IMG/VR virus record: IMGVR_UViG_3300024264_000015
Coordinates: 1-64,000 of that record
DNA from: a virus
Direction: 5' to 3' (one strand)
DNA length: 64,000 nucleotides
Shown: positions 1 through 64,000 of the stretch, piece after piece
How positions within the stretch are numbered: position 1 is the stretch's first letter
Layout: each line of letters opens with the position of its first letter
The notes under the pieces: model-generated
Told to the model about the DNA's origin: nothing
Database searches by the model: none
What the model saw: only the letters and a program-made list of their open reading frames with translations
Translations under genes and position numbers: made by a program

Positions 1-120
1 AGTGATGCGAAATAAGCAGTGCACCTTCGATTGAAGTTTGTAATATCCATCACCTCTAGTTACGCAGTGGACAGGTTCGTGAGTAATTCCAACACGACCA
101 CTTTAAACAACAAAAACTTT
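1..120. other. Gene-free left edge
   Basis: No convincing gene is seen. Forward frames are broken by stops. A short reverse frame starts with ATG at 50 and runs off the left edge, but it is only 16 codons long and its purine-rich stretch sits too close to the ATG. The stretch around 84-104 can form a small CGTG/CACG hairpin but lacks tRNA features. It may be the body of an RNA that ends at the terminator at 121-173. Confidence 0.3.
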
Positions 121-173
121 GGATGGAGAGCGAAGTAGTAGGGCAAGTCCCACGCTTTTCTCTCCATTTTTTT
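121..173 (+). terminator. Intrinsic terminator with a nested hairpin
   Basis: An eight-base perfect stem (ATGGAGAG at 123-130 with CTCTCCAT at 160-167) is followed by a run of seven T. The 29-base loop is itself structured: GGG 141-143 can pair with CCC 149-151, and GCG 130-132 with CGC 153-155. It would stop rightward transcription entering from the left, ahead of the promoter at 225. The large structured loop is unusual for a plain terminator, so it could also be the 3' end of a small RNA. Confidence 0.7.
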
Positions 174-224
174 GCTTCACACTTCCTTAACATCAAAATT
201 CTTTATGTTAATTCAAAATAGTTC

Positions 225-253
225 TTGACAAACCCCTCAAACATCTGTATAAT
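225..253 (+). promoter_or_regulatory. Sigma70-type promoter, TTGACA-17-TATAAT
   Basis: A perfect TTGACA (225-230) is followed by 17 bases and a perfect TATAAT (248-253). The upstream block AAAATAGTTC is shared with most other promoters in the window. It should drive the rightward operon 379-3426. An ATG lies six bases after the -10 box at 260. Confidence 0.9.
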
Positions 254-259
254 ATCTAT

Positions 260-295
260 ATGAAAAGAAAAAGGAAACCACATTTTCCTAGATGA
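260..295 (+). CDS. Possible leaderless 11-residue basic peptide
   Basis: The ATG at 260 is six bases after the -10 box, so it should be at or next to the transcript 5' end. The frame encodes 11 residues, MKRKRKPHFPR, and ends at TGA 293-295. A second short frame (296-364, 22 codons) begins immediately after. Neither is recognised. The peptide could be a leader peptide, or the ATG may be a by-product of promoter sequence shared with genuinely leaderless genes. A small hairpin (GAGGG 328-332 with CCCTC 342-346) follows before the first normal gene. Confidence 0.3.
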   Translation: MKRKRKPHFPR

Positions 296-378
296 ATGAG
301 TGTGGAGGTTATGTCTGAACATACACTGAGGGATGAAAATGCCCTCCCCAATTTAACAATATAACAAAGGAGAGCATT

Positions 379-600
379 ATGCCAATAAAATTTAAACCAA
401 GTGCAAAGAAATACGTCAGAGGCGTACCAGCAAGTAAATTACCTATGGAACACTTCTACATCAAAAACACACCAAAACAAGAGTTGTTTGAGTACATCAA
501 CGACAGAGGTTCAAACATGAAACCTAAAGTAAGACAGAAGTGTCTAAACGAACTAGTCCGCAGAGGTATAGTTATCGAGTGGAGCGAGGTGCAGTCATGA
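379..600 (+). CDS. Conserved phage protein of unknown function, 73 aa
   Basis: This is the first normal gene after the promoter at 225, with a strong ribosome binding site (AAGGAG) before its ATG. The product is small and basic. It opens with MPIKFKPSAKK and has a helical C-terminal half ending in LVRRGIVIEW, a pattern I associate with small conserved proteins of marine T4-like phages. No catalytic motif is visible. Its stop overlaps the next start as ATGA (597-600), so the two are probably translationally coupled. Confidence 0.75.
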   Translation: MPIKFKPSAKKYVRGVPASKLPMEHFYIKNTPKQELFEYINDRGSNMKPKVRQKCLNELVRRGIVIEWSEVQS

Positions 601-734
601 AATGGGGTGGTAAAGCAAAACACGTAAGCATAGTGAAGAAAACATCACAAGGCGATTCACATAGAAATATGTCCCTCAACAAGAACAAACACAAGAAGCG
701 TTCGTTCAAGAAGTACAGAGGACAGGGCAGATAA
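597..734 (+). CDS. Small very basic protein, 45 aa
   Basis: Start at ATG 597 overlaps the upstream stop by four bases. An in-frame TTG further upstream would overlap the previous gene far more and is less likely. The 45-residue product is rich in Lys and Arg and ends in HKKRSFKKYRGQGR, a tail reminiscent of conserved small phage proteins that may bind nucleic acid. The binding role is inferred from charge only. The stop overlaps the next start as TAATG. Confidence 0.7.
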   Translation: MKWGGKAKHVSIVKKTSQGDSHRNMSLNKNKHKKRSFKKYRGQGR

Positions 735-952
735 TGGGAATTGTAATTCAGTTTCCAGACAGGAAGAAATTACAACTCCTTGAACTACAGGAAGAACTCA
801 AGGTGCAGGAAGAAGAAATTCAAATGTGCCTTGACGACTTACAAGATTTAAACGAACATATAGTAGAGTTGACAATGGAGTACGAAACTCTGTTGAACCA
901 CTTATGTAAATTACAGGGCATTAAATTGCCTGAGGAAAGATTCAATGACTAA
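734..952 (+). CDS. Coiled-coil protein of unknown function, 72 aa
   Basis: The product begins MGIVIQFPDRKK and then runs as one long amphipathic helix rich in Leu and Glu (about residues 12-60), so it is predicted to form a coiled coil. It is acidic, unlike the preceding basic gene. No enzyme motif is visible. It starts on the stop of the upstream gene (TAATG) and its last codons overlap the start of the small membrane protein at 945. The role may be as an oligomeric scaffold or adaptor, but this is unknown. Confidence 0.7.
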   Translation: MGIVIQFPDRKKLQLLELQEELKVQEEEIQMCLDDLQDLNEHIVELTMEYETLLNHLCKLQGIKLPEERFND

Positions 953-1073
953 AAAAGCAAAACAATTAGAACAGCACATACGAGATATGAAGTATCGTAT
1001 GGAACTAGTAAGAACAATAGTGCCAGTATTAGTACTAATTCTACAGGTTTTTATACTTGGGAAAATACTATGA
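945..1073 (+). CDS. Small single-pass membrane protein, 42 aa
   Basis: A 42-codon frame starts at ATG 945, eight bases before the upstream stop, and ends at TGA 1071-1073, which overlaps the next start (ATGA). The N-terminal half is basic and polar. Residues 22-40 form one hydrophobic segment (LVRTIVPVLVLILQVFILG), giving a likely N-in single-pass protein. The tight overlaps on both sides support it as a real gene. It is unrecognised. Confidence 0.6.
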   Translation: MTKKAKQLEQHIRDMKYRMELVRTIVPVLVLILQVFILGKIL

Positions 1074-1348
1074 AGCAAGGCAGTATGCAGTATGACCAGT
1101 ATGGTCGTAAAAGAAAAGTAGGTCATCTCTACAAGAGTACAAAAGCGAAACCAAGTTTCGATGTACAGATGAAGAAAAAATTTAGAGAAGTGAGTGATAT
1201 CCCGAGTGCACCAGTGGGAGAATATACTGTGCCTAAGGATAACTCATACAAACAAGACATCAGTAAGCAATACACGGTATCGATTGCTTATAACAAAGGT
1301 GCATATCAAGTGATACCTAAAGGAGAAGTGAAAGACATTGGCAAATAA
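1070..1348 (+). CDS. Conserved phage hypothetical protein, 92 aa
   Basis: The product is 92 residues, basic in the N-terminal half and with a proline- and serine-containing middle. It starts by an ATGA overlap with the membrane protein before it. No domain is recognised and no signal peptide is seen. Similar small proteins with the same loose composition occur in early regions of marine myophages, from memory only. Its end overlaps the TTG start of the next gene by 11 bases. Confidence 0.65.
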   Translation: MKQGSMQYDQYGRKRKVGHLYKSTKAKPSFDVQMKKKFREVSDIPSAPVGEYTVPKDNSYKQDISKQYTVSIAYNKGAYQVIPKGEVKDIGK

Positions 1349-1595
1349 ATATAATAGACACTATGCAGTAGGCATGGAAGCGAATGGTAGTAAAATAAAG
1401 TCCATTAACTACCCTTTAGACACCGAACGTAAATTTCCACACTGGGATTGTCCAGCAAGGAACTGTAAACATATGTGGATAGAGTTAAAAAATGGCAATA
1501 TACTAAGAGATGATGAACTTATACTCAAAAAAGAGTGGGATATGATTGAGAAAGCAGAGAAGTTCATATCTGAAATTAGTGGAGGTGTAGCATAA
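1338..1595 (+). CDS. Small protein with a CxxxxC/H cluster, 85 aa, TTG start
   Basis: The best start is TTG at 1338, preceded by a purine-rich AGGAGAAG stretch. The first in-frame ATG (1374) would remove 12 residues. Residues around 38-45 read CPARNCKH, and a WIELKNG stretch follows. The cysteines and histidine could bind a metal, but there is only one pair. The C-terminal part is helical. Function is unknown. The stop overlaps the start of the MazG-like gene (TAATG). Confidence 0.65.
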   Translation: MANKYNRHYAVGMEANGSKIKSINYPLDTERKFPHWDCPARNCKHMWIELKNGNILRDDELILKKEWDMIEKAEKFISEISGGVA

Positions 1596-2029
1596 TGAGT
1601 AAGATTAATGATTACGCTAGGTTTGTTGACAGTTGCACATCTGAAACAAGTAAAGATACGACTAAAATGTGTGATAGATTGGACAAACTAATGGGAAACC
1701 ATACAGTGCAGAACGGTAAACTAATAGAGTGCGAAATCGACATGGCAAGATTGATGACTGCACTGATAGGAATGATGGCAGAGTCAGGAGAATTTGCTGA
1801 GGTAGTGAAAAAGAAAGTATTTCAGAACAATACACAGTTCACAAACGATGAGATTTTTCACATGAAAAGAGAGTTGGGTGACGTACTTTGGTACTGGGTT
1901 CAAGGGTGTATAGCACTTGGGTTTACTCCAGACGAAGTAATGGACGAGAACATTAATAAACTAGAGAGTAGATATCCGAATGGATTTGAAATCATACGCT
2001 CAGAAGTAAGAGCAGAGGGAGACATATAA
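1595..2029 (+). CDS. MazG-like nucleotide pyrophosphohydrolase
   Basis: A 144-residue all-helical protein of the MazG family, which hydrolyses (d)NTPs to monophosphate and pyrophosphate with Mg2+. The ExxE metal-binding part is seen in MAESGEFAEVVKK, and the second part in KRELGDVLWYWVQGC, followed by the family-typical LGFTPDEVMDENINKLESRYP. It is a single-domain phage-size protein. Such proteins in phages are thought to adjust nucleotide pools or alarmone levels, and that role is inferred here. It sits in the operon from the promoter at 225 and overlaps both neighbours by one base. Confidence 0.85.
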   Translation: MSKINDYARFVDSCTSETSKDTTKMCDRLDKLMGNHTVQNGKLIECEIDMARLMTALIGMMAESGEFAEVVKKKVFQNNTQFTNDEIFHMKRELGDVLWYWVQGCIALGFTPDEVMDENINKLESRYPNGFEIIRSEVRAEGDI

Positions 2030-2661
2030 TGGCAAATCATGTATATTTTACAATACACATAGAAGGTATTGAAGATGAGCAGTTCAATAACTCAGTAATA
2101 AGTGAGAAAAGGACTAGAAAGGACTATGATGGCAACCCCTATGAAGTAACAGAGTTGGTTGAGATAGAACATCAACCATTCATGTCCGAAGTAGGAAAAC
2201 GATTGGACAAAGATGGAGAGTTAGAAGACTCATACAACTGGTACTGTGAAGAAGTAGGTGCTAAATGGTGTTGCATTGACGAAATGCAAGATGGATATAT
2301 TGCTGGCTACAGTGCTTGGAGACAACCACATGAGTTAGTAATAAATATAATTGAATACTTTGCAAAGAAGTATGATACTGAAGTGACTGCAAGTATGACT
2401 TATGAAGATGAGTTTAGAAACTTCATGGGTAAGCAGTACTATGGTTCTGACAAGTGCGAAGAGGATGGTTGGTATGGACATGACGGAGACTACAGCGAGA
2501 CTGATGGTGATGAACTCTTAGAACAGTTTAAGGAATTATATCCTAGTATCGACACTGAAGATGAAGACTTTTGGAGTAACGAGTACGAAGTCGAAGGAGA
2601 AAAGATATATCCTAGTGAAGTGCTAGATGAATTAGCAGACCAATTCTGGGAGAGAGCATAA
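2029..2661 (+). CDS. DUF1281 (YubB ferredoxin-like)-related protein, 210 aa
   Basis: The protein opens MANHVYFTIHIEG and has the arrangement SYNWYCEEVGAKWCCID followed by a helix and SAWRQPHELV. This resembles the N-W-x-x-E-x-x-G-x-K-W pattern of the DUF1281/YubB ferredoxin-like family, found on plasmids and in phages. The second half is very acidic, with many Asp, Glu and Tyr. The function of the family is unclear. No catalytic motif is visible. The assignment rests on the pattern alone. Confidence 0.55.
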   Translation: MANHVYFTIHIEGIEDEQFNNSVISEKRTRKDYDGNPYEVTELVEIEHQPFMSEVGKRLDKDGELEDSYNWYCEEVGAKWCCIDEMQDGYIAGYSAWRQPHELVINIIEYFAKKYDTEVTASMTYEDEFRNFMGKQYYGSDKCEEDGWYGHDGDYSETDGDELLEQFKELYPSIDTEDEDFWSNEYEVEGEKIYPSEVLDELADQFWERA

Positions 2662-2906
2662 TGACGGAACATACAGACATAGTAGAAAAACGAAGACTCT
2701 ATCTAGAAGCAGAAGATTGGGGTAATAAAATATCCCAACACTACTGTACTAAAGGTGGTAGAGGAGACTTAGGTTTTGGAATGGGTTACTTTGTATATTA
2801 TAACAATGGAGCAGTACATAAACTAGAAGGAAAGAGGATAAGTATAGTGCAAGTTCCTAAGAGTATAGAAGAAGTCATTGACGACTACGGAAGGAGTCAA
2901 GCATGA
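2661..2906 (+). CDS. Hypothetical protein, 81 aa
   Basis: An 81-residue product with a charged N-terminal helix, a glycine-rich middle (TKGGRGDLGFGMGYFVYYNNG) and an acidic end. No family is recognised. It overlaps the upstream stop by one base and the next gene by an ATGA. Its position between the DUF1281-like gene and an HTH gene gives no firm hint about function. Confidence 0.6.
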   Translation: MTEHTDIVEKRRLYLEAEDWGNKISQHYCTKGGRGDLGFGMGYFVYYNNGAVHKLEGKRISIVQVPKSIEEVIDDYGRSQA

Positions 2907-3217
2907 TTAACTACACACAAGACCAAGTAGAGTATATAACTAACCAATATAGACTTAAACCTGATAGAGATACAGTAGAAAAACTAGCAGAAGAACTAGA
3001 TAAGAGTGTAAAATCGATTATAGGTAAACTATCAAGAGAAGGAGTCTATAGAAAGACTGAATATACAACCAAAGCGGGTGAGAAACCAGTCACGAAACTA
3101 GAAATAGTCCAAGAAATGGCTGACCTACTAGAAATACCAGTAGAAAAACTATTAGGACTAGAAAAATCACCAAAAACAGTACTAAAACTATTAAGAAATT
3201 CACTAGGAGAAGAATAA
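2903..3217 (+). CDS. Myb/SANT-like helix-turn-helix protein, 104 aa
   Basis: Residues 1-50 carry a three-helix pattern: YTQDQVEYITNQY, then DTVEKLAEELDKSVKSIIGKLSREGVY. The last part is the recognition-helix motif (S-x-x-S-I-x-x-K-L-x-x-x-G-V-Y) seen again in the proteins at 4136, 15521 and 21069. The C-terminal half is a second helical unit (LEIVQEMADLLEIPVEKLLGLEK). It probably binds DNA; the target is unknown. Start is by ATGA overlap with the upstream gene. It is one of at least four paralogous HTH proteins in the window. Confidence 0.7.
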   Translation: MINYTQDQVEYITNQYRLKPDRDTVEKLAEELDKSVKSIIGKLSREGVYRKTEYTTKAGEKPVTKLEIVQEMADLLEIPVEKLLGLEKSPKTVLKLLRNSLGEE

Positions 3218-3426
3218 TGAGATTATGTAAGTTAGTAAAAGCTGGAGAGAACATGAAAATCATAGGTGAGCATGGATTATATGCAGAAGTGATAGAGTTG
3301 TTCGAAAGTCCCAGCGGGTATAAAGCACGACTAAAGTTCGGAGATGATTGGAAAACTGAGCTAAGTGTGAAGCGTCTAAGAATGATACAAGACCCCAACG
3401 TGGTAAGAAGTCCTCATGCAATCTAA
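3217..3426 (+). CDS. Hypothetical protein, 69 aa, last gene of the first operon
   Basis: The product is 69 residues with alternating hydrophobic and charged positions, suggesting a small beta-barrel (AEVIELFESPSGYKARLKF). No family is certain. It overlaps the previous stop by one base (TAATG) and is followed 34 bases later by a strong intrinsic terminator, so it closes the operon that starts at the promoter at 225. Confidence 0.6.
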   Translation: MRLCKLVKAGENMKIIGEHGLYAEVIELFESPSGYKARLKFGDDWKTELSVKRLRMIQDPNVVRSPHAI

Positions 3427-3459
3427 AGGCTAAGGGACAAATTTACGAAAGTTACCTAT

Positions 3460-3484
3460 AACCCACTCTTGCAGTGGGTTTTTT
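3460..3484 (+). terminator. Intrinsic terminator of the first rightward operon
   Basis: A perfect stem AACCCACT (3460-3467) with AGTGGGTT (3473-3480) encloses a five-base loop CTTGC and runs into six T. It lies 34 bases after the last gene of the operon. Confidence 0.9.
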
Positions 3485-3633
3485 ATTGCCTCAAAAAAAT
3501 TTTGAATTGGCGAAAGTTTATAGAATTTTAGATAAGTTTTTAGTAATTGTTGATTAGATTGAAAGTTAATGGACTTTAGAGTTAAGTCCAGTTGATACTT
3601 GGTTGTATCTTGTTGATATTGATTATACAATTA

Positions 3634-3726
3634 ACACTCTGTTCTTGTCCCAGATTAGATGCTCAGCTGTCACTCTCGCTTACGCTTCGTTCCAGCTTCT
3701 CAGCATCAGTTAGGACTAACGAGTGT
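3634..3726 (-). ncRNA. Candidate structured small RNA (long interrupted hairpin)
   Basis: Five blocks pair in order across 93 bases: ACACTC 3634-3639 with GAGTGT 3721-3726, GTT 3641-3643 with AAC 3718-3720, GTCC 3647-3650 with GGAC 3713-3716, GATGCT 3658-3663 with AGCATC 3702-3707, and GCTG 3666-3669 with CAGC 3693-3696. That is 23 pairs broken by small internal loops, with a 23-base apical loop. A promoter-like element upstream on the reverse strand (3769-3797) suggests leftward transcription. No RNA family is recognised. It might alternatively act as a transcription roadblock between converging operons. Confidence 0.45.
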
Positions 3727-3768
3727 AATCGGTAGTTCGTATTGACTGTATATCAAATTTATGAATAT

Positions 3769-3797
3769 ATTTTATCACACTTTTTATCATAATGCAA
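3769..3797 (-). promoter_or_regulatory. Weak leftward promoter candidate
   Basis: On the reverse strand TTGCAT (3797-3792) is followed by 17 bases and TAAAAT (3774-3769). It lacks the shared upstream block of the strong promoters. It would start a transcript near 3762 that runs through the long hairpin. Confidence 0.35.
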
Positions 3798-3921
3798 GAA
3801 GTGTTTTTCGAAGGGGTATGATTTTGTTTGTTGTTTTGCCTTTAGCGAATGATAAAATATTTTCTTTTATGAGGGATAGTTGAGTTGTTATGTGATTTTG
3901 TTCTATTGATTTTCATGGAGG

Positions 3922-4149
3922 TCACGAACGTTTTGTAATTCTACGAAATCTCTCGCGTTCAAAGAGTTTTCGTGCCTCTAATTCTCGTGAACGCTTTCGA
4001 TAATTGTTCGTTTCATTTCTTTTAGCGTTGGGTTTTATGTAATATTTTCTGTTTCTGCACTCCTCTTTTATCCCAGCGTTATCACACTTTTTCCGAAAGA
4101 TTCGAAGTCCTTTTTCGAAACTCATTCCTTTTAACTCAACTTTTGGCAT
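3922..4149 (-). CDS. rpsU: Viral small ribosomal subunit protein bS21
   Basis: A 75-residue homologue of bacterial bS21. Family features are MPKVELKGMSFEKGLRIFRK, then KKCDNAGIKEECRNRKYYIKP and a long basic C-terminal helix rich in Arg and Lys. The start is ATG at 4149: it has an excellent ribosome binding site (AGGAGGG four bases upstream), and the bS21 fold begins there, so an in-frame ATG at 4239 is not the start. bS21 sits near the anti-Shine-Dalgarno end of 16S rRNA and helps initiation. Phage-encoded bS21 is known from marine phages. It could bias host ribosomes toward phage messages (inference). It is last in a leftward operon and overlaps the HTH gene by 14 bases. Confidence 0.9.
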   Translation of the reverse strand: MPKVELKGMSFEKGLRIFRKKCDNAGIKEECRNRKYYIKPNAKRNETNNYRKRSRELEARKLFERERFRRITKRS

Positions 4150-4312
4150 TTGCCCTCCTGTGAAAAGTCCATCCACGTTTTCGTAGATAGTATACTTGTG
4201 AGGCGATTTGTGACGTACTTCTGTCCAGCTGTTTTGCAATATCTTCTGTTGACATACGATTGTAGTGTCTTTTCAAAAAATCTTTTTCTACCATTGTCCA
4301 TGTTTTATTCAT
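4136..4312 (-). CDS. Miniature Myb-like helix-turn-helix protein, 58 aa
   Basis: A 58-codon frame from ATG 4312 to TGA 4136 overlaps the oxygenase gene upstream by eight bases and the bS21 gene downstream by 14. The product is almost only one DNA-binding domain: WTMVEKDFLKRHYNRM, then STEDIAKQLDRSTSQIASQV and YYLRKRGWTF. This is the Trp-first three-helix layout of the other HTH proteins in the window. Its place inside the bS21 operon suggests an autoregulator, but that is inference. Its short length makes it easy to miss. Confidence 0.7.
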   Translation of the reverse strand: MNKTWTMVEKDFLKRHYNRMSTEDIAKQLDRSTSQIASQVYYLRKRGWTFHRRANAKS

Positions 4313-4811
4313 AAATTGTTACCACCATCATTGTTCTATGTCCCACTTTCGGATAGTAATGAAAGTGAGTACGGTTTTTAAATAAAAGTGCTTTCCATTG
4401 CTCTGGATAGCAAACGTGTTCTATTTTGCCATCATCTCCAATTACAACGGTTGCACTCGTGTTATCGAGTGGTTGATTGAGACAAAGTAGAAAATTATAA
4501 TATTCTCCACTGTGGTCTCTGTGAGGTAAACATTTGACTTGTCCATTGGGAAAAGTATTGTTTATACGAAATGTTTCTATTTTATCTAGGTCTACTTCTT
4601 TTCCAAAGTGTTTTTGCCAAAAAGCATCGAGAACATCAATCCACTCTGTTTCGTGTTCATCAATTAGGTGCATTTTGTCAGCAACAAAGAAAGGACTCAG
4701 GTGAACTGGGTCAACGTTCCAAGGTAATAATCTAAATAGAGTTTGGTCAGTATAAGTAGTAATCTGCTCTTTTAGTTCTTTTGATAAGAAATTTTTATCC
4801 TCAATTATCAT
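4305..4811 (-). CDS. 2-oxoglutarate/Fe(II)-dependent oxygenase
   Basis: A 168-residue protein with the double-stranded beta-helix iron site. The H-x-D pair is H97 and D99 in LPHRDHSGEYYNF, the distal histidine is H149 or H151 (NRTHFHYY), and R159 in VGHRTMMVVT fits the 2-oxoglutarate-binding arginine. Such enzymes hydroxylate protein, nucleic acid or small-molecule targets; the substrate here is not known. It is second in a leftward operon with another oxygenase (11-base overlap) and bS21, which makes a translation-linked protein substrate possible but untested. Confidence 0.75.
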   Translation of the reverse strand: MIIEDKNFLSKELKEQITTYTDQTLFRLLPWNVDPVHLSPFFVADKMHLIDEHETEWIDVLDAFWQKHFGKEVDLDKIETFRINNTFPNGQVKCLPHRDHSGEYYNFLLCLNQPLDNTSATVVIGDDGKIEHVCYPEQWKALLFKNRTHFHYYPKVGHRTMMVVTIYE

Positions 4812-5340
4812 AGTAAAATGTTCCTACAAGTACTACTCTTATTCCTTTTTTGGGTAATAAAAATGTATGTTTCAGATTAGAGAAAAGAAGTGAAGCTCCT
4901 GCTTTTGCTGGAAACTTATGTTCTTTGCCTTCTTCATCAAAAACGATAGTAGACAATTCAGGATTATTTGTTATATAAGTAATCATACTATAACAGTTTT
5001 TCTGATTCCAATGAAAGTCTCTGTGTATATTGACATCTACATCTCTAGAATAGTTTACATTGATACAAAGTCTGTTAACGTAATCTGGTTTTGGCATACC
5101 CATCTTTTCTAGTATACCATACCATATATCTACCATCTGTTGTCTATCTTCTTCTATGTTTACTGGATAATCTCTTAAAGGTTCTCTTGCTGGTTCATTT
5201 TTAGTAATAAAATGAGATGCAAACATTCCAAGTTCATCATCATCTGTAAAATTTAAAGAGAATTGATACCTTAATTTATCAAAGAATAGCCCGAAATGCG
5301 ATTCCGTTATATTTAGTGTATTTTCTAGATATTTTATCAT
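4801..5340 (-). CDS. 2-oxoglutarate/Fe(II)-dependent oxygenase, leaderless start
   Basis: A 179-residue oxygenase with H106-R-D108 (NIHRDFHWNQ), distal H158 (NLKHTFLL) and R168 (KGIRVVLVGTFYY). The start is set at ATG 5340: an ATG at 5355 in the same frame lies upstream of the -10 box of the only visible promoter and would not be transcribed. ATG 5340 falls six bases after TATAAT, so the message is expected to be leaderless. It is the first gene of the leftward operon that ends with bS21. The substrate is unknown. Confidence 0.75.
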   Translation of the reverse strand: MIKYLENTLNITESHFGLFFDKLRYQFSLNFTDDDELGMFASHFITKNEPAREPLRDYPVNIEEDRQQMVDIWYGILEKMGMPKPDYVNRLCINVNYSRDVDVNIHRDFHWNQKNCYSMITYITNNPELSTIVFDEEGKEHKFPAKAGASLLFSNLKHTFLLPKKGIRVVLVGTFYYDN

Positions 5341-5346
5341 ACGAAT

Positions 5347-5375
5347 ATTATACAAAAATTTTTAATTGCTGTCAA
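5347..5375 (-). promoter_or_regulatory. Leftward promoter of the oxygenase-bS21 operon
   Basis: Reverse strand: TTGACA (5375-5370), 17 bases, TATAAT (5352-5347), with the shared upstream block AAAATAGTTC. The ATG of the oxygenase begins six bases after the -10 box. It is back to back with the rightward promoter at 5407. Confidence 0.9.
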
Positions 5376-5406
5376 GAACTATTTTTAGATATGTTATAGA
5401 TTATTC

Positions 5407-5435
5407 TTGACTTATGCTCGCAAAGTTGCTATAAT
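5407..5435 (+). promoter_or_regulatory. Sigma70-type promoter, TTGACT-17-TATAAT
   Basis: TTGACT (5407-5412), 17 bases, TATAAT (5430-5435). The start codon of the small membrane protein at 5442 is six bases further on. Confidence 0.85.
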
Positions 5436-5441
5436 ATATCT

Positions 5442-5588
5442 ATGAATGAAAATGATATATACTATTTATTTTTCCTAGTGATGTGTGTACATATTGCTTA
5501 CTCATTAGGAAAACAATTCGGAATACAAACCACGATAGACTATTTAGAAAAGGAAGGAATTTTAGAGTTCGATGACTCTGAAAAATAG
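5442..5588 (+). CDS. Leaderless small membrane protein, 48 aa
   Basis: A 48-codon frame whose ATG is six bases after a TATAAT box, so no room exists for a ribosome binding site. Residues 6-21 (IYYLFFLVMCVHIAYS) form one membrane segment. The C-terminal tail is acidic (DYLEKEGILEFDDSEK). The stop TAG at 5586-5588 lies inside the conserved block of the next promoter. I believe similar small proteins exist in marine phages, but no function is known to me. Confidence 0.7.
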   Translation: MNENDIYYLFFLVMCVHIAYSLGKQFGIQTTIDYLEKEGILEFDDSEK

Positions 5589-5591
5589 TTC

Positions 5592-5620
5592 TTGACATCA
5601 AGGTTAATTTTTGATATAAT
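5592..5620 (+). promoter_or_regulatory. Promoter of the hsp20-lysis operon
   Basis: TTGACA (5592-5597), 17 bases, TATAAT (5615-5620), preceded by AAAAATAGTTC. Unlike its neighbour it has a long leader of about 70 bases before the first gene. Confidence 0.9.
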
Positions 5621-5699
5621 TATTTTGTAAGTGATAGTTTCACTTGCATATTGGTGCGTCTACCGAAAGGAGACGTGAATTATTTACTGAAAAGGAATT
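5621..5699 (+). promoter_or_regulatory. Structured 5' leader of hsp20
   Basis: Two hairpins are visible: AAGTGA 5629-5634 with TCACTT 5640-5645, and CGTCT-A-CC (5657-5664) closed by a GAAA tetraloop (5665-5668) on GG-AGACG (5669-5675). The second traps a GGAG. The ribosome binding site (AAAAGGA) just before ATG 5700 lies outside. The leader could stabilise the message or respond to temperature, as leaders of small heat-shock genes often do; this is inference. Confidence 0.45.
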
Positions 5700-6092
5700 A
5701 TGGAGAAAAATATGAGTATAGATTTAAGCAAATTTTGGCTTGGATTGGATATGCCCACATTACCGTCTTACACGGATGCAGCATATCCACGATATAACTT
5801 AATCGAAAAGGCAGGAGACTATCGTATAGAAGTCGCAGTGCCAGGATGGAGCAAAGATGAGTTGGAGATTGTTTTTGATAACAAAGAACTCCACATCAAG
5901 GGTAAAAAAGAAACAAAACTAGGAGAAGATGAGAATTTTATTCATCAAGGACTAAGTCTAAAATCTTTTGAACGAAGATTTATTCTAAACGCCGACCTAC
6001 AAGTAGAGAAAGTAAGTCTACAAGACGGATTGTTGACAATCACACTGTTACGAACTCCAGATTCCAAGAGAAAAATCTTGGAGATTAGTTGA
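5700..6092 (+). CDS. hsp20: Hsp20 small heat-shock protein
   Basis: A 130-residue protein with an alpha-crystallin domain at about residues 34-125: YRIEVAVPGWSKDELEIVFDNKELHIKG, then SFERRFILNADLQVEKVSLQDGLLTITL. It ends RKILEIS, close to the C-terminal I-x-I anchor that binds the edge of the domain. Hsp20 proteins hold unfolding proteins without ATP. Phage copies are common in marine T4-like phages, where a role in scaffolding or head assembly is suspected. A second ATG five codons later is possible. It has its own promoter and a structured leader. Confidence 0.9.
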   Translation: MEKNMSIDLSKFWLGLDMPTLPSYTDAAYPRYNLIEKAGDYRIEVAVPGWSKDELEIVFDNKELHIKGKKETKLGEDENFIHQGLSLKSFERRFILNADLQVEKVSLQDGLLTITLLRTPDSKRKILEIS

Positions 6093-6220
6093 TGAGAACA
6101 TTATCAAAAGTTCGTGATAGTATATGTGAGAATGGAGAGTTTTGCAACATGATTGCAAATGCAACTCTAGCGTGTGCCTTTGGAGGCATAATGGTGAATT
6201 CCATTGCCATTCTTACTTAA
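6092..6220 (+). CDS. Small membrane protein before the endolysin, 42 aa
   Basis: The frame starts on the hsp20 stop (TGATG overlap) and encodes 42 residues with one hydrophobic segment at about 21-41 (IANATLACAFGGIMVNSIAIL). Position just ahead of the endolysin allows a pinholin-like role, but the sequence alone cannot show it. A GC-rich hairpin follows. Confidence 0.5.
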   Translation: MRTLSKVRDSICENGEFCNMIANATLACAFGGIMVNSIAILT

Positions 6221-6237
6221 ACTGTCAGAATGTATTA

Positions 6238-6255
6238 GGGGAGCTTTGGCTCCCC
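6238..6255 (+). other. Seven-base perfect hairpin before the endolysin gene
   Basis: GGGGAGC (6238-6244) pairs with GCTCCCC (6249-6255) around TTTG. No T run follows, so it is not a standard terminator. It ends about 8 bases before the endolysin ribosome binding site (AAAGGA) and may protect or regulate that message. Confidence 0.55.
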
Positions 6256-6272
6256 AACCTATAAAGGAAAAT

Positions 6273-6716
6273 ATGAAAATATCAGAAGAAGGAAAAAGTT
6301 TAATTAAAAAATTTGAAGGCTGTGAATTAGAAGCATATAAGTGTGCTGCTGGTGTGTGGACTATTGGTTATGGTCACATCAAAACAGCTGTAGAGGGAAT
6401 GAAAATCGACCAAGCAACAGCAGATGAATTGTTTGATGAGGAAATAGTAGAGTATGAAAACTATGTGAACACAGCAGTATCTGTTCCACTATCTCAGAAT
6501 CAATTCGATGCAATTGTGTCTTGGGTGTTCAATCTCGGTAATGGCAACCTTCAAGCTTCAACTATGTTGAAAGTCCTCAACTCTGGCGACCATGCCGGAG
6601 TACCAGCTCAAATCAAAAGGTGGAACAAAGCTGGTGGTAAAGTACTAGAAGGACTCATTAGAAGAAGGGAAGCAGAAGCATTACTTTACGAAGGTAACGA
6701 GTGGAGCCATATCTAA
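6273..6716 (+). CDS. Endolysin, GH24 lysozyme (muramidase)
   Basis: A 147-residue glycoside hydrolase family 24 lysozyme that cleaves the glycan of peptidoglycan. The catalytic set fits E15-x8-C24-x5-T30 in KKFEGCELEAYKCAAGVWTIGYGH: Glu, then Cys where T4 lysozyme has Asp, then Thr. The Cys form is common in lambdoid-type enzymes. There is no signal peptide or SAR anchor, so a holin should be needed for release. The start is ATG 6273 with AAAGGA upstream; an earlier in-frame codon at 6204 would overlap the previous gene and the hairpin. Confidence 0.9.
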   Translation: MKISEEGKSLIKKFEGCELEAYKCAAGVWTIGYGHIKTAVEGMKIDQATADELFDEEIVEYENYVNTAVSVPLSQNQFDAIVSWVFNLGNGNLQASTMLKVLNSGDHAGVPAQIKRWNKAGGKVLEGLIRRREAEALLYEGNEWSHI

Positions 6717-7312
6717 ACTGGTTAGTAGATTATACTGACGAAGTATGGATGAATGGAAAAGTAATTCGTAGGGATTACTCAACCACTTTACCAAGAGGGA
6801 AGGAAATACTAAGTGAATTACTTAGCGTATTTCCCAATGTGATTTATGATGAAATAAATATTATTGGGAAGTATGATGGATATAGAAAACCTTATAAAGA
6901 ACCTAGTATTAGTTTATACAGATATGGTAAAAGACCTCCACTAGAAGAATATGGAATAGAAGGAGTGGGTTTAAATAGACCTTTACATTATGGACTTAAG
7001 TATGGACTAAATAGTAAGGAAATAATACTAAAAATACTAGTCAAACACCTAAAAACAAGTATAAAACTACCCAAACATTCAGAAGTTTGGTGCTATAGTA
7101 GAACTTATAGTAAAGAACAAGAGTATAATCAAAGTGATATATTTATAAAAACACATCACCACTACGAAGTAAGAAAATGGTGTGATGAAATGGGTATAGA
7201 ATACCCACACTCAATAAGTATGAGACCTTGGTGTTATGGAATACTGTTTAATAGAGATACTGATAAAGTAGTATCAATTAAAGGATATATAAAATATTAT
7301 GCAAGAATTTAG
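6701..7312 (+). CDS. Hypothetical protein, 203 aa
   Basis: GTG at 6701 with GAAGG upstream is the chosen start, overlapping the endolysin end by 16 bases; ATG 6749 is an alternative. The product is rich in Tyr, Lys and Gly, with the stretch VFPNVIYDEINIIGKYDGYRKP. No family is recognised. It lies between the endolysin and the spanin pair, so it may act in lysis, but nothing in it shows this. Confidence 0.6.
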   Translation: MEPYLNWLVDYTDEVWMNGKVIRRDYSTTLPRGKEILSELLSVFPNVIYDEINIIGKYDGYRKPYKEPSISLYRYGKRPPLEEYGIEGVGLNRPLHYGLKYGLNSKEIILKILVKHLKTSIKLPKHSEVWCYSRTYSKEQEYNQSDIFIKTHHHYEVRKWCDEMGIEYPHSISMRPWCYGILFNRDTDKVVSIKGYIKYYARI

Positions 7313-7538
7313 AGAAAAATTAAAAGAGTGGTGGAACTGGTTTAAGTCCCTGTTCATTACATATTATAAACTAGATGTTAGTTATAATCACACATGGGGC
7401 GACGCAGATGACCAGAGCTTTGTAGTTAAAAAATTCCACAAAAAACAAGAAAAATTCCTCTCATTCACTACACAAGATGGTGAGTTAGTAGAAATACGAG
7501 GTGCAGATGGATTAAACTATAGGATATCAGAACTATGA
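7299..7538 (+). CDS. Conserved phage hypothetical protein, 79 aa
   Basis: Starts with an amphipathic Trp-rich helix (EKLKEWWNWFKSLFITYYKL) followed by a small beta unit, VSYNHTWGDADDQSFVVKKF and LVEIRGADGLNYRI. I associate the HTWGDADD pattern with small proteins of marine phages. The N-terminal helix could lie on the membrane. The function is unknown. It overlaps the upstream gene by 14 bases and the i-spanin gene by ATGA. Confidence 0.65.
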   Translation: MQEFREKLKEWWNWFKSLFITYYKLDVSYNHTWGDADDQSFVVKKFHKKQEKFLSFTTQDGELVEIRGADGLNYRISEL

Positions 7539-7921
7539 ATCAATTAACAATAGGTGGATTGGTTGTATTAGGAGGTCTATGCTACTTTCTATACAGTCAG
7601 AATGAAACCTTAAAAGAAAACAATATTAAGTTAGAAAACGCAGTACAAGCCCAACAAGAGGCAATGGACACATTAAGAGAATCTTATGAAAAACAAGGTA
7701 AATCTTTAATGAATATGTCTAGAAGAAACTCAGAAATAGAAGCTGAGAAAGCAGAGTACCTTGCAATATTTAGCAGACACAATTTAGATATGTTAGCATT
7801 GAAAAAGCCTGGACTTATGTCAAACAGGTTCAACAATGGTAGTGAAAAAGTGATGGAGGGAATGGAAGATGATACAGAAAAGTTATACGAGCTTACTGTG
7901 CCTAGCACTGACGATAAGTAG
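7535..7921 (+). CDS. Inner-membrane spanin (Rz-like)
   Basis: A 128-residue protein with an N-terminal membrane anchor (residues 5-20, TIGGLVVLGGLCYFLY) followed by a long charged coiled coil in the periplasm (about 25-90). This is the i-spanin plan: with a lipoprotein partner it fuses inner and outer membranes in the last step of lysis. The next gene, a lipoprotein, begins inside its 3' end in another frame, the usual Rz/Rz1 layout. Confidence 0.75.
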   Translation: MNQLTIGGLVVLGGLCYFLYSQNETLKENNIKLENAVQAQQEAMDTLRESYEKQGKSLMNMSRRNSEIEAEKAEYLAIFSRHNLDMLALKKPGLMSNRFNNGSEKVMEGMEDDTEKLYELTVPSTDDK

Positions 7922-8354
7922 TTGTAGTTTACTTCCTACTAAGAAAGTAGAGATAGTATCTAAACCACTAGAAATTGATATAATGCAACCAGACTTACCC
8001 CGACCACTAGAACTTACAGCTCCTAAATGGTGGGTAGTATCAGAAGCAAGGATAACAAATCCTTGTATCAAAAGAGTGCAAGATGATGGCAGTATGAAAA
8101 GACCTAAATCTTGTCTCAAAGAAGATACAGAAAATCCAGATTGGCCTGAAGGTTATACCTACCTAGACCAGTTTTTGGATGAAATGAAAGAACAAAACAA
8201 TGGAGAAGTACTTTTTGTAGGAACAACCATTGGAGATTATAAAGTCATGTCAGAAGATATGCAAGAGTTAAAAAGGTACATCAATCAACTAGGAGAAGTA
8301 GTAATATACTATCGAACAGTTACAGCTCCAAGCGAGATAAAAGATGAGAAATGA
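7869..8354 (+). CDS. Outer-membrane lipoprotein spanin (Rz1-like)
   Basis: The first 20 residues form a lipoprotein signal: MIQKSYTSLLCLALTISSCS, with a lipobox ending at the Cys (ISSC). It overlaps the i-spanin gene by 53 bases in a shifted frame. The mature part, about 140 residues, is longer than usual Rz1 proteins. It has a proline stretch (DLPRPLELTAPKWWV) and a C-terminal helical part, so extra function is possible. Identification rests on lipobox and arrangement. Confidence 0.7.
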   Translation: MIQKSYTSLLCLALTISSCSLLPTKKVEIVSKPLEIDIMQPDLPRPLELTAPKWWVVSEARITNPCIKRVQDDGSMKRPKSCLKEDTENPDWPEGYTYLDQFLDEMKEQNNGEVLFVGTTIGDYKVMSEDMQELKRYINQLGEVVIYYRTVTAPSEIKDEK

Positions 8355-9121
8355 TAAAACAAGTAAATGTTCAAAATTATAGACTATTACAACATTGTGA
8401 TGTAATGGTAGAGAGGTTATTAAAATTACCTCAAACTTTTAAATCAGTACCAATGCCAAATAATAGTTTTCATAGACTTAGAGAGCTTATGGCAGTTAAT
8501 GATGGTAGAATAGAAGAAACTAATACTAATGATTATGCAGATAGAATTGGTTATACTGTAAAAACTAACAAGGAACAAGCTAATTTTAATTTTACCTATC
8601 CTTGGGCTAGACCTATTAGAGATTATGCTAAGTATAAATTTATACAGTACTTTAACGAAGAACTTTTAACAGGCAGTTGGTATTGGGATAGCTATGAAGT
8701 ACAACCTCCTAAGTATGGATGGACTGCTTGGCACAGCTCAAAGAATAAACCTAGATATTTTATAAGATTCATTTGGAACAGTGGAGAAGGTTATACAACT
8801 TATGTAGAGAATGGTAAGTCTACAAAAATAAACGACAGACATGAGACTAACCCAGGAATGACAAATTGGACAGTTTTAGCAGGAACTCTTGATGGAAACC
8901 AATGGTTATCTGATAGAAATTTAGGAGATTATCCGAGAATAGTACTCGATATGTCAATTGCTAGTACAAAACATGATGAATTTAATGAAGCTGTTGATTT
9001 GCTAGAGCAATATGTAGAAGAAATTATGACAATGGTGCCTGAAAACAGAGAATTAGAAACTCCAATATTTACTGTTCAAGAAGAAGAAAACCAATATAGA
9101 ATACCTGCACAACCAAAATAA
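8351..9121 (+). CDS. Hypothetical protein with oxygenase-like sandwich pattern, 256 aa
   Basis: The middle (about residues 115-210) reads like a double-stranded beta-helix: GWTAWHSSKNKPRYFIRFIWNS, then WTVLAGTLDG and YPRIVLDMSI, as in 2-oxoglutarate oxygenase folds. I do not see the H-x-D iron pair, so it may be a degenerate or different cupin-like protein. It starts by ATGA overlap with the spanin gene, which could place it in the lysis or particle-assembly set. The function is unknown. Confidence 0.5.
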   Translation: MIKQVNVQNYRLLQHCDVMVERLLKLPQTFKSVPMPNNSFHRLRELMAVNDGRIEETNTNDYADRIGYTVKTNKEQANFNFTYPWARPIRDYAKYKFIQYFNEELLTGSWYWDSYEVQPPKYGWTAWHSSKNKPRYFIRFIWNSGEGYTTYVENGKSTKINDRHETNPGMTNWTVLAGTLDGNQWLSDRNLGDYPRIVLDMSIASTKHDEFNEAVDLLEQYVEEIMTMVPENRELETPIFTVQEEENQYRIPAQPK

Positions 9122-9300
9122 TGTTTAAACATTTATTTCAAATGCTCAAGTGGAAAAAAGAAATGCAGAAACAAGCAGATTGGTTTGATGAAAACGAACC
9201 AGCACAAGCAAGATTTGAAGAAAACGAAGATTGGTTAGAAGAATTAGAAGATAGAATAATTAAACTGGAAGAATTTAATGGCAAAAACAACACTAGATGA
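9121..9300 (+). CDS. Small acidic helical protein, 59 aa
   Basis: Starts on the upstream stop (TAATG) and ends at TGA 9298-9300, overlapping the next gene by 23 bases. It begins MFKHLFQMLKWKKEMQ and continues as an acidic helix (FEENEDWLEELEDRIIKLEE), probably a coiled coil. Unrecognised. Confidence 0.55.
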   Translation: MFKHLFQMLKWKKEMQKQADWFDENEPAQARFEENEDWLEELEDRIIKLEEFNGKNNTR

Positions 9301-9994
9301 CTTACTCACACATGACGTCAATGGCGAAGTAGAAACCTTGCCTGAGATAGAGAAGAAAAGAAAAGAATATCCTCGCAGTGCTGGTCCAGGAAGCCCTGCT
9401 CAAGAAGTTGTCTCATTATACAGAGACATAGCTAAGATTTTTAAGAGTACTACATACTTAAATTTAGGACAAAGAAATCCTGATTTTATACATGGAGACT
9501 CTTTTCAAATATACTACTCCCACCCAAACTATAAAAGCACCCCCTATATTTCAAGTTATCCTCCTATAAAGAAAGCGATAAAAAGTATATTATGGGCTTG
9601 TAATATGCAAAACCAACAACCCGCTTCAGAGTTAGAAGAACCTTTAGTAAGAAGTGCTAGACTGAATAATTATGATAGACCTATGAGAATAGAAGTTATA
9701 AAATTATATAAAGATGTAACAGTCACAGTACCTAAGAAAAGAAAATCAGCTATATTTTTATTAGAAGGAGATATATGGGTACTTACATCTAAAACCAGTA
9801 GTGTCGAACAAATGCTGTATATATCAGATATAAGACATGGTGAACAAGGGTTATGGTTAAAAGCTCTGCGAGAAAGAGAAATGTTCCCTAGAAGAATATT
9901 AGGAGAAAACACAGGCGTACTTACAGGAAATATATTAAAAACTACCATAGTACCAGAAAAAGACTCATCAATAGTAGTGGTAGATTATGCTTAA
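9278..9994 (+). CDS. Hypothetical protein, 238 aa
   Basis: A soluble alpha/beta protein with no recognised motif. The first 45 residues look disordered and charged, with a GPGSPAQEVV turn, followed by a globular part and a C-terminal region rich in Ile, Val and Thr. It overlaps its neighbours by 23 and 8 bases. It stands directly before a glycosyltransferase, which gives no proof of a link. Confidence 0.6.
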   Translation: MAKTTLDDLLTHDVNGEVETLPEIEKKRKEYPRSAGPGSPAQEVVSLYRDIAKIFKSTTYLNLGQRNPDFIHGDSFQIYYSHPNYKSTPYISSYPPIKKAIKSILWACNMQNQQPASELEEPLVRSARLNNYDRPMRIEVIKLYKDVTVTVPKKRKSAIFLLEGDIWVLTSKTSSVEQMLYISDIRHGEQGLWLKALREREMFPRRILGENTGVLTGNILKTTIVPEKDSSIVVVDYA

Positions 9995-10742
9995 AATATT
10001 TATAGGAACAAGCGAACACCAAGACACAGCAGCAGAAAGGGTGCTTGTGTATTCATTACATAGAAATACTAATTATAACTTAGATATAACATTTTTAAGA
10101 CCTAGTATGTTTCCTGATTGGGATAGAAGTACTTGGGGTACTCCTTTTTCATACTTTAGGTATGCTATACCAGAGTTGTGTAATTGGAAAGGCAAAGCTA
10201 TATACATGGATGTAGACCAATTAAATTTTAGAAATATAGGAGACTTGTGGAATACAGATTTAGAAGGAAAGCCTTTTGGTATGTGCTGGGAAGCGGATAA
10301 CTGGAATGGTGGAAAGCATAGAGGAACACCTCTTGAGAGAGGTTGGTATTCTGATAGCGTAATGGTAATAGATTGTGAAAAAGCAAAAGAGTGGGTAGAT
10401 GAGATACATCATATTAGAGATATAAATAATGTAGGCGACACTTACAAGTATGTATTTTTTGCTAAGTGCGGAGCTCCCTACAAAGAAAAAGCAACTATGA
10501 TACATGAGATAGATGCAAGGTGGAATAGTTTTGATGGAACAAATACTAGCATTGCTGGTGCAAATACACACTATGATATACAGGATATATGGCATGTACA
10601 CTTTACAGGATTAAGTTATCAGCCGTGGCATCCAAATTACATCTATTCTCTAAAAGGAACTCATGAAAGAAGCGACATAACAAATGTTTGGTGGAAATAT
10701 CACAAGATTATAAATGATGAGTTATTATTAAATGAGATTTGA
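9987..10742 (+). CDS. Glycosyltransferase, GT8-like
   Basis: A 251-residue GT-A fold enzyme. It opens MLKIFIGTSEHQDTAAERVL, and the metal-binding D-x-D is in KAIYMDVDQLNF. A later IWHVHFTG histidine stretch matches GT8-type metal sites. It should transfer a sugar from a nucleotide donor to a glycan or protein. A second GT8-like gene lies at 45337. It overlaps the cupin-type oxygenase gene by 11 bases. Acceptor and sugar are unknown. Confidence 0.75.
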   Translation: MLKIFIGTSEHQDTAAERVLVYSLHRNTNYNLDITFLRPSMFPDWDRSTWGTPFSYFRYAIPELCNWKGKAIYMDVDQLNFRNIGDLWNTDLEGKPFGMCWEADNWNGGKHRGTPLERGWYSDSVMVIDCEKAKEWVDEIHHIRDINNVGDTYKYVFFAKCGAPYKEKATMIHEIDARWNSFDGTNTSIAGANTHYDIQDIWHVHFTGLSYQPWHPNYIYSLKGTHERSDITNVWWKYHKIINDELLLNEI

Positions 10743-11421
10743 AGAGCTACTAAGCCCCATCGGGGTAGAAAAGTTTTATAAAGAACTTAAACATAAGAAG
10801 GCATTTTATATCAAGTCAGATAAAAATATCTTTGAAAATTATTTTAGTTGGGAAGAACTAGATAATTATATGAATCAAAATAAGATTGGTGCATGGGACA
10901 GAACTCCACAATTACAAATGGTTATGCCAAGTGGTAGAAAGTGGTGTAAGAAAAAGTCCCAAAAGAAAAGAAGTAGAAAAGAAATATTTGATTTATGGAA
11001 TCAAGGCAGTAGCATGATACTTACATTGAGTGAGTTCTTAAATGAAACCATGTGGAAACAATGTCAAGAGTTTGAAAAACATTATGGAGTTGGGCAGGCA
11101 AACATATATTGCAGTAAGCAAGCAAAAGCTAAGACCTTTCCAATCCATGCAGATAGTACCGATAACTTTCTCTTTCATGTAAGAGGAAAAATTCGTTGGT
11201 ACATATATAAAGAGTTCGTAACTGATAACTATCACCCCAAAGAAGAGGAGGTAACTGTCAGTCGAATAATAGAGCTGGACGAAGGTGATTTTCTTTACAT
11301 TCCGAAAGGTCTATTTCATAGGGTAGAAACCCTAAGTCCAAGAATATCAATTAGTTTTCACTTTCGAGAGAAAGGAGACAAACCTTACATAAGAAATGAT
11401 TGGTATGATTGGAAGCCGTAG
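10732..11421 (+). CDS. JmjC/cupin-4-type 2-oxoglutarate oxygenase
   Basis: A 229-residue protein with a cupin-4/JmjC core: H139-A-D141 (FPIHADSTDNFLFHVRG), then GDFLYIPKGLFHRVETL giving the distal H196. Bacterial relatives such as YcfD hydroxylate ribosomal protein uL16, while others act on nucleic acids or small molecules. The target here cannot be told. It is coupled to a glycosyltransferase upstream. Together with the oxygenases at 4305, 4801, 13080 and 30317 it makes a set of five. Confidence 0.75.
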   Translation: MRFEELLSPIGVEKFYKELKHKKAFYIKSDKNIFENYFSWEELDNYMNQNKIGAWDRTPQLQMVMPSGRKWCKKKSQKKRSRKEIFDLWNQGSSMILTLSEFLNETMWKQCQEFEKHYGVGQANIYCSKQAKAKTFPIHADSTDNFLFHVRGKIRWYIYKEFVTDNYHPKEEEVTVSRIIELDEGDFLYIPKGLFHRVETLSPRISISFHFREKGDKPYIRNDWYDWKP

Positions 11422-11430
11422 GAGAACAAT

Positions 11431-11802
11431 ATGGCAGACGAACGATTCAGTGGAGATATGTCAAGGAATGAAGTAGAAATAGACCTTAATAAGTTTATGG
11501 AACTCGTTACTGAAAACAGTAATCTGAAAGCTGAAATATTAAAGTTAGAAAACGATAAAGAACCTGAGAATCCGTGGCAACGCTGGATTTGGCTATCTTC
11601 AATGATAGACGCTTGGAGAATCTTCCCCCGTTTATTTCTAACTGTGTACATTGTACTACTCTATAAATGTACAATATGGTTTATGGATTTACCAGACCCT
11701 TCAATGGAACAATCAGGTTTGATTAGTATTGTTGTTGGTGCAGGTGCGGCTTGGTTTGGTCTTTACGCTGGTACAGCAAAGGACAAAATTAACGGCAAGT
11801 AA
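11431..11802 (+). CDS. Holin-like membrane protein, 123 aa
   Basis: A TAGGAG site precedes the ATG. Residues 1-45 are acidic and helical. Two membrane segments follow, at about 69-88 (FPRLFLTVYIVLLYKCTIWF) and 95-115 (GLISIVVGAGAAWFGLYAG), with a short basic tail. I have seen this LPDPSMEQSGL/VVGAGAAWFGLY pattern in marine phages called holins. It ends the hsp20-lysis operon, which supports a role in releasing the endolysin. A holin call is likely but not proven. Confidence 0.6.
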   Translation: MADERFSGDMSRNEVEIDLNKFMELVTENSNLKAEILKLENDKEPENPWQRWIWLSSMIDAWRIFPRLFLTVYIVLLYKCTIWFMDLPDPSMEQSGLISIVVGAGAAWFGLYAGTAKDKINGK

Positions 11803-11805
11803 ACC

Positions 11806-11910
11806 ATGGAGTCGATGTGGAAACACTATTGCAAGTGGGTACGTAATATAGTTTATGTACCCATTAGCATGAGGTGTCCATATTGTAAGAAATCAGAAAA
11901 TAATACTTGA
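11806..11910 (+). CDS. Possible small CPYC protein, 34 aa
   Basis: A 34-codon frame with two ATGs near its start, a central hydrophobic stretch (VRNIVYVPISM) and RCPYCKK near the end. Its TGA (11908-11910) lies inside the TTGACA box of the next promoter. The CxxC could bind zinc. There is no ribosome binding site, so the call is weak. Confidence 0.3.
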   Translation: MESMWKHYCKWVRNIVYVPISMRCPYCKKSENNT

Positions 11911-11935
11911 CATATGCTTATAATTTTAGTATAAT
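11907..11935 (+). promoter_or_regulatory. Sigma70-type promoter, TTGACA-17-TATAAT
   Basis: TTGACA (11907-11912), 17 bases, TATAAT (11930-11935). The next ATG (11942) is six bases after the -10 box. Confidence 0.9.
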
Positions 11936-11941
11936 ATACAT

Positions 11942-12100
11942 ATGAAAAATACAGAATACAACGAACACAAAACAGTTAATATGTGGAACTCAGAAACAAA
12001 AGAGTTTGAAACATACCATTACGGAGAGTGCAAACACTGTGGGACATCAATACAGTCAGACAATGGCGAATGTCCTCAGTATAAATGCTGGATTGCGTAA
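11942..12100 (+). CDS. Leaderless small cysteine-rich protein, 52 aa
   Basis: The ATG is six bases after TATAAT, so the message should be leaderless. The 52-residue product has a zinc-ribbon-like layout: C30-x2-C33 (GECKHCG) and C44-x4-C49 (GECPQYKCW), with histidines nearby. It may be a small zinc protein that binds nucleic acid or protein. The stop overlaps the next start as TAATG, so the pair is coupled. Confidence 0.65.
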   Translation: MKNTEYNEHKTVNMWNSETKEFETYHYGECKHCGTSIQSDNGECPQYKCWIA

Positions 12101-12699
12101 TGAATTTATTTTATTTAGATGAAAACCTAGACAAGTGCGCAGAGTATCATGTCGACAAGCACATAGTAAAGATGCCTCTCGAGGCAGCACAACTCTTATG
12201 TACTGCGATATGGATTGATGCCAAACTAGGTTTTGTACCCCGTGCGCTTGACAAGGACGAACGTGAGGTACTAAATAGTGAGAAAGCCAAGATTAAGCAC
12301 CTACCGCTTGACCAGCGACCGCTCACGCCATACCTACCGATGATGTATAATCATCCGTGTACGATATGGGTAAGGTCGAGCTTGGATAACTTTGAGTGGA
12401 CTCATTGTTACGCTAACGCGTTAAATGATGAGTACCACTATCGTTATGGCAAACAACACAAATCTATAGTAGAAGTAGTAAACAAACTACCTGAGCCAAA
12501 GAATATGCCCAGACTAGGATTTACAGAATTTGGATTGGCAATGCCAGATGAGTTGAAAGACTACGATAATCCTATACAGAGTTATCGAGATTATTATCAT
12601 CTTGACAAAGCTACATTTGCAGCATGGTCTCACAGAGACAAGCCTCATTGGTGGAATGAAGATTACGCCGATTATGAGGAGAGAATAACAGCAAAATGA
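12100..12699 (+). CDS. Pyrimidine-dimer DNA glycosylase-like protein (Pyr_excise family)
   Basis: A 199-residue protein of the family related to T4 endonuclease V, which excises UV-made pyrimidine dimers. Features are MNLFYLDENLDKCAEYHVDKHIVKMPLEAAQLL at the N-terminus, then MYNHPCTIWVRSSLDNFEWT and ALNDEYHYRYGKQHKS. The catalytic role is from the family; in these longer members activity has rarely been tested. The start is ATG 12100, sharing its A with the upstream stop; an earlier codon at 12085 would break that pattern. Confidence 0.65.
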   Translation: MNLFYLDENLDKCAEYHVDKHIVKMPLEAAQLLCTAIWIDAKLGFVPRALDKDEREVLNSEKAKIKHLPLDQRPLTPYLPMMYNHPCTIWVRSSLDNFEWTHCYANALNDEYHYRYGKQHKSIVEVVNKLPEPKNMPRLGFTEFGLAMPDELKDYDNPIQSYRDYYHLDKATFAAWSHRDKPHWWNEDYADYEERITAK

Positions 12700-12890
12700 T
12701 TAAGAAAGAAGCTGGAGGATATACCTTCACATTTAACGATGGCACTTCCGAGAAAGCTATGGAAGAAGCTATCAAAACATATTTAAAAAGAGGAAACTAC
12801 TTTAGAAATATCGTCATGCGAAAGTCTGATGGTAGCGAAGTACACCTAGGAAATGGAGTGAGAAAACATGGCAAAAGACACACCTCTTAG
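12696..12890 (+). CDS. Hypothetical protein, 64 aa
   Basis: A small basic protein with an initial beta unit (GGYTFTFNDGTSEKAMEEAIK) and a basic C-terminus ending KHGKRHTS. It overlaps the glycosylase-like gene by ATGA and the following gene by 23 bases. No family is recognised. Confidence 0.55.
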   Translation: MIKKEAGGYTFTFNDGTSEKAMEEAIKTYLKRGNYFRNIVMRKSDGSEVHLGNGVRKHGKRHTS

Positions 12891-13083
12891 TAAATTACTA
12901 GGAATAACAGACGAGCCACTAGAAACTATGTCTAAATCTGATATGCTTTTAAGTAATTTAGAAACACAACAAGCAAAGACTAGACAAGAGATACATTTAT
13001 TAGAAGAAGACTTAGCTGATAAGAAAGAGTATCTATTAAAAATAGTTGGTGGTATTGAAACTTTAAATGAATTACAAAAGTGA
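12868..13083 (+). CDS. Coiled-coil protein, 71 aa
   Basis: From residue 25 on, the protein is one helix with heptad-like Leu spacing (LSNLETQQAKTRQEIHLLEE), so it is probably a coiled coil. The N-terminus is short and loose. It is followed by an oxygenase that starts GTG on its stop (GTGA overlap). Unknown function. Confidence 0.55.
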   Translation: MAKDTPLSKLLGITDEPLETMSKSDMLLSNLETQQAKTRQEIHLLEEDLADKKEYLLKIVGGIETLNELQK

Positions 13084-13736
13084 GAATAGTAGTCCAAGAT
13101 AATTTCTACCCTGAACCTGATAAAGTGAGAGAACAGGCACTTGCTATGTTCTTTCACCCAGGTCAAATGGGTATGCAAACAAAGTTCCCAGGTCAGCGAA
13201 CTAGAGGAACATTCTCGAAAGAGAACAGGATATATGTTAGGAATAAATTATCACATATGTTAAATAGAAACATGATAAACTTTCCTCACAATACTAGCAA
13301 CGCTGCGTTTACACTAGGAACTATTAGAGATAAGTCTCCTCAAAATTGGATTCATCATGATGCAACCTATATGGACAGGGAGAATAGACTTGGAGGTACA
13401 GAGTATGCCGCAGTTATATATCTATCCCCTGAGCCAGACCCTACAGCGGGTACTGCATTTTTTAGAAGTAGAAAATCAAAAACAATTTGGAAAACAAAAG
13501 AAGTGACTTTTGATAACTCTACAGGATTTAAAGATGTTTGGAAAGGACACCCTAACTTTGATTTACATATGTTCTCAGCAAATATATACAATAGAGCATT
13601 AGTATACCCTGCAAGATATTGGCATGCGCCTTCAAATGCAGGTTGGGGTTATGACAAAAAGACAGGCAGACTTGTACAAGTTTGCTTTTTTATGGTAGAA
13701 AGAGGGGAGTATGATGACAGAATACAACAGCAATAA
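13080..13736 (+). CDS. 2-oxoglutarate/Fe(II) oxygenase, DUF6445-like
   Basis: A 218-residue oxygenase. The iron site is H92-x-D94 or H93 in NWIHHDATYMDR, distal H182 in YPARYWHAPS, and R197 (GRLVQVCFF) for 2-oxoglutarate. AAVIYLSP between them is typical of the DUF6445 group. The start is GTG, coupled to the upstream stop. The family's substrates are mostly unknown. Neighbours are a coiled-coil gene and a DUF3310 gene, which do not reveal the pathway. Confidence 0.75.
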   Translation: MRIVVQDNFYPEPDKVREQALAMFFHPGQMGMQTKFPGQRTRGTFSKENRIYVRNKLSHMLNRNMINFPHNTSNAAFTLGTIRDKSPQNWIHHDATYMDRENRLGGTEYAAVIYLSPEPDPTAGTAFFRSRKSKTIWKTKEVTFDNSTGFKDVWKGHPNFDLHMFSANIYNRALVYPARYWHAPSNAGWGYDKKTGRLVQVCFFMVERGEYDDRIQQQ

Positions 13737-14031
13737 GTTTAACGAGGACGAAGCACTCAAAACGCTTCAAACCTATATTGAATCCACGTACGGTGGACAT
13801 TATAGTATGAATAAAATACAGTCTACTGAGTTCATATTTGACGCAGGGCATGGAGAAAGTTTCTGTCTAGGAAACATAATAAAGTATGCACAGAGATATG
13901 GAAAGAAAGAAGGAAAGAACACAGCAGACTTATTAAAGATTTTACATTACGGAATAATTTTACTAGGGGCAACATATGAGAACGAAAAAACACGAAAATC
14001 TTACACAGGCAAATATAACCAAGGTAATTGA
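13711..14031 (+). CDS. DUF3310 protein, 106 aa
   Basis: The core matches DUF3310: QSTEFIFDAGHGESFCLGNIIKYAQRYGKKEGKNTADLLKILHYG, with the usual LGNxIKYxxRxGxK stretch. DUF3310 proteins are frequent in phages and are sometimes called nucleotide-kinase-like without proof. A GGGGAG site precedes the ATG, and both ends overlap neighbours (26 and 56 bases). Confidence 0.75.
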   Translation: MMTEYNSNKFNEDEALKTLQTYIESTYGGHYSMNKIQSTEFIFDAGHGESFCLGNIIKYAQRYGKKEGKNTADLLKILHYGIILLGATYENEKTRKSYTGKYNQGN

Positions 14032-14635
14032 GTTATTAAATCCAACGGATGGTAGTAAACCCATTACCAAGAAGGAAGCTTGTGGTATATTAAATATTGC
14101 TTACAACACAACAAGATTAAGTAATATTATAACAGAATTTAACGAGACTATGGAGTTTCGTGCAAAACGAAAAGCACAGAACAAAGGTAAAGCAGCAACA
14201 CCACAAGAGATTTCATCCGCAGTAGCGATGTACTTGGACGGAGCTACAATATCAGATATAGCCAAAGGGTTGTATCGTTCTCCTGCTTTCGTAAAAGGTA
14301 TCATTGATAGAATTGGAGTACCTCAAAAGCTCTCAATGACAGACTATGAAGGAAGAAGAAATGCTATGTTACCAGAACAGTGTGTAGCAGAGGAGTTTAA
14401 ACCCGAAGAAAAAGTTTGGGCAATTAGACAAAACTATCCTGCTATAGTTAAGAGAGAACTGAAGCCTGAATTGGCAGATGAAAGAGGGTACAGAGTGTAT
14501 TTAGTAGATACAATAGAGTGTACACAAGAAGATTTAAAAGATACGTACTTTCCATATCTAAGTTTTGCAGGCAAACAATATTGTCTAGCATCTTATGAGA
14601 TGGGCAGTCTAAGACATTTACGAGAGTATATGTAA
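13976..14635 (+). CDS. Putative DNA-binding protein with two HTH units, 219 aa
   Basis: Residues 9-55 look like an HTH with a charged linker (ITKKEACGILNIAYNTTRLSNII). A second unit lies at about 73-115 (ATPQEISSAVAMYLDGATISDIAKGLYRSPAFVKGIIDRIG). The C-terminal half is a mixed domain ending ASYEMGSLRHLREYM. I recall similar proteins in T4-like marine phages without known function. It may regulate transcription. The start overlaps the DUF3310 gene by 56 bases. Confidence 0.6.
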   Translation: MRTKKHENLTQANITKVIELLNPTDGSKPITKKEACGILNIAYNTTRLSNIITEFNETMEFRAKRKAQNKGKAATPQEISSAVAMYLDGATISDIAKGLYRSPAFVKGIIDRIGVPQKLSMTDYEGRRNAMLPEQCVAEEFKPEEKVWAIRQNYPAIVKRELKPELADERGYRVYLVDTIECTQEDLKDTYFPYLSFAGKQYCLASYEMGSLRHLREYM

Positions 14636-14646
14636 TAAGGACATTT

Positions 14647-14892
14647 ATGTCAGAATATATTATAGCCATGTGGCTTTCTGCATGGTTATTACAACTTTAC
14701 ACAATTTATTATCCCGTAATGAGGAGAGTACCTCATGGGCATATAGTAAGAAAACAATGGTTTGTTTCCTACAGCGTAGTATTTATCTTCGCTATCTTGC
14801 TAGTACCATTTTCACTACCAGCTATGCTAAGTGAGAATCACAGGATTAGATATCAGAATGGATTTCTGAAAGGATTATTAGGAGAAGAATAA
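14647..14892 (+). CDS. Two-segment membrane protein, 81 aa
   Basis: An AAGGA site precedes the ATG. Two membrane segments are likely, at about 4-22 (YIIAMWLSAWLLQLYTIYY) and 38-58 (FVSYSVVFIFAILLVPFSLP), joined by a basic loop (MRRVPHGHIVRKQ). The function is unknown. Its stop shares a base with the next start. Confidence 0.65.
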   Translation: MSEYIIAMWLSAWLLQLYTIYYPVMRRVPHGHIVRKQWFVSYSVVFIFAILLVPFSLPAMLSENHRIRYQNGFLKGLLGEE

Positions 14893-15104
14893 TGGCGTAT
14901 ATAGGAAACCCCTACTACGATGCACTCGAAGCAAAGTATATAGCACAGATTAAAGAAGCACAAGCAGTGCTACAAACATACTTTCAAAACTCAGTAGGTA
15001 TTGGAGAACACTCTGATTTATTACCTGAGTTTGATAAGTGGGTAGAACAACTTGCAAGTGCTGATGAAAAGCTACAAGCTTTACGCAAGTTGCTTAAAAG
15101 ATGA
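14892..15104 (+). CDS. Small helical phage protein, 70 aa
   Basis: The 70 residues form helices around the turn SVGIGEHSDLLPEFDKWVEQL. Similar IGEHxDL proteins occur in marine phages, from memory, without known roles. TAATG and ATGA overlaps with both neighbours support the gene. Confidence 0.65.
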   Translation: MAYIGNPYYDALEAKYIAQIKEAQAVLQTYFQNSVGIGEHSDLLPEFDKWVEQLASADEKLQALRKLLKR

Positions 15105-15457
15105 ATCAAGTACTAATACTAGAAATAGGGAGTACAAAGATAGGTGTCATAAGAAACCCTTATGAACGTGCTGTCTTTCATTATATGCACGGACTAAATT
15201 GGATTGGATTTGATAAGTGGATTCAAGAAAATAATTTAGTTAGTCAAGTAGAGGCTTATAAACAATGTATAGAACTAATTGCATTTGATGACTGGGAAAA
15301 TGAATTAAAAAATTTAAAGCTAGATGTAAAAGATACATCAGTTATGCAAGGTCAAAAAACAATAACGGACTGGAGAAGTTGGTACACTTTAAAAAGTAAA
15401 CAAGTAATTACTGAAGTATTCAAAGATGATATACTTACCTACGGTTTTAGCTACTAA
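15101..15457 (+). CDS. Miniature sulfotransferase-like protein, 118 aa
   Basis: The stretch IGVIRNPYERAVFHYMHGL matches the 3'-phosphate-binding motif of PAPS-dependent sulfotransferases (RxPxxRxxS/xxY), and the end (YTLKSKQVITEVFKDDILTYGFSY) matches the usual sulfotransferase C-terminus. The N-terminal P-loop that binds the 5'-phosphosulfate is absent, and the protein is less than half the usual size. It may be a remnant, or one part of a two-chain enzyme. A full-size sulfotransferase is encoded at 23574. Confidence 0.6.
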   Translation: MNQVLILEIGSTKIGVIRNPYERAVFHYMHGLNWIGFDKWIQENNLVSQVEAYKQCIELIAFDDWENELKNLKLDVKDTSVMQGQKTITDWRSWYTLKSKQVITEVFKDDILTYGFSY

Positions 15458-15467
15458 AAAATAGTTC

Positions 15468-15496
15468 TTGACTCATGCTTAAAATTCTTGTATAAT
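15468..15496 (+). promoter_or_regulatory. Sigma70-type promoter, TTGACT-17-TATAAT
   Basis: TTGACT (15468-15473), 17 bases, TATAAT (15491-15496), preceded by AAAAAATAGTTC. A 20-odd base leader with AAGGA leads to ATG 15521. With the terminator at 16000-16032 it makes a single-gene unit. Confidence 0.9.
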
Positions 15497-15520
15497 ATAT
15501 TTATATTAAGGAAATAAGCA

Positions 15521-15988
15521 ATGAGTGACAGATTTTACCAACAAATGCTAGAGACCACAGGTTGGGCTCCAGGTTATCGTAATACCTCAACTCTTGCCGA
15601 ATACAAACAAAACTACACATTAAAAAGGAAAAGAAACATGGCGTGGACAGACGAAAGTAAAGAACAAGCAGTTGAAATGTATACTGCTGAAGAACCAACT
15701 CCAGAGAATAGCATGGAAGTTGTACAGATGATTGCTGAAGAATTAGGCGAGAGCCCAAATGGTGTCAGAATGATTCTAACAAAAGCAGGTGTTTATGTTA
15801 AGAAAACACCAGCAGTCAAATCCTCATCAGGTGGAGGCGGTGGCAGAGTAAATGTCGCAGCTGCACAAGATGGTTTGATTAAAGCTATTAGTGATATGGG
15901 CGAAGAAGCAGATAGTGCTATTGTAAGTAAACTTACAGGTAAAGCAGCAGTATACTTCACTAACTTAATCAACAAACTTAACGATTAA
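15521..15988 (+). CDS. Myb-like HTH DNA-binding protein, single-gene unit
   Basis: Residues 40-95 carry the Trp-first HTH unit: MAWTDESKEQAVEMY, EVVQMIAEELGESPNGVRMILTKAGVYV. A serine/glycine linker (SSSGGGGGR) at about 102-110 separates a helical C-terminal domain. ATG 15521 with AAGGA is chosen, but ATG 15638 also has a site and starts at the HTH. It has its own promoter and terminator, like the paralogue at 21069, which suggests high expression. It may be a transcription factor or an abundant DNA-coating protein. Confidence 0.7.
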   Translation: MSDRFYQQMLETTGWAPGYRNTSTLAEYKQNYTLKRKRNMAWTDESKEQAVEMYTAEEPTPENSMEVVQMIAEELGESPNGVRMILTKAGVYVKKTPAVKSSSGGGGGRVNVAAAQDGLIKAISDMGEEADSAIVSKLTGKAAVYFTNLINKLND

Positions 15989-15999
15989 TACCCCTGGAA

Positions 16000-16032
16000 T
16001 GTGGGCAGTCTTCGGACTGTCCGCACTTTTTT
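16000..16032 (+). terminator. Strong intrinsic terminator with TTCG tetraloop
   Basis: An eleven-pair stem (16000-16010 with 16015-16025, two wobble pairs) is closed by TTCG and followed by a run of six T. It ends the single-gene unit of the HTH protein. No strong promoter is seen before the next gene at 16109, so that gene may depend on read-through. Confidence 0.9.
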
Positions 16033-16108
16033 ACATCTAAAGGAATCACCTTACAGAGTGACACCATGATTGGACGGTAATAGATATTAACCTACCAACA
16101 GGAATCAC

Positions 16109-16381
16109 ATGAAGAAAGAAGATTTTGTTAGAAAATTAGACGATGCTGGGGATGCAATCGTCACATACAGAAGTCAAAACAGTCGTAGGCTAAAATATAA
16201 CGTATGCACGAGTGACTTTGACAATAAGTATATACAATCTAAAAGAAATAGAGCAAAACCAAATAATAAACAAGTATTATTATTTTGTTGGGATACTGAC
16301 TCTTATAGATTGTTAGTCCCTGACAATGTAACTTCTATTGTACCTCTATCAAGGATATTGAAAAATGATAGAACTACATGA
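16109..16381 (+). CDS. Hypothetical protein, 90 aa
   Basis: ACAGGAATCAC precedes the ATG, giving an acceptable ribosome binding site. The product looks like a small beta domain: AIVTYRSQNSRRLKYNVCTSDF, VLLFCWDTDSYRLLVPDNVTSIVPL. Similar proteins with the WDTDSYRLLxP pattern are familiar from marine phages, but unnamed. It overlaps the PC4-like gene by 17 bases, and co-translation suggests a nucleic-acid role, which is a guess. Confidence 0.6.
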   Translation: MKKEDFVRKLDDAGDAIVTYRSQNSRRLKYNVCTSDFDNKYIQSKRNRAKPNNKQVLLFCWDTDSYRLLVPDNVTSIVPLSRILKNDRTT

Positions 16382-16667
16382 AGCACCAGCTGTCTATGAA
16401 AAAGAAATAAGTTATAACGAAGCAAAATCTGAAAAAGTATTCGTTATGATAAATACTTTTCGTGGAACAGAGTATCTACATATTAGAAAGTATTATCAAG
16501 ACTTTGATGAAGAATGGAAACCTACCAAGGACGGCATTGCCATGCCTTTAGACTTTAATAATAGTCGTGGACTATTTGAGGCGTTGGTTGAGATTCTTTC
16601 AATATCAGAGGTCAAAGGAGTGCTAGAAACTCATTTCAAAGAAGTTCTCGATAAGATATACCTATAG
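16365..16667 (+). CDS. PC4-like single-stranded DNA-binding protein
   Basis: A 100-residue protein with the PC4/Sub1 (transcriptional coactivator p15) layout: KVFVMINTFRGTEYLHIRKYYQD, WKPTKDGIAMPL, then a helix (SRGLFEALVEILS). PC4 domains dimerise and bind single-stranded or melted DNA. In phages they may help replication, repair or transcription. It lies directly before the promoter of the ligase N-terminal half. It is a short, single-domain protein. Confidence 0.7.
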   Translation: MIELHEAPAVYEKEISYNEAKSEKVFVMINTFRGTEYLHIRKYYQDFDEEWKPTKDGIAMPLDFNNSRGLFEALVEILSISEVKGVLETHFKEVLDKIYL

Positions 16668-16683
16668 CTCTAAAAAATAATAC

Positions 16684-16712
16684 TTGACAAATCCTTAAAA
16701 ATTCTGTATAAT
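16684..16712 (+). promoter_or_regulatory. Sigma70-type promoter of the ligase N-terminal gene
   Basis: TTGACA (16684-16689), 17 bases, TATAAT (16707-16712). The ligase ATG at 16719 is six bases beyond the -10 box. Confidence 0.9.
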
Positions 16713-16718
16713 ATATCT

Positions 16719-17687
16719 ATGAATAAGACAGAATACCTAGAATTATGTAATCAGAAGTATGCAGAGGGTAATCCTATATTACCTGACGAAGTATACGATA
16801 GACTCGTAGAGAATACCGCATTAGAAACACAAGTAGGATATAAACCTCAAGACACATGCTTTCGCGGCTTTGCACCTCTAGATTCACGATTCAAACATCC
16901 TTACCCAATGTATTCATTACAGAAAGTCTTTATCGGAGAAGATAAAGAACCAGATTGGGATTCCAAACAACCACACATTATGACTGCCAAGTTGGATGGC
17001 GCAGCTGTGTCTATTACATACATAGATGGCGAACTAACACAGGCATTAACTCGTGGAGATGGCAGAGAAGGATTAGATATTACTGGAAAAATGAAAACTT
17101 TAGTACCAAATCAAATATGGAGTAAAGGACTGAAACAGATTACTGGAGAAGTCGTTGCACCAAAAGAAATACCAAACGCTAGAAACTATGCGAGTGGTGC
17201 TTTGAATCTAAAGGACTTAGAAGAATTTAAATCTCGTAATCTTACATTTATATCTTATGGTATTCAACCAGCAATTTGTGTTGATTGGATTGAAGATATG
17301 ACTATGGTAAAAGATATGGGATTTAACACTGTCACAGAAAGTGATTGGACTGAATTTCCTCACGATGGTAAAGTTGTAAGGGTCGACTCTAATATATATT
17401 TTGAAACATTAGGCCACACCTCACACCATCCAAGAGGAGCTTTCGCTCTGAAGACAAGACAGGCAGGAGTAGTTACTCGACTCTTAGATGTTGAATGGAA
17501 TGTCGGGAAGTCAGGTGCTGTTTCACCAGTCGCAATCTTAGAGCCATGTGTGATAGGAGAGGCAACAGTTAGCCGTGCCACCTTACACAATATCGGATAT
17601 ATCGAAGCACTAGACCTAGAGATAGGGTGTAATGTAGAAGTTATTCGTAGTGGAGAAATCATACCTCGAATTGTAAAACGAGTATAA
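16719..17687 (+). CDS. NAD+-dependent DNA ligase, N-terminal part (nucleotidyltransferase and OB)
   Basis: The 322-residue product holds a short Ia-type NMN-binding segment (LPDEVYDRL), the adenylation domain with active-site K91 in AKLDGAAVS, RGDGREG, and an OB-fold end (NVGKSGAVSPVAILEP, SRATLHNIGYIEALDLEIGCNVEVIRSG). It stops at the OB end. The zinc finger, helix-hairpin-helix and BRCT parts are in a separate gene at 20309. Two-gene NAD+ ligases are known in phage T5. The start codon lies at the expected transcript end, so the message is leaderless. A GIY-YIG-like gene follows after three bases. Confidence 0.85.
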   Translation: MNKTEYLELCNQKYAEGNPILPDEVYDRLVENTALETQVGYKPQDTCFRGFAPLDSRFKHPYPMYSLQKVFIGEDKEPDWDSKQPHIMTAKLDGAAVSITYIDGELTQALTRGDGREGLDITGKMKTLVPNQIWSKGLKQITGEVVAPKEIPNARNYASGALNLKDLEEFKSRNLTFISYGIQPAICVDWIEDMTMVKDMGFNTVTESDWTEFPHDGKVVRVDSNIYFETLGHTSHHPRGAFALKTRQAGVVTRLLDVEWNVGKSGAVSPVAILEPCVIGEATVSRATLHNIGYIEALDLEIGCNVEVIRSGEIIPRIVKRV

Positions 17688-17690
17688 TAC

Positions 17691-18071
17691 ATGGGTGGTG
17701 GAGTATATAATAAAACTTTTTTTGAAAACCATCCGTGGGAAAAAGAAAAAGAAGGCGTCCTCTATGGGATAGTGCTAGTAAATAAGGCAACATGGGAACG
17801 AGAAACAATAAAAGTCGGAATCGCAAAAGGGCGAACATTCAAAGACGTAGTAAAACGAGGGCGTGGATTTACAAACTACGACATCAGAATACAGAGGATT
17901 TGGACAGGAACGATATACAACTGTTGGAGATGGGAACAGAAACTACACAAAATGTACAAGAATGACAGACACAAAACCGCCCACCATTTTGGAGGGCATA
18001 CGGAATGCTTTACAATGGACTCGAAAATCTTACACAGCTTCCCCAAGAAAGATGAAATTTACAGGGATTAG
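17691..18071 (+). CDS. GIY-YIG-like nuclease (T5orf172/MUG113 type)
   Basis: A 126-residue protein with a compact GIY-YIG pattern: GVLYGIVLVNKATWERETIKVGIAKG (LYG and VGI halves), then RWEQKLHKMY with the conserved Glu, and HHFGGHTECF, typical of the T5orf172 group. Such nucleases include homing endonucleases. It begins three bases after the ligase N-terminal gene, exactly where the ligase is split, so it may have caused or spread the split. Its end overlaps the carbamoyltransferase start by 20 bases. Confidence 0.65.
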   Translation: MGGGVYNKTFFENHPWEKEKEGVLYGIVLVNKATWERETIKVGIAKGRTFKDVVKRGRGFTNYDIRIQRIWTGTIYNCWRWEQKLHKMYKNDRHKTAHHFGGHTECFTMDSKILHSFPKKDEIYRD

Positions 18072-19383
18072 TGAAGGGTTTCACGATGCATCTATTGCAG
18101 TCGTAGAAGGAAACCAAATACTCTTTGCCGCACAAGCGGAGAGGTACACTCGTGTCAAAAATGATAAACGTCTACCTTTAAACTTAAGAAAGTTAACAGC
18201 AAATACTACAACCATATTCTACGAAGATACTAAATTAAAGAATGAACGTAGAAAGAAATACGGAATGTTACCTAGTTCTGCTGGTCAATATATACACACT
18301 CACATGAAACACCATGAAAGCCATATGGCTGCAGCGTATTATACAGCGCCTTTCGTACCAGATGCTACAGTAGTAATTGATGCGATTGGAGAGTATGATA
18401 CAGCAAGTATATGGGTTGATGGAGAAAAAGTATGGAGTCGAGAATACCCTTGGTCATTAGGATTATTTTATAGTGCTATAACTAAACGTATAGGACTTAA
18501 ACCTAATGAAGATGAGTACATAACTATGGGTATGGCTGCGTATGGTAGTCCTTGTATAAATATGAGTGATATTATACATACAAATTTACACAAAGGCATC
18601 CCTTGGAAAAAGTGGATGTTTAGAGCACCTGAGGACATCGCTGCCTCAGCACAGCTACATTTAGAGTATGAAATCGAACAGATATTCGATAGAGCCGCAA
18701 GGTATGGAGATAACGTTGCGTATGGTGGAGGAGTTGCACTGAACTGTGTAGCAAACTCTAAGATTCGTAAGAAGTTTAAAAATATGTGGATATTTCCAAA
18801 TCCAGGGGATGCAGGTAGTGCACTAGGTTGCATACTAGCACATACAAAAAGGCGAGTAGAATTTAAAGATATGTTTTTAGGATATAATATACAAAGAAAT
18901 ATAAATCCTTTAGATGTAGTAAGAGAACTAAGTAACAATAGACTATGTGGAGTAGCAAATGGAAAAGCAGAATTTGGACCTCGTGCGCTGGGTAATCGTA
19001 GTCTTCTTGGTGACTGTCGTTATGACATCAAAGACACAGTCAATGATGTTAAGAAACGGCAAAAGTTTAGACCCTTCGCTCCCGCGATATTGGAGGAGTT
19101 TGTAGATGAATACTTTGAAGGGCATTGCAATGAGTATATGCAATATGTTGCGAAAGCTAAACATGATTACAACTCAGTCACTCACGTTGACGGAACAGCA
19201 AGAGTACAAGTGGTTAGAAAAGACTCTAAGTCAATACTACGACCTATACTAGAAGAATGGTACGAACTTACTAAAGTACCAATGTTATTGAATACAAGTT
19301 TAAATATAAAAGGACAGCCAATGGTAAATACATGGGAACATGCCCAGCAATTTGAAGAGAGGTATAAAGTAAAAGTTTTATGA
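18052..19383 (+). CDS. Carbamoyltransferase (NodU/CmcH/TobZ family)
   Basis: A 443-residue enzyme that moves a carbamoyl group from carbamoyl phosphate, via an adenylate, to a hydroxyl, usually on a sugar. The N-terminal Kae1-like part has HMKHHESHMAAAYYTAPF (metal-binding histidines). The C-terminal part has GKAEFGPRALGNRSLL, KKRQKFRPFAPAIL and PMLLNTSLNIKGQPM. Most relatives are 530-600 residues, so this is a short form. The start is ATG 18052, where the fold begins (MKFTGISEGFHDASIAVVEG); earlier in-frame ATGs lie inside the GIY-YIG gene. Confidence 0.85.
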   Translation: MKFTGISEGFHDASIAVVEGNQILFAAQAERYTRVKNDKRLPLNLRKLTANTTTIFYEDTKLKNERRKKYGMLPSSAGQYIHTHMKHHESHMAAAYYTAPFVPDATVVIDAIGEYDTASIWVDGEKVWSREYPWSLGLFYSAITKRIGLKPNEDEYITMGMAAYGSPCINMSDIIHTNLHKGIPWKKWMFRAPEDIAASAQLHLEYEIEQIFDRAARYGDNVAYGGGVALNCVANSKIRKKFKNMWIFPNPGDAGSALGCILAHTKRRVEFKDMFLGYNIQRNINPLDVVRELSNNRLCGVANGKAEFGPRALGNRSLLGDCRYDIKDTVNDVKKRQKFRPFAPAILEEFVDEYFEGHCNEYMQYVAKAKHDYNSVTHVDGTARVQVVRKDSKSILRPILEEWYELTKVPMLLNTSLNIKGQPMVNTWEHAQQFEERYKVKVL

Positions 19384-20132
19384 TATATTGGAATGGGTGC
19401 AGTTTTGTACAAGGAATGGAGTTAGTACATCCGATGGAAGATGGATTTCCGCATTTAGTAAGTAAACACTTTAACGTAAAATGCAGAAAACAATCTAAAG
19501 TAGGTGGAAGTAATGAAAGAATATTTAGAACATCAACACATTATTTAGCAACTCATAAACCAACACTTGCTGTATTTGTTTGGACAACTCCAAACAGATT
19601 CGAGTATTTAGCTGAAGGAAATTTATGGAGAAATGCTGGGTGGTCTTCATTCGGTTTTGATAGAAGAAAACTTCAAATCAATCCTGAGTTTAGTCAAATA
19701 GTGAAACATCCAGATATGACTAGACAACATCATTTAGGTTTGTCGAATTATGGAATTTATGTGAGAAACATAAGGTATAACCTAATACAAACGCTTACTT
19801 TTATTAATGCAATGAAAAAATATTGTAAGGCACTAGATATACCTAGCTTACATTATTTTGTATCTAAGGGACAATTGACCCATGCATTACATACACTAGA
19901 TGAAAAGTATTACGAAGCTACGAACATTATATGGGAAGAGACTTCGTTAAGTAGACAACAGTGGTTGGAATTGATACCTGAGTTAAAAACAGAAGACTTC
20001 TATACCATGTGTCAAAGACACAAAGCAGCATTTGGCCCAAAAGACCACCCACTTGAGGATGGTCACCAACTAATGGCTGACAGAATAATAAAGGATATTT
20101 ATGATAAAGAATTGGATAAACAGATTAGTTAA
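19380..20132 (+). CDS. SGNH-hydrolase-like protein
   Basis: A 250-residue protein with a block-I motif IYWNGCSFVQGMEL (G-x-S nucleophile), VGGSNERIFR as a block with Gly-Ser-Asn, and a C-terminal D-x-x-H-like pair in LEDGHQLMADRI. SGNH enzymes hydrolyse or transfer acyl esters, often on sugars. Coupled by ATGA to the carbamoyltransferase, it could act in the same sugar-decoration path. The substrate is inferred only. Confidence 0.65.
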   Translation: MIYWNGCSFVQGMELVHPMEDGFPHLVSKHFNVKCRKQSKVGGSNERIFRTSTHYLATHKPTLAVFVWTTPNRFEYLAEGNLWRNAGWSSFGFDRRKLQINPEFSQIVKHPDMTRQHHLGLSNYGIYVRNIRYNLIQTLTFINAMKKYCKALDIPSLHYFVSKGQLTHALHTLDEKYYEATNIIWEETSLSRQQWLELIPELKTEDFYTMCQRHKAAFGPKDHPLEDGHQLMADRIIKDIYDKELDKQIS

Positions 20133-20208
20133 AAAAGTAAAAGCGATATACTTTTACTATAAACACAGAAACATTGAAATGGAAACTCATATCTATGAGG
20201 AAGATTAA
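20101..20208 (+). CDS. Small basic/acidic peptide gene, 35 aa
   Basis: A 35-codon frame with AAGGA before the ATG, overlapping the hydrolase end by 32 bases. The first half is basic and aromatic (MIKNWINRLVKKVKAIYFYYKH), the end acidic (METHIYEED). It may be a small membrane-surface helix. Unrecognised. The region from its end to 20252 holds no gene. Confidence 0.5.
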   Translation: MIKNWINRLVKKVKAIYFYYKHRNIEMETHIYEED

Positions 20209-20252
20209 AAATTTGGTTTGGTGTTTTTCCGTTACCTCATCAAAAAAAGTTC

Positions 20253-20281
20253 TTGACATGAGGTTAAACTTTTTGTATAAT
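20253..20281 (+). promoter_or_regulatory. Sigma70-type promoter of the ligase C-terminal gene
   Basis: TTGACA (20253-20258), 17 bases, TATAAT (20276-20281), preceded by AAAAAAAGTTC. A short leader with GAGAGAG leads to ATG 20309, so this unit is not leaderless. Confidence 0.9.
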
Positions 20282-20308
20282 ATATTATATATTTGAGAGA
20301 GAAAAGAA

Positions 20309-21067
20309 ATGACAACAATTATACCACCGACTAACTGTCCTTGCTGTGACTCCATACTGGAGTTAGTAAACGAGCAGTTGTTCTGCAGAAACACGAAGTG
20401 TCCTGCGCAGTGGAGTAAAAAGTTAGAGTCCTTTTCATCTTCTCTTAAAATTAAAGGGCTTGGGCCAGCAACTATCAATAAGTTAGGTGTTGAATCATTG
20501 CCCGAGCTTTATGAACTTACTGTATCTGACGTACAAGATAGATTAGGGTCTCAAAGATTAGCTGAGAAACTCATTGATGAACTAGAAAAGTCAAAGAGTA
20601 GCAAGCTGGTAGATATTCTGCCTGCTTTCTCAATACCACTTATTGGTCGGTCGGCTTCTCAAAAATTATGCGATACAATATCAAACATCGAAGATATTAG
20701 CGAGAACAGTTGTACTGAGGCAGGTATCGGACCAAAAGCATCAGCTAACTTGGTAAACTTTATGGAGACTGAATTTTATCCTAACAGATACAAAGACACG
20801 TTACCCTTCAATTGGAATAATAAAATTAATAAAAAGAAAGAGGTCACAGGTGTTGTATGTATATCAGGTAAGTTAAAAAGCTACCCTACAAAGGCTCATG
20901 CTACGCAAGTACTAGAGTCATACGGATTTGTAGTAAAATCAAGTCTGACAAAAGAATGTACTCATCTTATAAATGAGTCAGGCATTGAGTCAGCAAAAAC
21001 ACAGACAGCTCGTGACCGAGGTGTTTTAATAATAACAAATATAAAACATTTAATAGAGGAATATTAA
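20309..21067 (+). CDS. NAD+-dependent DNA ligase, C-terminal part (Zn finger, HhH, BRCT)
   Basis: The 252-residue product starts with a four-Cys zinc finger (C10-x2-C13, C26-x4-C31, ending CPAQW), then helix-hairpin-helix repeats (LKIKGLGPATINKLG, and GIGPKASANLVNFM) and a BRCT domain (VVCISGKLKSYPTKAHATQVLESYGFVVKSSL, CTHLI) to the end. It lacks the catalytic lysine and needs the product of 16719. The two halves are 2.6 kb apart with separate promoters. The HhH part may be partly reduced compared with cellular LigA. Confidence 0.85.
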   Translation: MTTIIPPTNCPCCDSILELVNEQLFCRNTKCPAQWSKKLESFSSSLKIKGLGPATINKLGVESLPELYELTVSDVQDRLGSQRLAEKLIDELEKSKSSKLVDILPAFSIPLIGRSASQKLCDTISNIEDISENSCTEAGIGPKASANLVNFMETEFYPNRYKDTLPFNWNNKINKKKEVTGVVCISGKLKSYPTKAHATQVLESYGFVVKSSLTKECTHLINESGIESAKTQTARDRGVLIITNIKHLIEEY

Positions 21068-21068
21068 A

Positions 21069-21785
21069 ATGGCATTACCAAAATGGACAGATGAAAGAAC
21101 TCAACAATTGACAGACTTCATCGGTGGAGAAAGCCCTGTATCACAGGCAACTGTAGCTAACGCTGCAGAAGAACTAGAAACTTCAGTAAGAAGTGTTAGT
21201 TCAAAACTAAGAAAGATGGGTTTTGATGTTGAACTAGCTTCAGCTTCAGCAACTAAATCTTTCTCAGATGAGCAAGAATCAACTCTTGCAAACTTTGTGC
21301 AAGACAACAGTGGTTCTTACACATATGCAGAAATTGCATCAAACTTTGAAGGCGGAGCTTTTTCAGCTAAGTCAATTCAAGGTAAAATCCTTTCTATGCA
21401 GTTAACAGAACATGTTAAACCTGCACCTAAAGTTGAGACTGTTAAGTCTTATAACGAACAGGAAGAAGGACAGTTCGTATCATTAGTTAATGATGGTGCG
21501 TTTATTGAGGATATCGCAGAAGCTTTAGGCAGAAGTGTTAACTCAATCAGAGGAAAAGCTTTATCACTCTTAAGAGCTGGTGAAATCAATGCTATTCCTA
21601 AGCAGAAAGAAACCAAAGGTTCAAGCAAAGCTGACCCTTTAGCAGGTGTCGACATTGACGGCATGACTGTTGAAGAAATTGCTGATGAAATCGGCAAAAC
21701 AGTAAGAGGCGTGAAAACAATGCTTACTAGAAGAGGCTTACAGTGCTCAGACTATAACGGAGCTGCTAAAAAAGAAATAGGCTAA
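21069..21785 (+). CDS. Multi-HTH DNA-binding protein, four Myb-like units
   Basis: A 238-residue protein made of repeated units: residues 1-58 (KWTDERTQQLTDFI, SVRSVSSKLRKMGFDVE), about 65-120 (SFSDEQESTLANFV, SAKSIQGKILSM), about 125-180 (YNEQEEGQFVSLV, SVNSIRGKALSLL) and about 190-232 (MTVEEIADEIGKTVRGVKTMLTRRGL). Each ends in the S-x-x-S-x-x-x-K recognition-helix pattern. It follows the ligase part after one base and is closed by a strong terminator, so it should be well expressed. It may coat or regulate DNA. Confidence 0.7.
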   Translation: MALPKWTDERTQQLTDFIGGESPVSQATVANAAEELETSVRSVSSKLRKMGFDVELASASATKSFSDEQESTLANFVQDNSGSYTYAEIASNFEGGAFSAKSIQGKILSMQLTEHVKPAPKVETVKSYNEQEEGQFVSLVNDGAFIEDIAEALGRSVNSIRGKALSLLRAGEINAIPKQKETKGSSKADPLAGVDIDGMTVEEIADEIGKTVRGVKTMLTRRGLQCSDYNGAAKKEIG

Positions 21786-21800
21786 TACCTATACTTCGCG

Positions 21801-21835
21801 GGCGAGCTTTCCTTCGGGATTGCCTCGCCTTTTTT
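21801..21835 (+). terminator. Strong intrinsic terminator
   Basis: GGCGAG (21801-21806) pairs with CTCGCC (21824-21829), with an inner TCC-TTCG-GGA hairpin, followed by six T. It ends the ligase C-terminal/HTH unit. No strong promoter is visible between it and the helicase gene, so read-through or a weak promoter must serve that gene. Confidence 0.9.
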
Positions 21836-21865
21836 ATAACTTAATAATTGTTTTGGGAGATTCAA

Positions 21866-23227
21866 TTGACATTAGAAAGTGCATTACTTAAGCAAATACT
21901 TGCGAATGGTGATTTTAATACTTGGAACGGGTTAAAAGAACACTACTTCCCTGAAGGTGAATACCGAAAACTGTGGAAGATAGTAGACAAACACGTACAT
22001 AAGTATCATGACTTGCCTACATTTGAAGACTTAAAACTAGAGGTTCGTTCAAGAGAACTTCAGGAAAAGATATATGCTATTGAAACAGTAGAAACAGATG
22101 TTCCCTCAGAATTATTATTAGATTATCTAAAAAATCAATTTACACAAAGTGAGATTCTTACGAGAATCGAATCTTTTGTAGAAAACCAAATAGCTATCGG
22201 CGATGCTCGTGAGAACATTGACTTGTTGCAAGAGATTGTAGTACAAGTAGAAGATAGGGTAGAAACCAACGACGAAAACGAAAGTATGGATTCTATCGAG
22301 CTATTTGATAGTGAGGAAGATTACGCTAAGTATCTACCTCTGGGTCTTAATCACGAATATGATTTTGACTATAAATTCTCTCCCAAAGACCTGGTCGTTG
22401 TTGGCGGAAGTCGTGGTGGAGGTAAATCATTTACTTGTTGTAATGTTGCAGTATCGGCAGCCGAAAAAGGTAAGTCGTCTTTGTACTTTACAATCGAAAT
22501 GGAACCAAGACAGATTCTTCAAAGAGTCTGTGCTATGGCATGTAATATTCCTATCAAACGAATCAATACTAAAAATCTATCTCCTATGGAGTGGCATAAA
22601 GTAGCTGATTGGTGGGCAGGAAGATTCGAGAATGGAGATGAAGCTAGGAAAGGATTCAATGAACACGAAGATTTTGATAAGTTCCATTATCAGTTGACTC
22701 GTAATCCTTTGCGCACAGATGTTCCTCAAATAGACATCTACTATGACCCAAGTCTTACACTAGCTAAAATTATTAGTGTAGTAAGACAGAAGGTTGCGAA
22801 TACTCCAGACCTTGGCATAGTTATTGTGGATTACCTAAACCAAGTCAGACGCCACAACGCTCCCAGTCGTGGTGGTCAGTACGAATGGACTGAACAAATA
22901 GAGATATCCAAAGGGTTAAAATCACTAGCCCAAGAGAACAATGTCCTTGTTCTTTCAGCATTTCAAACAAACGAAAAAGGAGAAGCACGATTCGCCAAGG
23001 GTATCCTTGATGCAGTTGATGCTGCCTACAGTATTCAGCATTGGGGCGATACAGAACCAGCAATTAAGTTGAAATGTGATAAGATGAGAAATGGAAAAGT
23101 AGAAGGGTTTGTTTCTTCTATGAACTGGGATAGTTTGAGAATCGGCCCTCAGACTGAAATAGACCCAGACGAAAGAGCCGAAATGAAAGAGGCAATGAGT
23201 ACAGGAGAAAGCGCATATGACATTTAA
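21866..23227 (+). CDS. Replicative DNA helicase, DnaB/gp41-like
   Basis: A 453-residue RecA-fold helicase that unwinds DNA at the fork. The N-terminal half is helical (about 1-140). The Walker A is GGSRGGGKS with K187, and the Walker B region is LGIVIVDYLNQVRR, followed by ISKGLKSLAQENNVLVLSAFQTN. The start is TTG 21866 with GGGAG eight bases upstream; an earlier TTG at 21848 lacks a site. With the primase, polymerase and exonuclease downstream it forms the replisome set. Confidence 0.85.
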   Translation: MTLESALLKQILANGDFNTWNGLKEHYFPEGEYRKLWKIVDKHVHKYHDLPTFEDLKLEVRSRELQEKIYAIETVETDVPSELLLDYLKNQFTQSEILTRIESFVENQIAIGDARENIDLLQEIVVQVEDRVETNDENESMDSIELFDSEEDYAKYLPLGLNHEYDFDYKFSPKDLVVVGGSRGGGKSFTCCNVAVSAAEKGKSSLYFTIEMEPRQILQRVCAMACNIPIKRINTKNLSPMEWHKVADWWAGRFENGDEARKGFNEHEDFDKFHYQLTRNPLRTDVPQIDIYYDPSLTLAKIISVVRQKVANTPDLGIVIVDYLNQVRRHNAPSRGGQYEWTEQIEISKGLKSLAQENNVLVLSAFQTNEKGEARFAKGILDAVDAAYSIQHWGDTEPAIKLKCDKMRNGKVEGFVSSMNWDSLRIGPQTEIDPDERAEMKEAMSTGESAYDI

Positions 23228-23417
23228 GGATAAAATACAGAAAAGATTAGATGTATTACAATTCATGATGGAAAATAATATACACCTATCAGACCCCAAC
23301 GGGTGCATGGAATATACGCTAACTATCAGCAAATTTTGGTCAGTTCTCTCAGAAGAAGATAGAGATTATATCCAAGGATGTCAGTCTTCAATCGAAGAAG
23401 GATGGGAGTGGAAATGA
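23217..23417 (+). CDS. Conserved phage hypothetical protein, 66 aa
   Basis: A helical 66-residue protein with KRLDVLQFMMENNIHLSD and SKFWSVLSEEDRDYIQGCQSSIEEG. I recall this SVLSEEDRDYIQ pattern in marine T4-like phages next to replication genes. Function unknown. It overlaps the helicase end by 11 bases and the next gene by ATGA, so it is probably expressed with the helicase. Confidence 0.65.
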   Translation: MTFKDKIQKRLDVLQFMMENNIHLSDPNGCMEYTLTISKFWSVLSEEDRDYIQGCQSSIEEGWEWK

Positions 23418-23587
23418 TTTTGTACACAGAAACACAATTAAAAGTAGCTTATACAACGTATCTACAGAGTTTAATAGTATCAAACAGACAAGGAATAGAA
23501 GTACCGTTTCCTACACTAGAAGAATTTAGAAAGATTTATGAAGATGAATGGAATCAAAAATACAAGGAAATGAATGAGGGATTATAA
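23414..23587 (+). CDS. Small acidic protein, 57 aa
   Basis: Starts at ATG 23414 by ATGA overlap; an in-frame codon at 23378 would overlap more. A helical product (MILYTETQLKVAYTTYLQSL, LEEFRKIYEDEWNQKYKEM) with an acidic end. Unknown function. It overlaps the sulfotransferase gene by 14 bases. Confidence 0.6.
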   Translation: MILYTETQLKVAYTTYLQSLIVSNRQGIEVPFPTLEEFRKIYEDEWNQKYKEMNEGL

Positions 23588-24308
23588 TAAATTACTATTG
23601 TTAAGTCCTGGTAGAACAGGTAGTAGTAGATTGATGGGAGCTTTATGTGAAAGATATGGTTTAGGAGGAATTTCTGAGCCTTTTAACTGGGAACGTAGAT
23701 ACCAAAACATGAAAGTAGATGGATTCACTTTTCCAGAACGAGTTGAACATTGGAGAAATGTACCTGATAGAAAAGTAGTAAAATGTTTGTCTCATTATAC
23801 ACAGTTTCCAAATAATATGGCAAATGAAAGAATGGGCAAAGACCCTATGAGATTTTATCATGAAGTATATTTAAAACATCATGGTTTTCAAGAAAAGTTA
23901 CATTTCTATTTAAAATATATGAGAGAGTTTGATAGAACAATACTATTATCTAGACAAGATTTTGCAGATTGTTTTAGAAGTCATTTACTAGCTCAATATC
24001 ATAGAACTGCTTCTAGTAACTATGAATGGAGTTACAGTTCTTACTATGAAGATAGAGATGTTCCGTTTACTAAAGATTCTCAGTGGATTTTAAATTTATG
24101 TCTAGACTCTTTCAGATTAGTAGAAGAAGTATCTAGGCGTATGGAAATACCTATATTGTATTATGAAGATTTGTATACAGACGAAGAAAGATTTTTAAAA
24201 ACAAACAAAAAATTTAATTTAGGATTAGAGGATTACTATGAAAAAATGTTTAATCCTGAGTTAAGATTAAGATTACCAAAGGAGACACCATGGCGTACGA
24301 CAGAATAA
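23574..24308 (+). CDS. Sulfotransferase, Stf0-like
   Basis: A 244-residue PAPS-dependent sulfotransferase. The N-terminal phosphosulfate loop is LLLLSPGRTGSSRLMGAL, and the 3'-phosphate-binding part is RTILLSRQDFADCFRSHLLAQY. Stf0 enzymes sulfate sugars, such as trehalose in mycobacteria; here a glycan on the phage or host surface is likely (inference). It sits among sugar genes within the replication region, unlike the truncated relative at 15101. Confidence 0.75.
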   Translation: MRDYNKLLLLSPGRTGSSRLMGALCERYGLGGISEPFNWERRYQNMKVDGFTFPERVEHWRNVPDRKVVKCLSHYTQFPNNMANERMGKDPMRFYHEVYLKHHGFQEKLHFYLKYMREFDRTILLSRQDFADCFRSHLLAQYHRTASSNYEWSYSSYYEDRDVPFTKDSQWILNLCLDSFRLVEEVSRRMEIPILYYEDLYTDEERFLKTNKKFNLGLEDYYEKMFNPELRLRLPKETPWRTTE

Positions 24309-24775
24309 GTAGAGAAACAGCAGAACTAGTACCATTACCTCCACATACTTGGTATGTAAGAACGGTTGGATGGTTGCTAGAACAAGAAAAAGTAAAAGAG
24401 AACATACAGAATGTTCCAATAAATGAAAAGTTAAGGGAAAGTTTGGCAGAAGACGGAGTAAAATCTCCCATACTCTGTATGCCAAACTGGTACCCCATAG
24501 CAGGGAGTCAGAGGATGAGATGTCTTCAGGAACTCCCTGCCCTACATGGGCAAGAGATAAGAGTATGCCGATTCGATAAAGAATGGTGGTTAGTATTCTA
24601 TCTATGGGGTCAGACAGAAGAAAGAAACAGAATAGTAGCAATCTATTTCCAAATGCTAGAATTAGTATGGAAGTCAATGTATTACGAGGAGAATGGTGTA
24701 GACTCTATGGGAACAGATTATAAAGAGTTTGAAAAGATAGGCGATGAACTAGAAGGATGGAAACATAAACAATGA
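24290..24775 (+). CDS. ParB/sulfiredoxin-superfamily protein
   Basis: A 161-residue protein with a ParB-like nuclease-domain core: INEKLRESLAEDGVKSPILCMPNWYPIAGSQRMRCLQEL. In this superfamily the G-x-x-R region (AGSQRMRC) binds nucleotide. No HTH follows, so plasmid-type partition is not implied; phage members can be nucleases, modification enzymes or regulators. It overlaps the sulfotransferase by 19 bases and the epimerase by four. Confidence 0.65.
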   Translation: MAYDRISRETAELVPLPPHTWYVRTVGWLLEQEKVKENIQNVPINEKLRESLAEDGVKSPILCMPNWYPIAGSQRMRCLQELPALHGQEIRVCRFDKEWWLVFYLWGQTEERNRIVAIYFQMLELVWKSMYYEENGVDSMGTDYKEFEKIGDELEGWKHKQ

Positions 24776-25719
24776 GATATGTAATTACAGGAGGCGGAGG
24801 GTTTATTGGCTCTCACTTAGCAGAACACTTAAAAGATAGAGTGAATGATGAAATAGTTATTGTAGATAAAATATCTAACCACAGTAAAACTCACAACTTA
24901 AATACGAATGAGTACACTTACTACTTAGTTGATATAGCAGATGCAAATATAATGATGAAGATTTTACAGAAAGATGATGTAGTATTTCATCTTGCAGCTC
25001 AACCTCATGTAGATTTATCATACATCAGTCCTATGGAAACAACAATCAGTAATGTACTAGGAACACATAGTGTTTTAAACTCTTGCTTGAAAAATGAAGT
25101 AAAAAGTCTAACAGTTATGAGTACTGATGAAGTATATGGTTCTACAAATGTAATAGATGAGAATACAAAACTAGACCCAACTAATCCTTATAGTGCAACA
25201 AAAGCAGCTGCAGATATGTTAGTTAATAGTTTCAAACATATGTATCCTGACATGAAGATAAATACTCTAAGGTCTAATAATATAATCGGACCTCGTCAGT
25301 TTATAAGAAATATAATACCAAGGTTTTCTCTCCAAGCCCTAACGGGTAGGAATATAACTTTGCACGGCAAAGGAGAAGCTGAGAGAAGATATCTGTGGGT
25401 AAAAGATGCTGCAGAAGCTCTGTGGTTAATTTCTAAGAGTGACTACAATCACAAGATATATAACATCGGACATCCTGAAGTCTACTCTAACTTAGATATT
25501 GCAGAAATGATTTGCGACCACTTAGATATAGGACACGAAATAATACAAACAACAGAAGACAGAATATATAACGATACAATATATCCATATAATCCAACTG
25601 ATATTCAAAGAGACTTAGGTTGGAAACATTCATTAAACCCTGATATATCTATTCCAATTACAATAGATTGGTACAAAGACAATCTATCTTACTTCGAGGA
25701 GTACTATAATATACTATGA
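24772..25719 (+). CDS. NAD(P)-dependent nucleotide-sugar epimerase/dehydratase (RmlB-like)
   Basis: A 315-residue short-chain dehydrogenase/reductase of the extended type. The cofactor loop is GGGGFIGSHLAEHL (residues 7-20), and the active site is T118-D119-E120 with Y140-x3-K144 (STDEVYGS, NPYSATK). The T-D-E set points to dTDP-glucose 4,6-dehydratase-like chemistry. It would make a deoxy-sugar precursor for the glycosyltransferases in the window. The N-terminus coincides with an ATGA overlap. Confidence 0.85.
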   Translation: MRYVITGGGGFIGSHLAEHLKDRVNDEIVIVDKISNHSKTHNLNTNEYTYYLVDIADANIMMKILQKDDVVFHLAAQPHVDLSYISPMETTISNVLGTHSVLNSCLKNEVKSLTVMSTDEVYGSTNVIDENTKLDPTNPYSATKAAADMLVNSFKHMYPDMKINTLRSNNIIGPRQFIRNIIPRFSLQALTGRNITLHGKGEAERRYLWVKDAAEALWLISKSDYNHKIYNIGHPEVYSNLDIAEMICDHLDIGHEIIQTTEDRIYNDTIYPYNPTDIQRDLGWKHSLNPDISIPITIDWYKDNLSYFEEYYNIL

Positions 25720-26264
25720 GTGAGTATGAAAAATTAAATGGAGGTATGAGATTTGCCCCAGACCCGAAGTGGGTAAACAATAAGTTTAATCATCATTGGA
25801 TGGGTTTATGTCATTTAATAGCTAAGTTGCAAATACAGCAAGGAAAGATGATAGAGATAGGAACATATGCTGGAGAAAGTACATCAATGTTTGCCTCTAG
25901 TGGTAAGTTCATAAGTATTGATACGATTGACCCTTATTATTGGCCAGGTAGTTATGAAGTAGAAATGCAGTACAAAGTAAATGTTCGATATTGGGATTAT
26001 ATAAAACTACACAAACATTACAGTCAAGACATTCACAATAGGTTTGACAACAACCAATACGACTTTGTATATATTGATGGAGACCACAGCGGAGAAAATG
26101 TAGCAAGAGACATAAAACAATACTTTCCAAAAGTAAAACCTGGCGGGTATATCGGTGGACATGATTACAACAAACACCACTGGCCCGAAGTATGCGCTGC
26201 AGTAGATAACGTATTTCCTCAAGTTGATACGTTTGCAGATACAAGTTGGTTATGCCAAAAATAG
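25716..26264 (+). CDS. Class I methyltransferase (Methyltransf_24-like)
   Basis: A 182-residue SAM-dependent enzyme. The SAM motif is GKMIEIGTYAGESTSMFASSG, followed by ISIDTIDPYYW, YDFVYIDGDHSGENVARDI and KPGGYIGGHDYNKHHWP. This form occurs in methyltransferases working on sugars and small molecules. It follows the epimerase by ATGA, so it may methylate the sugar made there. The TAG stop (26262-26264) is part of the next promoter's conserved upstream block. Confidence 0.8.
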   Translation: MSEYEKLNGGMRFAPDPKWVNNKFNHHWMGLCHLIAKLQIQQGKMIEIGTYAGESTSMFASSGKFISIDTIDPYYWPGSYEVEMQYKVNVRYWDYIKLHKHYSQDIHNRFDNNQYDFVYIDGDHSGENVARDIKQYFPKVKPGGYIGGHDYNKHHWPEVCAAVDNVFPQVDTFADTSWLCQK

Positions 26265-26267
26265 TTC

Positions 26268-26296
26268 TTGACAAATCCTTAAAATTTTGATATAAT
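26268..26296 (+). promoter_or_regulatory. Sigma70-type promoter of the primase-polymerase unit
   Basis: TTGACA (26268-26273), 17 bases, TATAAT (26291-26296), preceded by AAAAATAGTTC. The primase ATG is ten bases after the -10 box, so the leader would be only about four bases. Confidence 0.9.
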
Positions 26297-26306
26297 ATAT
26301 TTAATT

Positions 26307-27146
26307 ATGATAGCAGAAGACTTATTAAGAGAGAAGAAAATTGATTATCGCATAAGCGGACAAGATGCCGTAGTGTCTTGCCTTAATCCAGAACATGATG
26401 ACAGTAATCCGTCTATGCGTATAGATAGGGTAACTGGCGTGTTCAATTGTTTCTCATGCGGTTATAAAGGTAATCTGTTTACATACTTTGGTGCACCTGC
26501 TTCTCCACTAGAAGTTCGTATGCACAGAATTAAAGAATCAATCAACAAAGTCAGGTCAGCAACTGTCGGTATCCAACTCCCAAAGGATAGACTATCGTGG
26601 AAAGGTGGTGGTATTCGGAATATTTCCGAAGAAACTCTCGCTAAATGGGATGCGTTCACATGGAACGTTCCTAAGTTTGAGAATCGCATCATCTTTCCGA
26701 TACGAGATATCACAGGCAAGACGGTGGCTTTAATAGGCAGAAGCATAGATGACTTCAATCCTAACAAATATTACATTTACCCTAACGGAGTGGAAATGCC
26801 TTTCTGTCCCGCTAAGGTAAAACCAATACAAAACAGAGTTATCCTTGTAGAAGGAATCTTTGATGCACTTAACTTATGGGATAAAGGGCTCAAGAATACT
26901 GTATGTTGTTTTGGTACACAGCAGGTAAACTGGGTTAAGCTTAGTTTATTAAAACTCCAAGGGATAACTGGTATAGATATCATGTTTGATGGAGATGAAG
27001 CAGGAAGGCAGGCTGGTGAGAAAGCCAAAGACCTTGCAGAGAAACTAGAGATGTCTGCAAGAGTAGTAAAATTACGAGATAACATAGACCCTGGCAACTT
27101 AACAAGACCAGAGATAGAAAGATTAAAGGAAAAATTATATGGCTAA
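26307..27146 (+). CDS. DNA primase, DnaG type (CHC2 zinc finger and Toprim)
   Basis: A 279-residue primase that makes RNA primers. The CHC2 zinc finger has C25, H30, C48 and C51 (CLNPEH, FNCFSCG). The Toprim part has VEGIFDALN (E182) and MFDGDEAGRQAG (D228, D230). It is smaller than DnaG, with no helicase-binding domain, which is usual for phage primases. The start is very close to the expected transcript end. It overlaps the polymerase gene by eight bases. Confidence 0.85.
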   Translation: MIAEDLLREKKIDYRISGQDAVVSCLNPEHDDSNPSMRIDRVTGVFNCFSCGYKGNLFTYFGAPASPLEVRMHRIKESINKVRSATVGIQLPKDRLSWKGGGIRNISEETLAKWDAFTWNVPKFENRIIFPIRDITGKTVALIGRSIDDFNPNKYYIYPNGVEMPFCPAKVKPIQNRVILVEGIFDALNLWDKGLKNTVCCFGTQQVNWVKLSLLKLQGITGIDIMFDGDEAGRQAGEKAKDLAEKLEMSARVVKLRDNIDPGNLTRPEIERLKEKLYG

Positions 27147-29400
27147 TGTAGCACTAATAGAAACAACAATGTCCAGCACGAACTGGAATAAATACTTTGA
27201 GTTTGAATTCGATAGGTTTGCCCTGTGTTCAGATAGTTCAAAGAAGAAAATTTTGAAAAGAGATGTTGATATCGAAATCGATATTGATGCGTACGAATGG
27301 CTCATAGTTGTGGGTTCCGAACCTTTCAAAATGTTTACAAAAAAGACATCAATAACTGAGTACAATGGAAAAGTTGTTGATTCTAAGTTTTTGGCAATAA
27401 TCAATCCCGCAATGATAAAGTTCAGACCAGAAGCAAAGAAGTCGTTCGAGGAAGCCGTTGAGAGCATAACGGGATATGTTAGCGGAGAACTACAACAAAT
27501 GACCATACCAAAAGATAAATGTTATGGCATACAAGACACAGAAGAATTAAACGCTTGGTTACAGAAAGCACTAGATGCACCAGGCGATTTTATTGCACTT
27601 GACTCAGAGACTTCAGCACTATATTGTCGTGATGGCTATATGCTAGGATTCTCTATGTCATATGAACCTGAGCATGGTATCTATGGAGACTGTGATTGCA
27701 TGGATGAAGAATCAGAAAGACTCATGCAGGAAATATTCAACAAGAAAAGAGTCGTCTTTCATAATGCAAAGTTTGACTTACAATGGTTTGAGTATCATTT
27801 CAACTTTGAGTTTCCACAGTTTGAAGACACTATGCTTATGCACTATATGTTTGATGAAAGACCAGGCACACATGGCTTGAAGACACTAGCAATCAAGCAT
27901 ACTCCATATGGAGACTATGAAGCAGAACTCTCAAACTGGATTGCAGACTTCAAGAAAAGAACAGGTATACTCAAAGATTCATTTGATTATAGTATGGTTC
28001 CCTTTGATGTTATGCAGAACTATGCTGGTATGGACGCTATTGTAACGTACTTACTATTTGAAAAGTTTGAAAAAGCATTGAAAACAAATGACAAACTATA
28101 TGGAGTATACAAAAGAATATTAATAGAAGGTTGTAGATTTCTAAAATGTATTGAGAGCAATGGTGTTCCATTCGACAAGACTCGTCTAGAATTTGGACAG
28201 AAGCGTATGGGCGAAGACATTGACACAGCAGTTCAAGCTTTGAATGAGTTTCCTGAAGTAAAAAGATTTATTGCAGATAATCAAGGATTCAATCCAAATA
28301 GTACACTACAACTTAGAACTTTATTGTTTGATTATTGTGGACTTAAATCTGACAAGAAAACCGCAACGGGTGCACTCAGCACAGATGCTGAAGTACTTGG
28401 TAATCTTGCAGAAGAACATGGAGTACCAAAACATATTCTTGAAGTTCGTCAAAAAGTTAAAATTAAGAATACATATCTTGATAAAATTATACCAAACCTA
28501 GATAGAGATGGTAGACTTCGTACAGGTTTCAATCTTCATGGTACAACCAGTGGTAGATTGAGTAGTAGTGGTAAACTGAATATGCAACAGCTTCCAAGAG
28601 ATAATCCCACCGTAAAAGGTTGTATCAAAGCAAAAGCTGGAAACAAAATAGTTGCGATGGACTTAACAACAGCAGAGGTATACTGTGCGGCTGTACTTGC
28701 AGATGACAAAGGACTTATGAATGTATTTAAGTCTGGTGGTAATTTTCATAGTACGATTGCGAAACAAGTATTCAGACTGCCAGGGGATGTTGACGACATA
28801 GCAACAAACTTTGGTGCACAAAGACAACAAGCAAAAGCTGTTACCTTTGGTATCATGTATGGAGCGGGACCGAAAAAGATTAGTGAACAAGTAACAAAGG
28901 ATAGTGGAGAATACTTCAGTATGCAAGACGCAGCAAATACTATCAAAGATTATTTCGAGGCGTTCCCTAAACTTCGTGAATGGCTAGACAACCAAAAGAA
29001 ATTTATTCAAGCGAATGGATTTGTTTACAGTAGGTTTGGCAGAAAGAGAAGATTACCTGATGTCCATTCACAGGACAAAGGAATCGCCTCACATGAAGTG
29101 CGTAGTGGAATCAACTTCTTAGTACAATCTGTTGCATCTGATATTAACCTTATGGGCGGTATCGATATGCAGAGATATATAGAAAAGACAGGTATGAAAG
29201 CGAAGATATTTGCACTTGTTCACGATTCCGTACTAGCAGAAGTGCCTGAAGATGAGATAGAACATTATTCAGAAAAGCTTCAAGAGTTTATACAAAAAGA
29301 TAGAGGATTATCAATCCCAGGCGCTCCAGTTGGATGTGACTTTGATGTTGCAGACGACTATTCATTAGGAAAGTTTGAGAAATTATATGGCATTTCATGA
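27139..29400 (+). CDS. polA: Family A DNA polymerase with 3'-5' exonuclease
   Basis: A 753-residue polymerase. The 3'-5' exonuclease has D155-x-E157 (IALDSETSAL) and HNAKFDLQWF. Polymerase motif A is AMDLTTAEVY (D508). Motif B is RQQAKAVTFGIMYG (R562, K566, F570, Y574), and motif C is LVHDSVLAEV (H695, D696). The residue at the place of E. coli Phe762 is Phe. Motif C has Ser where Pol I has Glu, a less common form. No 5'-3' exonuclease domain is present; that function is at 40255. This is the replicative polymerase of the phage. Confidence 0.9.
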   Translation: MANVALIETTMSSTNWNKYFEFEFDRFALCSDSSKKKILKRDVDIEIDIDAYEWLIVVGSEPFKMFTKKTSITEYNGKVVDSKFLAIINPAMIKFRPEAKKSFEEAVESITGYVSGELQQMTIPKDKCYGIQDTEELNAWLQKALDAPGDFIALDSETSALYCRDGYMLGFSMSYEPEHGIYGDCDCMDEESERLMQEIFNKKRVVFHNAKFDLQWFEYHFNFEFPQFEDTMLMHYMFDERPGTHGLKTLAIKHTPYGDYEAELSNWIADFKKRTGILKDSFDYSMVPFDVMQNYAGMDAIVTYLLFEKFEKALKTNDKLYGVYKRILIEGCRFLKCIESNGVPFDKTRLEFGQKRMGEDIDTAVQALNEFPEVKRFIADNQGFNPNSTLQLRTLLFDYCGLKSDKKTATGALSTDAEVLGNLAEEHGVPKHILEVRQKVKIKNTYLDKIIPNLDRDGRLRTGFNLHGTTSGRLSSSGKLNMQQLPRDNPTVKGCIKAKAGNKIVAMDLTTAEVYCAAVLADDKGLMNVFKSGGNFHSTIAKQVFRLPGDVDDIATNFGAQRQQAKAVTFGIMYGAGPKKISEQVTKDSGEYFSMQDAANTIKDYFEAFPKLREWLDNQKKFIQANGFVYSRFGRKRRLPDVHSQDKGIASHEVRSGINFLVQSVASDINLMGGIDMQRYIEKTGMKAKIFALVHDSVLAEVPEDEIEHYSEKLQEFIQKDRGLSIPGAPVGCDFDVADDYSLGKFEKLYGIS

Positions 29401-29863
29401 GATAAATTGGTATTGTGATACTGACTATATGAAAGATGTATGGGAAAAGTGTGGTCGTAAACAAACGACTCTAAAAGACCCAAACATAAGTGAGTTTATG
29501 CAACCTCTTTTAACAGTATTTGATAATGCGCTTAAAGAGAAAAAATATAAATTAGGAATAATGCAAATAGTAAATGACAAAACAACTGTGTCGGGCCCTA
29601 ACTGGAAATCAGTATATGTTTGGGGTTTTGACCCTTTTCATGTAAGTATAAATGGATGGAAAGTACATTCCGCAATATGTGATGTAACTAAACCTATAGA
29701 TATTGTCGGGCCTCACTTAGCAGTATACACAAATTTAAAGTTTGAAGCATTAAAGTTAGGGTATGATAAATATTGGGGTAAAAGTCAAGTTCAAAGAAAA
29801 GTAGTAACAACACAAGAGGTTTTTGGTGGCAATGTACGTACAGACAACATTGACGTTATGTAA
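29387..29863 (+). CDS. Hypothetical protein, 158 aa
   Basis: ATG 29387 inside the polymerase end is preferred; a TTG at 29375 is possible. A soluble protein with KLGIMQIVNDKTTVSG, WGFDPFHVSINGWKVHSAI and DIVGPHLAVYTNLKF, which suggest a mixed alpha/beta fold. No family is recognised and no catalytic motif is visible. Confidence 0.55.
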   Translation: MAFHEINWYCDTDYMKDVWEKCGRKQTTLKDPNISEFMQPLLTVFDNALKEKKYKLGIMQIVNDKTTVSGPNWKSVYVWGFDPFHVSINGWKVHSAICDVTKPIDIVGPHLAVYTNLKFEALKLGYDKYWGKSQVQRKVVTTQEVFGGNVRTDNIDVM

Positions 29864-30320
29864 GTTTCCTATGTATGTTCTTTCAGAAGAACCAGAACTA
29901 GTAGATGGTTTAGTATGGATTAATGACGAAGTAGTAGATGATAGAAATATGTTAGGAAAAACTATAGGACATAGAAGGCTACAAACACCAATGAAAAGTT
30001 TATATCCTTTACATAGACAAATAAACGAACCTAGTAATGTATATAAACATAGAGGGAAGCATTTTATAGATACCGAAGGTACATATTATTATAAAGAGTT
30101 AAAACCAATAGGAACAATAAAATATCATAAGATAGCTTCTATAAAAGAAAAACAAGGTATTAGAACCATAAGATGTCGTGACTTGGCTATAACATTAAAG
30201 ACACTTACTCCGCAACCAACTAATGCAAAATGGTGCGGAGTTTTGTATGTAAAAAATATGCCTTGGACTTTATGGGAATATAGCGAAACTAAAAAGAAAA
30301 ACAGAAAAAGAAACGTATGA
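29832..30320 (+). CDS. Conserved phage protein of unknown function, about 162 aa
   Basis: The start is uncertain: ATG 29832 overlaps the previous gene by 32 bases, while ATG 29871 is just after its stop. The core is EPELVDGLVWINDEVVDDRNML then RRLQTPMKSLYPLHRQIN, a pattern I associate with unnamed T4-like marine phage proteins. The C-terminus is very basic (SETKKKNRKRNV). It overlaps the oxygenase gene by four bases. Confidence 0.6.
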   Translation: MYVQTTLTLCKFPMYVLSEEPELVDGLVWINDEVVDDRNMLGKTIGHRRLQTPMKSLYPLHRQINEPSNVYKHRGKHFIDTEGTYYYKELKPIGTIKYHKIASIKEKQGIRTIRCRDLAITLKTLTPQPTNAKWCGVLYVKNMPWTLWEYSETKKKNRKRNV

Positions 30321-30928
30321 TACATTTAAATATACATAACTTTGTCAATCCTTATGAAGTACAAAGACTAGAAGAAGTCATTGAAAGAGACGAAGACCAA
30401 ATATTAGGTATACCAAATGATAATATACATAGATTTTATCCTGCACTTACAAGTCAGTATCATGTATATAACTGGTTACAAAATGATGCAGTTGCTTCAT
30501 TAGACTTACCTGATAGATTTTTTAATATGAAAGCACTAGAATCTTATAATGAATTGTATATTCAATGTTGGTGTAACATAGTAAGAGAAGGGGAAAAATT
30601 AAGTAAACATGTTCATGCAGGAATGAAAAGTCACAATAAATTTTATGCCGCAAACTTATTTATATCAGGAAATACAAAACCAGGTACTTGGTATGAAGGA
30701 ATAGGTACAGTAGAAAATACACCAGGTACATTAACATTTTTTGATTGTAGATTCCCTCACGCAGTTCCTGTGAATAAAACAAAAACACACAGAATCAGTA
30801 TGGCATTTGATATTTGGTACGAAAAACCACCAGGATATGAAGAGCCTCGTTGGCTTACATTTAAAAGAGAAGAATTAATAACTGACCCTATGGGTCGATG
30901 CTGGCCCGATTGGCCACCTGGAGAATAA
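30317..30928 (+). CDS. 2-oxoglutarate/Fe(II) oxygenase, 2OG-FeII_Oxy_5-like
   Basis: A 203-residue protein with H98-x-H100 (LSKHVHAGMKSHN), YAANLFISGN, GTLTFFDCRFPHAVP (H148) and HRISMAFDIW (R159). The H-x-H form with a following sandwich matches the 2OG-FeII_Oxy_5-like group, in which the first pair can be H-x-H or H-x-D. Substrate unknown. It is placed between polymerase and amidotransferase genes. Confidence 0.7.
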   Translation: MIHLNIHNFVNPYEVQRLEEVIERDEDQILGIPNDNIHRFYPALTSQYHVYNWLQNDAVASLDLPDRFFNMKALESYNELYIQCWCNIVREGEKLSKHVHAGMKSHNKFYAANLFISGNTKPGTWYEGIGTVENTPGTLTFFDCRFPHAVPVNKTKTHRISMAFDIWYEKPPGYEEPRWLTFKREELITDPMGRCWPDWPPGE

Positions 30929-30929
30929 T

Positions 30930-31178
30930 ATGGTAGACATTGAAAAATTAAAAAAGAAATTAGAGAGTAGTATAGTTTTGATAACTTTTGAATCTCTAAA
31001 AAGTGGAGAAATATACAATAGAGAGTACACTCTTTCTAAAAACTATTTACCTTTACCTAATCATATATCTAGACAGTCTGGAGATAGACTTATAGTATGG
31101 GATGTAGAGTTTCAGAAATGGGAAGACTTACTCCTTACGACAATACTAGAATGGAAAACCATGGTGGACATTGACTAA
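30930..31178 (+). CDS. SH3-like beta-barrel protein, 82 aa
   Basis: A small protein (IVLITFESLKSGEIYNREYTL, then LIVWDVEFQKWEDLLLTTILEW) matching the phage SH3 beta-barrel group (DUF2693-type). These are found near replication genes in T4-like phages, without known function. It ends by overlapping the asparagine-synthetase-like gene by one base. Confidence 0.65.
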   Translation: MVDIEKLKKKLESSIVLITFESLKSGEIYNREYTLSKNYLPLPNHISRQSGDRLIVWDVEFQKWEDLLLTTILEWKTMVDID

Positions 31179-32692
31179 TGTGCGGATTCGTAGTATCAAA
31201 TAAATCAGGTGTAGTTAGAGAAGCACTTATCAGACAAAGGCATCGAGGCCCTGACGCGGTTTCTATGTGGAAAGGTCAAGGATTAGAAATGGGACATGTT
31301 TTGCTAGATATAAATGGTAGTAAAACAATACAGCCTTACACAACAAAGAAAGGAAATGTATTAGTATTCAATGGCGAAATGTATAACTGTCCAATAGAGA
31401 ATGATACTGCTTGGCTAGGAGAAGGTATGGATAGATATGGCATACGTTTCTTAGAGTATAATAATTGGCATGGCGCAGTTGCATATCTAAATATAGAGAA
31501 GAACGAACTACTAGTAACAAGAGACCACTTTGGTGCTAAGCCTCTATGGTTTCAAATGCTATCTCCAACAGAGTGGATGTTTAGTACAAGTTTAAGAAGT
31601 ATGGTACATAAAAAAGTTGATGAAAAACACAAACCTTCTTTCTTGTTTAATCCTATATGGCAGGGAACAAGTTGTCCGTACCAAAATACTTGGAAAGTAG
31701 CACCTGGTCAGACCTTTAAGTTTGACTTAAATAATCCAGGAGAAAGAGTACATAAAAATTTATGGGATTATTATAGAATAGAATCTAGAAGATTTAAAAA
31801 GGAAAGAGTTAGAGAAAAATTAATAACAAGTATACAATCTATTGCTAAGAATAAACAAAAAACAGGAATATTTTTAAGTGGCGGACTAGATAGTACGTTT
31901 GCTTTGGCAGCTGTAAAAGATATGGGATTAGACCTTACAGCTTATATATTGGCATATGATGAAAAGAAAGGGTCTATACAAGACCATAATACTTTTAGAA
32001 ATGAATCTAAGATGGCGATACAGACTTGCAAAGAATGGAATATACCATATAAAGTTGCAACTCTACATGAAGAAAATGTAGAGCATTATGGTAAGATGTG
32101 GATGAATTATACTCACTTTCCTTGGACTGATAGACTAAGACAAGCACCTAGATTTTTATTAGCAAAGACTGCTTCTGAAGATGGGTGTAAGGTCATACTT
32201 ACAGGAGATAGTGCAGACGAGTTATTCACAGGATATTATCATCACGACAAAAGATTTGAAGAAGGGTACGATGATGAGACAGTAAAAAGAGCAGAAAAGA
32301 TGAACTGGACTCCGAATAAAATATGGCATAAAACAGACCACTGGAATAATGGTTTATTTTATGATTTATTAGTAACATCAGAACAAAACGTACTTGCAGC
32401 TGACCAGACCTGTGGTATGTTTGGTATGGAGTCAAGACCTGTATTTTTACAACAAGATTTTGTAAGATGGATATTTGAGCAAGATGGAGAAATTAAGTTC
32501 AAAACACACCCCGATTATCCTAAAGGAACATATAAGTATATTTTAAGAGATTTACTAGGTGATATGTTGCCTGAGCATGTACGAAACAGAAAACAAAAAA
32601 CAGGGTGGTCAAGTCCTTGGAACAATAATATAAAAAAATTACAACAAAAATGGAGGAATCAAGATTGGGAAACACTGAAAAGTTATCAATAG
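31178..32692 (+). CDS. Asparagine synthetase-like glutamine amidotransferase (AsnB family)
   Basis: A 504-residue two-domain enzyme. The N-terminal glutaminase has the nucleophile Cys2 (MCGFVVSNKSG), RHRGPDA and FNGEMYN. The synthetase part has the PP-loop SGGLDST near residue 234 and GDSADELFTGYY. It would form amide bonds with ammonia from glutamine, on aspartate or on a sugar acid. In a phage sugar cluster, amidation of a glycan acid is as likely as asparagine synthesis. The next gene starts inside its 3' end. Confidence 0.85.
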   Translation: MCGFVVSNKSGVVREALIRQRHRGPDAVSMWKGQGLEMGHVLLDINGSKTIQPYTTKKGNVLVFNGEMYNCPIENDTAWLGEGMDRYGIRFLEYNNWHGAVAYLNIEKNELLVTRDHFGAKPLWFQMLSPTEWMFSTSLRSMVHKKVDEKHKPSFLFNPIWQGTSCPYQNTWKVAPGQTFKFDLNNPGERVHKNLWDYYRIESRRFKKERVREKLITSIQSIAKNKQKTGIFLSGGLDSTFALAAVKDMGLDLTAYILAYDEKKGSIQDHNTFRNESKMAIQTCKEWNIPYKVATLHEENVEHYGKMWMNYTHFPWTDRLRQAPRFLLAKTASEDGCKVILTGDSADELFTGYYHHDKRFEEGYDDETVKRAEKMNWTPNKIWHKTDHWNNGLFYDLLVTSEQNVLAADQTCGMFGMESRPVFLQQDFVRWIFEQDGEIKFKTHPDYPKGTYKYILRDLLGDMLPEHVRNRKQKTGWSSPWNNNIKKLQQKWRNQDWETLKSYQ

Positions 32693-33081
32693 GATTTACT
32701 TGTGGAGCCTTTGACTTACTTCATGCAGGGCATATAGTAATGCTCAAAGAAGCAAAAGAAAACTGCGACTATTTAATAGTAGGATTACAGACAGACCCTA
32801 GTCTAGATAGACAAGAAAAGAATATACCTGTTCAATCTGTATTTGAAAGATATATACAACTACGAGCAGTGAAGTACATAGACGAAATTATTCCATATGA
32901 TACAGAACAAAGTCTACTAGACTTACTAGAGGCTACAGAAATACATCTTCGATTTGTCGGAGAGGATTATGTCGACAGACATTTTACAGGCAAAGGACTG
33001 CATGAGATTTTTTACACAAGTAGACAGCACTCTTTTTCTAGTACGAATTTGAGAAATAAGATACATGAAAGCAGTTCTTAG
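32650..33081 (+). CDS. Cytidylyltransferase-like protein (TagD/GCT family)
   Basis: A nucleotidyltransferase of about 140 residues: GFTCGAFDLLHAGHIVMLKEAK with the H-x-G-H motif, and SFSSTNLRNKI near the end. The family joins CTP to glycerol-3-phosphate, phosphocholine or sugar-like alcohols. ATG 32650 overlaps the amidotransferase by 43 bases; TTG 32665 has a better site (GGAGGA) and may be the true start. It could activate a group for surface decoration. Confidence 0.8.
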   Translation: MEESRLGNTEKLSIGFTCGAFDLLHAGHIVMLKEAKENCDYLIVGLQTDPSLDRQEKNIPVQSVFERYIQLRAVKYIDEIIPYDTEQSLLDLLEATEIHLRFVGEDYVDRHFTGKGLHEIFYTSRQHSFSSTNLRNKIHESSS

Positions 33082-34345
33082 TAACAGAATATATTTAGAA
33101 GTAAATAAAGAAACACATAATTCTATCGAGAAGGAACTTACTTATACAATTCCTGCTCGTATGCCTCAAGACCCTCCTTTAGTATTTAAAACAATTAGAT
33201 ACATAAAAGAAGGTTTAATCTCCATACCTATTGGAAGAGTGGATTTAATACCAGATGATTACGAAGTAATCGATAAGCGTGTTACCTCACCAACAGAACA
33301 TGCAGATTTTAAGTTTGATTTACGACCTTCCCAAAAAGCGGTTCATGACGAGATAGATGACAATGCTATAGTAAACGCATGGGTAAGTTGGGGCAAGACA
33401 TTTACAGGTTTAGCTATCGCAGCGAAGCTTGGTCAGAAAACATTAGTTGTTACCCACACAACTAACTTAAGAAATCAGTGGGAAAAAGAGGTAGAAAAAT
33501 GCTTTGGAATTAAACCAGGCAGAATAGGTAGTGGAGACTTTAACACTAATGCTCCTATAGTTATTGGGAATATTCAGAGTTTATACCGAAAAATGACTGA
33601 CATTAAAAAGATATTCGGGACAGTTATTTTAGATGAAATGCACCACGTCAGCAGTCCAACTTTTACACGAATTGTAGATGAAATGCCTGCTCGTTATAAG
33701 ATAGGCCTCACAGGAACACTAGAACGAAAAGATGGGCGTCATGTGGTGTTTAGAGATTACTTTGGGCACAATGTATTTAAACCGCCTAAAGAGAACTATT
33801 TAATACCAAAGATTCATATTGTAAAGTCAGATGTAATATTTCTTGATGGGGCGTATACTCCATGGGCAGAACGTATAAATCATCTAGCGTACAATGAAGA
33901 ATATGTACATAGCGTAGCTCTGATTGCATCAAAGTATGCAGCACTAGGGCACAAAGTATTAGTAGTATCAGATAGAGTTGCATTTCTAAAAGCCTGTGCA
34001 AGATTGTGCGGGGATAATGCAGTATCAATCACTGGAGATATGGATTTTGAAGAAAGAGAAAATACTATGCAACTAATAAAAGAAGATAAAAATATTTTAT
34101 TTGGAACACAGTCAATCTTTTCTGAAGGCATATCTTTGAATGATTTGAGTTGCCTAGTACTAGGTACTCCAGTCAATAATGACCCCCTTCTTACACAGTT
34201 AATTGGTAGGGTTATAAGAGATAAAGAAGGAAAACAACAACCAGTAGTGGTTGATATACATTTAAAAGGAAAAACAGCAGCTCGACAAGCAAATGCTAGA
34301 ATGGGCTACTATATAAAACAAGATTACGAGGTAAAAATATTATGA
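33065..34345 (+). CDS. Superfamily 2 DNA helicase, UvsW/XPB-like
   Basis: A 426-residue helicase with a small N-terminal domain (1-80). The Walker A is AWVSWGKTFTG (K111), motif II is LDEMHH, motif III is GLTGTL, and motif VI is QLIGRVIRD. T4 UvsW, of this type, unwinds branched DNA in recombination and origin switching. It overlaps the cytidylyltransferase by 17 bases. The position fits recombination work with the nuclease pair at 36805-39541. Confidence 0.8.
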   Translation: MKAVLSNRIYLEVNKETHNSIEKELTYTIPARMPQDPPLVFKTIRYIKEGLISIPIGRVDLIPDDYEVIDKRVTSPTEHADFKFDLRPSQKAVHDEIDDNAIVNAWVSWGKTFTGLAIAAKLGQKTLVVTHTTNLRNQWEKEVEKCFGIKPGRIGSGDFNTNAPIVIGNIQSLYRKMTDIKKIFGTVILDEMHHVSSPTFTRIVDEMPARYKIGLTGTLERKDGRHVVFRDYFGHNVFKPPKENYLIPKIHIVKSDVIFLDGAYTPWAERINHLAYNEEYVHSVALIASKYAALGHKVLVVSDRVAFLKACARLCGDNAVSITGDMDFEERENTMQLIKEDKNILFGTQSIFSEGISLNDLSCLVLGTPVNNDPLLTQLIGRVIRDKEGKQQPVVVDIHLKGKTAARQANARMGYYIKQDYEVKIL

Positions 34346-35238
34346 GTGTAGAAGTACAACTTAACTTAGAAAAAATGAGGCAGATGAAGATATTTCTTGC
34401 AACTCCAATGTATGGAGGTATGTGTCATGGTCTATACACAAAATCTTTAATGGACACAACAAATGTAGCAATGCAGTACGGAATACCTATTCAGATTTAT
34501 TATTTGTTTAATGAATCTTTAATTACTAGAGCAAGGAATTATTGTGTAGCAAACTTTTTAAAATCAGATGCTACGCATTTACTTTTTATAGATAGCGATA
34601 TACATTGGAGCGCAATGGACTTGATGTATATGTTACATATTGTAACAGAAAAACCAGAACTATATAGAATTATGTGTGCATTATATCCTAAGAAAACTAT
34701 TGCTTGGGAGAAAGTATTGAAAGCAGCAAAGTCAGGAGAGTATGATGAAAAACCATGGGAACTAGAAAGATTAGGAGGGGATATGGTATTTAATCCGTTA
34801 CCTGATGAGTACCCTGATGGAAGAGCACCTATCAATGAACCAGTAAAAATTAAAGAAGGTGCTACTGGATTTATGTTAATAGAAAGAAGTGTTTTTGAAG
34901 AGTATGCAGAAGCTCACCCCGAGTTACTATATACTCCTGACCATTTAAGAGAAGGAGAGTTTGCTTTAAATGAGAAGATTCATGCTTTCTTTGATTGTAT
35001 TATAAATGACCAAAACAGGTATCTATCGGAAGACTACATGTTCTCCGAGTATTGTAGAAATCTAGGTATGGACATATGGGCATTACCTATGATAGAGCTA
35101 ATGCATTGTGGTAGTTACGTATTTAAAGGTAGCATAGCAAGAATGGCGCAAGCCGATGTTCATGCTACAGTTGACGAGGAAACTATAATAAAAATGCAAA
35201 AGGCTAAAGCTGAAAAAGCTCAGAAAAATAGTTCTTGA
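34342..35238 (+). CDS. GT-A fold glycosyltransferase
   Basis: A 298-residue enzyme. The fold opens MKIFLATPMYGGMCHGLYTK after a short leader, with ESLITRARNY and the metal-binding D-x-D in HLLFIDSDIHW. The end contains EDYMFSEYCRNLGMDIWAL and a His-Cys-Gly pattern (LMHCGSYVF). Similar proteins are known in T4-like marine phages. The TGA stop (35236-35238) lies inside the next promoter's -35 box. Confidence 0.75.
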   Translation: MSVEVQLNLEKMRQMKIFLATPMYGGMCHGLYTKSLMDTTNVAMQYGIPIQIYYLFNESLITRARNYCVANFLKSDATHLLFIDSDIHWSAMDLMYMLHIVTEKPELYRIMCALYPKKTIAWEKVLKAAKSGEYDEKPWELERLGGDMVFNPLPDEYPDGRAPINEPVKIKEGATGFMLIERSVFEEYAEAHPELLYTPDHLREGEFALNEKIHAFFDCIINDQNRYLSEDYMFSEYCRNLGMDIWALPMIELMHCGSYVFKGSIARMAQADVHATVDEETIIKMQKAKAEKAQKNSS

Positions 35239-35263
35239 CACGCGCTTAAAAATTTGTTATAAT
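35235..35263 (+). promoter_or_regulatory. Sigma70-type promoter of the SSB unit
   Basis: TTGACA (35235-35240), 17 bases, TATAAT (35258-35263), with AAAAATAGTTC upstream. The ATG that starts the longest frame downstream directly abuts the -10 box. Confidence 0.9.
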
Positions 35264-35656
35264 ATGTTACTATTTAATTGGAATAAGATAATAAGAGTAA
35301 GCAACGGAAATGTTGATGATATGATTCAGATACTTAGAATCATTACTTACAAGATTCAACCAAAAAATTATTACGATAAAACATTTAAGTTTTATAAGCA
35401 TAAATTCGGAGGCTCTAGCTTCATCCTAAACCCAAAGGATTTGCTAGAACGAGGAAGGGCATTGAGTGATAGAGAGGTTGTGGAGTATGCAGGTGTCGCA
35501 TCATTCCGCAACTATTACGACTATGTCCGCACAAAAGACACCACACTAGACCTCTTTGACTGTGAAGTTAGTGAGGAAATTATAAATAATAACAGACTGC
35601 TTGAGTTAAAAGATGGAAGGGTACACTTTTTATTCGAGGAGACAATGGAGAAATAA
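35264..35656 (+). CDS. Conserved phage protein before SSB, 130 aa (start unclear)
   Basis: The longest frame starts at ATG 35264, which touches the -10 box and should lie upstream of the transcript start. Homologues I recall start close to LFNWNKIIRVSNG, so the true start is near, perhaps at a non-standard codon. The next in-frame ATG is at 35321. The protein has VDDMIQILRIITYKIQPKNYY, SFILNPKDLLERG, VASFRNYYDYVRTK and DLFDCEVSEEIINNNRLL. Function is unknown. Position just before SSB suggests replication. Confidence 0.55.
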   Translation: MLLFNWNKIIRVSNGNVDDMIQILRIITYKIQPKNYYDKTFKFYKHKFGGSSFILNPKDLLERGRALSDREVVEYAGVASFRNYYDYVRTKDTTLDLFDCEVSEEIINNNRLLELKDGRVHFLFEETMEK

Positions 35657-35657
35657 A

Positions 35658-36290
35658 ATGGCAATTGGATTCAACCAAACCAAGGGCTCAGCCCAAAAAA
35701 ACAAAATAGAAACATATAACTACGCAGGTAGAGAAGACCACCACGTAAGACTGGTAGGAGACTTACTTCCTAGATATGTGTACTGGATTAAAGGAGAAAA
35801 TGGCAAAAACATTCCTATGGAGTGCTTATCTTTTGACAGAAACTCTGAAACATTCAACAATGTAGAACATGACCATGTTCGAGACTTTTACCCTGATTTA
35901 AAATGTGGATGGTCTTATGCCGTTCAGTGCATAGACTACGCTGATAAATCTGTAAAAGTTCTTAATTTAAAAAGAAAGTTGTTCGACCAAGTTATAGTAG
36001 CTATGGAAGAGTTGGGTGACCCAACAGACCCAGTTACTGGTTATGACATTCATTTCAAAAGAAAGAAAACTGGTCCGCAGGTATTTAATGTCGAGTATCA
36101 ATTACAAGTTCTAAAGTGTAAACCAAGAGAACTTGAAGATTGGGAAAAAGAATTAACTTCAGGACTTAAGTCTATGGACGAAATTCTTGTTAGACCAACA
36201 GCAGACGCTCAGTTAGAACTACTAAGAAGAGTTAACGATTCTGGTAGTGAAACACCTAGCGAAGTATCAGAGGAGTTTGACGTATCATGA
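35658..36290 (+). CDS. Single-stranded DNA-binding protein
   Basis: A 210-residue phage SSB, recognised by MAIGFNQTKGSAQKNKIETY, HHVRLVGDLLPRYVYWIKG, then KVLNLKRKLFDQVIVAMEELGDPTDPVTGYDIHF. It has an acidic tail (SGSETPSEVSEEFDVS), as in proteins that recruit replication partners. The start is ATG 35658 with GGAG upstream; an in-frame codon at 35613 is within the previous gene. The call rests on memory of marine phage SSBs and on position next to the nuclease pair. Confidence 0.7.
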   Translation: MAIGFNQTKGSAQKNKIETYNYAGREDHHVRLVGDLLPRYVYWIKGENGKNIPMECLSFDRNSETFNNVEHDHVRDFYPDLKCGWSYAVQCIDYADKSVKVLNLKRKLFDQVIVAMEELGDPTDPVTGYDIHFKRKKTGPQVFNVEYQLQVLKCKPRELEDWEKELTSGLKSMDEILVRPTADAQLELLRRVNDSGSETPSEVSEEFDVS

Positions 36291-36808
36291 TTGGAGTAGG
36301 AGAGAAGTTCCCTGCCTTTACACTGCAGGGTGTAGACAAAGATAATAACTTTGTACAAGTATCTGTCACAGAACAGTACGAACCTTTGAAAAAAGATTAC
36401 ACAGTTATATACTTCTATCCAAAAGACTTTACTTTTATATGTCCAACAGAAATTGCTGGAATGGATATATTAGTAGAAGAAGCTAATGTTATTGGTATTA
36501 GTGGTGATAATGAGTTTTGTAAATTAGCTTGGAAACAAGACAATGAACTTATAGGAAATATACAACATTCCTTAGCGGCAGATTGCGGCTTAGGACTATC
36601 TTCTAAACTAGGAATAGTTCACGAAGAAGTAGGAGTATGTTTTAGAGCTACTTATATTATAGACAGAAATGATATAATACAACATGTAAGTGTTAACGCA
36701 CTTGACACAGGCAGAAATGCTCATGAAGTTCTTAGAACTTTACAAGGCATTAAAGCAGGTGGATTAACAGGGTGTGAATGGACACCTGGGGATGAACTAT
36801 TAGGATGA
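36287..36808 (+). CDS. Peroxiredoxin, AhpC/Prx type
   Basis: A 173-residue thiol peroxidase with the peroxidatic C52 in YFYPKDFTFICPTE, and a second Cys at C163 (GLTGCEWTPGDE) as possible resolving partner. It would reduce peroxides with glutaredoxin or thioredoxin; the phage glutaredoxin at 39608 is a candidate. It overlaps SSB by four bases and the nuclease gene by four. A role in protecting the infected cell or redox control of ribonucleotide reductase is inferred. Confidence 0.85.
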   Translation: MIGVGEKFPAFTLQGVDKDNNFVQVSVTEQYEPLKKDYTVIYFYPKDFTFICPTEIAGMDILVEEANVIGISGDNEFCKLAWKQDNELIGNIQHSLAADCGLGLSSKLGIVHEEVGVCFRATYIIDRNDIIQHVSVNALDTGRNAHEVLRTLQGIKAGGLTGCEWTPGDELLG

Positions 36809-37758
36809 TTTTATTTACAGCAGATTGGCATATTAAATTAGGACAAAAGAACGTACCAGTAGCGTGGGCTTGCTCTCGTTATCAAATGTTCTTTGAACAA
36901 GTGCAGGAAGCTGTAGATAATCATGAAGTTAATCTTCACATCATAGGCGGGGACTTGTTTGACCGAGTCCCTTCTATGGATGAGCTTACTTTGTACTTTG
37001 ATTTTGTAAAAAGAACAAAAGTAAGAACAATTATCTATGATGGCAACCATGAAGCCACTAGAAAAAATAAAACTTTCTTTGATAATTTAAAGAGAGTAAC
37101 AAATGAATTAAATCCTCTAGTAAAAGTTATAACAGAAACTTACTATGAGGATGATTGGGCAATCTTACCTTATGCAGACTTGCATAAAAAGAAAAGTATA
37201 GAAATGATAGATGCAGACTATTTATTTACTCATGTAAGAGGTGAGATACCTCCTCATGTTATGCCCGAAGTAGAACTAGAAAGATTTGATAAGTTTAAGG
37301 AAGTGTACGCAGGAGATTTACATGCTCACGAGAATACTCAACGAAACATTGTATATCCTGGCAGTCCAATGACAACATCATTTCATAGAAATATTGTAAA
37401 AACTGGGTACTTAATAATAGACGATAACTGGGATTGGACATGGTATGAATTTGATTTACCACAACTAATTCGTAAGACTATCGAAGACCCAGCGGATATG
37501 GAACAAACTGACTTTCACCATACTATTTATGAAGTCACAGGAGATGTACAAGATTTAGCAAAAGTTAAAAACTCAGACCTTCTTGACAAAAAAGTAGTAC
37601 GTAGAGAAGTTGATGCTAGATTAGATTTGAGCGGAGATTTAACTATGTCAGAAGAGCTTATAAAATATTTACAAGAAATATTATCGCTTGATGATGAAAA
37701 AGTTAGACAAATTATAGGAGTGTTTAATGATTATTCTTCAGAAGCTGAAGTGGGATAA
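36805..37758 (+). CDS. SbcD/Mre11-like nuclease subunit (gp47-like)
   Basis: A 317-residue calcineurin-type phosphoesterase: ILFTADWHIKLG (D-x-H), HIIGGDLFDRVPS (GD), TIIYDGNHEATRK (GNHE) and GDLHAHEN. It is the nuclease half of the SbcCD/gp46-gp47 complex that resects DNA ends. The next gene encodes the ATPase half and overlaps by 32 bases, as in T4 and T5. The C-terminal part should bind the partner. Confidence 0.85.
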   Translation: MILFTADWHIKLGQKNVPVAWACSRYQMFFEQVQEAVDNHEVNLHIIGGDLFDRVPSMDELTLYFDFVKRTKVRTIIYDGNHEATRKNKTFFDNLKRVTNELNPLVKVITETYYEDDWAILPYADLHKKKSIEMIDADYLFTHVRGEIPPHVMPEVELERFDKFKEVYAGDLHAHENTQRNIVYPGSPMTTSFHRNIVKTGYLIIDDNWDWTWYEFDLPQLIRKTIEDPADMEQTDFHHTIYEVTGDVQDLAKVKNSDLLDKKVVRREVDARLDLSGDLTMSEELIKYLQEILSLDDEKVRQIIGVFNDYSSEAEVG

Positions 37759-39541
37759 TTGCTTCTCGTACGGAGAAGGTAATGAGTTGAATTTATCAGA
37801 TGCAACTCTTACACAGTTAGTCGGAACAAACGGCGTGGGTAAATCCTCTATACCCCTTATATTAGAGGAAGTCTTATTTAACAAAAATAGTAAAAATGTT
37901 AAGAAGGCAGATATAGCGAACAGATATGTTAACAAAGGATATGATATTAGCCTTGAGTTTAGTGTCGACAGTGATTTATATAATATTGCTGTTAGTAGGC
38001 GTACAAATCTCAAATGCAAATTAACTAAAAATGGAGAGGATATATCTTCTCACACTGCGTCTAATACCTATAAAACACTAGGAGATATTTTAGGTATAGA
38101 CTTTAAAACGTTTAGTCAATTAGTGTATCAGAATACTAATGCATCATTACAATTTTTAACAGCAACAGATACAAACCGTAAAAAGTTCTTAATCGACCTA
38201 TTAAAACTAGACGATTATGTTTCATACTTTGAAGTTTTTAAAGAAGCTGTACGTAACGTATCTAGTATGGTAACAACAGAGGAAGCCAAAATTGCAACTA
38301 TTCAAAAATGGTTGACAGACAATATTCTCGAAGATAGTTCCATACTCGAAAAGAAAATTTTACCAAAAATTAATGAAAAAGATGAAGAATCTTTACGTTC
38401 TTTACAAGTAGAGTTTGCAAATATCTCGGAAAAGAATAAAAATATAAATTTAAATGAAAATCTGAAACAACAGTTAAACTCAATAGATTTGCACGAAGCC
38501 AAAAGACTTATGGCTTTACATCCTGAGTTGAAAGATACCAAAGTTATATTGGAGGGTTTAGGAACGTGGCGTGCTGAAGAAATGCATGAACAACAAATGT
38601 TGAAGAAATATCAAGACCTAGCGGGTATGGAAAACATGGAGTGTCCAACTTGTGAAGGTGCGATTGATATTGACTTTGTAAATAGAATGATTGCTGAACA
38701 TTCAGAAAGAGTTGAACAAACACAACAATTCGCAGCAAAAGATAGACAAAATTTAGAAGAGGCAGAGGCAGATAATGAGATACATAGGAAAGCAAAGAAA
38801 GACATCGAGACTTGGGAAACTCTCTACAGGGACATTGACAGGGAACTCCCAACTAAAGTCCTCAATGCAGAACAACTCCAAGAGCAGATTTCGGAACTTC
38901 GTACAAAGATTACCACTGCTAGGGAAACTTTTCAAGAGGTAATAGATGAGAATGAAAAAATTGAAAGACATAACACAAGAATTGGAATTATTCTTGAACA
39001 AACGGAACAGTTTGAGAGCGACCTTAGTAACAGCGAGTCTAAACTTAAGAGTGCAGAAACAAAACTGGCGGTACTTGAAACACTTAAAAAAGCGTTCTCA
39101 ACCAATGGACTCCTCGCGTACAAGATAGAAAGTTTAGTAAAAGAGTTAGAGATTCTCACAAACGAATATCTAGCAGAGTTTAGTGATGGTAGATTTGCCA
39201 TCAATTTTGTAGTGGAGAATGATAAATTAAATGTGGAAGTCTCAGACAATGGCAATATTATTGACATCCTTGCTCTTTCTAGCGGCGAGTTAGCCAGAGT
39301 AAATATTGCAACACTAGTATCAATTAGGAAGTTAATGACTTCAATTAGTAGAAGTCAAATTAATGTTCTTTTCCTTGACGAAGTAAACCAGGCGTTAGAC
39401 GAAGTCGGAAAAGAAAAAGTAGTAGAAGTGTTATTAAAAGAAGAAACCTTAAATACTTATATGGTATCACATGGTTGGACACACCCTCTACTAGAGAAAA
39501 TAGAAATAACAAAAGAGGATAACATTAGTTATCTTGAATAG
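37727..39541 (+). CDS. SbcC/Rad50-like ATPase subunit (gp46-like)
   Basis: A 604-residue SMC-like protein. The Walker A is LVGTNGVGKSS, the zinc hook is MECPTCEGA (near residue 305) in the middle of coiled-coil arms, the signature region is LALSSGELARVNIA, and the Walker B is INVLFLDEVNQALD. The arms are short, as in T4 gp46. With 36805 it forms the end-processing complex for recombination-dependent replication. Confidence 0.85.
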   Translation: MIILQKLKWDNCFSYGEGNELNLSDATLTQLVGTNGVGKSSIPLILEEVLFNKNSKNVKKADIANRYVNKGYDISLEFSVDSDLYNIAVSRRTNLKCKLTKNGEDISSHTASNTYKTLGDILGIDFKTFSQLVYQNTNASLQFLTATDTNRKKFLIDLLKLDDYVSYFEVFKEAVRNVSSMVTTEEAKIATIQKWLTDNILEDSSILEKKILPKINEKDEESLRSLQVEFANISEKNKNINLNENLKQQLNSIDLHEAKRLMALHPELKDTKVILEGLGTWRAEEMHEQQMLKKYQDLAGMENMECPTCEGAIDIDFVNRMIAEHSERVEQTQQFAAKDRQNLEEAEADNEIHRKAKKDIETWETLYRDIDRELPTKVLNAEQLQEQISELRTKITTARETFQEVIDENEKIERHNTRIGIILEQTEQFESDLSNSESKLKSAETKLAVLETLKKAFSTNGLLAYKIESLVKELEILTNEYLAEFSDGRFAINFVVENDKLNVEVSDNGNIIDILALSSGELARVNIATLVSIRKLMTSISRSQINVLFLDEVNQALDEVGKEKVVEVLLKEETLNTYMVSHGWTHPLLEKIEITKEDNISYLE

Positions 39542-39558
39542 CAACACAAAAGTATATC

Positions 39559-39587
39559 TTGACATGAAACTTATTTTCTGTTATAAT
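39559..39587 (+). promoter_or_regulatory. Promoter of the glutaredoxin-RNR unit
   Basis: TTGACA (39559-39564), 17 bases, TATAAT (39582-39587). A short leader holds GGAG, just before ATG 39608. The unit probably runs through the ribonucleotide reductase genes. Confidence 0.9.
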
Positions 39588-39607
39588 ATATATCTTATGG
39601 AGAAAAA

Positions 39608-39835
39608 ATGAAAGTAGAAATTTATAGTATACCAAATTGTACTTATTGCAAGAAGGCTAAGTTTTTAGCTGACCATGTAGATGAAGTAACAGAGGTGTCA
39701 TATAAAATGATTGGCAAAGATTTTTCTGCGTCTGATGTTAGAGAACTATTTCCTGGTGCTAGGACATTCCCACAAATACTTGTAGACGATAAGCACATTG
39801 GCGGCTACATAGAACTGGAGAAGTTAATTGGTTAA
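39608..39835 (+). CDS. Glutaredoxin
   Basis: A 75-residue glutaredoxin with the redox pair C11-x2-C14 (PNCTYCKKAKF), the cis-proline region RTFPQILVDD, and the glutathione-binding GGYIELEKL. It would reduce ribonucleotide reductase, whose genes are downstream in the same unit, and perhaps the peroxiredoxin. The VDEVTEVSYK region is ordinary for the family. Own promoter directly upstream. The next gene starts TTG inside its end. Confidence 0.9.
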   Translation: MKVEIYSIPNCTYCKKAKFLADHVDEVTEVSYKMIGKDFSASDVRELFPGARTFPQILVDDKHIGGYIELEKLIG

Positions 39836-40316
39836 TGGTAGACAGAAAGGTAATAACGCAGAAATAAAAGTAGCAGAAATGTTACACAGATATACAGGAG
39901 AAGCTTTTGTACAAACCCCAGGCTCAGGTAGTGGTAAGATAAAAGGCGACTTAATGGTAGCACACAAAGAAAACTTGTTTGCTATAGAAGTAAAGTTCTA
40001 TAGAGATATGTCTTTTAACCACAAAATGTTTACACAAAAAAGTAATAAATTTGTAAACTGGTGGAGTAAGATAGTGAAACAAGCTGAGCAAATGAAACAA
40101 GAACCTATATTGTTCTTCAAAGAAAACCACTCACAATGGTATGTGGCAACGACAAGAAAGCCACTTTACAAAAAACATATGTACTTTAATTGGCTAGGTT
40201 GCTATGTAACTTTAGCTGATAAATTTTTAGAAACACAAAACATGGAATTTACAAATGGCGATACAATTTATGAACCATGGAAAGCCGACCCCGAATGGGA
40301 ACTTATTGATTGTTGA
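39828..40316 (+). CDS. PD-(D/E)xK nuclease-like protein, 162 aa
   Basis: The start is TTG 39828 with GGAG seven bases upstream. GRQKGNNAEIKVAEML gives the first conserved Glu, and KIKGDLMVAHKENLFAIEVKFY gives D and E-x-K, the metal site of this nuclease superfamily. It resembles phage Holliday-junction or recombination nucleases. Position between glutaredoxin and the FEN-type exonuclease supports a DNA-repair role. The exact substrate is unknown. Confidence 0.7.
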   Translation: MVNGRQKGNNAEIKVAEMLHRYTGEAFVQTPGSGSGKIKGDLMVAHKENLFAIEVKFYRDMSFNHKMFTQKSNKFVNWWSKIVKQAEQMKQEPILFFKENHSQWYVATTRKPLYKKHMYFNWLGCYVTLADKFLETQNMEFTNGDTIYEPWKADPEWELIDC

Positions 40317-41106
40317 TGGACTCAATCTGGCTTTTCGATGGAAACACCAAGGTAATACTGACTTCGAGCATGATTATGTAAGAACTGTTCAGTCTTTGGC
40401 AAAGTCCTATAACTGTGGAGAGATAGTCGTTTTAGGCGACGGCGGTAGTAACTATCGTAAGGAAATCTATCCAGAGTATAAAGCAAATCGTAAAGAACGA
40501 TATGCAGAACAAACAGAAAAAGAAGCAAAAGAATTTGAAATGTTCTTAGCAGAATTTTCAACTACTTTAAGTGCGTTAAAGCGTAAGGGATATCTTACGC
40601 TTAAATATCCTGGAGTAGAAGCTGATGATATTGCAGCTCTTATTTGTCAAAACAGAGAAGAGTTAGGTCTCGATGAGATTTGGATGATATCTTCAGATAG
40701 AGACTGGGATTTACTAGTCGATGGTAATATAAGTAGATTTTCTACAGTTACCAGAAAAGAAACAACACTCCTAAATTGGGACGAGCATTATGACTTTGAC
40801 CCTGAGTACTTTTTAACATATAAGTGCTTAACTGGAGATAAAGGAGATAACGTTCCTGGTGTTGATGGAATCGGGCCTAAAAGAGCCACACAGATTATAC
40901 AACAGTATGGAGATATCTTTGATATTATGGCGAGTTTGCCAATGGAAGGAAAGTACAAATTCATTCAGAACTTAAATGAGTTCGGAGAAGAAGGACTAGA
41001 GATTGGTATTAAACTCATGGATTTAACTTATGACGTAGACGGTGCTGTCTTAGGTCATGCAGAAGAAATTATAGGATTAGTAGAAGATTATGTCAGTAAA
41101 AATTGA
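40255..41106 (+). CDS. 5'-3' exonuclease, FEN1/T5 exonuclease family
   Basis: A 283-residue flap nuclease that removes RNA primers. Motifs: LLIVDGLNLAF, VLGDGGSNYRKEIYPEYKANRKER, VEADDIAALI, SSDRDWDLL, and the helix-hairpin-helix GDKGDNVPGVDGIGPKRATQII. It supplies the exonuclease missing from the polymerase at 27139. ATG 40255 overlaps the previous gene by 62 bases; the later ATG at 40270 is also possible. It overlaps NrdA by 17 bases. Confidence 0.85.
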   Translation: MAIQFMNHGKPTPNGNLLIVDGLNLAFRWKHQGNTDFEHDYVRTVQSLAKSYNCGEIVVLGDGGSNYRKEIYPEYKANRKERYAEQTEKEAKEFEMFLAEFSTTLSALKRKGYLTLKYPGVEADDIAALICQNREELGLDEIWMISSDRDWDLLVDGNISRFSTVTRKETTLLNWDEHYDFDPEYFLTYKCLTGDKGDNVPGVDGIGPKRATQIIQQYGDIFDIMASLPMEGKYKFIQNLNEFGEEGLEIGIKLMDLTYDVDGAVLGHAEEIIGLVEDYVSKN

Positions 41107-42862
41107 TTTTAGTAAAGACAAACTTTTAGATGATTTTGCATTAGCAACTCTAAAAGATAGATATATGGTAGGTGATGAAACTTCACCACAAGAAGCTTTT
41201 GCTCGTGCTGCAATGGCTTTTGCAGATGATGACGACCATGCACAAAGGTTATATGATTATGTAAGTAAACTATGGTTTATGTTTGCTACGCCTGTATTAT
41301 CAAATGGAGGTACTCGCAGAGGACTTCCCATTAGTTGTTTTTTGAACTATGTAGACGATAGTAGAGAAGGAATAACAGACCATTTTACAGAAAATGCGTT
41401 CTTAAGTTCTTTCGGTGGTGGTATCGGAGGACATTGGTCTGATGTTAGGTCTATGGGAAGTAAAACTTCTAAAGGGTCTGAATCGACTGGTGTGATACCA
41501 TTCATGAAAGTGGTAGATGCAGAAATGCTTGCTTTCTCACAAGGGGTTACAAGAAGAGGAAGTTATGCAGCGTATCTACATATTAGTCACCCAGAAATAG
41601 AGGAGTTCTTAGATGGAAGAAAACCCACTGGTGGAGATGTTAATAGGAAGTTCACTAATCTGCATCATGGTATTGTTATACCTGATGCTTTTATGGAACT
41701 AATTCATAGAGCAAGTAAAGAAGAAGGCTTTGATGACTCTTGGGAATTAATTGACCCACATTCAAAAGAAGTAAAAAAAGTAGTATCTGCTAGAGCCTTA
41801 TGGGTAAAGATATTACAAAATAGAATAGAAACAGGAGAGCCCTATGTAATGTATGAAGATGCAGTGCAAAATGGATTACCTGAGTTTCAAAAAAGAAAGG
41901 GGTTACAAGTACATCACTCTAATTTATGTAGCGAAATTACTCTTGCTACTAATGAGGAAAGAACAGCAGTATGTTGTCTTTCTAGTGTAAATTTAGAGTA
42001 TTATGATGAATGGAAAAATCACCCTTCTTTTATCCCTGACTTAGTTAGGATGTTAGATAATGTATTAACATACTTTATTGAAAATGCACCTAGCCAATTA
42101 GATAAAGCTAAGTTTAGTGCTTACAGGGAGAGAAGCATTGGACTTGGCGCTATGGGGTTTCATGCATACCTGCAAAAGAATGGTATTCCATTTGAGAGTG
42201 CTATGGCAGGCGGTACTAATTTAGAGATGTTTGCGTTTATAAAAAGACACGCAGACAACGAAACCAGAAAACTAGCAGCAGAAAGAGGCGCTTGTCCAGA
42301 TGATGATTCTTGCACAGTAAGAAATGCTCATCTATTAGCGATTGCTCCTAATGCTAGTTCTAGTATTATTTGTGGAAACACAAGTCCAAGTATTGAGCCA
42401 TTTAGAGCCAATGCTTATACACAGAAAACAAAAACAGGAAGTAACCTAGTAAAGAACAAGTACTTAGATGCAATCATCAAAGAAAAAGTTACTCCTGAAC
42501 TGTATGATGAAACATGGTCTAGTATAGTTGCGAACAAAGGAAGTGTTCAGCACTTAGATATACTAGACGAGTGGGAGAAAGATGTATTCAAAACAGCAGT
42601 TGAAATCAACCAGGCATGGGTAGTGGAACACGCTTCAGTCAGACAAGAATTTATTTGTCAGTCTCAAAGTGTGAATCTATTCTTTCCACCTGATGTAAAT
42701 AAAGGGGATTTGCACAATGTACATATGTTAGCATGGGCAAAGAACTTAAAAACATTATATTACCTAAGAAGTGAAGCTATCGGACGTGCCGATAATGTAT
42801 CTTCTCAGGCTAAAAGAGAGATAATCTTTGAACAATCAGATTGTCTAAGTTGCGAGGGATAA
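41090..42862 (+). CDS. nrdA: Ribonucleoside-diphosphate reductase alpha subunit, class I
   Basis: A 590-residue large subunit that makes dNDPs. The redox cysteine is in LPISCFLNYVDDS, the active-site N-x-C-x-E in SNLCSEITL, and the second cysteine in AVCCLSSVNLEYY. The radical-path tyrosines are in LKTLYYLRSEAIG, and the C-terminal CLSCEG pair accepts electrons from glutaredoxin. The N-terminal ATP-cone is missing, so the enzyme may lack dATP shut-off. It abuts NrdB directly. Confidence 0.9.
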   Translation: MSVKIDFSKDKLLDDFALATLKDRYMVGDETSPQEAFARAAMAFADDDDHAQRLYDYVSKLWFMFATPVLSNGGTRRGLPISCFLNYVDDSREGITDHFTENAFLSSFGGGIGGHWSDVRSMGSKTSKGSESTGVIPFMKVVDAEMLAFSQGVTRRGSYAAYLHISHPEIEEFLDGRKPTGGDVNRKFTNLHHGIVIPDAFMELIHRASKEEGFDDSWELIDPHSKEVKKVVSARALWVKILQNRIETGEPYVMYEDAVQNGLPEFQKRKGLQVHHSNLCSEITLATNEERTAVCCLSSVNLEYYDEWKNHPSFIPDLVRMLDNVLTYFIENAPSQLDKAKFSAYRERSIGLGAMGFHAYLQKNGIPFESAMAGGTNLEMFAFIKRHADNETRKLAAERGACPDDDSCTVRNAHLLAIAPNASSSIICGNTSPSIEPFRANAYTQKTKTGSNLVKNKYLDAIIKEKVTPELYDETWSSIVANKGSVQHLDILDEWEKDVFKTAVEINQAWVVEHASVRQEFICQSQSVNLFFPPDVNKGDLHNVHMLAWAKNLKTLYYLRSEAIGRADNVSSQAKREIIFEQSDCLSCEG

Positions 42863-43825
42863 ATGAGCAAACTATTAGAAGAAAGAGATTATTATAAACC
42901 TTTTGATTATCCTTGGGCATTTGAGTTTTACAAAAAACAACAACAAATGCATTGGCTACCTGAAGAAGTGCCACTCCAAGATGACATCAAAGATTATAAT
43001 GTAAAACTATCAGAAGGCGAGAGGAAACTTATAGATAACATATTTAAGTTTTTTACACAAGCCGATGTAGATGTATGTTGTGGATATGCAAAGCATTATC
43101 TTCCAACATTTAAAGTACCAGAAATAAGAATGATGCTAGTAAGTTATGCTGCTATGGAAGCAGTACACCAAGAAGCGTATTCTTTATTGCTGGAGACATT
43201 AGGAAAATCAGATGACCAATACACAGAGTTTTTTGAAATACAAGCTATGGCAGAAAAGCATGAGTATTTAACTGATTTTAATATGTCAAACCCACACGAG
43301 ATTGCAAAGACAATGGCAGTCTATAGTGGTTTTACAGAAGGAGTACAACTATTTAGTAGTTTTGCTATCCTTTTAAACTATCCAAGACATAATCTTATGA
43401 AAGGTATGGGGCAGATAGTAACATGGTCTATAAGAGACGAGTCACTTCACGTTGAAGGATTATCAAAACTCTTTAGGGCTTTCATTGCAGAAAATCCAGA
43501 AATATGGACAGATAAACTAAAATATGAGATATATTGTGCAGCAGAGCGCGTTGTTGAATTAGAAGATAAGTTTATTGATGTTTGTTTTGATAAAGCAGAT
43601 ATCAAAGATTTAACAGCAAAAGAAGTGAAAGAATACATAAGATACATCGCCGATAGACGATTATTAGGTCTTGGTATGAAAGCAATATTCCATAGTACAG
43701 TTAATCCACTTCCTTGGATTGATATGCAAGTAAATGCAGTTGAGCATACCAACTTTTTTGAAAACCGTGCTACTGAGTATGCTAAGGCTAGTACACAAGG
43801 CAATTGGCAGGATATATTTAAATAA
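42863..43825 (+). CDS. nrdB: Ribonucleoside-diphosphate reductase beta subunit, class I
   Basis: A 320-residue radical subunit with a di-iron site: YAAMEAVHQEAYSLL (E-x2-H and the radical Tyr four residues after the His), GFTEGVQLFSSFA, and IRDESLHVEGL (E-x2-H). The C-terminus (KASTQGNWQDIFK) is the tail that docks on NrdA. It starts on the base after the NrdA stop. The tyrosine is present, so a normal class Ia/Ib radical is expected. Confidence 0.9.
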   Translation: MSKLLEERDYYKPFDYPWAFEFYKKQQQMHWLPEEVPLQDDIKDYNVKLSEGERKLIDNIFKFFTQADVDVCCGYAKHYLPTFKVPEIRMMLVSYAAMEAVHQEAYSLLLETLGKSDDQYTEFFEIQAMAEKHEYLTDFNMSNPHEIAKTMAVYSGFTEGVQLFSSFAILLNYPRHNLMKGMGQIVTWSIRDESLHVEGLSKLFRAFIAENPEIWTDKLKYEIYCAAERVVELEDKFIDVCFDKADIKDLTAKEVKEYIRYIADRRLLGLGMKAIFHSTVNPLPWIDMQVNAVEHTNFFENRATEYAKASTQGNWQDIFK

Positions 43826-44037
43826 TGAATAATTTACCAGAGTCCATAGAAATCGATGGTGTAACGTATTATACTGATGATATGGCAGAAAACCAAAGGC
43901 TTATTCTACTAGCTATAAGTCAATGTGATATAGAGTTAGATAGAGCAAAGCACATGATGGCTATTTGCCAAACAGCGAGACAAGCATATATAAATGATTT
44001 AGGTACACAACTTAAAGAAGATGCAAAAGAATCTTAG
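43825..44037 (+). CDS. DUF6447-like small helical protein, 70 aa
   Basis: The 70 residues have a short beta start (SIEIDGVTYYTDDM) and helices (ENQRLILLAISQCDIELDRAKHMMAICQTARQAYINDL). This matches a family often found in marine phages (DUF6447-like). Function unknown. It shares one base with the NrdB stop and overlaps the next gene by 17. Confidence 0.65.
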   Translation: MNNLPESIEIDGVTYYTDDMAENQRLILLAISQCDIELDRAKHMMAICQTARQAYINDLGTQLKEDAKES

Positions 44038-45340
44038 ATTTTATATATTAGTAACTCATACTTTACACAAGGTTCAAAGACACTTTTCTTACTCAGGAAT
44101 ACAACCTAAGGAAGCTATGGTAGTTATAAATACTACTAATGATGTTTTCTATAAACAATGTAGCAACTGGTGTGAATCGCAAGGCATACCATGGATTCGT
44201 ACAGAATCTGATGGTACACCTGCGACTGGAAAGAATAGTGTCTTGGATTTGTTTTTAAAAAGTAAAGATGATTATATGGTAGCTGTAGATGGTGATGATT
44301 ATATCACTAAATATGGCTATGCTTATTATAAAAATGTTGTAAACCAAGATAACACCCCCGATAGTTTATGTCTATATAAACAACAATCCCAACTAATCAC
44401 CATTTTTGGTCAAAGAATATGGATTAATCTTATGGGACTCCCCACAGATTTAGATACTGAAATGCATATACGTAGAAGTCATTTAATGGGAGAAGTGTAC
44501 GCACACCATTTAAAAGATTATTATGAAGAAAAGTATGGAGACCTAGAACTATATGTAGAAGATTGTTTGAAACATACAAAAGAAAATTTATATTATGTCT
44601 ATAAGTATTATGAAAGATATAAAATATATGATAACGATTTTGCAGAATCTCATTGTAGACCTGTATTGTTTTCCAAAGCAGCAGCAAAAGAATGTCATTT
44701 TCCTAGTAATGTACCTGTAGGAGAAGATACTTTAGTATATTTACAACTTAAAAATGCACATTTTCAAGGAAGAATACATACTGAACTAGTAGATGAACTA
44801 AAAGAAAATATGACTTATCTTTATGACTGTATAAAAGCGGACGGAGACGATTTAGGAGCTATGCTAGGAATTACTCTTAATCAGACAGACTATACTTGGG
44901 TACGTTTAATAAATATAAAATTAAAAGAAATGGAACAAAAAGGAGAGTTACATGCTATTCCGCTACCTGTAAATAATTGTTTACCAAGTAAGTGGAAAAA
45001 AGATAACATAATACCTGCAAGACCCCAGTTTCCTCTTGATTTTAATTTAAAGAAATGGGATGAAAGATGGGAAGACAAACCCCAATACGATAAACCAAGT
45101 GATAAAGCTATGGAATTAATAGATAATATAAGAATGTGTGAGTATTATGCGTCTACGGAATCTGGAGTAGTATTGCAAATAATAGAACAACAAAAAGAAA
45201 ACAAAAAACAATTATTAGAAGTTTTAGGCCTAAGTCCTAATGCTATGGTCAAGTTTCCTAAAGGCTACTTTAAAAACTCTAGACCTTACTTTCACCACGC
45301 TACTCCTCAAGAAGTAGCACAACTTTATCCAAAATCATGA
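44021..45340 (+). CDS. GT2-like glycosyltransferase, 439 aa
   Basis: The N-terminal GT-A part has the metal site in YMVAVDGDDYITKYG (D-G-D-D) after VVINTTNDVFYKQ. The C-terminal part, about residue 270 on, is different, charged and probably helical (RPQFPLDFNLKKWDERWEDKP). It may bind the acceptor or the fibre. The three genes 44021, 45337 and 45942 overlap and form a sugar-transfer unit. Donor sugar unknown. Confidence 0.7.
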   Translation: MQKNLRFYILVTHTLHKVQRHFSYSGIQPKEAMVVINTTNDVFYKQCSNWCESQGIPWIRTESDGTPATGKNSVLDLFLKSKDDYMVAVDGDDYITKYGYAYYKNVVNQDNTPDSLCLYKQQSQLITIFGQRIWINLMGLPTDLDTEMHIRRSHLMGEVYAHHLKDYYEEKYGDLELYVEDCLKHTKENLYYVYKYYERYKIYDNDFAESHCRPVLFSKAAAKECHFPSNVPVGEDTLVYLQLKNAHFQGRIHTELVDELKENMTYLYDCIKADGDDLGAMLGITLNQTDYTWVRLINIKLKEMEQKGELHAIPLPVNNCLPSKWKKDNIIPARPQFPLDFNLKKWDERWEDKPQYDKPSDKAMELIDNIRMCEYYASTESGVVLQIIEQQKENKKQLLEVLGLSPNAMVKFPKGYFKNSRPYFHHATPQEVAQLYPKS

Positions 45341-45966
45341 AAATCTTTATAGGTTATGAATCTGCATACCCACAAATGTTTGACGTCTGTGCAAAAAGCA
45401 TAAATCGTTACAATTCCAATCATGAAATCATACCACTCAAAAAATCGGAAATATCCGAATATACTCGTCCTTTTCAGAACGAGAGTACAGAGTTTGCCTT
45501 TACTCGTTTTCTAGTACCACAGCTCTGTGACTACGAAGGGGAAGCTTTATTCTGTGATGGAGATTTCTTATGGCTCTGTGACCCTGAAGAAGTTATGGAT
45601 TATTTTTCCGATGAACATACAGTTCATGTGGTAAAACATCCTAGTTTCCTCGTCAAACCTAAGAAAATGAAAAACAAGAAAAACCATGCTTATCCTAGAA
45701 AATACTGGTCAAGTCTTATGCTTTTCAATAATCCTAAGTGTAAAGAACTTACTTATGATTATGTAAACCAAGCCCCAGCGGGTGCATTGCATGAGTTACA
45801 TTGGGCAGATAGTATAGGGGAACTTCCTGCGCAGTATAATGCCATGGTAAATTATTACAAATTCAAGAGACCAAAAGCACTCCACTATACAGACGGCGGG
45901 CCTTGGTTAAATATAAACGAGTGTTCGGAGTACACAGCAAAATGGATGACACTTTACAAAAGTTAA
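45337..45966 (+). CDS. GT8-like glycosyltransferase, 209 aa
   Basis: A short GT-A enzyme: MKIFIGYESAYPQMFDVCAKSI, STEFAFTRFLVPQLCDYEGEALFCDGDFLWL with a D-G-D metal site, and KALHYTDGGPWL with a late His. It is smaller than the relative at 9987. It overlaps both neighbours and so belongs to the same sugar unit. Confidence 0.7.
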   Translation: MKIFIGYESAYPQMFDVCAKSINRYNSNHEIIPLKKSEISEYTRPFQNESTEFAFTRFLVPQLCDYEGEALFCDGDFLWLCDPEEVMDYFSDEHTVHVVKHPSFLVKPKKMKNKKNHAYPRKYWSSLMLFNNPKCKELTYDYVNQAPAGALHELHWADSIGELPAQYNAMVNYYKFKRPKALHYTDGGPWLNINECSEYTAKWMTLYKS

Positions 45967-46592
45967 CAGAAGATAAAAATATTATACTTGTGGGAAATTC
46001 AGTGGAAATGTTGGAGCATGAGTATGGGGAGTACATAGAAAAGTTTGATACAATTGTACGATTTGGAAATGGTATACCTGATAAACACCCTAAGAATATG
46101 GGCACTCGCACAGATATATGGATTACAGGGTGGCTTCGTATGATTAAACATAAACATTTTCCAACCGCGTATAAATTATTCAATCGTTGCAGAATACACT
46201 TGGATATAAAACCTAAAGAAATGAAACCTGAGTTTGAATATGAGACTATGTTCGATGATGACGAATTAAAAAATATTTATAAAATGGTAGGGGCAAAGAA
46301 TAATGTGAAGATGGGAAATAGACCGAGTGCAGGTTTCTTAGGTATATTATTTTTTCTTACTAAAACCAATCCTAAGTCAATTACTCTAATTGGCTTTGAC
46401 TTTTTCTCTAAAAAATTACCTTTTAAAAGTGGCAATGATTACCCTGCAAGTTGGCATCTACCACACAATTCACAAGAGGCTAGTCCGCATAATATTATGG
46501 AAAAACCACTTGTGCAAAAATGGGCAAAGGAAGGTAAGTTGAAATGGAAAATCTTATCTGACTTGAACGAAGAGTTCTTAGATTTTTCCTAG
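45942..46592 (+). CDS. GT29-like (sialyltransferase-type) glycosyltransferase
   Basis: A 216-residue protein from ATG 45942 (a TTG at 45903 is less likely). It shows KNIILVGNSVEML, FDTIVRFGNGIPDKHPKNMGTRTDIWIT, RPSAGFLGILFFL and ITLIGFDFFS, a pattern of the GT29 sialyltransferase-like group found in bacteria and phages. It may move sialic-type or other sugars. Its 3' end overlaps the end of a leftward gene by 15 bases, with no terminator visible between. Confidence 0.65.
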   Translation: MDDTLQKLTEDKNIILVGNSVEMLEHEYGEYIEKFDTIVRFGNGIPDKHPKNMGTRTDIWITGWLRMIKHKHFPTAYKLFNRCRIHLDIKPKEMKPEFEYETMFDDDELKNIYKMVGAKNNVKMGNRPSAGFLGILFFLTKTNPKSITLIGFDFFSKKLPFKSGNDYPASWHLPHNSQEASPHNIMEKPLVQKWAKEGKLKWKILSDLNEEFLDFS

Positions 46593-47558
46593 TTTATATC
46601 CGACTTCAATTAATTTTCTTGATACTTGTTTCTGTTTATTTGATTTAAATAATAGAAGTTCGTTGAGTCTAGCATTTCTTAAATTTACAGGTATGTTCGG
46701 TATCTGTGCAGTCCACAAATCCCAAGGTATTCCTAATTGTACTCCTGCAGGTAGATACTCATATTTTTTAAGTAACCACTCTGGTTTTACATGGACACTA
46801 AATGCTTTTCTCATAATTACATTGTGATTAATAAAGTCTTTTGTATTTAGTGCTTCGTAAGTAAGAAGTTTATCATTTTTACCGTTTACATAAACTGGCA
46901 TTGCTTTTCCTCTGTAATGAAACTTCTCAAAGAAAGACTGATTCCAACTACCCATAACTCTTCTATCTATATGATGTGGATAGAGTACAGGATTGATTCT
47001 ATTAGTCTGACCTCTTGCAAATAGTAATTTTTCATCGAAAGTAACCATTTTATCCCAATTTATAATAAAGAACTGGGGGTCAACCATACCTTTACTTACA
47101 GTTTCTTTTCTACCTACATGCTCTTCTTCAAACATTTGACTTTTCCAACCTAAAATATCATAGTACTTTTTATAAGTAGGATGGTCTTTATAGACATGAT
47201 TATGGCTATATAAAACAAATTTATCATCAAAGTATTTATTATCAGGTAATTCGTTTTTCCAATTATTTCTTAAGAATATTCTTGCACCACCTGCGTACAT
47301 AACTCTTTTGTTTAGTCCGCCTTTATCTTTCCAATACTCTTTTAAGTATCTTATAGCTCTAGCTTGTTCTTCACCTTTCCAGAAACTTTGATATACTTTT
47401 ACGTTTTCTATATTACTTATTACCCACTCTACTACACTTTTATCCCAGTCATCTTCGTGAATAAATAAATGCAAGCGAAAGTCCTCGTCTTTCTCAATCA
47501 GAGAAGCAAGTGTAAATAAACTAAAATCTTTTATGTATGTATGTACTATCTCAATCAT
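46578..47558 (-). CDS. Putative glycan-related protein, 326 aa
   Basis: An unrecognised leftward gene that converges with the glycosyltransferase at 45942. It opens MIEIVHTYIKDFSLFTLASLI and has FRLHLFIHEDDWDK, so a Rossmann-like start is possible. Aromatic and basic residues are frequent. It overlaps the next upstream gene by eight bases. A sugar-related role is suggested by context only. Confidence 0.5.
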   Translation of the reverse strand: MIEIVHTYIKDFSLFTLASLIEKDEDFRLHLFIHEDDWDKSVVEWVISNIENVKVYQSFWKGEEQARAIRYLKEYWKDKGGLNKRVMYAGGARIFLRNNWKNELPDNKYFDDKFVLYSHNHVYKDHPTYKKYYDILGWKSQMFEEEHVGRKETVSKGMVDPQFFIINWDKMVTFDEKLLFARGQTNRINPVLYPHHIDRRVMGSWNQSFFEKFHYRGKAMPVYVNGKNDKLLTYEALNTKDFINHNVIMRKAFSVHVKPEWLLKKYEYLPAGVQLGIPWDLWTAQIPNIPVNLRNARLNELLLFKSNKQKQVSRKLIEVGYKLGKI

Positions 47559-48462
47559 CTTGTTTTTTATATTCCCAAAAATTATTTATAAACCTTTCAA
47601 GTCTTTCTTCAGCATCGTCATCAAAATCAAATATGATTCCTGAATTTTTTGCTGATAGAATCTTACGTATAGTATGCGAGGCTTTTGTCCCAGATACTGC
47701 ATGGTAAATGCTTTCGTATGTTAATAAATTCTTTTCTCTTTCTTTTTTAGTATGACTTATCATACCAAGTTTTTTGTTTAATAATAATGCTACTATGCCC
47801 ATTTCACTGTTTGGCATTGTAGCAACTTCTTTACAGTTGTATAAAATTTCATGCCCACTTTGTTTTTTATTTAATACTTTATCTGCTCCAAAATCTTTTT
47901 TAAATTTAGCCATATAAAGTGCATTAGTGATAGGATGTGGTTTTATTACATAACCTTGTTTTATGTATTCTCTCATTCTACCCCAATGTATAACTCTATC
48001 TTTACATATTAAATTACTACCTGGTGGAAAAATTACTTTATCATAATGTTCTTGTGTTTGTGCTAAAATGTATTTATCTTCTATACAATTTAGTATTTTT
48101 TCTATTCTTTCTTCGTCAATTTCTATATCTGAATTAGCAATAGATAGCATTAACTTATCGTTAATTTTTATGGAATTTGTTTTTACATAAATTCCTCTAC
48201 CTAAAAAATCTGTGTATAACCACTTTCGTATTGTAAACAATTCATTTGTGTTAAACCAAACGTCATATTCAAATCTAACACCTTCTCTCCACTCTGGTAT
48301 TACTCTTTGTTTGAACTTTAGTAATGCGTCTCTTTGATGGTCGGGTCTATAGCAAGAGCCTGATTTCATAAAGTGAGTAACCTTATCTCCAAGACTCTCA
48401 TTACTTGCCATCGGAACTAATTTATCTTTTTTGACTGGACTTTTATTTATTTTTAGTTCCAT
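47551..48462 (-). CDS. Possible GT-B/capsule-type transferase, 303 aa
   Basis: A leftward gene with VIKPHPITNALYMAKFKK and ATMPNSEMGIVALLLNKKLGMI, reminiscent of polysaccharide-export transferases (KpsC/S or glycerophosphotransferase-like) in which H-P and N-S-x-x-G contact the nucleotide. The evidence is weak. It lies between the tail fibre genes and the glycosyltransferase block, so it could modify fibre or cell surface. Confidence 0.4.
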   Translation of the reverse strand: MELKINKSPVKKDKLVPMASNESLGDKVTHFMKSGSCYRPDHQRDALLKFKQRVIPEWREGVRFEYDVWFNTNELFTIRKWLYTDFLGRGIYVKTNSIKINDKLMLSIANSDIEIDEERIEKILNCIEDKYILAQTQEHYDKVIFPPGSNLICKDRVIHWGRMREYIKQGYVIKPHPITNALYMAKFKKDFGADKVLNKKQSGHEILYNCKEVATMPNSEMGIVALLLNKKLGMISHTKKEREKNLLTYESIYHAVSGTKASHTIRKILSAKNSGIIFDFDDDAEERLERFINNFWEYKKQDD

Positions 48463-48601
48463 TCTTTAACTCAAATAATTGTGTTTCTATATTTTTTAAT
48501 CTATCTTCTTGTTCTACGATTGTGTCCATTAGTGCTACAACGATGCTTTCTAGTTTATCGTTGACATACTTGGGGGTTATATCTTTGTCCTTTAGTTTCA
48601 T
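48443..48601 (-). CDS. Small coiled-coil protein behind the Thr-rich protein, 52 aa
   Basis: ATG 48601 adjoins the stop of the Thr-rich gene at 48602, and the end (TAA 48443-48445) overlaps the next gene by 20 bases. The product is a helix, mostly charged (YVNDKLESIVVALMDTIVEQ, EDRLKNIETQLFELK). It could be a chaperone or tip clamp for the repeat protein, as small genes after fibre genes often are, but this is inference. Confidence 0.55.
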   Translation of the reverse strand: MKLKDKDITPKYVNDKLESIVVALMDTIVEQEDRLKNIETQLFELKNGTKNK

Positions 48602-51600
48602 TTATTCTGTCCATGTTGAACCGTCCCAGTAACTTGCACTAAAGTCGCTTATACTTGCGACTTCCGTGTCAAAGATTGTACCCGCCTGAGACGCTGTTAT
48701 TCTTTCAAATACTGTGGTACTCGTATTAAATGTAGTTGTGGTAAGGTGGTCAGTATCTCTAGTAGTTTCTGTTACCTTACCTGTGGCAAATGTTGTGGTT
48801 GTTGTTTTGCCTGTTTCAAATTCTGTTGTTCTAGTAGTTTCAAAAGTAGTTGTTGTGTCATACGCTGTAGACTTAGATGTCGTTGTAGACCTATTTGTCT
48901 CAAATGTAGATACTGTACTTCTGCTTGATGCTGTATCTCTTGCAGTAAGTGTTGCTCTAGCAGTATTAAATGTACTTGTAGTTTCTCTACTAGATTGCGT
49001 AGCTCTAGTGGTTATTGTTCCTAAAGTTGTAGCATATACTGTTGTTGTATCTCTACTTGTAGTTGTTCCTCTAGCTGTATTGAACGTAGTAGTAGTTGCT
49101 CTAGAAGTTCCTGTTACTCTTTGTGAGCCTCTACTTGTTAAGTATGCTGTTTCATATGCAGTACTTCTTGATGTGTTTGTATTTCTAGTAGTTCCGAATG
49201 ATGTATTATCTACATACGCTGTTGTTCTTGAAGTTTCTGTTCCTCTGCTTGTATTTGTGCTTCTACTTGTATTTGTACTTCTGCTTGTTGTAAATACTGT
49301 ATTATCTACATATGCTGTTGTATAGTTTGTATTTACTAAGAATACAGTAGTGAAATTAGTACTATCTACGTATGCGGTTGTTCTTGTAGTATTCGTATTT
49401 CTTGTAGTTGCAAAACTTGTATTATCTACATAGGCTGTTGTTCTACTTGTTTCAGTAGTTCTAGAAGTGTTTGTTGCTTGTGTAGTTGTATATGCAGTTT
49501 CATTTGTAAATGATGTATTATCTACATATGCTGTTGTAAATGATGTATTATCTACATACGCTGTTGTTCTTGAAGTATTTGTGCTTCTTGTAGTTGAGAA
49601 TGAAGTATTATCTACATAAGCTGTTGTAAATGATGTATTATCTACATACGCGGTTGTTCTAGCTGTATTTGTACTTCTTGTAGTTGAGAATGAAGTATTA
49701 TCTACATATGCTGTTGAGAAACTTGTATTATCTACATATGCTGTTGTTCTAGCTGTATTTGTGTTTCTTGTAGTTGCAAATGCAGTGTTATCTACATATG
49801 CTGTTGTAAATGAAGTGTTATAACTTGTGTTGTTTGTAAATCCTGTATCTCTACTTGTGTTAGTGGCTTGTGTTGTATTATATGCTGTGCTATTTGTAAA
49901 CCCAGTATTTCTACTTGTATTCGTTGCTTGTGTTGTATTATATGAAGTAGAGTTTGTAAAGCCTGTATTTCTACTTGTATTTGTAGCCTGTGTAGTTGTT
50001 CTAGATGTATTCGTGTTTCTAGAAGTGTTTGTGTTTCTACTTGTATTTGTTGCTTGCGTAGTATTGTAAGCAGTATTTCTAGAAGTATTCGTGTTTCTAC
50101 TTGTATTCGTTGCTTGTGAAGTATTGTAAGCAGTATTAAATGAAGTATTATTTGCAAATCCTGTAGACCTAGTTGTATTATATGAAGTATTACGTGCACC
50201 AGTTGCTCTAGTTGTATTTACTTGTCTAAATGCTGAACTTGCAGAAGTACCTGTTCTTCTTTGATAAGTTCCAGAATATCCACTATTCTGACCACCACCC
50301 CAGCCGGAATAATAGTTTCCTGGGCTAGACCAGTATACTGTAGTAATTCTATTGTAGTAATAAGTCAGGTATGAAGTAGAGTCTGTAGTTGACCTTGTAG
50401 TTCCATAAGAAGTATTCCTACTAGTATTTGTACCTCTAATTGTACCTCTACTTGTACCAAATGATGTGTTATCTACATAAGCTGTACTGTTTGTAAATCC
50501 TGTACCTCTAGTTGTTCCGAATGAAGTGTTGTCTACATATGCTGTACTATTTGTAAATGAAGTAGAGTTTGTAAATGAAGTACTAAAAGATGTGTTGTCT
50601 ACATATGCAGTGCCTCTAGTTGTATTTGTATTTCTTGTTGTACCAAATGAAGTGTTATCTACGTATGCAGTACTTCTACTTGTGTTTGTATTTCTACTTG
50701 TTCCAAAAGAGGTGTTATCTACATAAGCAGTAGACCTACTTGTATTTGTACTTCTTGTTGTGCTTCTTGTTGTACTTCTCGATGTATTTGTTGCTTGAGT
50801 AGTTGTATACGAAGTAGAGTTTGTAAATCCTGTAGACCTAGAAGTATTTGTAGATTGTGTAGTTGTTCTAGATGTATTTGTTGCTTGAGTAGTTGTATAC
50901 GAAGTATTATTAGTAAATCCTGTACTTCTACTTGTATTCGTAGACTGTGTAGTTGTTCTACTCGTATTAGTAGATTGTGTAGTATCATAACTTGTATTGT
51001 TACTAAATCCTGTACTTCTACTTGTGTTAGTAGACTGTGTAGTTGTTCTACTTGTGTTTGTACTTCTAGCTGTATTTGTATTTCTTGTTGTACCAAATGA
51101 AGTGTTGTCTACATATGCTGTTGCTGTTCCATATACAGTAGTTCTAGAAGTGTTTGTTGCTTGTGTAGTTGTATACGAAGTAGAGTTTGTAAATCCTGTG
51201 TCTCTTGATGTATTTGTATTTCTACTTGTAGTTACACTTGTATTAGAAGCTCTAGAAGTTGTTCTACTCGTATTAGTAGATTGTGTAGTATCATAACTTG
51301 TATTATTCGTAAATCCTGTATTATCTACATAAGCTGTTGATGTATTATATACAGTAGTTCTAGAAGTGTTTGTTGCTTGTGTAGTTGTATACGCTGTCTG
51401 GTTTGTAAATCCTGTAGACCTAGATGTACCAATTACAGTATCAAAACTTGTAACATATGTTGTAGTTGTATTGTAGTTGGTAGTAGTGCTACGTGCGGTA
51501 TTAAAGGTCGTAGTAGTTGTATACGTAGTAGTAGTATCGTGACTTGTTAAAAAAGTGGTTGTAGTTGTATACGCTGTTGTAGTATTAAATACTGTTGTAG

Positions 51601-52018
51601 TACCTTGTGTAGTTGTAAAGGTAGTTGTAGTATTGAATGTTGTAGTAGTTGTAAATAGAGTTGTAGTTGTAGTGGTTGTATTATATGTTGTAGTCGTATT
51701 GTGAGTAGTGCTTCTACTTGTATTCGTAGCTCTATCCGTATCAAATGTTGTTACTCTATCTGTGTTATATGTTGTTGTTGTGCCACGAGTTGTATCAAAT
51801 CCAGTAGTCGTATTAAACGCTGTTACCTGTACACCTGATATGGTAGTTCTAGCTGTTGCTGTATTTCTTGAAGTTTCGTGAACGACAGAAAATGGCCCTT
51901 CTAGAGCACCACTATCGTTTACGTATACTTCATTAACCCTTCGTATTGTGCCATTGTCGTTGATGGCGAGAAAGGATATCTGACGTAATGTACCATTGTC
52001 ATTAACATATATTGCCAT
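48602..52018 (-). CDS. Giant threonine-rich repeat protein, tail fibre/adhesin-like, 1138 aa
   Basis: The N-terminal 45 residues contain three related beta units (AIYVNDNGTLRQISFL, AINDNGTIRRVNEV, VYVNDSGALEGPF), as in phage fibre attachment parts. About 1000 residues follow of Thr, Ser, Asn and small residues with bulky ones (F, Y, R, Q) at alternate spacings of 6 and 4, i.e. a ten-residue repeat with some 16-residue variants. A unique Tyr/Gly-rich stretch lies near residues 545-600. The C-terminus ends ASYWDGSTWTE, probably a tip. It is likely an extended beta fibre. The repeat may carry O-glycans, which is speculation. Confidence 0.7.
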   Translation of the reverse strand: MAIYVNDNGTLRQISFLAINDNGTIRRVNEVYVNDSGALEGPFSVVHETSRNTATARTTISGVQVTAFNTTTGFDTTRGTTTTYNTDRVTTFDTDRATNTSRSTTHNTTTTYNTTTTTTTLFTTTTTFNTTTTFTTTQGTTTVFNTTTAYTTTTTFLTSHDTTTTYTTTTTFNTARSTTTNYNTTTTYVTSFDTVIGTSRSTGFTNQTAYTTTQATNTSRTTVYNTSTAYVDNTGFTNNTSYDTTQSTNTSRTTSRASNTSVTTSRNTNTSRDTGFTNSTSYTTTQATNTSRTTVYGTATAYVDNTSFGTTRNTNTARSTNTSRTTTQSTNTSRSTGFSNNTSYDTTQSTNTSRTTTQSTNTSRSTGFTNNTSYTTTQATNTSRTTTQSTNTSRSTGFTNSTSYTTTQATNTSRSTTRSTTRSTNTSRSTAYVDNTSFGTSRNTNTSRSTAYVDNTSFGTTRNTNTTRGTAYVDNTSFSTSFTNSTSFTNSTAYVDNTSFGTTRGTGFTNSTAYVDNTSFGTSRGTIRGTNTSRNTSYGTTRSTTDSTSYLTYYYNRITTVYWSSPGNYYSGWGGGQNSGYSGTYQRRTGTSASSAFRQVNTTRATGARNTSYNTTRSTGFANNTSFNTAYNTSQATNTSRNTNTSRNTAYNTTQATNTSRNTNTSRNTNTSRTTTQATNTSRNTGFTNSTSYNTTQATNTSRNTGFTNSTAYNTTQATNTSRDTGFTNNTSYNTSFTTAYVDNTAFATTRNTNTARTTAYVDNTSFSTAYVDNTSFSTTRSTNTARTTAYVDNTSFTTAYVDNTSFSTTRSTNTSRTTAYVDNTSFTTAYVDNTSFTNETAYTTTQATNTSRTTETSRTTAYVDNTSFATTRNTNTTRTTAYVDSTNFTTVFLVNTNYTTAYVDNTVFTTSRSTNTSRSTNTSRGTETSRTTAYVDNTSFGTTRNTNTSRSTAYETAYLTSRGSQRVTGTSRATTTTFNTARGTTTSRDTTTVYATTLGTITTRATQSSRETTSTFNTARATLTARDTASSRSTVSTFETNRSTTTSKSTAYDTTTTFETTRTTEFETGKTTTTTFATGKVTETTRDTDHLTTTTFNTSTTVFERITASQAGTIFDTEVASISDFSASYWDGSTWTE
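48700..51850 (-). repeat. Degenerate tandem DNA repeats encoding the Thr-rich protein
   Basis: The region is built from short near-identical units, such as those for TAYVDNTSF, TNTSRTT and GFTNSTSY, in varied order. Identical copies of 15-20 bases recur many times. Such sequence should recombine easily and vary in length between related phages. Confidence 0.7.
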
Positions 52019-52021
52019 TTT

Positions 52022-52243
52022 TTAACTCGAATAGACAAACCATACATGACCGTCACTCGTTCCTGAAGTATTTGTTGGTGCTGTTGTTGTTATTGTAAAA
52101 GGTAGTCTAGCTTTTGCGATAGTACCAGAGCCAATCTTTCCTGATGCGACCGCTCCTTGAAAGTTTCTGCTAGAGTCAACTACCTGTGTTCCATCAATCT
52201 TGATACCTGCGTCTTCGATGTTAAAATCTAATTTTTGTCCCAT
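52022..52243 (-). CDS. Small structural protein, 73 aa
   Basis: The protein has a beta-rich layout (LDFNIEDAGIKIDGTQVVD, then IGSGTIAKARLPFTITT, ending DGHVWFVYSS), which resembles pieces of phage fibre C-termini. It lies between the two giant fibre genes, three bases from the first and two from the second. It may be a fibre cap. Unrecognised. Confidence 0.55.
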   Translation of the reverse strand: MGQKLDFNIEDAGIKIDGTQVVDSSRNFQGAVASGKIGSGTIAKARLPFTITTTAPTNTSGTSDGHVWFVYSS

Positions 52244-52244
52244 T

Positions 52245-55200
52245 TTATACCTCTATTGTTGTTCTTATGAACTTGTATGCCATTGTGTCTGCACTTGCTG
52301 GCGTTACTCTTAATCTTACATTACCTGCACTTACATCTGCGTCAAATGTTGCTTGTGCTCCATTGTCAAAGATAGACGCGTACTGTGTTAAGTATACATC
52401 TGACCCATCATGGAATAGGAAAATTTCTAATGCTTGATAATCTGAATCTGTTGTGTTTTTAATCTGTACTACATATTTAGCAGTTCTAAATACAGTAGTT
52501 GCAAAACTATCTAGTGTAAATACTGTCGTTGCAGATGAACTTCCTGTACCAACATCCATACCAGCTACTTCGTCTATGTGAAGTTTTTGTGGTGGATTAG
52601 TGTCTTGAATACCTATGCTACCTGCTACATTTACTTTATTAGATGTGCTTCCACCAAACCCTAAATCTCCTCCAAATGTAATACTTCCTGTCATTGTTTT
52701 ACCACCAAGTGCTGCACTTGATAATTGTGTAGTTGTTATAGAGTTATTTGCAATCTCACTTGACCCAATAGCGTTTGCTGCTATTTTACTGGCGTCTATA
52801 GCATTGTCTTGAATTTTTGCAGTTGTTACTGAATTACCAGCTAATTGTGCTGTATTAATTAGACCATCTTGTATAAAGCTAACGCTATTTATTGCGTTTG
52901 CAGCTAGTTGTGTTGCTGTGATAGAAGCGTTTGGTATTTTTGCAGAAGTAATAGCATTATCAGCTATCTCTACTGCTGTTATTGTACCATTTGGTATTTT
53001 AGCACCTGATACAGAGTTATCAGCTAATTTACCTACTGTTACTGCTCCTGTGCCTATTTGTTCTTCTGTTACTGCACCTGAAGCTATTTTGTTTACTGTT
53101 ACGGAGTTAGAACCAAGTTTTGCTTCTGTTACAGAACCAGTTGATAAATGAATAGCATCTATACTTCCTGTTACTAACTCTGCTGAATCAACGGAGTTAG
53201 AAGCAATATGTCTGGCTAGTACAGCGTCTGTTGCTAGTTTAGTAGCATCTATTGAGTTGTCAGCCATATTGCCTGTAGCAATAGTATTGGCTGCTATTTT
53301 TCCTGTTGTGACCGAGGCGTCTGCTAGATGCTCGTTATCTATACTTCCTGCAACATAATGTTCTGAATTTATAACATCATCTGCTATTTTTGTGCCGTCT
53401 ACTATGTCTGCGGCTAAATGTATTCTGTCTATACTGCCTGATACGAGTTCTGAACTGTCTACAGAGTTTGCTGCTAAGTGTAATGCTCCTACAGAGCCAG
53501 TAATTAATTCTGAAGCTCCGACAGCATTTGCTGCTATCTTACTAGCGTCTACAGCATTTGTTCCTATTTTTGCACTTATTACTGCACCAGAAGCTAACTG
53601 TGTAGAGCCTACTGCTCCTCCAGCTATTTCTGCAGCTCCTACAGCATTGTCTGCTATATGAGAAGCATCAATAGACCCTGTTGATATTTTATTAGCATTT
53701 ATTGCGTTATTTGCAATGTTTGGCCCTGTAATAGTTTCTGAGCCTACTTTGGCACCAGTGACTGCGTCATCTGCTAAGTGTATAGTATCAATGCTACCTG
53801 TCACTAATTCTGCTGAATCTACTGAGTTTGCTGCTAGTTCACTTGCTGTTATGCTTCCTGCGACTATCTTACTTGCATTTACTGTGTTGTTTGCAATCGC
53901 ACTTGCTGTTCCTGTTAAGTTACCTGTAACGTTGCCTTCTACATTTGCTACTATAGTACCTGTTGTAATTGTTAGGTCACCTGTTGAAGCACCTGTAAAT
54001 GTGCCTGTACCTACTTTAAATTTATCTTCACTTTCATCAAATCCTATAAATGCGTTATTTGAATCTCCTCTTTCAATTACTATACCAGCGTCTCCATTTG
54101 GAGACCCTGTTGTACCTGTACCTAATTCTAATAATGGGTCAGATATTGTAGTTGTAGTAGAGTTAACAGTCGTTGTTGTACCGTTTACTGTTAAGTTTCC
54201 TGAAAGTGTAACGTTTCCTGTGAATGTTTGACCACCTAATGCATCTGATTTAAGTTCAGAAGCTGATACTGCATTTGCTGATATTTCACTGTTACCAACT
54301 GCATTTGCGGCTATCTTTGCTCCTGTTACAGCATTGCCTGCTATATGTATTGCATCAATAGAGCCAGAGATTAATTCTGCGCTGTCTACTGAATTGTCTG
54401 CTAGTTCGCTTGAACCTACAGCACCTGCATTGATGTGTCTTGCTAGTATTTGGTCTGTTGCAATTTTTGCTGAAGTAACTTGGTTAGCTGCAATATGTAT
54501 TGTGTCAATACTACCAGTTGCTATTTCTGAACTATCTATTGAGTTTTCAGCTATATGTGTTACATCTATAACACCTGTACCTATTTTTGCAGCAGTGATT
54601 GAATTATCCCCTAAATGTATAGTATCTATACTACCTGTTACTAACTCTGCTGAATCTACTGAGTTTGCTCCTAAGTGGTCTGCTGTTATTGTTGCTGTAG
54701 GTATGTGTCTTGCAACGATTGAATTTTGTGCTATCTTAGTTCCGTCTACTGCGTTATCTGCAATATTGGCTAAGGCTATTGTATTGGCGGCTATTTTTGC
54801 GCCTGTTACTTGTAAGTTTCCTATATGTGCAGTATCTATACTACCATCTACTAAATGTTCTGAATCTATTGAGTCATCTGCAATTTTTGAGCCACTTACT
54901 GCATCCGCTCCTATTTTTCCACTAGTTACTGCTCCTGTACCTATTTTTGCTTCTGTTACTTGTGAAGCTCCAATATGTATAGTATCAATGCTACCTGATA
55001 CAAGTTCAGAACTATCAATAGAGTTTGCAGCTATTTGTGTAGAACCTACACTATTAATTCCTACATTGGAACTATTTACTATTGCTGTCCAACCCATGTT
55101 AGCGTGTGCTGAACATTGGTAATACAATATTTGAGGAGTAGTACTCGTAACGGCAATTTCTGTGTATGCACCTGAACTTCCTGCTGTTCCGTTATTTGTA

Positions 55201-56120
55201 ACTCCTGTAGTATAAGCCGTTGTTTTATTGGCTTCTAAATAAAATCTGAAAGGATGGTTAGCGTTTGACGAGTCATCTTGCTTAAATTTATAGGTATTCC
55301 CAGGTTGTAATACTAATACTGGAGACTCTTTGCTTTCGAACTTATATCCTAGAGTGCTACCATTTCCGTAGTCACCATGTGCGGAAGTTTTTGTAACAAC
55401 CGTTACATCATATTCATAAGTTCCAAATTCTTGAATTGATTTTGCGTTCTTGTGTATTTCACTTGAAGTAACATTATCAGCAACTATTTTTGCTGTACTC
55501 ACTGAATTTGTGCTTAGTTTTGCACCTGTTACTTGTAAAGCTCCAATATGTATAGTGTCAATACTACCTGTTATTAGTTCGCTAGAGTCTACTGAGTTTG
55601 CGCCAAGTTGTGTTGAAGTAATACTCCCATCAGCAATATGATGAGCAGTAACTGCATTTTGGGCAATCCTCGCTGTTGTTATTTGATTTTCAGCAATCTT
55701 GTCTGTAGTTACAGCATTATCAGCTATCTGTAATGTTTCGATTGCGTTTGTTGCTATCTCTGAAGTGTCTACTGAGTTTGCAGCTATCTCGTTGGAAGTA
55801 ACAGCGTTAGCAGCTATTTTGGCTGTTGTGACTTGTCCTGTTCCAAGGTGAATAGTATCAATAGAACCACTTACTAACTCACTTGAATCTACTGAGTTTG
55901 CAGATATACCTGCGTTTGTTACTGAGTTATCTCCTACACCTGTTACCGCACTAGCTTGTAGCTGTGCAGCTCCAACAGAGTTTGTAGCAAGTTCTGAGGT
56001 GGTAATAGCATTAACTGCTATTTCAGAAGCACCAATAGCATTTGCAGCTATCTTTGATGCTACTACACTATTGTTTCCTATTGAATCTTGTTGTACTAAA
56101 AATTTACCGATTAGTGGCAT
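52245..56120 (-). CDS. Decapeptide-repeat tail fibre with a cupredoxin domain, 1291 aa
   Basis: Most of the protein is a ten-residue repeat, such as KIAANAVTSN and ELVTGSIDTI, in exact register, more than 80 copies in three blocks (about 21-230, 360-630, 740-1150). A cupredoxin-like domain interrupts it at about 228-350, with H289, C336, H339 and M342 as a full type-1 copper set (C-x2-H-x2-M). A second module at about 631-735 (NLTVNGTTTTVNSTTTTISD) is common in marine phage fibres. A globular C-terminal domain begins near 1180 (TTVFRTAKYVVQIKN). It is likely a long side fibre. Confidence 0.8.
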   Translation of the reverse strand: MPLIGKFLVQQDSIGNNSVVASKIAANAIGASEIAVNAITTSELATNSVGAAQLQASAVTGVGDNSVTNAGISANSVDSSELVSGSIDTIHLGTGQVTTAKIAANAVTSNEIAANSVDTSEIATNAIETLQIADNAVTTDKIAENQITTARIAQNAVTAHHIADGSITSTQLGANSVDSSELITGSIDTIHIGALQVTGAKLSTNSVSTAKIVADNVTSSEIHKNAKSIQEFGTYEYDVTVVTKTSAHGDYGNGSTLGYKFESKESPVLVLQPGNTYKFKQDDSSNANHPFRFYLEANKTTAYTTGVTNNGTAGSSGAYTEIAVTSTTPQILYYQCSAHANMGWTAIVNSSNVGINSVGSTQIAANSIDSSELVSGSIDTIHIGASQVTEAKIGTGAVTSGKIGADAVSGSKIADDSIDSEHLVDGSIDTAHIGNLQVTGAKIAANTIALANIADNAVDGTKIAQNSIVARHIPTATITADHLGANSVDSAELVTGSIDTIHLGDNSITAAKIGTGVIDVTHIAENSIDSSEIATGSIDTIHIAANQVTSAKIATDQILARHINAGAVGSSELADNSVDSAELISGSIDAIHIAGNAVTGAKIAANAVGNSEISANAVSASELKSDALGGQTFTGNVTLSGNLTVNGTTTTVNSTTTTISDPLLELGTGTTGSPNGDAGIVIERGDSNNAFIGFDESEDKFKVGTGTFTGASTGDLTITTGTIVANVEGNVTGNLTGTASAIANNTVNASKIVAGSITASELAANSVDSAELVTGSIDTIHLADDAVTGAKVGSETITGPNIANNAINANKISTGSIDASHIADNAVGAAEIAGGAVGSTQLASGAVISAKIGTNAVDASKIAANAVGASELITGSVGALHLAANSVDSSELVSGSIDRIHLAADIVDGTKIADDVINSEHYVAGSIDNEHLADASVTTGKIAANTIATGNMADNSIDATKLATDAVLARHIASNSVDSAELVTGSIDAIHLSTGSVTEAKLGSNSVTVNKIASGAVTEEQIGTGAVTVGKLADNSVSGAKIPNGTITAVEIADNAITSAKIPNASITATQLAANAINSVSFIQDGLINTAQLAGNSVTTAKIQDNAIDASKIAANAIGSSEIANNSITTTQLSSAALGGKTMTGSITFGGDLGFGGSTSNKVNVAGSIGIQDTNPPQKLHIDEVAGMDVGTGSSSATTVFTLDSFATTVFRTAKYVVQIKNTTDSDYQALEIFLFHDGSDVYLTQYASIFDNGAQATFDADVSAGNVRLRVTPASADTMAYKFIRTTIEV

Positions 56121-56121
56121 T

Positions 56122-56454
56122 TTATGTTTGCTCCAAATAAGATAGAACTACGTCTATCGAGCTTGACGTGTTTGACTGTACTTTAATTGCATCACCAGCT
56201 TCTAATACTACTTTTGCGTCTCCACCAATTGGTGCGAGTGTTGAACCTGCTGGTATTTCTATTCCATGAACTATACTGATGTGATTAGTTGTACTTGCGT
56301 CATAAAATTGAGCAGTAGCATTTATATCTGCGCCGCCAACATTACATAGATATAAACCTATAATCGTTGTTGTTGTTGAACTAGGACAAGTGTATACTGT
56401 AGATAAACTTGTTCCTATGTCATTTCCTGTTGCTGTTTTAAATGCTGATGCCAT
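56122..56454 (-). CDS. Small phage structural protein, 110 aa
   Basis: A beta-rich protein (TIIGLYLCNVGGADINATAQF, EIPAGSTLAPIGG, VVLEAGDAIKVQS) of a type common among virion proteins of marine phages. It starts one base before the next larger gene region. Its role is inferred as a fibre or baseplate accessory. Confidence 0.6.
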   Translation of the reverse strand: MASAFKTATGNDIGTSLSTVYTCPSSTTTTIIGLYLCNVGGADINATAQFYDASTTNHISIVHGIEIPAGSTLAPIGGDAKVVLEAGDAIKVQSNTSSSIDVVLSYLEQT

Positions 56455-56458
56455 AATC

Positions 56459-56668
56459 TTATCCTAATGCTATCGAGAAAGCTACTAGGTCATCTGTTGT
56501 TAATGCTCCTGGTACATGACTGGCTATAGTTATTATTGAGCCGTCTGCTTTCTTTGTATAAATCTTTTGGTCAGCCACATTCATAGCAAGTTCATGTGTT
56601 TGTAAATCGCTTGACTGTGGCACAGATAATGCTGTTTCTGACCTTTTTGGTTTAATAACGTGAGACAT
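56459..56668 (-). CDS. Fibre N-terminal-type small protein, 69 aa
   Basis: It contains IKPKRSETALSVPQSSDLQTHELAMNVADQKIYTKKADGSI, the KRS..P..L..(G/H)ELAxNxAD.KxYxKxxDG pattern of fibre attachment modules. Here it is a separate short gene, not fused to a fibre. It may be an adaptor or a remnant. Confidence 0.6.
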   Translation of the reverse strand: MSHVIKPKRSETALSVPQSSDLQTHELAMNVADQKIYTKKADGSIITIASHVPGALTTDDLVAFSIALG

Positions 56669-56670
56669 TC

Positions 56671-58314
56671 TTAGAAAGTACCTCCGTCTAATGTGTTAGT
56701 CCATGTTATTGTTCCGTTGTTTCCTACTTGTAATACTTGTCCTACAGAGTGTGTAGAGTCGTATGTTCCGATTGATAAAGAAGCAAAAGAGCTACCACCA
56801 TTTGCACCATATAATAGTGTACCTTCTGGTAGTGCGCTTACTCCTTTTAATCTTGCTGTGTCTGAATTAAGTTCTATTGTAGTATTATCTACATTTACAG
56901 ATAATGTATTTCCTGATTTTGCTAAACCGTTTCCTGCTGTAACACTACCAGCTCCTGAGAACTGTGTAAATGTTAAACTATCTGTACCAATGGAAGCTGA
57001 GCCAGTTATGTTTGAAAGTACAAAACCTGCATCTGCATCACTACCTTCTTCAACAAATGTAAACATACCACCAGTAACTTCTGCTGCACTGTCTGCATCT
57101 GTTGTTCTTGTAAGAACGTATGGGTTTCCAACATCACCTACTGTTGTTACAGAGTAGATACCGTTTTGTTTTCCGTCTGTCTGTGCTTTTACAAGTACTC
57201 TGTCTCCAGATGTTAAGTTAGTGCTATCTATAGAAACCGCACCATTACCACTTGCTGTAAGTGTTGCACCGACGCCACTAGTACCATTATTATAAGTTGT
57301 ATTTAAATTACTCTGTGAGCCAACTCTTACTGAATCTTTGATATCTAGTGCTTGTTTTACAGAATCAACATATGCTTTAGTTGTAGCATCAGTTGCTTGT
57401 GCTGGAGTACCAATATTAGTTATTTTGTTACCGCCCATATCAACTGTTTGTGAGCCTGCGACTGTTAAGCCACCATCAAAGTCAGCTGATTGTGTGAATG
57501 TTGCTGTACCAGTAACTGTTACTGTATCTCCTGAATTATCTCCAAGAATAACATTACCGTCTGCTTTTAACTGTCCGTCTACTTCTAAGTTTGAAGAGAA
57601 AGTCGCATTATTAGTTACTGCTAATGTACCTGCGATTGCTGTATTACCTTCTCCGCTTGTTACTGTGAATTTGTCTGTGTTAATTGTTAAGTTACCAGCA
57701 GCTGATATAGCTCCATTAGAAGATAAAGAATTAACTGTTGCAGAACTTGATACATCTAAAGTACCATTTAAATCTACGTTCTTGCCAAGTTCAATTTCTT
57801 CACTACCGTTTGTGGTAATTAATTTAATATAAGAAGTACCGCCTTCATTAATATCTAACGCTGCTGCATTATCATCTAAGATAGTGATTGAGTTAGATTG
57901 TGAGGCTAAAGATAAAGTACCTCCATGAGTGACTGTTACTGTACCAGCTGCATTTAATCCTAATGCTCCTGCTGATGAAATTGTTATGTCGCCACTTGTT
58001 ACTGTTTTTAAAGTAAGTGCTGAAGCTGAAGTTGCTAATGTATTGTTAGCACCTGTAATTGCTGTAGCCCCAGTAAGTATTCTATCTATTTTACTATCTG
58101 AGCCAACAATAACTGCTGAGTTAGCTGTTAAAGTCCCATGTGCATGGTCGAGCATTGCAACATACAAATCTCCACCGATTGTTGTTACTGCTGAACTACT
58201 AGGGTGACCTATAAATAGCTTTTGCGAATTAGAAGAATACGCTAACTCACCAGCACCTAACGAGGTAGGAGCAGCGGTGGAACTACTTCTTTTGATTTTA
58301 ATGGTTTGTGCCAT
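56671..58314 (-). CDS. Tail fibre protein, 547 aa
   Basis: The N-terminus (MAQTIKIKRSSSTAAPTSL, GAGELAYSSNSQKLFIGHPS) is a virion attachment module. The middle has beta-helix-like repeats (TLDVSSSATVNSLSSNGAIS, GNLTINTDKF, GTLAVTNNATFSSNLEV) and KAYVDSVKQALDIKDSVRVGS, a common fibre block. The C-terminus is beta-rich (GTLLYGANGGSSFASLSIG). It should form a receptor-binding fibre. The attachment module resembles Mtd-type N-domains; no diversity-generating retroelement is seen. Confidence 0.75.
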   Translation of the reverse strand: MAQTIKIKRSSSTAAPTSLGAGELAYSSNSQKLFIGHPSSSAVTTIGGDLYVAMLDHAHGTLTANSAVIVGSDSKIDRILTGATAITGANNTLATSASALTLKTVTSGDITISSAGALGLNAAGTVTVTHGGTLSLASQSNSITILDDNAAALDINEGGTSYIKLITTNGSEEIELGKNVDLNGTLDVSSSATVNSLSSNGAISAAGNLTINTDKFTVTSGEGNTAIAGTLAVTNNATFSSNLEVDGQLKADGNVILGDNSGDTVTVTGTATFTQSADFDGGLTVAGSQTVDMGGNKITNIGTPAQATDATTKAYVDSVKQALDIKDSVRVGSQSNLNTTYNNGTSGVGATLTASGNGAVSIDSTNLTSGDRVLVKAQTDGKQNGIYSVTTVGDVGNPYVLTRTTDADSAAEVTGGMFTFVEEGSDADAGFVLSNITGSASIGTDSLTFTQFSGAGSVTAGNGLAKSGNTLSVNVDNTTIELNSDTARLKGVSALPEGTLLYGANGGSSFASLSIGTYDSTHSVGQVLQVGNNGTITWTNTLDGGTF

Positions 58315-58334
58315 GATTATTTCCTATCGAGCTA

Positions 58335-58715
58335 TTAAAAGCTCCCTGCGTCTACCGTGTCTGAGTCGGCTGAATTGTTACCTATCATTATAGGGACAAA
58401 TTCAAAGTTTCCACTCGATGTTTCACGGTAAATCTTTAACTGATTATCATCAGTATCATAAAATAAATCTCCTTCAGCCAAGTCTGTTGTACTTGATGTA
58501 GGAGCTGTTGTTGAGACAAAGAATTGATTTGCTAGAAAGTTAAGTGCACCTTCTACAGTCGTTTCACTTGCCAGTGTACCTACAGGATTAGAGAGACTAA
58601 TTCCTGCAGCGTCATCAGCTGTACCAGCAATTGCGTTAGATATTGTTAGAGTTGTACTTTGAGATGTAGCACTGATGCTTGTATTATTAGGAGTAATAGT
58701 TATCGTTGTTGCCAT
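58335..58715 (-). CDS. Structural protein, 126 aa
   Basis: A beta-rich, Thr/Ser-rich protein (MATTITITPNNTSISATSQS, then ALNFLANQFFVSTTAPT and EGDLFYDTDDNQLKIYRE). This fits fibre-linked virion proteins. It shares a base with the stop of 58715, so the two are coupled. Confidence 0.6.
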   Translation of the reverse strand: MATTITITPNNTSISATSQSTTLTISNAIAGTADDAAGISLSNPVGTLASETTVEGALNFLANQFFVSTTAPTSSTTDLAEGDLFYDTDDNQLKIYRETSSGNFEFVPIMIGNNSADSDTVDAGSF

Positions 58716-59053
58716 TATCTTGTTACATTTGGTGTAACTCTTGCTACACCCTCGATTAATCTAGTCATGCTTGAGGCTGATGAATTGAATAATTCTAAAT
58801 CATAGTAATACTTTCCTGCCGCAACGTTTGCTGTTACAGTATAAGGCAAAGCCATTTTTATAGTTCCATTGGCGGAGTCTATAACTGTACAGGTAAATGT
58901 TGCTGAGAGAGTATTTGAAGTAGGAGTAGGTCTTAATTGTGCAGTTGCGGTGTGATTTGATAAGTTTATTGGTTCGCCATCTTGGGCAAGACTGAGCGAC
59001 AAAGCGAAATCTGCGCCCTGGTCGATAACTATATCATATTTTCCTGCTGCCAT
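58715..59053 (-). CDS. BppU-N-like baseplate/adhesin domain protein, 112 aa
   Basis: The product has YDIVIDQGADFALSLSLAQDG, PINLSNHTATAQLR, GTIKMALPYTVTANVAAGKYYYDLEL and RVTPNVTR. This is the BppU N-terminal-type fold (DUF2479-like), used to attach receptor-binding proteins. TAGGAG precedes the ATG. It is the first gene after the leftward promoter at 59075. Confidence 0.7.
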   Translation of the reverse strand: MAAGKYDIVIDQGADFALSLSLAQDGEPINLSNHTATAQLRPTPTSNTLSATFTCTVIDSANGTIKMALPYTVTANVAAGKYYYDLELFNSSASSMTRLIEGVARVTPNVTR

Positions 59054-59074
59054 ATTTGTACTCCTATATGCTAA

Positions 59075-59103
59075 ATTATATCAAAAACTTGAGGTGGTGT
59101 CAA
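59075..59103 (-). promoter_or_regulatory. Leftward promoter of the fibre operon
   Basis: Reverse strand: TTGACA (59103-59098), 17 bases, TATAAT (59080-59075), with AAAAATAGTTC upstream. It drives 58715 and the leftward genes down to 46578. It has a leader with TAGGAG before the ATG at 59053. Confidence 0.9.
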
Positions 59104-59132
59104 GAACTATTTTTGAGGGGTATATGCTTAAC

Positions 59133-59318
59133 CTACGAGTTTGGGAATTTATCTTTGACGGCCTTTCTAGCTAGATAAAATTGTCCAGTTTTTGCTGCGT
59201 CACCAAACTTGCCATCATCTATATCGTGGTATAGTAAATCCAATTGCTCTCTTAGCATTGTATAGTATTTTGCTCTTTGTTGTGCTGGAGTGTCCCCTTT
59301 ACTTAAATTTATATTCAT
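59133..59318 (-). CDS. Small helical protein, 61 aa
   Basis: A basic helical product (DTPAQQRAKYYTMLREQLDLL, YLARKAVKDKF) at the end of the upstream leftward group, before the promoter at 59075. Unlike its beta-rich neighbours it is helical. It may be a chaperone or head-tail related protein, but is unrecognised. Confidence 0.55.
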   Translation of the reverse strand: MNINLSKGDTPAQQRAKYYTMLREQLDLLYHDIDDGKFGDAAKTGQFYLARKAVKDKFPNS

Positions 59319-59734
59319 TGTCCGTACCTCTTTACATTTACTGTTGTTCCACTATGTTGTTTATAATGGAGTTTTTTAAATTTTATTACGTATTGCCCTG
59401 GTTCTTGTATTGTTAATGTTAGGGTAGTATCTGACATAACTCCCATAGATTCGCCATCTTTAAATACTTCTGTACCTACTGGAACTCCAGTTACATTAAC
59501 TACTTCGTCTATTGCAGGTGTAGTTGTAGAAAAAGTAAAATCAAATATTGATTTCTCTACTAAAGCAGTTGCGTCACTATTTAAATGAAAATCACCATCG
59601 GGTAAATTTTCAGATTCTAAGGCAACGTGACTGTTTCCTAAATCTGATTGTGCACTTTTTATTGCATCATTTATTAGTCCTGTAGTAGACCACACTATTT
59701 CTTTATTACTATTATAAAATATATTATATATCAT
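59315..59734 (-). CDS. Structural protein, 139 aa
   Basis: The start is ATG 59734 with GGAGAAAG before it; a longer frame to 59785 is within the upstream gene. It opens MIYNIFYNSNKEIVWSTTG and has an Ig-like end (VNVTGVPVGTEVFKDGESMG, TLTLTIQEPGQYVIKFKK). Likely a virion accessory protein. Overlaps of four bases on both sides. Confidence 0.6.
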   Translation of the reverse strand: MIYNIFYNSNKEIVWSTTGLINDAIKSAQSDLGNSHVALESENLPDGDFHLNSDATALVEKSIFDFTFSTTTPAIDEVVNVTGVPVGTEVFKDGESMGVMSDTTLTLTIQEPGQYVIKFKKLHYKQHSGTTVNVKRYGQ

Positions 59735-60351
59735 AAACTTTCTCCGTTTAAAAAATTCTCTGCTGTAAATATTATACAACTCCAAAAATAACGAGCATTA
59801 GTATTAACAGAACCAGCTGACATAAACCCAGTACCTGCATTTGGGTTAAAATCATCATCATGATACTGGCCCACGCTGTTGTGTAATACTATAGTGTTAT
59901 TTGTTGTGCTACTTACTTGTAATCCGCTATACGCCCCCATACCTGGAAATACTACTTCATCTCCATCTTCGTCTCCTTCTTCAGTACGCTCACTCAAATC
60001 AATATTATAACTAAAAGGAGGGTAAGTTTCAGTTGCTACTCCACTGCTGATTTGATTAAAAGTACACCATCTGACTGCAAAACAAGGTACATAACCTAAA
60101 TTATGTGTTATTGTAGTTGTATGTTGATTATAAGTAACATTATTATAAGTAAAACTAATTTGTGTTCCGTTATATGTTTGAACATTTGGGACTAATATTC
60201 CTTGTGAAGCAGAATGTACAATAAGACTTTCTGCAGCTCTTGAATCAAATCCTAAAGGTTGATTAGAATTTGTTACATCTTGTCCTGCCCTAGAAACAAA
60301 TAGACCATAATCTGTACTTCCTCTTTTTCCTAATAATACTCTATTTGCCAT
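59731..60351 (-). CDS. Fibre/adhesin protein with MANR module, paralogue 1, 206 aa
   Basis: The N-terminus MANRVLLGKRGSTDYGLFVS and RAGQDVT is shared with two neighbours at 60351 and 60836. The rest is beta-rich with TYNQHTTTITHNLGYVPCF and a highly acidic stretch (RTEEGDEDGDE) that may bind ions. It should sit on the baseplate or fibre. Confidence 0.65.
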   Translation of the reverse strand: MANRVLLGKRGSTDYGLFVSRAGQDVTNSNQPLGFDSRAAESLIVHSASQGILVPNVQTYNGTQISFTYNNVTYNQHTTTITHNLGYVPCFAVRWCTFNQISSGVATETYPPFSYNIDLSERTEEGDEDGDEVVFPGMGAYSGLQVSSTTNNTIVLHNSVGQYHDDDFNPNAGTGFMSAGSVNTNARYFWSCIIFTAENFLNGESL

Positions 60352-60833
60352 TAGAATATCGCCAAGTTTGAGTATCTAGGTACTACAAATGATTTTACAT
60401 TTACAGATAGAGTTCCTGTATTTTCTATGCTTATTGTTTCTAAAGACTCACTTACACTGAAATCATACGATAGTGCACCAGATGCAGAACTATATGTTGT
60501 TGGGGCTAAAAGTCCGAAACCTATAAAACCAAAATCAATTCCAAAATCTATACTACTTAAATCTAAAGTTGCTGTACTTCCTGCACTAACAGTAGTGGTG
60601 ACTGTAGTAGTGGTTCCTCCTCCTACTACAGGTATAGGAGCAAGTTGGTACATAGATATTATTCTTCCTAAACTAGTTCCTACCCCGTTGTCAGTATTAA
60701 ATATTAATTCATCTGCCGTACAAGTGGTTACATCTTTCCCAGGTCTTGATATGTATAATCCATACCCAGGACTTCCAGCACTATGTCCGTGATTGCTATT
60801 TATATTTTTTCCTAATATTAATCTATTTGCCAT
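60351..60833 (-). CDS. Fibre/adhesin protein with MANR module, paralogue 2, 160 aa
   Basis: Begins MANRLILGKNINSN, GLYISRPGKDVT, the shared module with an added insert. A glycine/threonine-rich middle (VVGGGTTTTVTTTVSAGSTA) and a beta end follow. It shares its stop base with the start of the paralogue downstream. Confidence 0.65.
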   Translation of the reverse strand: MANRLILGKNINSNHGHSAGSPGYGLYISRPGKDVTTCTADELIFNTDNGVGTSLGRIISMYQLAPIPVVGGGTTTTVTTTVSAGSTATLDLSSIDFGIDFGFIGFGLLAPTTYSSASGALSYDFSVSESLETISIENTGTLSVNVKSFVVPRYSNLAIF

Positions 60834-60835
60834 AA

Positions 60836-61738
60836 TTATCCAAAGTAAGTGCTTGTCATATATCCATAAGCACAGGGTATTCTTAATACAAAGAAACTTG
60901 CATTAATCATTTCTGTTTGTTGTGGTATCTCTGCATTATTATAAGTATAATTTCTTCCAATAGAAACAGGAGCTCCTACGTCAGTACCATTTGCACCTTG
61001 AGAAGTTGGACTATCTGCAGCAGCTTCTACTGGGTACATTGTACTAGAAGTTGTTTTAAATAAACTTAGTCTATTTACAGATTCATATATTTCTTCTTCT
61101 TCCTCTTCACCTTCGTAGCCTCCTCCGTGTTGTTCTGATAAAACTATTAAAGGTACATACCCTAAACTCGGCTTTATTGTCCCCGAACCAGTTAGAAAAT
61201 TTACTCCAGTAGAAGATAGCTCTGGATAATCATAAGTTCCTCCAGCTATTCCTATAAATGTTTCTAGAGAATTGGATGCAGGATAACTTATTACCATATC
61301 AGAGGTTGTTTTCATAAGTGTTAATCTATGGTCGACACTAGAAAGATTGCTTGTAAGAGCTGTTACTCCTGATATACTTGCAGCATTAATATCTGCTTTC
61401 ATATTGTCTACAGTAGTAAAAGTGACACCAGACGATGTTGTTGTTGTGCTAAGAGTTACTGTTGTTCCATCTATTATTATTTTCTTTCCTGTTAAATTTA
61501 CTGGGTTAGTAAATGCTGTACCAAATCTATTGACTGAGCCTCTTACATATGCTTCTTGGTCTGCTGAGTAGTCTACAAAATTTAATCCTGCACCTCCTGC
61601 ATATATTTGTCCTGTTCTATTTTTTGTGGAGTCAAAAATCATATCTTTATCTGCTCCAGTAGTAACGTCAGTACCTGCTCTAGATACTTTTAATCCATAG
61701 GTGCTTCCTATGTCTCCTAATAATACTCTATTTGCCAT
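60836..61738 (-). CDS. Fibre/adhesin protein with MANR module, paralogue 3, 300 aa
   Basis: Begins MANRVLLGDIGSTYGLKVS and RAGTDVT. A large beta domain follows with KIIIDGTTVTLSTTTTSSGV and an acidic patch (GGGYEGEEEEEEIYE). It is the longest of the three tandem paralogues. The acidic patches in paralogues 1 and 3 are at similar places after a KPSLGYVPLIV-like strand, so they are probably a shared site. Confidence 0.65.
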   Translation of the reverse strand: MANRVLLGDIGSTYGLKVSRAGTDVTTGADKDMIFDSTKNRTGQIYAGGAGLNFVDYSADQEAYVRGSVNRFGTAFTNPVNLTGKKIIIDGTTVTLSTTTTSSGVTFTTVDNMKADINAASISGVTALTSNLSSVDHRLTLMKTTSDMVISYPASNSLETFIGIAGGTYDYPELSSTGVNFLTGSGTIKPSLGYVPLIVLSEQHGGGYEGEEEEEEIYESVNRLSLFKTTSSTMYPVEAAADSPTSQGANGTDVGAPVSIGRNYTYNNAEIPQQTEMINASFFVLRIPCAYGYMTSTYFG

Positions 61739-64000
61739 TAGTCTGTAATTAAAATCCTCCCATTTGTTCCGTCTATTGTTATATTTCCTACTACTATGCT
61801 TCCTCCAGAAGCAACACTCATACTTGAAGTTACGTTTCCTGATGAATTTATAGCAGTGCCATTGTGTGTGGCTTTTCGTACACTTGCTACATTTATACCA
61901 CTTGAATCTGATGTTATTTGAGCATCCGCTGCTGTTAGTGTTATATCATTATTTGAGCCATTATTTAATCTTAAAAGCCCTGTACTTGGTCTGCTAAAAC
62001 TAATTTGGTCATTTTTTAATGCGCTTGGAGCTCCTGCGCTTTGTATAACAGTAGTTCCTTTCTTAATTCTAACTGTAGTTCCACTATAGTCAATATCTAA
62101 ATCACTGTTTCTTACGTCAACGTCACTCAATACAGTACCATTAGCTTGTTTAAGGTTAGTACCTGCTATAGCTCCTACTGTAGCTCCACTAGCTGGTAGT
62201 GTACTAAATACTTTACCACTTCCTGATATATCTGAAGATACAATACTAGCATTCTTTAAAGCATCAGGAGCTCCTGCGCTTTGTATAACAGTAGTTCCTT
62301 TCTTAATTCTAACTGTAGTTCCACTATAGTCAATATCTAAATCACTGTTTCTTACGTCAACGTCACTCAATACAGTACCATTAGCTTGTTTAAGGTTAGT
62401 ACCTGCTATAGCTCCTACTGTAGCTCCACTAGCTGGTAGCGTACTAAATACTTTACCACTTCCTGATAAATTGGTAGATATTATTTTATCATTTGAAAGT
62501 ACTACACTATTAAATGCGGAACTTGCTCCTGTTATTTTTCCATTACTATCTATACTAATACCGTCATTTTTTACAGCACCTTGTGAAGCTCCGTCAATAA
62601 ATAAATTATTACCTGTTACTGCTGTTTCATTTGCGTTGTTTGATACTCCTGATAAATTTATTAAACTTTGGGTTAAACCTCCAGTACTACCATTTGTTAT
62701 TGTTGTACTTCCAAATTTTATTTTTAAAGAAGTTCCATCTTGGAAAAGATTTAATTGTTCGTTACTTATTTTGTCAGGTATATTACTCTCAGAAAATTGT
62801 TTTACGTCATCTACATTAGTAAGTCCAACGTCTGCTTTTCCAAGTCCAACATCAGTATTTGCTCCTGTATTTGTAAGTCTAATTTGTCCGTTTACTTTAC
62901 TTAAAACGATTTCGTCATTTCTGTATTTATCAGTAATTACAGCTTCTTTATAAGTTATAGAATTATCGGGTCTAAATTTAATTTTATTATTAGTATCATC
63001 TATAACAATATCTATGTTATCTGGGTCAAAGATTTCCCACTTACCTCCTGCTGGTCTAACAGGGCCTGAAGTAATTGTTAAGCCAGTTGTACTGTCAAAA
63101 GTAGCCTCTTTTACTGTAAAAGTTGCATGGGCAAAAGGAACTACTCCTAAAGTCTGTGACCATCCGCTTGTAAGTCCTGATAAAGTTTTTGTTGTAAAAT
63201 TAAAGCCTGTTGCAGTTGGAGCGCTTGGTAAAGCACCATATGCCCAAGCATCGTAAAATACTTGTACTGTTTCTGTTCTTGGTTGTTGTGCTTCTGACTG
63301 TATTGCTGGTGTTGACCATTCGCCTGTTGCAACAACATCTGTTGCTGTGTTTGAGGTTGCAGTTGCAGAACAACTCCATAAATATTGAGCTGTACCTGTC
63401 GGTACTTCATTTAATGACCATCCATCTAAGTCTGCTGTGTTTGTTACTGAAGAACTAGCGAATGTATATGTTACATTTCCATTTGGTACTGCCGGTGCAG
63501 AACTTCCACTAGTACTTCTTTTATAAAGTGTTAGAGTTGCTGTATTATTACCATCTGTACCATTTGAACCTTCTATTCTTGTAGGTTCTTGCCATGTAGT
63601 TTTGAATCCATAATTTCCGCTTACTATACTAAACTGTGTTGTTCCTTTGGATACCCATATTGGATTACTACCTGAAGGTACATCTCCTATATCATTATAC
63701 CAGTTAGTTGGTATAACAGGAAAGTTTGTTATAGCAGGCGCATTTGGTTGAGTTGCACCTCTTTGAAATATAAACTCTACCTGATTTTGTGGACTCTTAG
63801 AATTACCTGGTGCAGACCAGGATAAACTTCCAGAAGTATTAGCTGTTGAACTTTCTGTAGCAAGAGCTTCTGATGTCCAATAAATTGCCCCCTCTGCATC
63901 TTCGGGTATTGCTTGTTGCCATCCTGAAGATATACTTGCTATGACTCCATTACCAAAATAATATACTCCAGAACTAGGAGCTGTTGGTAGTGTAAATGAG
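61738..64000 (-). CDS. Large tail/receptor-binding protein, cut by the right edge
   Basis: The reverse frame is open without a stop from 61738 to the window edge, more than 750 codons, so the gene's start lies beyond. It has repeated Trp-containing beta units with W-S-x-P-x-x-Q (STPAIQSEAQQPRTETVQ), fibronectin-like pieces (SWSAPGNSKSPQNQVEF), and a C-terminal part holding an exact 80-residue tandem repeat. A TTG at 62370 is only an internal codon. It may be the central tail or host-specificity protein. It sits upstream of the MANR paralogues. Confidence 0.7.
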   Translation of the reverse strand, partial: SFTLPTAPSSGVYYFGNGVIASISSGWQQAIPEDAEGAIYWTSEALATESSTANTSGSLSWSAPGNSKSPQNQVEFIFQRGATQPNAPAITNFPVIPTNWYNDIGDVPSGSNPIWVSKGTTQFSIVSGNYGFKTTWQEPTRIEGSNGTDGNNTATLTLYKRSTSGSSAPAVPNGNVTYTFASSSVTNTADLDGWSLNEVPTGTAQYLWSCSATATSNTATDVVATGEWSTPAIQSEAQQPRTETVQVFYDAWAYGALPSAPTATGFNFTTKTLSGLTSGWSQTLGVVPFAHATFTVKEATFDSTTGLTITSGPVRPAGGKWEIFDPDNIDIVIDDTNNKIKFRPDNSITYKEAVITDKYRNDEIVLSKVNGQIRLTNTGANTDVGLGKADVGLTNVDDVKQFSESNIPDKISNEQLNLFQDGTSLKIKFGSTTITNGSTGGLTQSLINLSGVSNNANETAVTGNNLFIDGASQGAVKNDGISIDSNGKITGASSAFNSVVLSNDKIISTNLSGSGKVFSTLPASGATVGAIAGTNLKQANGTVLSDVDVRNSDLDIDYSGTTVRIKKGTTVIQSAGAPDALKNASIVSSDISGSGKVFSTLPASGATVGAIAGTNLKQANGTVLSDVDVRNSDLDIDYSGTTVRIKKGTTVIQSAGAPSALKNDQISFSRPSTGLLRLNNGSNNDITLTAADAQITSDSSGINVASVRKATHNGTAINSSGNVTSSMSVASGGSIVVGNITIDGTNGRILITD
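62027..62468 (-). repeat. Tandem repeat, two copies 240 bp apart
   Basis: Bases 62027-62228 recur at 62267-62468 with one mismatch (62200/62440). The period is 240 bases, so each unit encodes 80 residues and the frame is kept. The copies are almost identical, which indicates a recent duplication or active correction. Confidence 0.9.

Follow-up and report, generated by a model that had tools for sequence, protein, structure and literature searches.

Among phages, leaderless translation has been documented best for individual switch genes, of which cI is an example. The lambda cI message is leaderless and is made from a promoter directly ahead of the ORF (PMC4965119, PMC9031893). Similarly, the cI and cro mRNAs of PY54 begin with AUG, as mapped by RACE, and the strong promoter adjoins the ORF (PMC4488713). 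According to the AR9 paper, phage transcripts are often leaderless, whereas AR9 itself has leaders of 26–491 bases (PMC5312081). In bacteria, a −10-like box approximately 10–12 bp upstream of the start is a sign of leaderless (TA-led) genes (Zheng et al., 2011, PMC3160421), and −10-adjacent ORFs of Deinococcus-Thermus were taken as leaderless (PMC12340547). A literature search confined to PMC yielded no systematic survey of leaderless phage genes.

The phage described here is known from an IMG/VR record of 90,319 bp, the first 64,000 nucleotides of which constitute the window. Its split NAD ligase and related primase (PHROG 3359, 3498, and 47) mark it as probably T5-like. As in lambda cI and PY54 cI/cro, strong promoters lie directly before ORFs, and the mRNAs would begin with AUG; unlike those temperate switch genes, several genes of one T5-like phage are concerned, including a ligase and a primase. 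The position of the −10 box is shared with the TA-led and Deinococcus-Thermus genes, TATAAT beginning exactly 12 bp upstream of the start, but those surveys dealt with cellular genomes, while the present sites have a complete −35 box as well and belong to phages in which leadered genes also occur. Leaderless phage mRNAs are already known; what is new is that one phage clade apparently uses them for a number of replication-type genes. We put the probability at approximately 0.87 that strong sigma70-type promoters of this clade place the A of the start codon at the expected +1 and give rise to leaderless messages.

Promoters and start codons in the window

TATAATN6ATG occurs exactly five times in the window on both strands (248+, 5352−, 5430+, 11930+, and 16707+), corresponding to the ATGs at 260, 5340(−), 5442, 11942, and 16719 listed in the preliminary description, and TTGAC[A/T] stands 17 bp upstream of TATAAT at 5/5 sites. 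At all five, the expected +1 is the A of the start codon, although the exact sigma70 start may shift by one or two bases. TATAAT occupies −12 to −7 of the ATG and fills the Shine–Dalgarno (SD) position, so no SD is possible at these sites, as had been proposed. The −10-like signal approximately 12 bp upstream that characterizes TA-led genes was likewise found at the N6 sites, including the LigA loci of relatives. The primase promoter, with its ATG ten bases after the box, was verified as well, but its expected +1 lies four bases off and the gene is only near-leaderless. The named genes all start with ATG.

Table 1. Features of the window; "leaderless" and "near-leaderless" describe the layout of promoter and start codon.
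Feature	Position	Strand	Remark
Promoter of site 260	225..253	+	leaderless-gene reading rejected
Structured 5' leader (hairpin, loop pseudoknot, two hairpins)	254..378	+	holds non-conserved ATG at 260
73 aa ORF with SD	379..600	+	served by the 254..378 leader
Phage ribosomal protein bS21	3922..4149	-	own SD CAGGAGGGCAAATG; last gene of the oxygenase-headed run
Small HTH-like protein	4139..4312	-	same run; best PHROG 323, D5-like regulator, E 3.5e-7
Second ORF of oxygenase run	4305..4811	-	oxygenase-like by eye; no family match
Leaderless gene 1, 179 aa oxygenase-like protein	4801..5340	-	invariant HxD...H...R
Promoter TTGACA-N17-TATAAT	5347..5375	-	six bases before ATG of 5340
Promoter TTGACT-N17-TATAAT	5407..5435	+	six bases before ATG of 5442
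Leaderless gene 2, 48 aa hydrophobic protein	5442..5588	+	membrane label by eye
Promoter TTGACA-N17-TATAAT	11907..11935	+	six bases before ATG of 11942
Leaderless gene 3, 52 aa Cys-rich protein	11942..12100	+	cluster of 25 distinct promoters
Promoter of 15521 gene (PHROG 1725, DNA-binding protein)	15468..15496	+	ATG 24 after −10; AAGGAAA in leader
Promoter TTGACA-N17-TATAAT	16684..16712	+	six bases before ligA ATG
LigA, leaderless gene 4, N-terminal part of split NAD-dependent DNA ligase	16719..17687	+	PHROG 3359
Promoter of LigB (20309)	20253..20281	+	ATG 27 after −10; purine-rich GAGAGAG leader, weak SD
Promoter TTGACA-N17-TATAAT	26268..26296	+	ten bases before primase ATG
DNA primase, near-leaderless	26307..27146	+	expected leader about four bases
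Exception promoter	35235..35263	+	−10 directly abuts ATG of the 35264 ORF
Promoter of glutaredoxin gene (39608)	39559..39587	+	ATG 20 after −10; GGAG in leader

The arrangement had been called systematic; the offset of six is indeed kept, but it is not universal, since other promoters of the same phage, at 5615, 15491, 20276, 39582, 59080(−), and 89060(−; beyond the window), have leaders of 20–79 bases, mostly with SD-like sequences (weak at 20276). The site at 35264 does not fit the pattern. In a greedy gene set made for this analysis, SD matches of at least five bases precede 31/91 window genes vs. 11/91 after shuffling.

Four of the sites hold up as candidate leaderless genes, namely, those of the oxygenase-like protein, the 5442 protein, the Cys-rich protein, and LigA. 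LigA is the clearest case: TATAATN6ATG stands behind TTGAC[A/T]N17 in 80/80 fetched relative loci, with seven different hexamers between box and ATG. PHROG 3359 profile positions 5–323 (of 325) align with LigA residues 4–322, and there is no early Met; an internal start was thus rejected and the annotated start is established, by alignment, as the genuine N-terminus. The Cys-rich cluster has its 25 distinct promoters at 6 (21), 7 (2), and 8 (2) bases. Among 15 distinct relatives of the 5442 gene, 11 have 6–7 bases and four have 19–20 bases with an SD. The oxygenase-like gene keeps the distance of 6 in 5/5 distinct relatives (alignment A2 of six sequences); its protein has no Pfam or PHROG match and carries what we take to be the pattern of 2-oxoglutarate/Fe(II) oxygenases. 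In the oxygenase, 5442, and 11942 ORFs, inspection by eye showed no SD ahead of the next in-frame Met, and internal starts were rejected. For the primase, TATAATN10ATG was found in 72/79 loci (79 of 80 examined; L091, whose match starts at residue 8, was set aside). Codons 2–9 showed fewer synonymous changes in LigA and in the oxygenase gene (five sequences) and hardly so in the primase, the LigA and primase loci being hand-chosen (37/80 and 35/80, of which 32 and 34 distinct sequences were used).

The ATG at 260, described earlier as the start of a tiny peptide, was rejected as a leaderless gene. It is kept in only 10/17 aligned relatives, the other seven having ATA or ATC, so there is no conserved leaderless gene, and it sits within a covarying, pseudoknotted leader of an SD-led gene. 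Over the 17 relatives, 99.7% of 323 cells are paired, with 42 cells changed on both sides; relatives of the 379 ORF were looked at in 60/80 loci, and the alignment comprises those with a promoter within 190 bases apart from L171 (like the window) and L209, whose leader is short. Certain E. coli mRNAs are SD-led messages with a 5'-terminal uAUG that may bind 70S ribosomes and tune the downstream gene (PMC4965119). The ATG at 260 has about an even chance of being such a uAUG, possibly binding 70S ribosomes and tuning the downstream gene or leader; the folded leader with its covariation and the presence of the ATG in ten relatives are consistent with this, while its absence from the other seven argues against it and means that the ATG may have no role at all.

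Distribution among relatives and other phages

The carriers of this layout are uncultured, mostly marine phages. Searches with LigA and the primase matched 1172 and 1003 phage records, respectively, all at <60% identity, with T5-like phages at the top among the matches listed. A megablast of positions 15000–38000 of the window (23,001 bases) against 50,697 phage records gave no match, two scans of genome contigs for a host (LigA and HSP20) yielded no relative, and the window yielded neither a tRNA nor an Rfam family at gathering score, with only sub-threshold Rfam matches at 230–400.

T5 and other Demerecviridae share the split NAD ligase and a related primase, and T5 and Eps7 have a TATAAT-type promoter ahead of ligA. 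Their ligA differs, as does that of pVp-1, in having a leader of 26–31 bases, while that of the window phage would have none: 31 bases in T5, 26 bases with AAGGAG in pVp-1, and a leadered gene in Eps7 (the last two read by eye). In the examined parts of T5 and pVp-1, leaders are 25–57 bases long, ligA included, and no annotated start lies at 4–12 bases among the CDS with a promoter match, 34/144 in T5 (starts of the first 100 kb, with at least T5.134 and the gene cut at 100 kb left out; up to three mismatches) and 13/75 in pVp-1 (up to two).

A census of 350 distinct consensus promoters (window plus 252 loci), deduplicated on approximately 95 bases, counting only ATG starts and weighted toward the gene families used as queries, placed an ATG at offset 6 in 103, compared with approximately 2.7% at each of the offsets 35–59. 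An ATG-led ORF of at least 30 codons follows at 4–59 bases in 256/350; the distance is ≤10 in 147, 11–18 in one, and 19–33 in 85. It is exactly 6 in 91/256, across 14/44 gene families, 10 of which have at least two distinct promoters at 6. Some of the 147 short distances are loosely assigned, since seven distinct promoters at 9 bases in the 15521-gene cluster lead into other proteins joined by clustering. The clade thus mixes two routes, ≤10 bases or 19–33 base leaders, with almost nothing between.

In IMG/VR, among the matches listed, which are not random samples, an ORF of at least 60 codons follows at spacing 6 in 93/129 and at the control spacing 13 in 24/119 (Fisher p 9e-17); a random ATGA opens one in 18.5%. 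The control loci (matches listed) contain 148 other promoters, for which offset 6 was the commonest single distance, with 13 cases. Spacing-6 examples in the matches listed include primase, clamp loader, exonuclease, and thymidylate synthase genes, and the layout appears to recur in phages as a minority class. The nucleotide preceding the ATG, where a start at A would favor a pyrimidine, is one in 91% of the 93 leaderless cases vs. 85% of 27 spacing-6 short-ORF matches, and therefore does not discriminate. In a random draw of 20 + 20 cluster representatives of 100 or more aa, the best PHROG was of the DNA/RNA/nucleotide type in 9/20 leaderless vs. 4/20 leadered representatives (one-sided p 0.09, not significant), and any PHROG matched 16/20 vs. 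9/20 (p 0.02).

Origin of the spacing and route of initiation

An AT-rich genome could yield such sites by chance. Dinucleotide shuffles of the window gave a mean of 1.79 TATAATN6ATG and reached five in 2/100, and the TATAAT box shows no enrichment on its own (109 vs. 100.8), so the count of five alone is weak support. The −35 box at every site, the LigA layout shared by all fetched loci, and the IMG/VR spacing control stand against chance, which is hardly credible as a general account; conservation rejects it at four of the five sites, and the ATG at 260 may still be due to it. At the background rate of approximately 2.7%, offset-6 ATGs at 5/12 or 5/14 promoters have a chance probability of 9e-6 or 2e-5. 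The observation that promoters place the start codon at +1 is confirmed.

The ATGs could also be real but mostly translated from longer read-through transcripts in an SD-independent manner favored by A/U-richness, with the promoter position an incidental result of compaction. Many ORFs are packed in runs and the surroundings of the ATGs are rich in A/U, as this would have it. Compaction, however, predicts neither a distance of exactly 6 beside a nearly empty 11–18 range, nor a spacing that stays constant amid base changes, nor the recurrence of this spacing peak in other viral contigs, and this account is distinctly unlikely.

Under the leaderless reading, RNA polymerase, assumed to be the host's, would start at the A of the ATG, which lies at the expected +1, so the mRNA would begin with AUG; we infer this 5' end from the layout. 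The 5'-terminal AUG, rather than an SD, would be recognized, and entry would probably be via 70S ribosomes, as in lambda cI. The sequence itself establishes the promoters, the exact distance and its conservation amid varying bases, and the absence of an SD. The preliminary description saw in them a deliberate translation route; the constant LigA spacing, that of the HTH family (12/13 distinct promoters at distance 6, eleven different hexamers), and the lack of an SD agree with it, while a regulatory purpose is something we only infer.

The bS21 run and the meaning of the leaderless class

The viral bS21 mentioned earlier is encoded in this phage (PF01165, 41.2 bits vs. a curated cut-off of 27), which bears on anatomy only. 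Phage bS21 (see also PMC6375957) has been proposed to redirect ribosomes toward phage mRNA (PMC9723584, a paper whose main text uses "leaderless" 0 times); the window phage likewise has its own copy of bS21, here in a gene run with a leaderless head. Relatives of the HTH-like gene are themselves leaderless by layout. In many relatives, bS21 follows an HTH gene whose ATG is 6–8 bases after the −10 box, and upstream of 26/29 bS21-like matches (counted without deduplication) there is a promoter whose box is followed by an ATG after 6–8 bases. This neighborhood of bS21 and leaderless promoters supports an association in anatomy only.

When bS21 is lost in Flavobacterium, SD-less mRNAs are initiated less well and the SD-led rpsU is translated more (PMC9976891). 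By the same logic, phage bS21, translated from an SD-led distal cistron in an operon with a leaderless head, would enter host ribosomes and lower SD use, which would favor the phage's leaderless mRNAs and also damp the strong-SD cistron of bS21 itself. We regard such a single circuit as unlikely. At 12 other bS21 loci, the motif script recognized the gene in three only; in two of these the short flank examined contains no leaderless head promoter, and in the third (HTH type, L504) there is one; bS21 occurs in 8/50 spacing-6 records vs. 4/50 control records among the matches listed (50/119 loci each, lengths not matched). Both comparisons, though not clear-cut, speak against a general link between bS21 and leaderless genes.

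The ligase gene, leadered in T5, Eps7, and pVp-1, is AUG-first by layout in this clade, and several other genes are alike. Gene finders that rely on the SD may misplace such leaderless starts, and the class would provide many natural test cases for when ribosomes accept leaderless messages during infection.

Promoter boxes ahead of the start codons

The motif TATAATN6ATG occurs in the window at exactly the five sites named in the preliminary description (see the table). Taken by itself, the motif is just mildly unusual, since 1.79 copies are expected in shuffled sequence and five were reached in 2 of 100 shuffles; the weight of the five-site observation, which is upheld, lies in its promoter context, with TTGAC[A/T] 17 bases ahead of TATAAT at 5/5 sites. 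The whole virus record (90,319 bp, the window covering its first 64 kb) contains 11 exact TTGACA-N17-TATAAT promoters. A AAAATAGTTC-like conserved stretch lies directly 5' of many -35 boxes and is common to leaderless and leadered promoters, the base before TTGAC being C in 93% and 91%.

Sigma70 promoters start transcription some seven bases downstream of the -10 box. At the spacing-6 sites TATAAT occupies positions -12 to -7, counted from the ATG, where a Shine-Dalgarno (SD) sequence would lie, so no SD is possible wherever the transcript truly starts; the proposed lack of a ribosome binding site thus holds, the promoter box taking its place. The start codon of LigA is well supported because the PHROG profile match begins at residue 4 and, among the matches listed, alignments to T5-like LigA proteins begin at residue 1, 2 or 5 of the query. 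Synonymous differences, a descriptive comparison only because the sequences are kin, were 0.14 in codons 2-9 vs 0.31 in codons 40-99 for LigA and 0.05 vs 0.29 for the oxygenase (five sequences), while the leadered 15521 (DNA-binding protein) and LigB showed no reduction in codons 2-9 (0.41 and 0.38) and the primase hardly any (0.36 vs 0.40).

Features of the virus record, with distinct census promoters of their families by box-to-ATG distance (bases)
Feature	Position (strand)	Observation
LigA	16719 (+)	30/30 at 6
Cys-rich protein	11942 (+)	21/25 at 6; 4 at 7-8
Oxygenase-like protein	5340 (-)	5/5 at 6
HTH family		12/13 at 6
L364-like family (terminase small subunit, PHROG 3802)		4/4 at 6
Small hydrophobic protein	5442 (+)	11/15 at 6-7; 4/15 at 19-20 with GGAGA leaders
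Short ORF start	260 (+)
Primase	26307 (+)
Folded leader	254-378 (+)
bS21, PF01165 match	3991-4131 (-)
Small HTH-like protein, then bS21 directly	3922-4312 (-)	pair recurs behind leaderless start in relatives
AAAATAGTTC-like stretches	215-224; 26258-26267
Conserved 130 aa ORF (PHROG 4258)	35235-35656 (+)	ATG adjoins TATAAT, candidate start; second ATG 27 bases past box in 9/10 distinct relatives counted, ATA here
HSP20-like chaperone (PF00011)	5592-6092 (+)	79-base promoter-to-ATG leader, length variable in relatives
Promoter-like site beyond window	G000:C1:84064-84092 (-)
Promoter-like site beyond window	G000:C1:89060-89088 (-)	45-base leader to first ORF

Spacing in relatives and across IMG/VR

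IMG/VR yielded 164 LigA relatives, and in 80/80 of the loci kept from them TTGAC[A/T]N17TATAATN6ATG stands ahead of LigA, with seven different box-to-ATG hexamers. The primase distance is ten bases, as claimed, and TATAATN10ATG was found in 72/79 loci; the remainder comprise TATACT at the same distance (three), an altered box (one) and one locus each at 8, 9 and 30 bases, of which the 30-base case carries an AAGGAA leader. A census covering the window and 252 loci, in a sample leaning to the families used as queries (LigA, primase, oxygenase, 379 ORF), counted 350 distinct strong promoters; at 256 of them an ORF of ≥30 codons opens with ATG 4-59 bases further downstream. Their distances form two groups, ≤10 in 147 and 19-33 in 85, with one at 11-18; exactly 6 was found in 91 sequences from 14/44 families, ten of which have at least two distinct promoters at 6.

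IMG/VR was also scanned for spacing 6 and a control spacing of 13, both before ATGA. Among matches listed, at least 60 codons were open in 93/129 distinct spacing-6 matches (62 protein clusters) vs 24/119 in the control, random ATGA giving 18.5%. With the matched site removed, the control-scan loci hold 148 further strong promoters, with a broad distance peak at 20-36 and 6 as the commonest single offset (13 cases). A pyrimidine before the ATG is non-discriminating, because T or C occurs in 91% of the 93 long-ORF spacing-6 cases and 85% of 27 short-ORF matches. Hand-picked spacing-6 genes with PHROG names include primase, exonuclease, clamp loader, thymidylate synthases and helicase; in a random draw, an excess of replication functions among leaderless genes was not significant.

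The 260 leader and the bS21 neighbourhood

The proposal that 260 begins a leaderless gene fails: its ATG is kept in 10/17 aligned leaders (ATA or ATC in the other 7) and sits in an apparent conserved folded leader of an SD-led gene. Across relatives (L176-L212) a hairpin, a loop pseudoknot with a downstream stretch and two further hairpins were named by eye on the alignment of those same 17 sequences, so that the paired percentage (99.7% of 323 cells; double changes in 42) is biased towards the structure. Slid out of register, pairing falls to 37-59%. None of 500 shuffles reached its cells paired, cells with double change or covariation score; its eight pairs with double change were reached by 43/500, and its number of further pair types was reached by 499/500. 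No Rfam match was obtained at gathering score. The region looks like a conserved folded leader that would serve the SD-led 73 aa gene at 379.

The bS21 gene has a strong SD and closes a run of oxygenase-like gene, second ORF, HTH and bS21. Of 29 bS21-like hits, taken one per locus from the window and its relatives with overlapping contigs kept in, 28 have a strong same-strand promoter ≤1.6 kb upstream, and in 26 an ATG follows the box of that promoter at 6-8 bases. This placement is anatomy and may simply mirror the clade's frequent leaderless heads. The bS21 link raised in the preliminary description is retained as a speculative, rather unlikely possibility.

Cultured relatives and predicted leaderless genes

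In T5, 34 of 144 annotated starts tested within the first 100 kb have a promoter match ≤60 bases upstream, at distances all of 25-57 bases barring weak matches at 0 and 14; its ligA lies 31 bases after the box, vs 6 in the window phage, which is assumed to be lytic from its T5 likeness. In pVp-1, 13/75 annotated starts (first 50 kb) have a match, at 30-53; its ligA missed the match limit, and direct reading places TATAAT 26 bases upstream with AAGGAG in between. Eps7 ligA is leadered, unlike that of the window phage. SD sequences in these leaders were called by eye.

Leaderless mRNAs, phage ones among them, are already established (PMC9031893, PMC4965119, PMC4488713). Bacterial leaderless genes are recognised by a -10 box about 10-12 bp ahead of the start (PMC3160421), and one paper says that phage transcripts are leaderless often (PMC5312081). 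A literature search covering few subscription journals and no preprints brought up no survey devoted to phage leaderless genes. From the leaderless set first proposed, 260 drops out and four of the five sites (5340, 5442, 11942 and 16719) stand as predicted leaderless genes, with the primase predicted from sequence to be near-leaderless. The 5442 family holds both distance classes, and therefore leaderless and leadered routes swap at one gene.

Follow-up and report, generated by a model that had tools for sequence, protein, structure and literature searches.

A small HTH gene is the constant partner of viral bS21 in a phage family, in a possible host-takeover cassette where oxygenases are optional

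Among ribosomal proteins, bS21 is the one most often carried by phages (PMC9976891). E. coli ribosomes take up the bS21 of the Pelagibacter phage HTVC008M and are strongly impaired in vitro when they contain it (PMC6375957), while in another phage group bS21 is late-expressed, with transcripts tied to late replication (PMC9723584). In Flavobacterium, bS21 controls the use of Shine-Dalgarno (SD) sequences (PMC9976891). Prolyl hydroxylases that act on translation proteins are also on record: PPHD of P. putida hydroxylates EF-Tu (PDB 4iw3; PMC7864055), and OGFOD1 acts on uS12 (PMC4396695). The locus analyzed here lies in a stretch of 64,000 nucleotides, hereafter the window, taken from a virus record of 90,319 bases; the DNA polymerase encoded in that record has its closest relatives (43%) among T5-like phages. 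On its minus strand, from 5340 to 3922, genes for two 2-oxoglutarate (2OG)-type oxygenases, a 58-aa HTH protein and bS21 follow one another, each overlapping the next, by 11 nt (P0003/P0002), 8 nt (P0002/HTH) and 14 nt (HTH/bS21), an arrangement with a terminal bS21 that a preliminary description of this DNA had reported correctly (Table 1). Purifying selection acts on all of these genes (dN/dS 0.08-0.33; 0.11-0.31 for HTH and bS21). Elsewhere in the window no tRNAs were found, an NAD-dependent DNA ligase appears, on reading the sequence, to be split into two separate genes (16719-17687 and 20309-21067), and two very large repetitive proteins are encoded at 48602-52018 and 52245-56120, one made mostly of short repeats rich in T/N/S/R and the other of repeated 'IAANAV'-like units.

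Table 1. Position, strand and supporting evidence of the operon features and of neighboring or related features in the window.
Feature	Position	Strand	Evidence
P0003, predicted prolyl-hydroxylase-fold 2OG-Fe(II)-type oxygenase, 179 aa, accessory	4801..5340	-	HRD...H...R, AlphaFold2, Foldseek
P0002, predicted prolyl-hydroxylase-fold oxygenase, paralogue of P0003, 168 aa, accessory	4305..4811	-	hhalign, AlphaFold2, Foldseek
P0001, homeodomain/SANT-like HTH protein, 58 aa, invariant bS21 partner	4136..4312	-	Weak Pfam HTH matches, PHROG 323
P0004, viral bS21, 75 aa	3922..4149	-	PF01165, TIGR00030
SD AGGAGG of bS21, within the HTH gene	4154..4159	-	-10.8 kcal/mol
Sigma70-type promoter TTGACA-17-TATAAT	5347..5375	-	12/12 consensus
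Family-wide promoter element AAAATAGTTCTTGAC, overlapping the -35 box	5371..5385	-	Exact copy
Divergent near-consensus promoter, predicted +1 at the ATG of a 48-aa ORF (5442-5588)	5407..5435	+	
Hsp20 gene, divergent neighbor kept across the family	5700..6092	+	PF00011, 1.4e-15
P0005, JmjC oxygenase of the MINA53/NO66/YcfD group, outside the operon	10732..11421	+	PF08007, 1.2e-15

That P0004 is a genuine viral bS21, as had been claimed, is borne out by scores above both the Pfam and the NCBIfam cut-offs (PF01165, E=2.6e-11, 43.5 bits with a cut-off of 27; TIGR00030, 38.2 bits with a cut-off of 28.95), and the profile of its family matches, at 1e-15, bS21 from bacterial ribosome structures in the PDB; a tblastn search of 50,697 phage records returned no match to it. 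Its SD is the strongest of 61 window genes at -10.8 kcal/mol, the median across the family being -8.6 kcal/mol, and 39% of window genes have an SD at or below -6 kcal/mol, compared to 6.5% of random sites. Autoregulation of the Flavobacterium rpsU type was considered and rejected, since it requires an SD-blind host in which SDs are found almost only on rpsU; a host of this kind is unlikely here because the phage uses SDs so widely. When the HTH-bS21 junction was searched for conserved RNA structure, RNAalifold gave only three pairs (-0.88 kcal/mol).

The HTH gene, treated in the preliminary description as a side feature, proved instead to be the invariant partner of bS21. It was found upstream of bS21 in 30/30 clusters first analyzed and, upon extension to IMG/VR relatives, in 82 of the 82 unique bS21 proteins of the phage family (44 clusters at 90%). 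Scans in both directions agreed, as the HTH gene was directly upstream in 54 of the 55 loci reached with bS21 as a seed, the remaining locus being truncated at the 5' side, and bS21 was directly downstream in all 80 loci reached with the HTH as a seed (the best 80 of 307 relatives). With distant HTH proteins (the best 80 of 219 relatives), bS21 lay no more than 1.2 kb downstream in 62/62 loci tested, four of which come from the HTVC008M scan. Of the first 30 clusters, 21 show an overlap of 14 nt between the two genes, six an overlap of 8-20 nt, and three have the genes apart. Phage bS21 is already known, and the HTH-bS21 module looks undescribed, no description of this gene pair having been found in the open-access literature. 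An invariant small partner provides a handle on phage bS21, as a DNA or ribosome target could be sought with two purified proteins.

Contigs recur between these scans, and all the linked loci belong to a single phage family, so that common descent accounts for some of the linkage. One could go further and argue that the pairing is nothing but synteny inherited within that family, devoid of any functional link, given that the HTH-linked loci examined also have flanking Hsp20 and lysozyme genes in common. We consider this unlikely, as the pair persists while bS21 identity drops to about 44%, and while the upstream genes, the intervening genes and even the bS21 lineage change. Two loci (L042 and L187) have an extra gene between the HTH and bS21, and one of them, L187, keeps the HTH pairing with a bS21 of a clearly different lineage. 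The presence of a weakly winged-HTH-like gene beside bS21 in T4-like pelagiphages also speaks against synteny as the whole explanation. The L187 contig was binned in a Halieaceae MAG, a possible host hint, and looks phage-like, with Hsp20-like and lysozyme-like ORFs; it shows the same kind of promoter, the HTH, an inserted ORF, the different bS21 and a divergent Hsp20. As a separate observation, within given phage pairs the HTH gene has a lower dS than bS21 and the oxygenases (e.g. 0.06 versus 0.12, 1.16 and 0.89), which may reflect recombination or an extra constraint at the nucleotide level.

Most loci of the T4-like pelagiphages that are related to HTVC008M have a gp110-like gene and Hsp20 after bS21, Hsp20 being near bS21 as in our family, and a phrog_81-type 2OG gene comes next mainly in the HTVC008M clade (loci with the T4-like arrangement are L071, positions 4229-6009, in HTVC008M, and L188-L235). 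Among 15 relatives of gp110, 8 match a winged-HTH model, though weakly (4.7e-4 at best). The neighborhood of bS21, Hsp20 and a small HTH-like protein may have two separate origins, even though such similarity is suggestive only.

Assigning the HTH protein to a family was less straightforward. P0001 matched no Pfam model at cut-off, with a best score of 18.5 versus 25.7 bits, but it did match PHROG 323, the D5-like regulators, at 3.5e-7; the Pfam matches of 22 members were weak and mostly to HTH families. Other relatives by profile include sigma region 4 and, weakly, GcrA; nothing in the PDB was matched significantly (GcrA, E=0.23). These relatives, being DNA-binding regulators, argue against the view that the small protein is not a DNA regulator and acts instead on the ribosome, by helping viral bS21 displace the host protein or by binding rRNA. 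Such a role would agree with the exclusive pairing and the overlapping genes, and phage products that aid bS21 exchange have already been proposed (PMC9976891), yet we regard it as improbable. Two further HTH genes of the window are worth reporting: a separate, full-length D5-like regulator at 21069-21785 (PHROG 323, 1.8e-42) and, at 2903-3217, another HTH protein with an IF2_N-type domain (3.4e-6).

The minus-strand sequence before P0003 reads AAAATAGTTCTTGACA-N17-TATAAT-ATTCGT-ATG, with the -10 box ending 6 nt before the ATG at 5340. The operon had been described as beginning leaderless, and our analysis agrees, as this consensus promoter (12/12) is predicted from the position of its -10 box to place +1 at the first ATG, and similar spacing is seen in relatives. 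An in-frame TTG at 5355 is unlikely to be the start of P0003, as it sits inside the promoter. With a strict pattern in which the ATG lies 4-9 nt after the -10 box, six promoter-to-ATG matches were observed in the window against 0.02 expected. In relatives, a promoter is found at leaderless distance from the ATG of the HTH gene in 62 of 75 non-redundant regions, compared to 1.5% of all plus-strand ATGs with the same spacing in the loci sampled. The 13 HTH 5' regions where the promoter is missing include the clade of the window itself (L002, L003, L007 and L012), in which oxygenase genes are found directly upstream of the HTH where other phages have the promoter; in L020, the promoter before the HTH is retained alongside an upstream oxygenase.

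The 15-mer AAAATAGTTCTTGAC occurs in 8 exact copies in the 90-kb record. Those in the window (215-229, 5371-5385, 5582-5596, 15458-15472, 26258-26272, 35225-35239 and 59099-59113) are at promoter-like sites, some with leaderless spacing. Allowing up to one mismatch, 8-13 copies are present in each of seven HTH-bS21 phage records and none in five T4-like bS21 records, and a control with the reversed pattern gave 0 matches. The element may be a site for a regulator, or part of a strong host-type promoter.

Searches with P0002 and P0003 against Pfam, PHROG and NCBIfam gave nothing meaningful. Because both carry HRD...H...R, because their families are homologous (hhalign probability 98%, E 2.5e-13), because five members of the P0002 alignment match PF13640, and because of the AlphaFold2/Foldseek matches, the two are best modeled as paralogous 2OG oxygenases with a PHD/P4H fold, not JmjC. 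The AlphaFold2 models (pLDDT 84.6 for P0003 and 86.9 for P0002) both had P. putida PPHD (4j25) as top Foldseek match and also matched human PHD2; prolyl hydroxylases were matched with probability 1.0 at E of about 2e-6 to 5e-6, and over the PPHD and PHD2 matches as a whole E was about 1e-6 to 1e-4, TM 0.5-0.7 and identity 10-19%. They had previously been likened to the YcfD class, an assignment we could not uphold, as they have no match to PF08007 (JmjC_2) and their closest folds are PPHD and PHD2. The PPHD-EF-Tu complex (4iw3) is also matched, and PPHD itself hydroxylates EF-Tu (PMC7864055); P0003 and/or P0002 might accordingly be imagined to modify a translation component other than bS21, such as host EF-Tu, as part of a looser translation module. 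This is quite unlikely in our opinion, as 12-18% identity and a TM of 0.5-0.7 are common to many PHD-fold enzymes with varied substrates, AlkB is among the matches too, and the distribution of these genes is that of accessory ones.

Such distribution also bears on the proposal of the preliminary description, that a viral ribosomal protein with linked hydroxylases forms a module that alters translation. What stands of it is that the genes share an operon and overlap, that HxD...H...R is intact in the window, and that the modeled folds are near those of prolyl hydroxylases acting on translation proteins, with OGFOD1 and uS12 as a precedent (PMC4396695). In addition, three 2OG arrangements recur in the slot before the HTH (P0003 with P0002, a P0003-like gene alone, and in L042 a third 2OG enzyme, PF13640 1.1e-6), and every P0003 homologue whose contig continues lies upstream of HTH-bS21 (tblastn of P0003 against phage isolates gave no match). 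What does not stand is the linkage itself. The oxygenases precede only 9 of the 82 unique bS21 proteins, and 2OG genes of any kind, that of L042 included, do so in 5/29 clusters, while other members of the family keep HTH and bS21 with an empty slot, a 150-aa ORF or a 124-aa ORF. Furthermore, 12 loci of the P0002 family in other phages had no bS21 in the flanks examined. In L069 (956-1456; same contig as L012), a P0002 homologue has its HRD replaced by QKT, and is probably catalytically dead but otherwise conserved, with bS21 kept. No column of the bS21 alignment separates phages with oxygenases from phages without them. The ribosomal oxygenases described so far have, to our knowledge, other proteins as their substrates, which also counts against bS21 as a substrate. 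Exchangeable slot contents, together with the 9/82 count, rule out a fixed oxygenase-bS21 module, and because the oxygenases are optional at this spot, modification of bS21 by them is not supported. We therefore hold it very unlikely that translation is altered through hydroxylation of bS21 (viral or host) or of another ribosomal protein by P0003, P0002 or both; some functional link to bS21 is possible, not likely, and is kept in consideration by the recurrence of 2OG genes in the slot and by the restriction of P0003 homologues to it.

More probably, the oxygenases have no functional connection with bS21 and are simply cargo whose substrates would be small molecules, DNA bases or virion proteins. 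2OG enzymes are numerous in marine phages of this sort, as exemplified in the window by P0005, P0007 and P0006 and in HTVC008M by six PF13640 matches, and the slot contents are exchangeable; the recurrence of 2OG genes at this very slot (5/29 clusters) is what this explanation accounts for less well. Proteins of the 2OG-oxygenase family are also encoded in L057 (6001-6489 and 8336-8821) and L042 (3048-3548), and the 'DNA endonuclease V' label that genes of this family bear in HTVC008M, as well as PHROG 274, looks like a misannotation.

A better candidate for the ribosomal-protein hydroxylase of this phage, judging from sequence, is P0005. This 229-aa protein matches PF08007 (JmjC_2) at 1.2e-15 (57.6 bits, cut-off 22) and, over the JmjC region, MINA53 and NO66 at 2.9e-10 to 1e-9 (best 2.9e-10 for MINA53 and 4e-10 for NO66) and YcfD at 0.014, with H139-x-D141 and H196 invariant. 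Nine of 11 HTH-bS21 records contain it, at 51-70% identity, and the two in which it was missed are fragments of 30-38 kb; it was found in 0/5 T4-like bS21 records, and it is a core gene of the HTH-bS21 family. The search for a viral ribosomal-protein hydroxylase is thereby shifted away from the variable oxygenases of the operon and toward a conserved JmjC gene at a distance of 5.4 kb; no description of phage JmjC ribosomal oxygenases was found in the open-access literature. P0005 adjoins a glycosyltransferase-like ORF, as read from the sequence (9987-10742), and among further 2OG/JmjC-type genes the window has P0007 and, by motif, P0006.

Building on the gene structure, the invariant HTH-bS21 pairing, the optional oxygenases and the conserved promoter, all directly observed, our best explanation is a host-takeover cassette that combines an HTH regulator with an overlapping viral bS21, the latter exchanging into the host 30S subunit, with the oxygenases as cargo; we would give it a probability of about 0.5, and it is compatible with cargo enzymes of any of the kinds listed above. 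According to this model, a consensus sigma70 promoter of the AAAATAGTTCTTGAC...TATAAT class would start transcription at the first ATG, or a base or two from it, with P0003 and P0002 as optional cargo between promoter and HTH. The HTH protein would most likely bind DNA and regulate this operon or this class of promoters. Because the bS21 start sits within the HTH gene behind the strongest SD of the window, the output of the two proteins would be linked, presumably through translational coupling. Viral bS21 would then exchange into host 30S subunits and bias initiation toward phage mRNAs. Against the cassette, the promoter element is also compatible with a strong promoter of the host type, and a phage regulator may not be needed; also, a sigma70 promoter at this position points to early or middle transcription, while phage bS21 has been reported as late (PMC9723584). 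Furthermore, because E. coli ribosomes with pelagiphage bS21 are strongly impaired (PMC6375957), the effect of the viral protein could be shut-off instead of redirection. A broader version, which we see as a long shot, would make the HTH, bS21 and P0005 a single conserved takeover programme, where control of the AAAATAGTTCTTGAC promoters across the family, several of which are leaderless, falls to the HTH protein, and viral bS21, perhaps together with a ribosomal protein modified by P0005, retunes host ribosomes to the mixture of leaderless and SD-led phage mRNAs that results. If true, transcription and translation would be switched together from one overlapping gene pair.

P0001 resembles the D5-like DNA-binding regulators of T5 (PHROG 323) in its profile match, but consists of a single 58-aa domain. 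P0002 and P0003 are predicted to share with PPHD and human PHD2 the double-stranded beta-helix fold and HxD...H...R, although identity is only 12-18%. P0005 matches the JmjC domain of the ribosomal oxygenases YcfD, MINA53 and NO66, but covers only that region of these longer proteins, to which P0002 and P0003 have no match. As in the Flavobacterium system, where rpsU is autoregulated by bS21-free ribosomes (PMC9976891), the strongest SD among the genes compared is that of bS21; unlike in that system, SDs are present on many genes of the phage. Finally, in common with the bS21 of HTVC008M (PMC6375957) and of Bacteroidetes phages (PMC9723584), P0004 is a bS21 family protein of a tailed phage with Hsp20 nearby, a gene which in HTVC008M is followed by a 2OG oxygenase. 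The phage studied here, however, belongs to a different lineage, with a T5-like DNA polymerase, and it differs from these phages in having an overlapping HTH partner upstream, a promoter predicted to be leaderless and a derived bS21 C-terminus.
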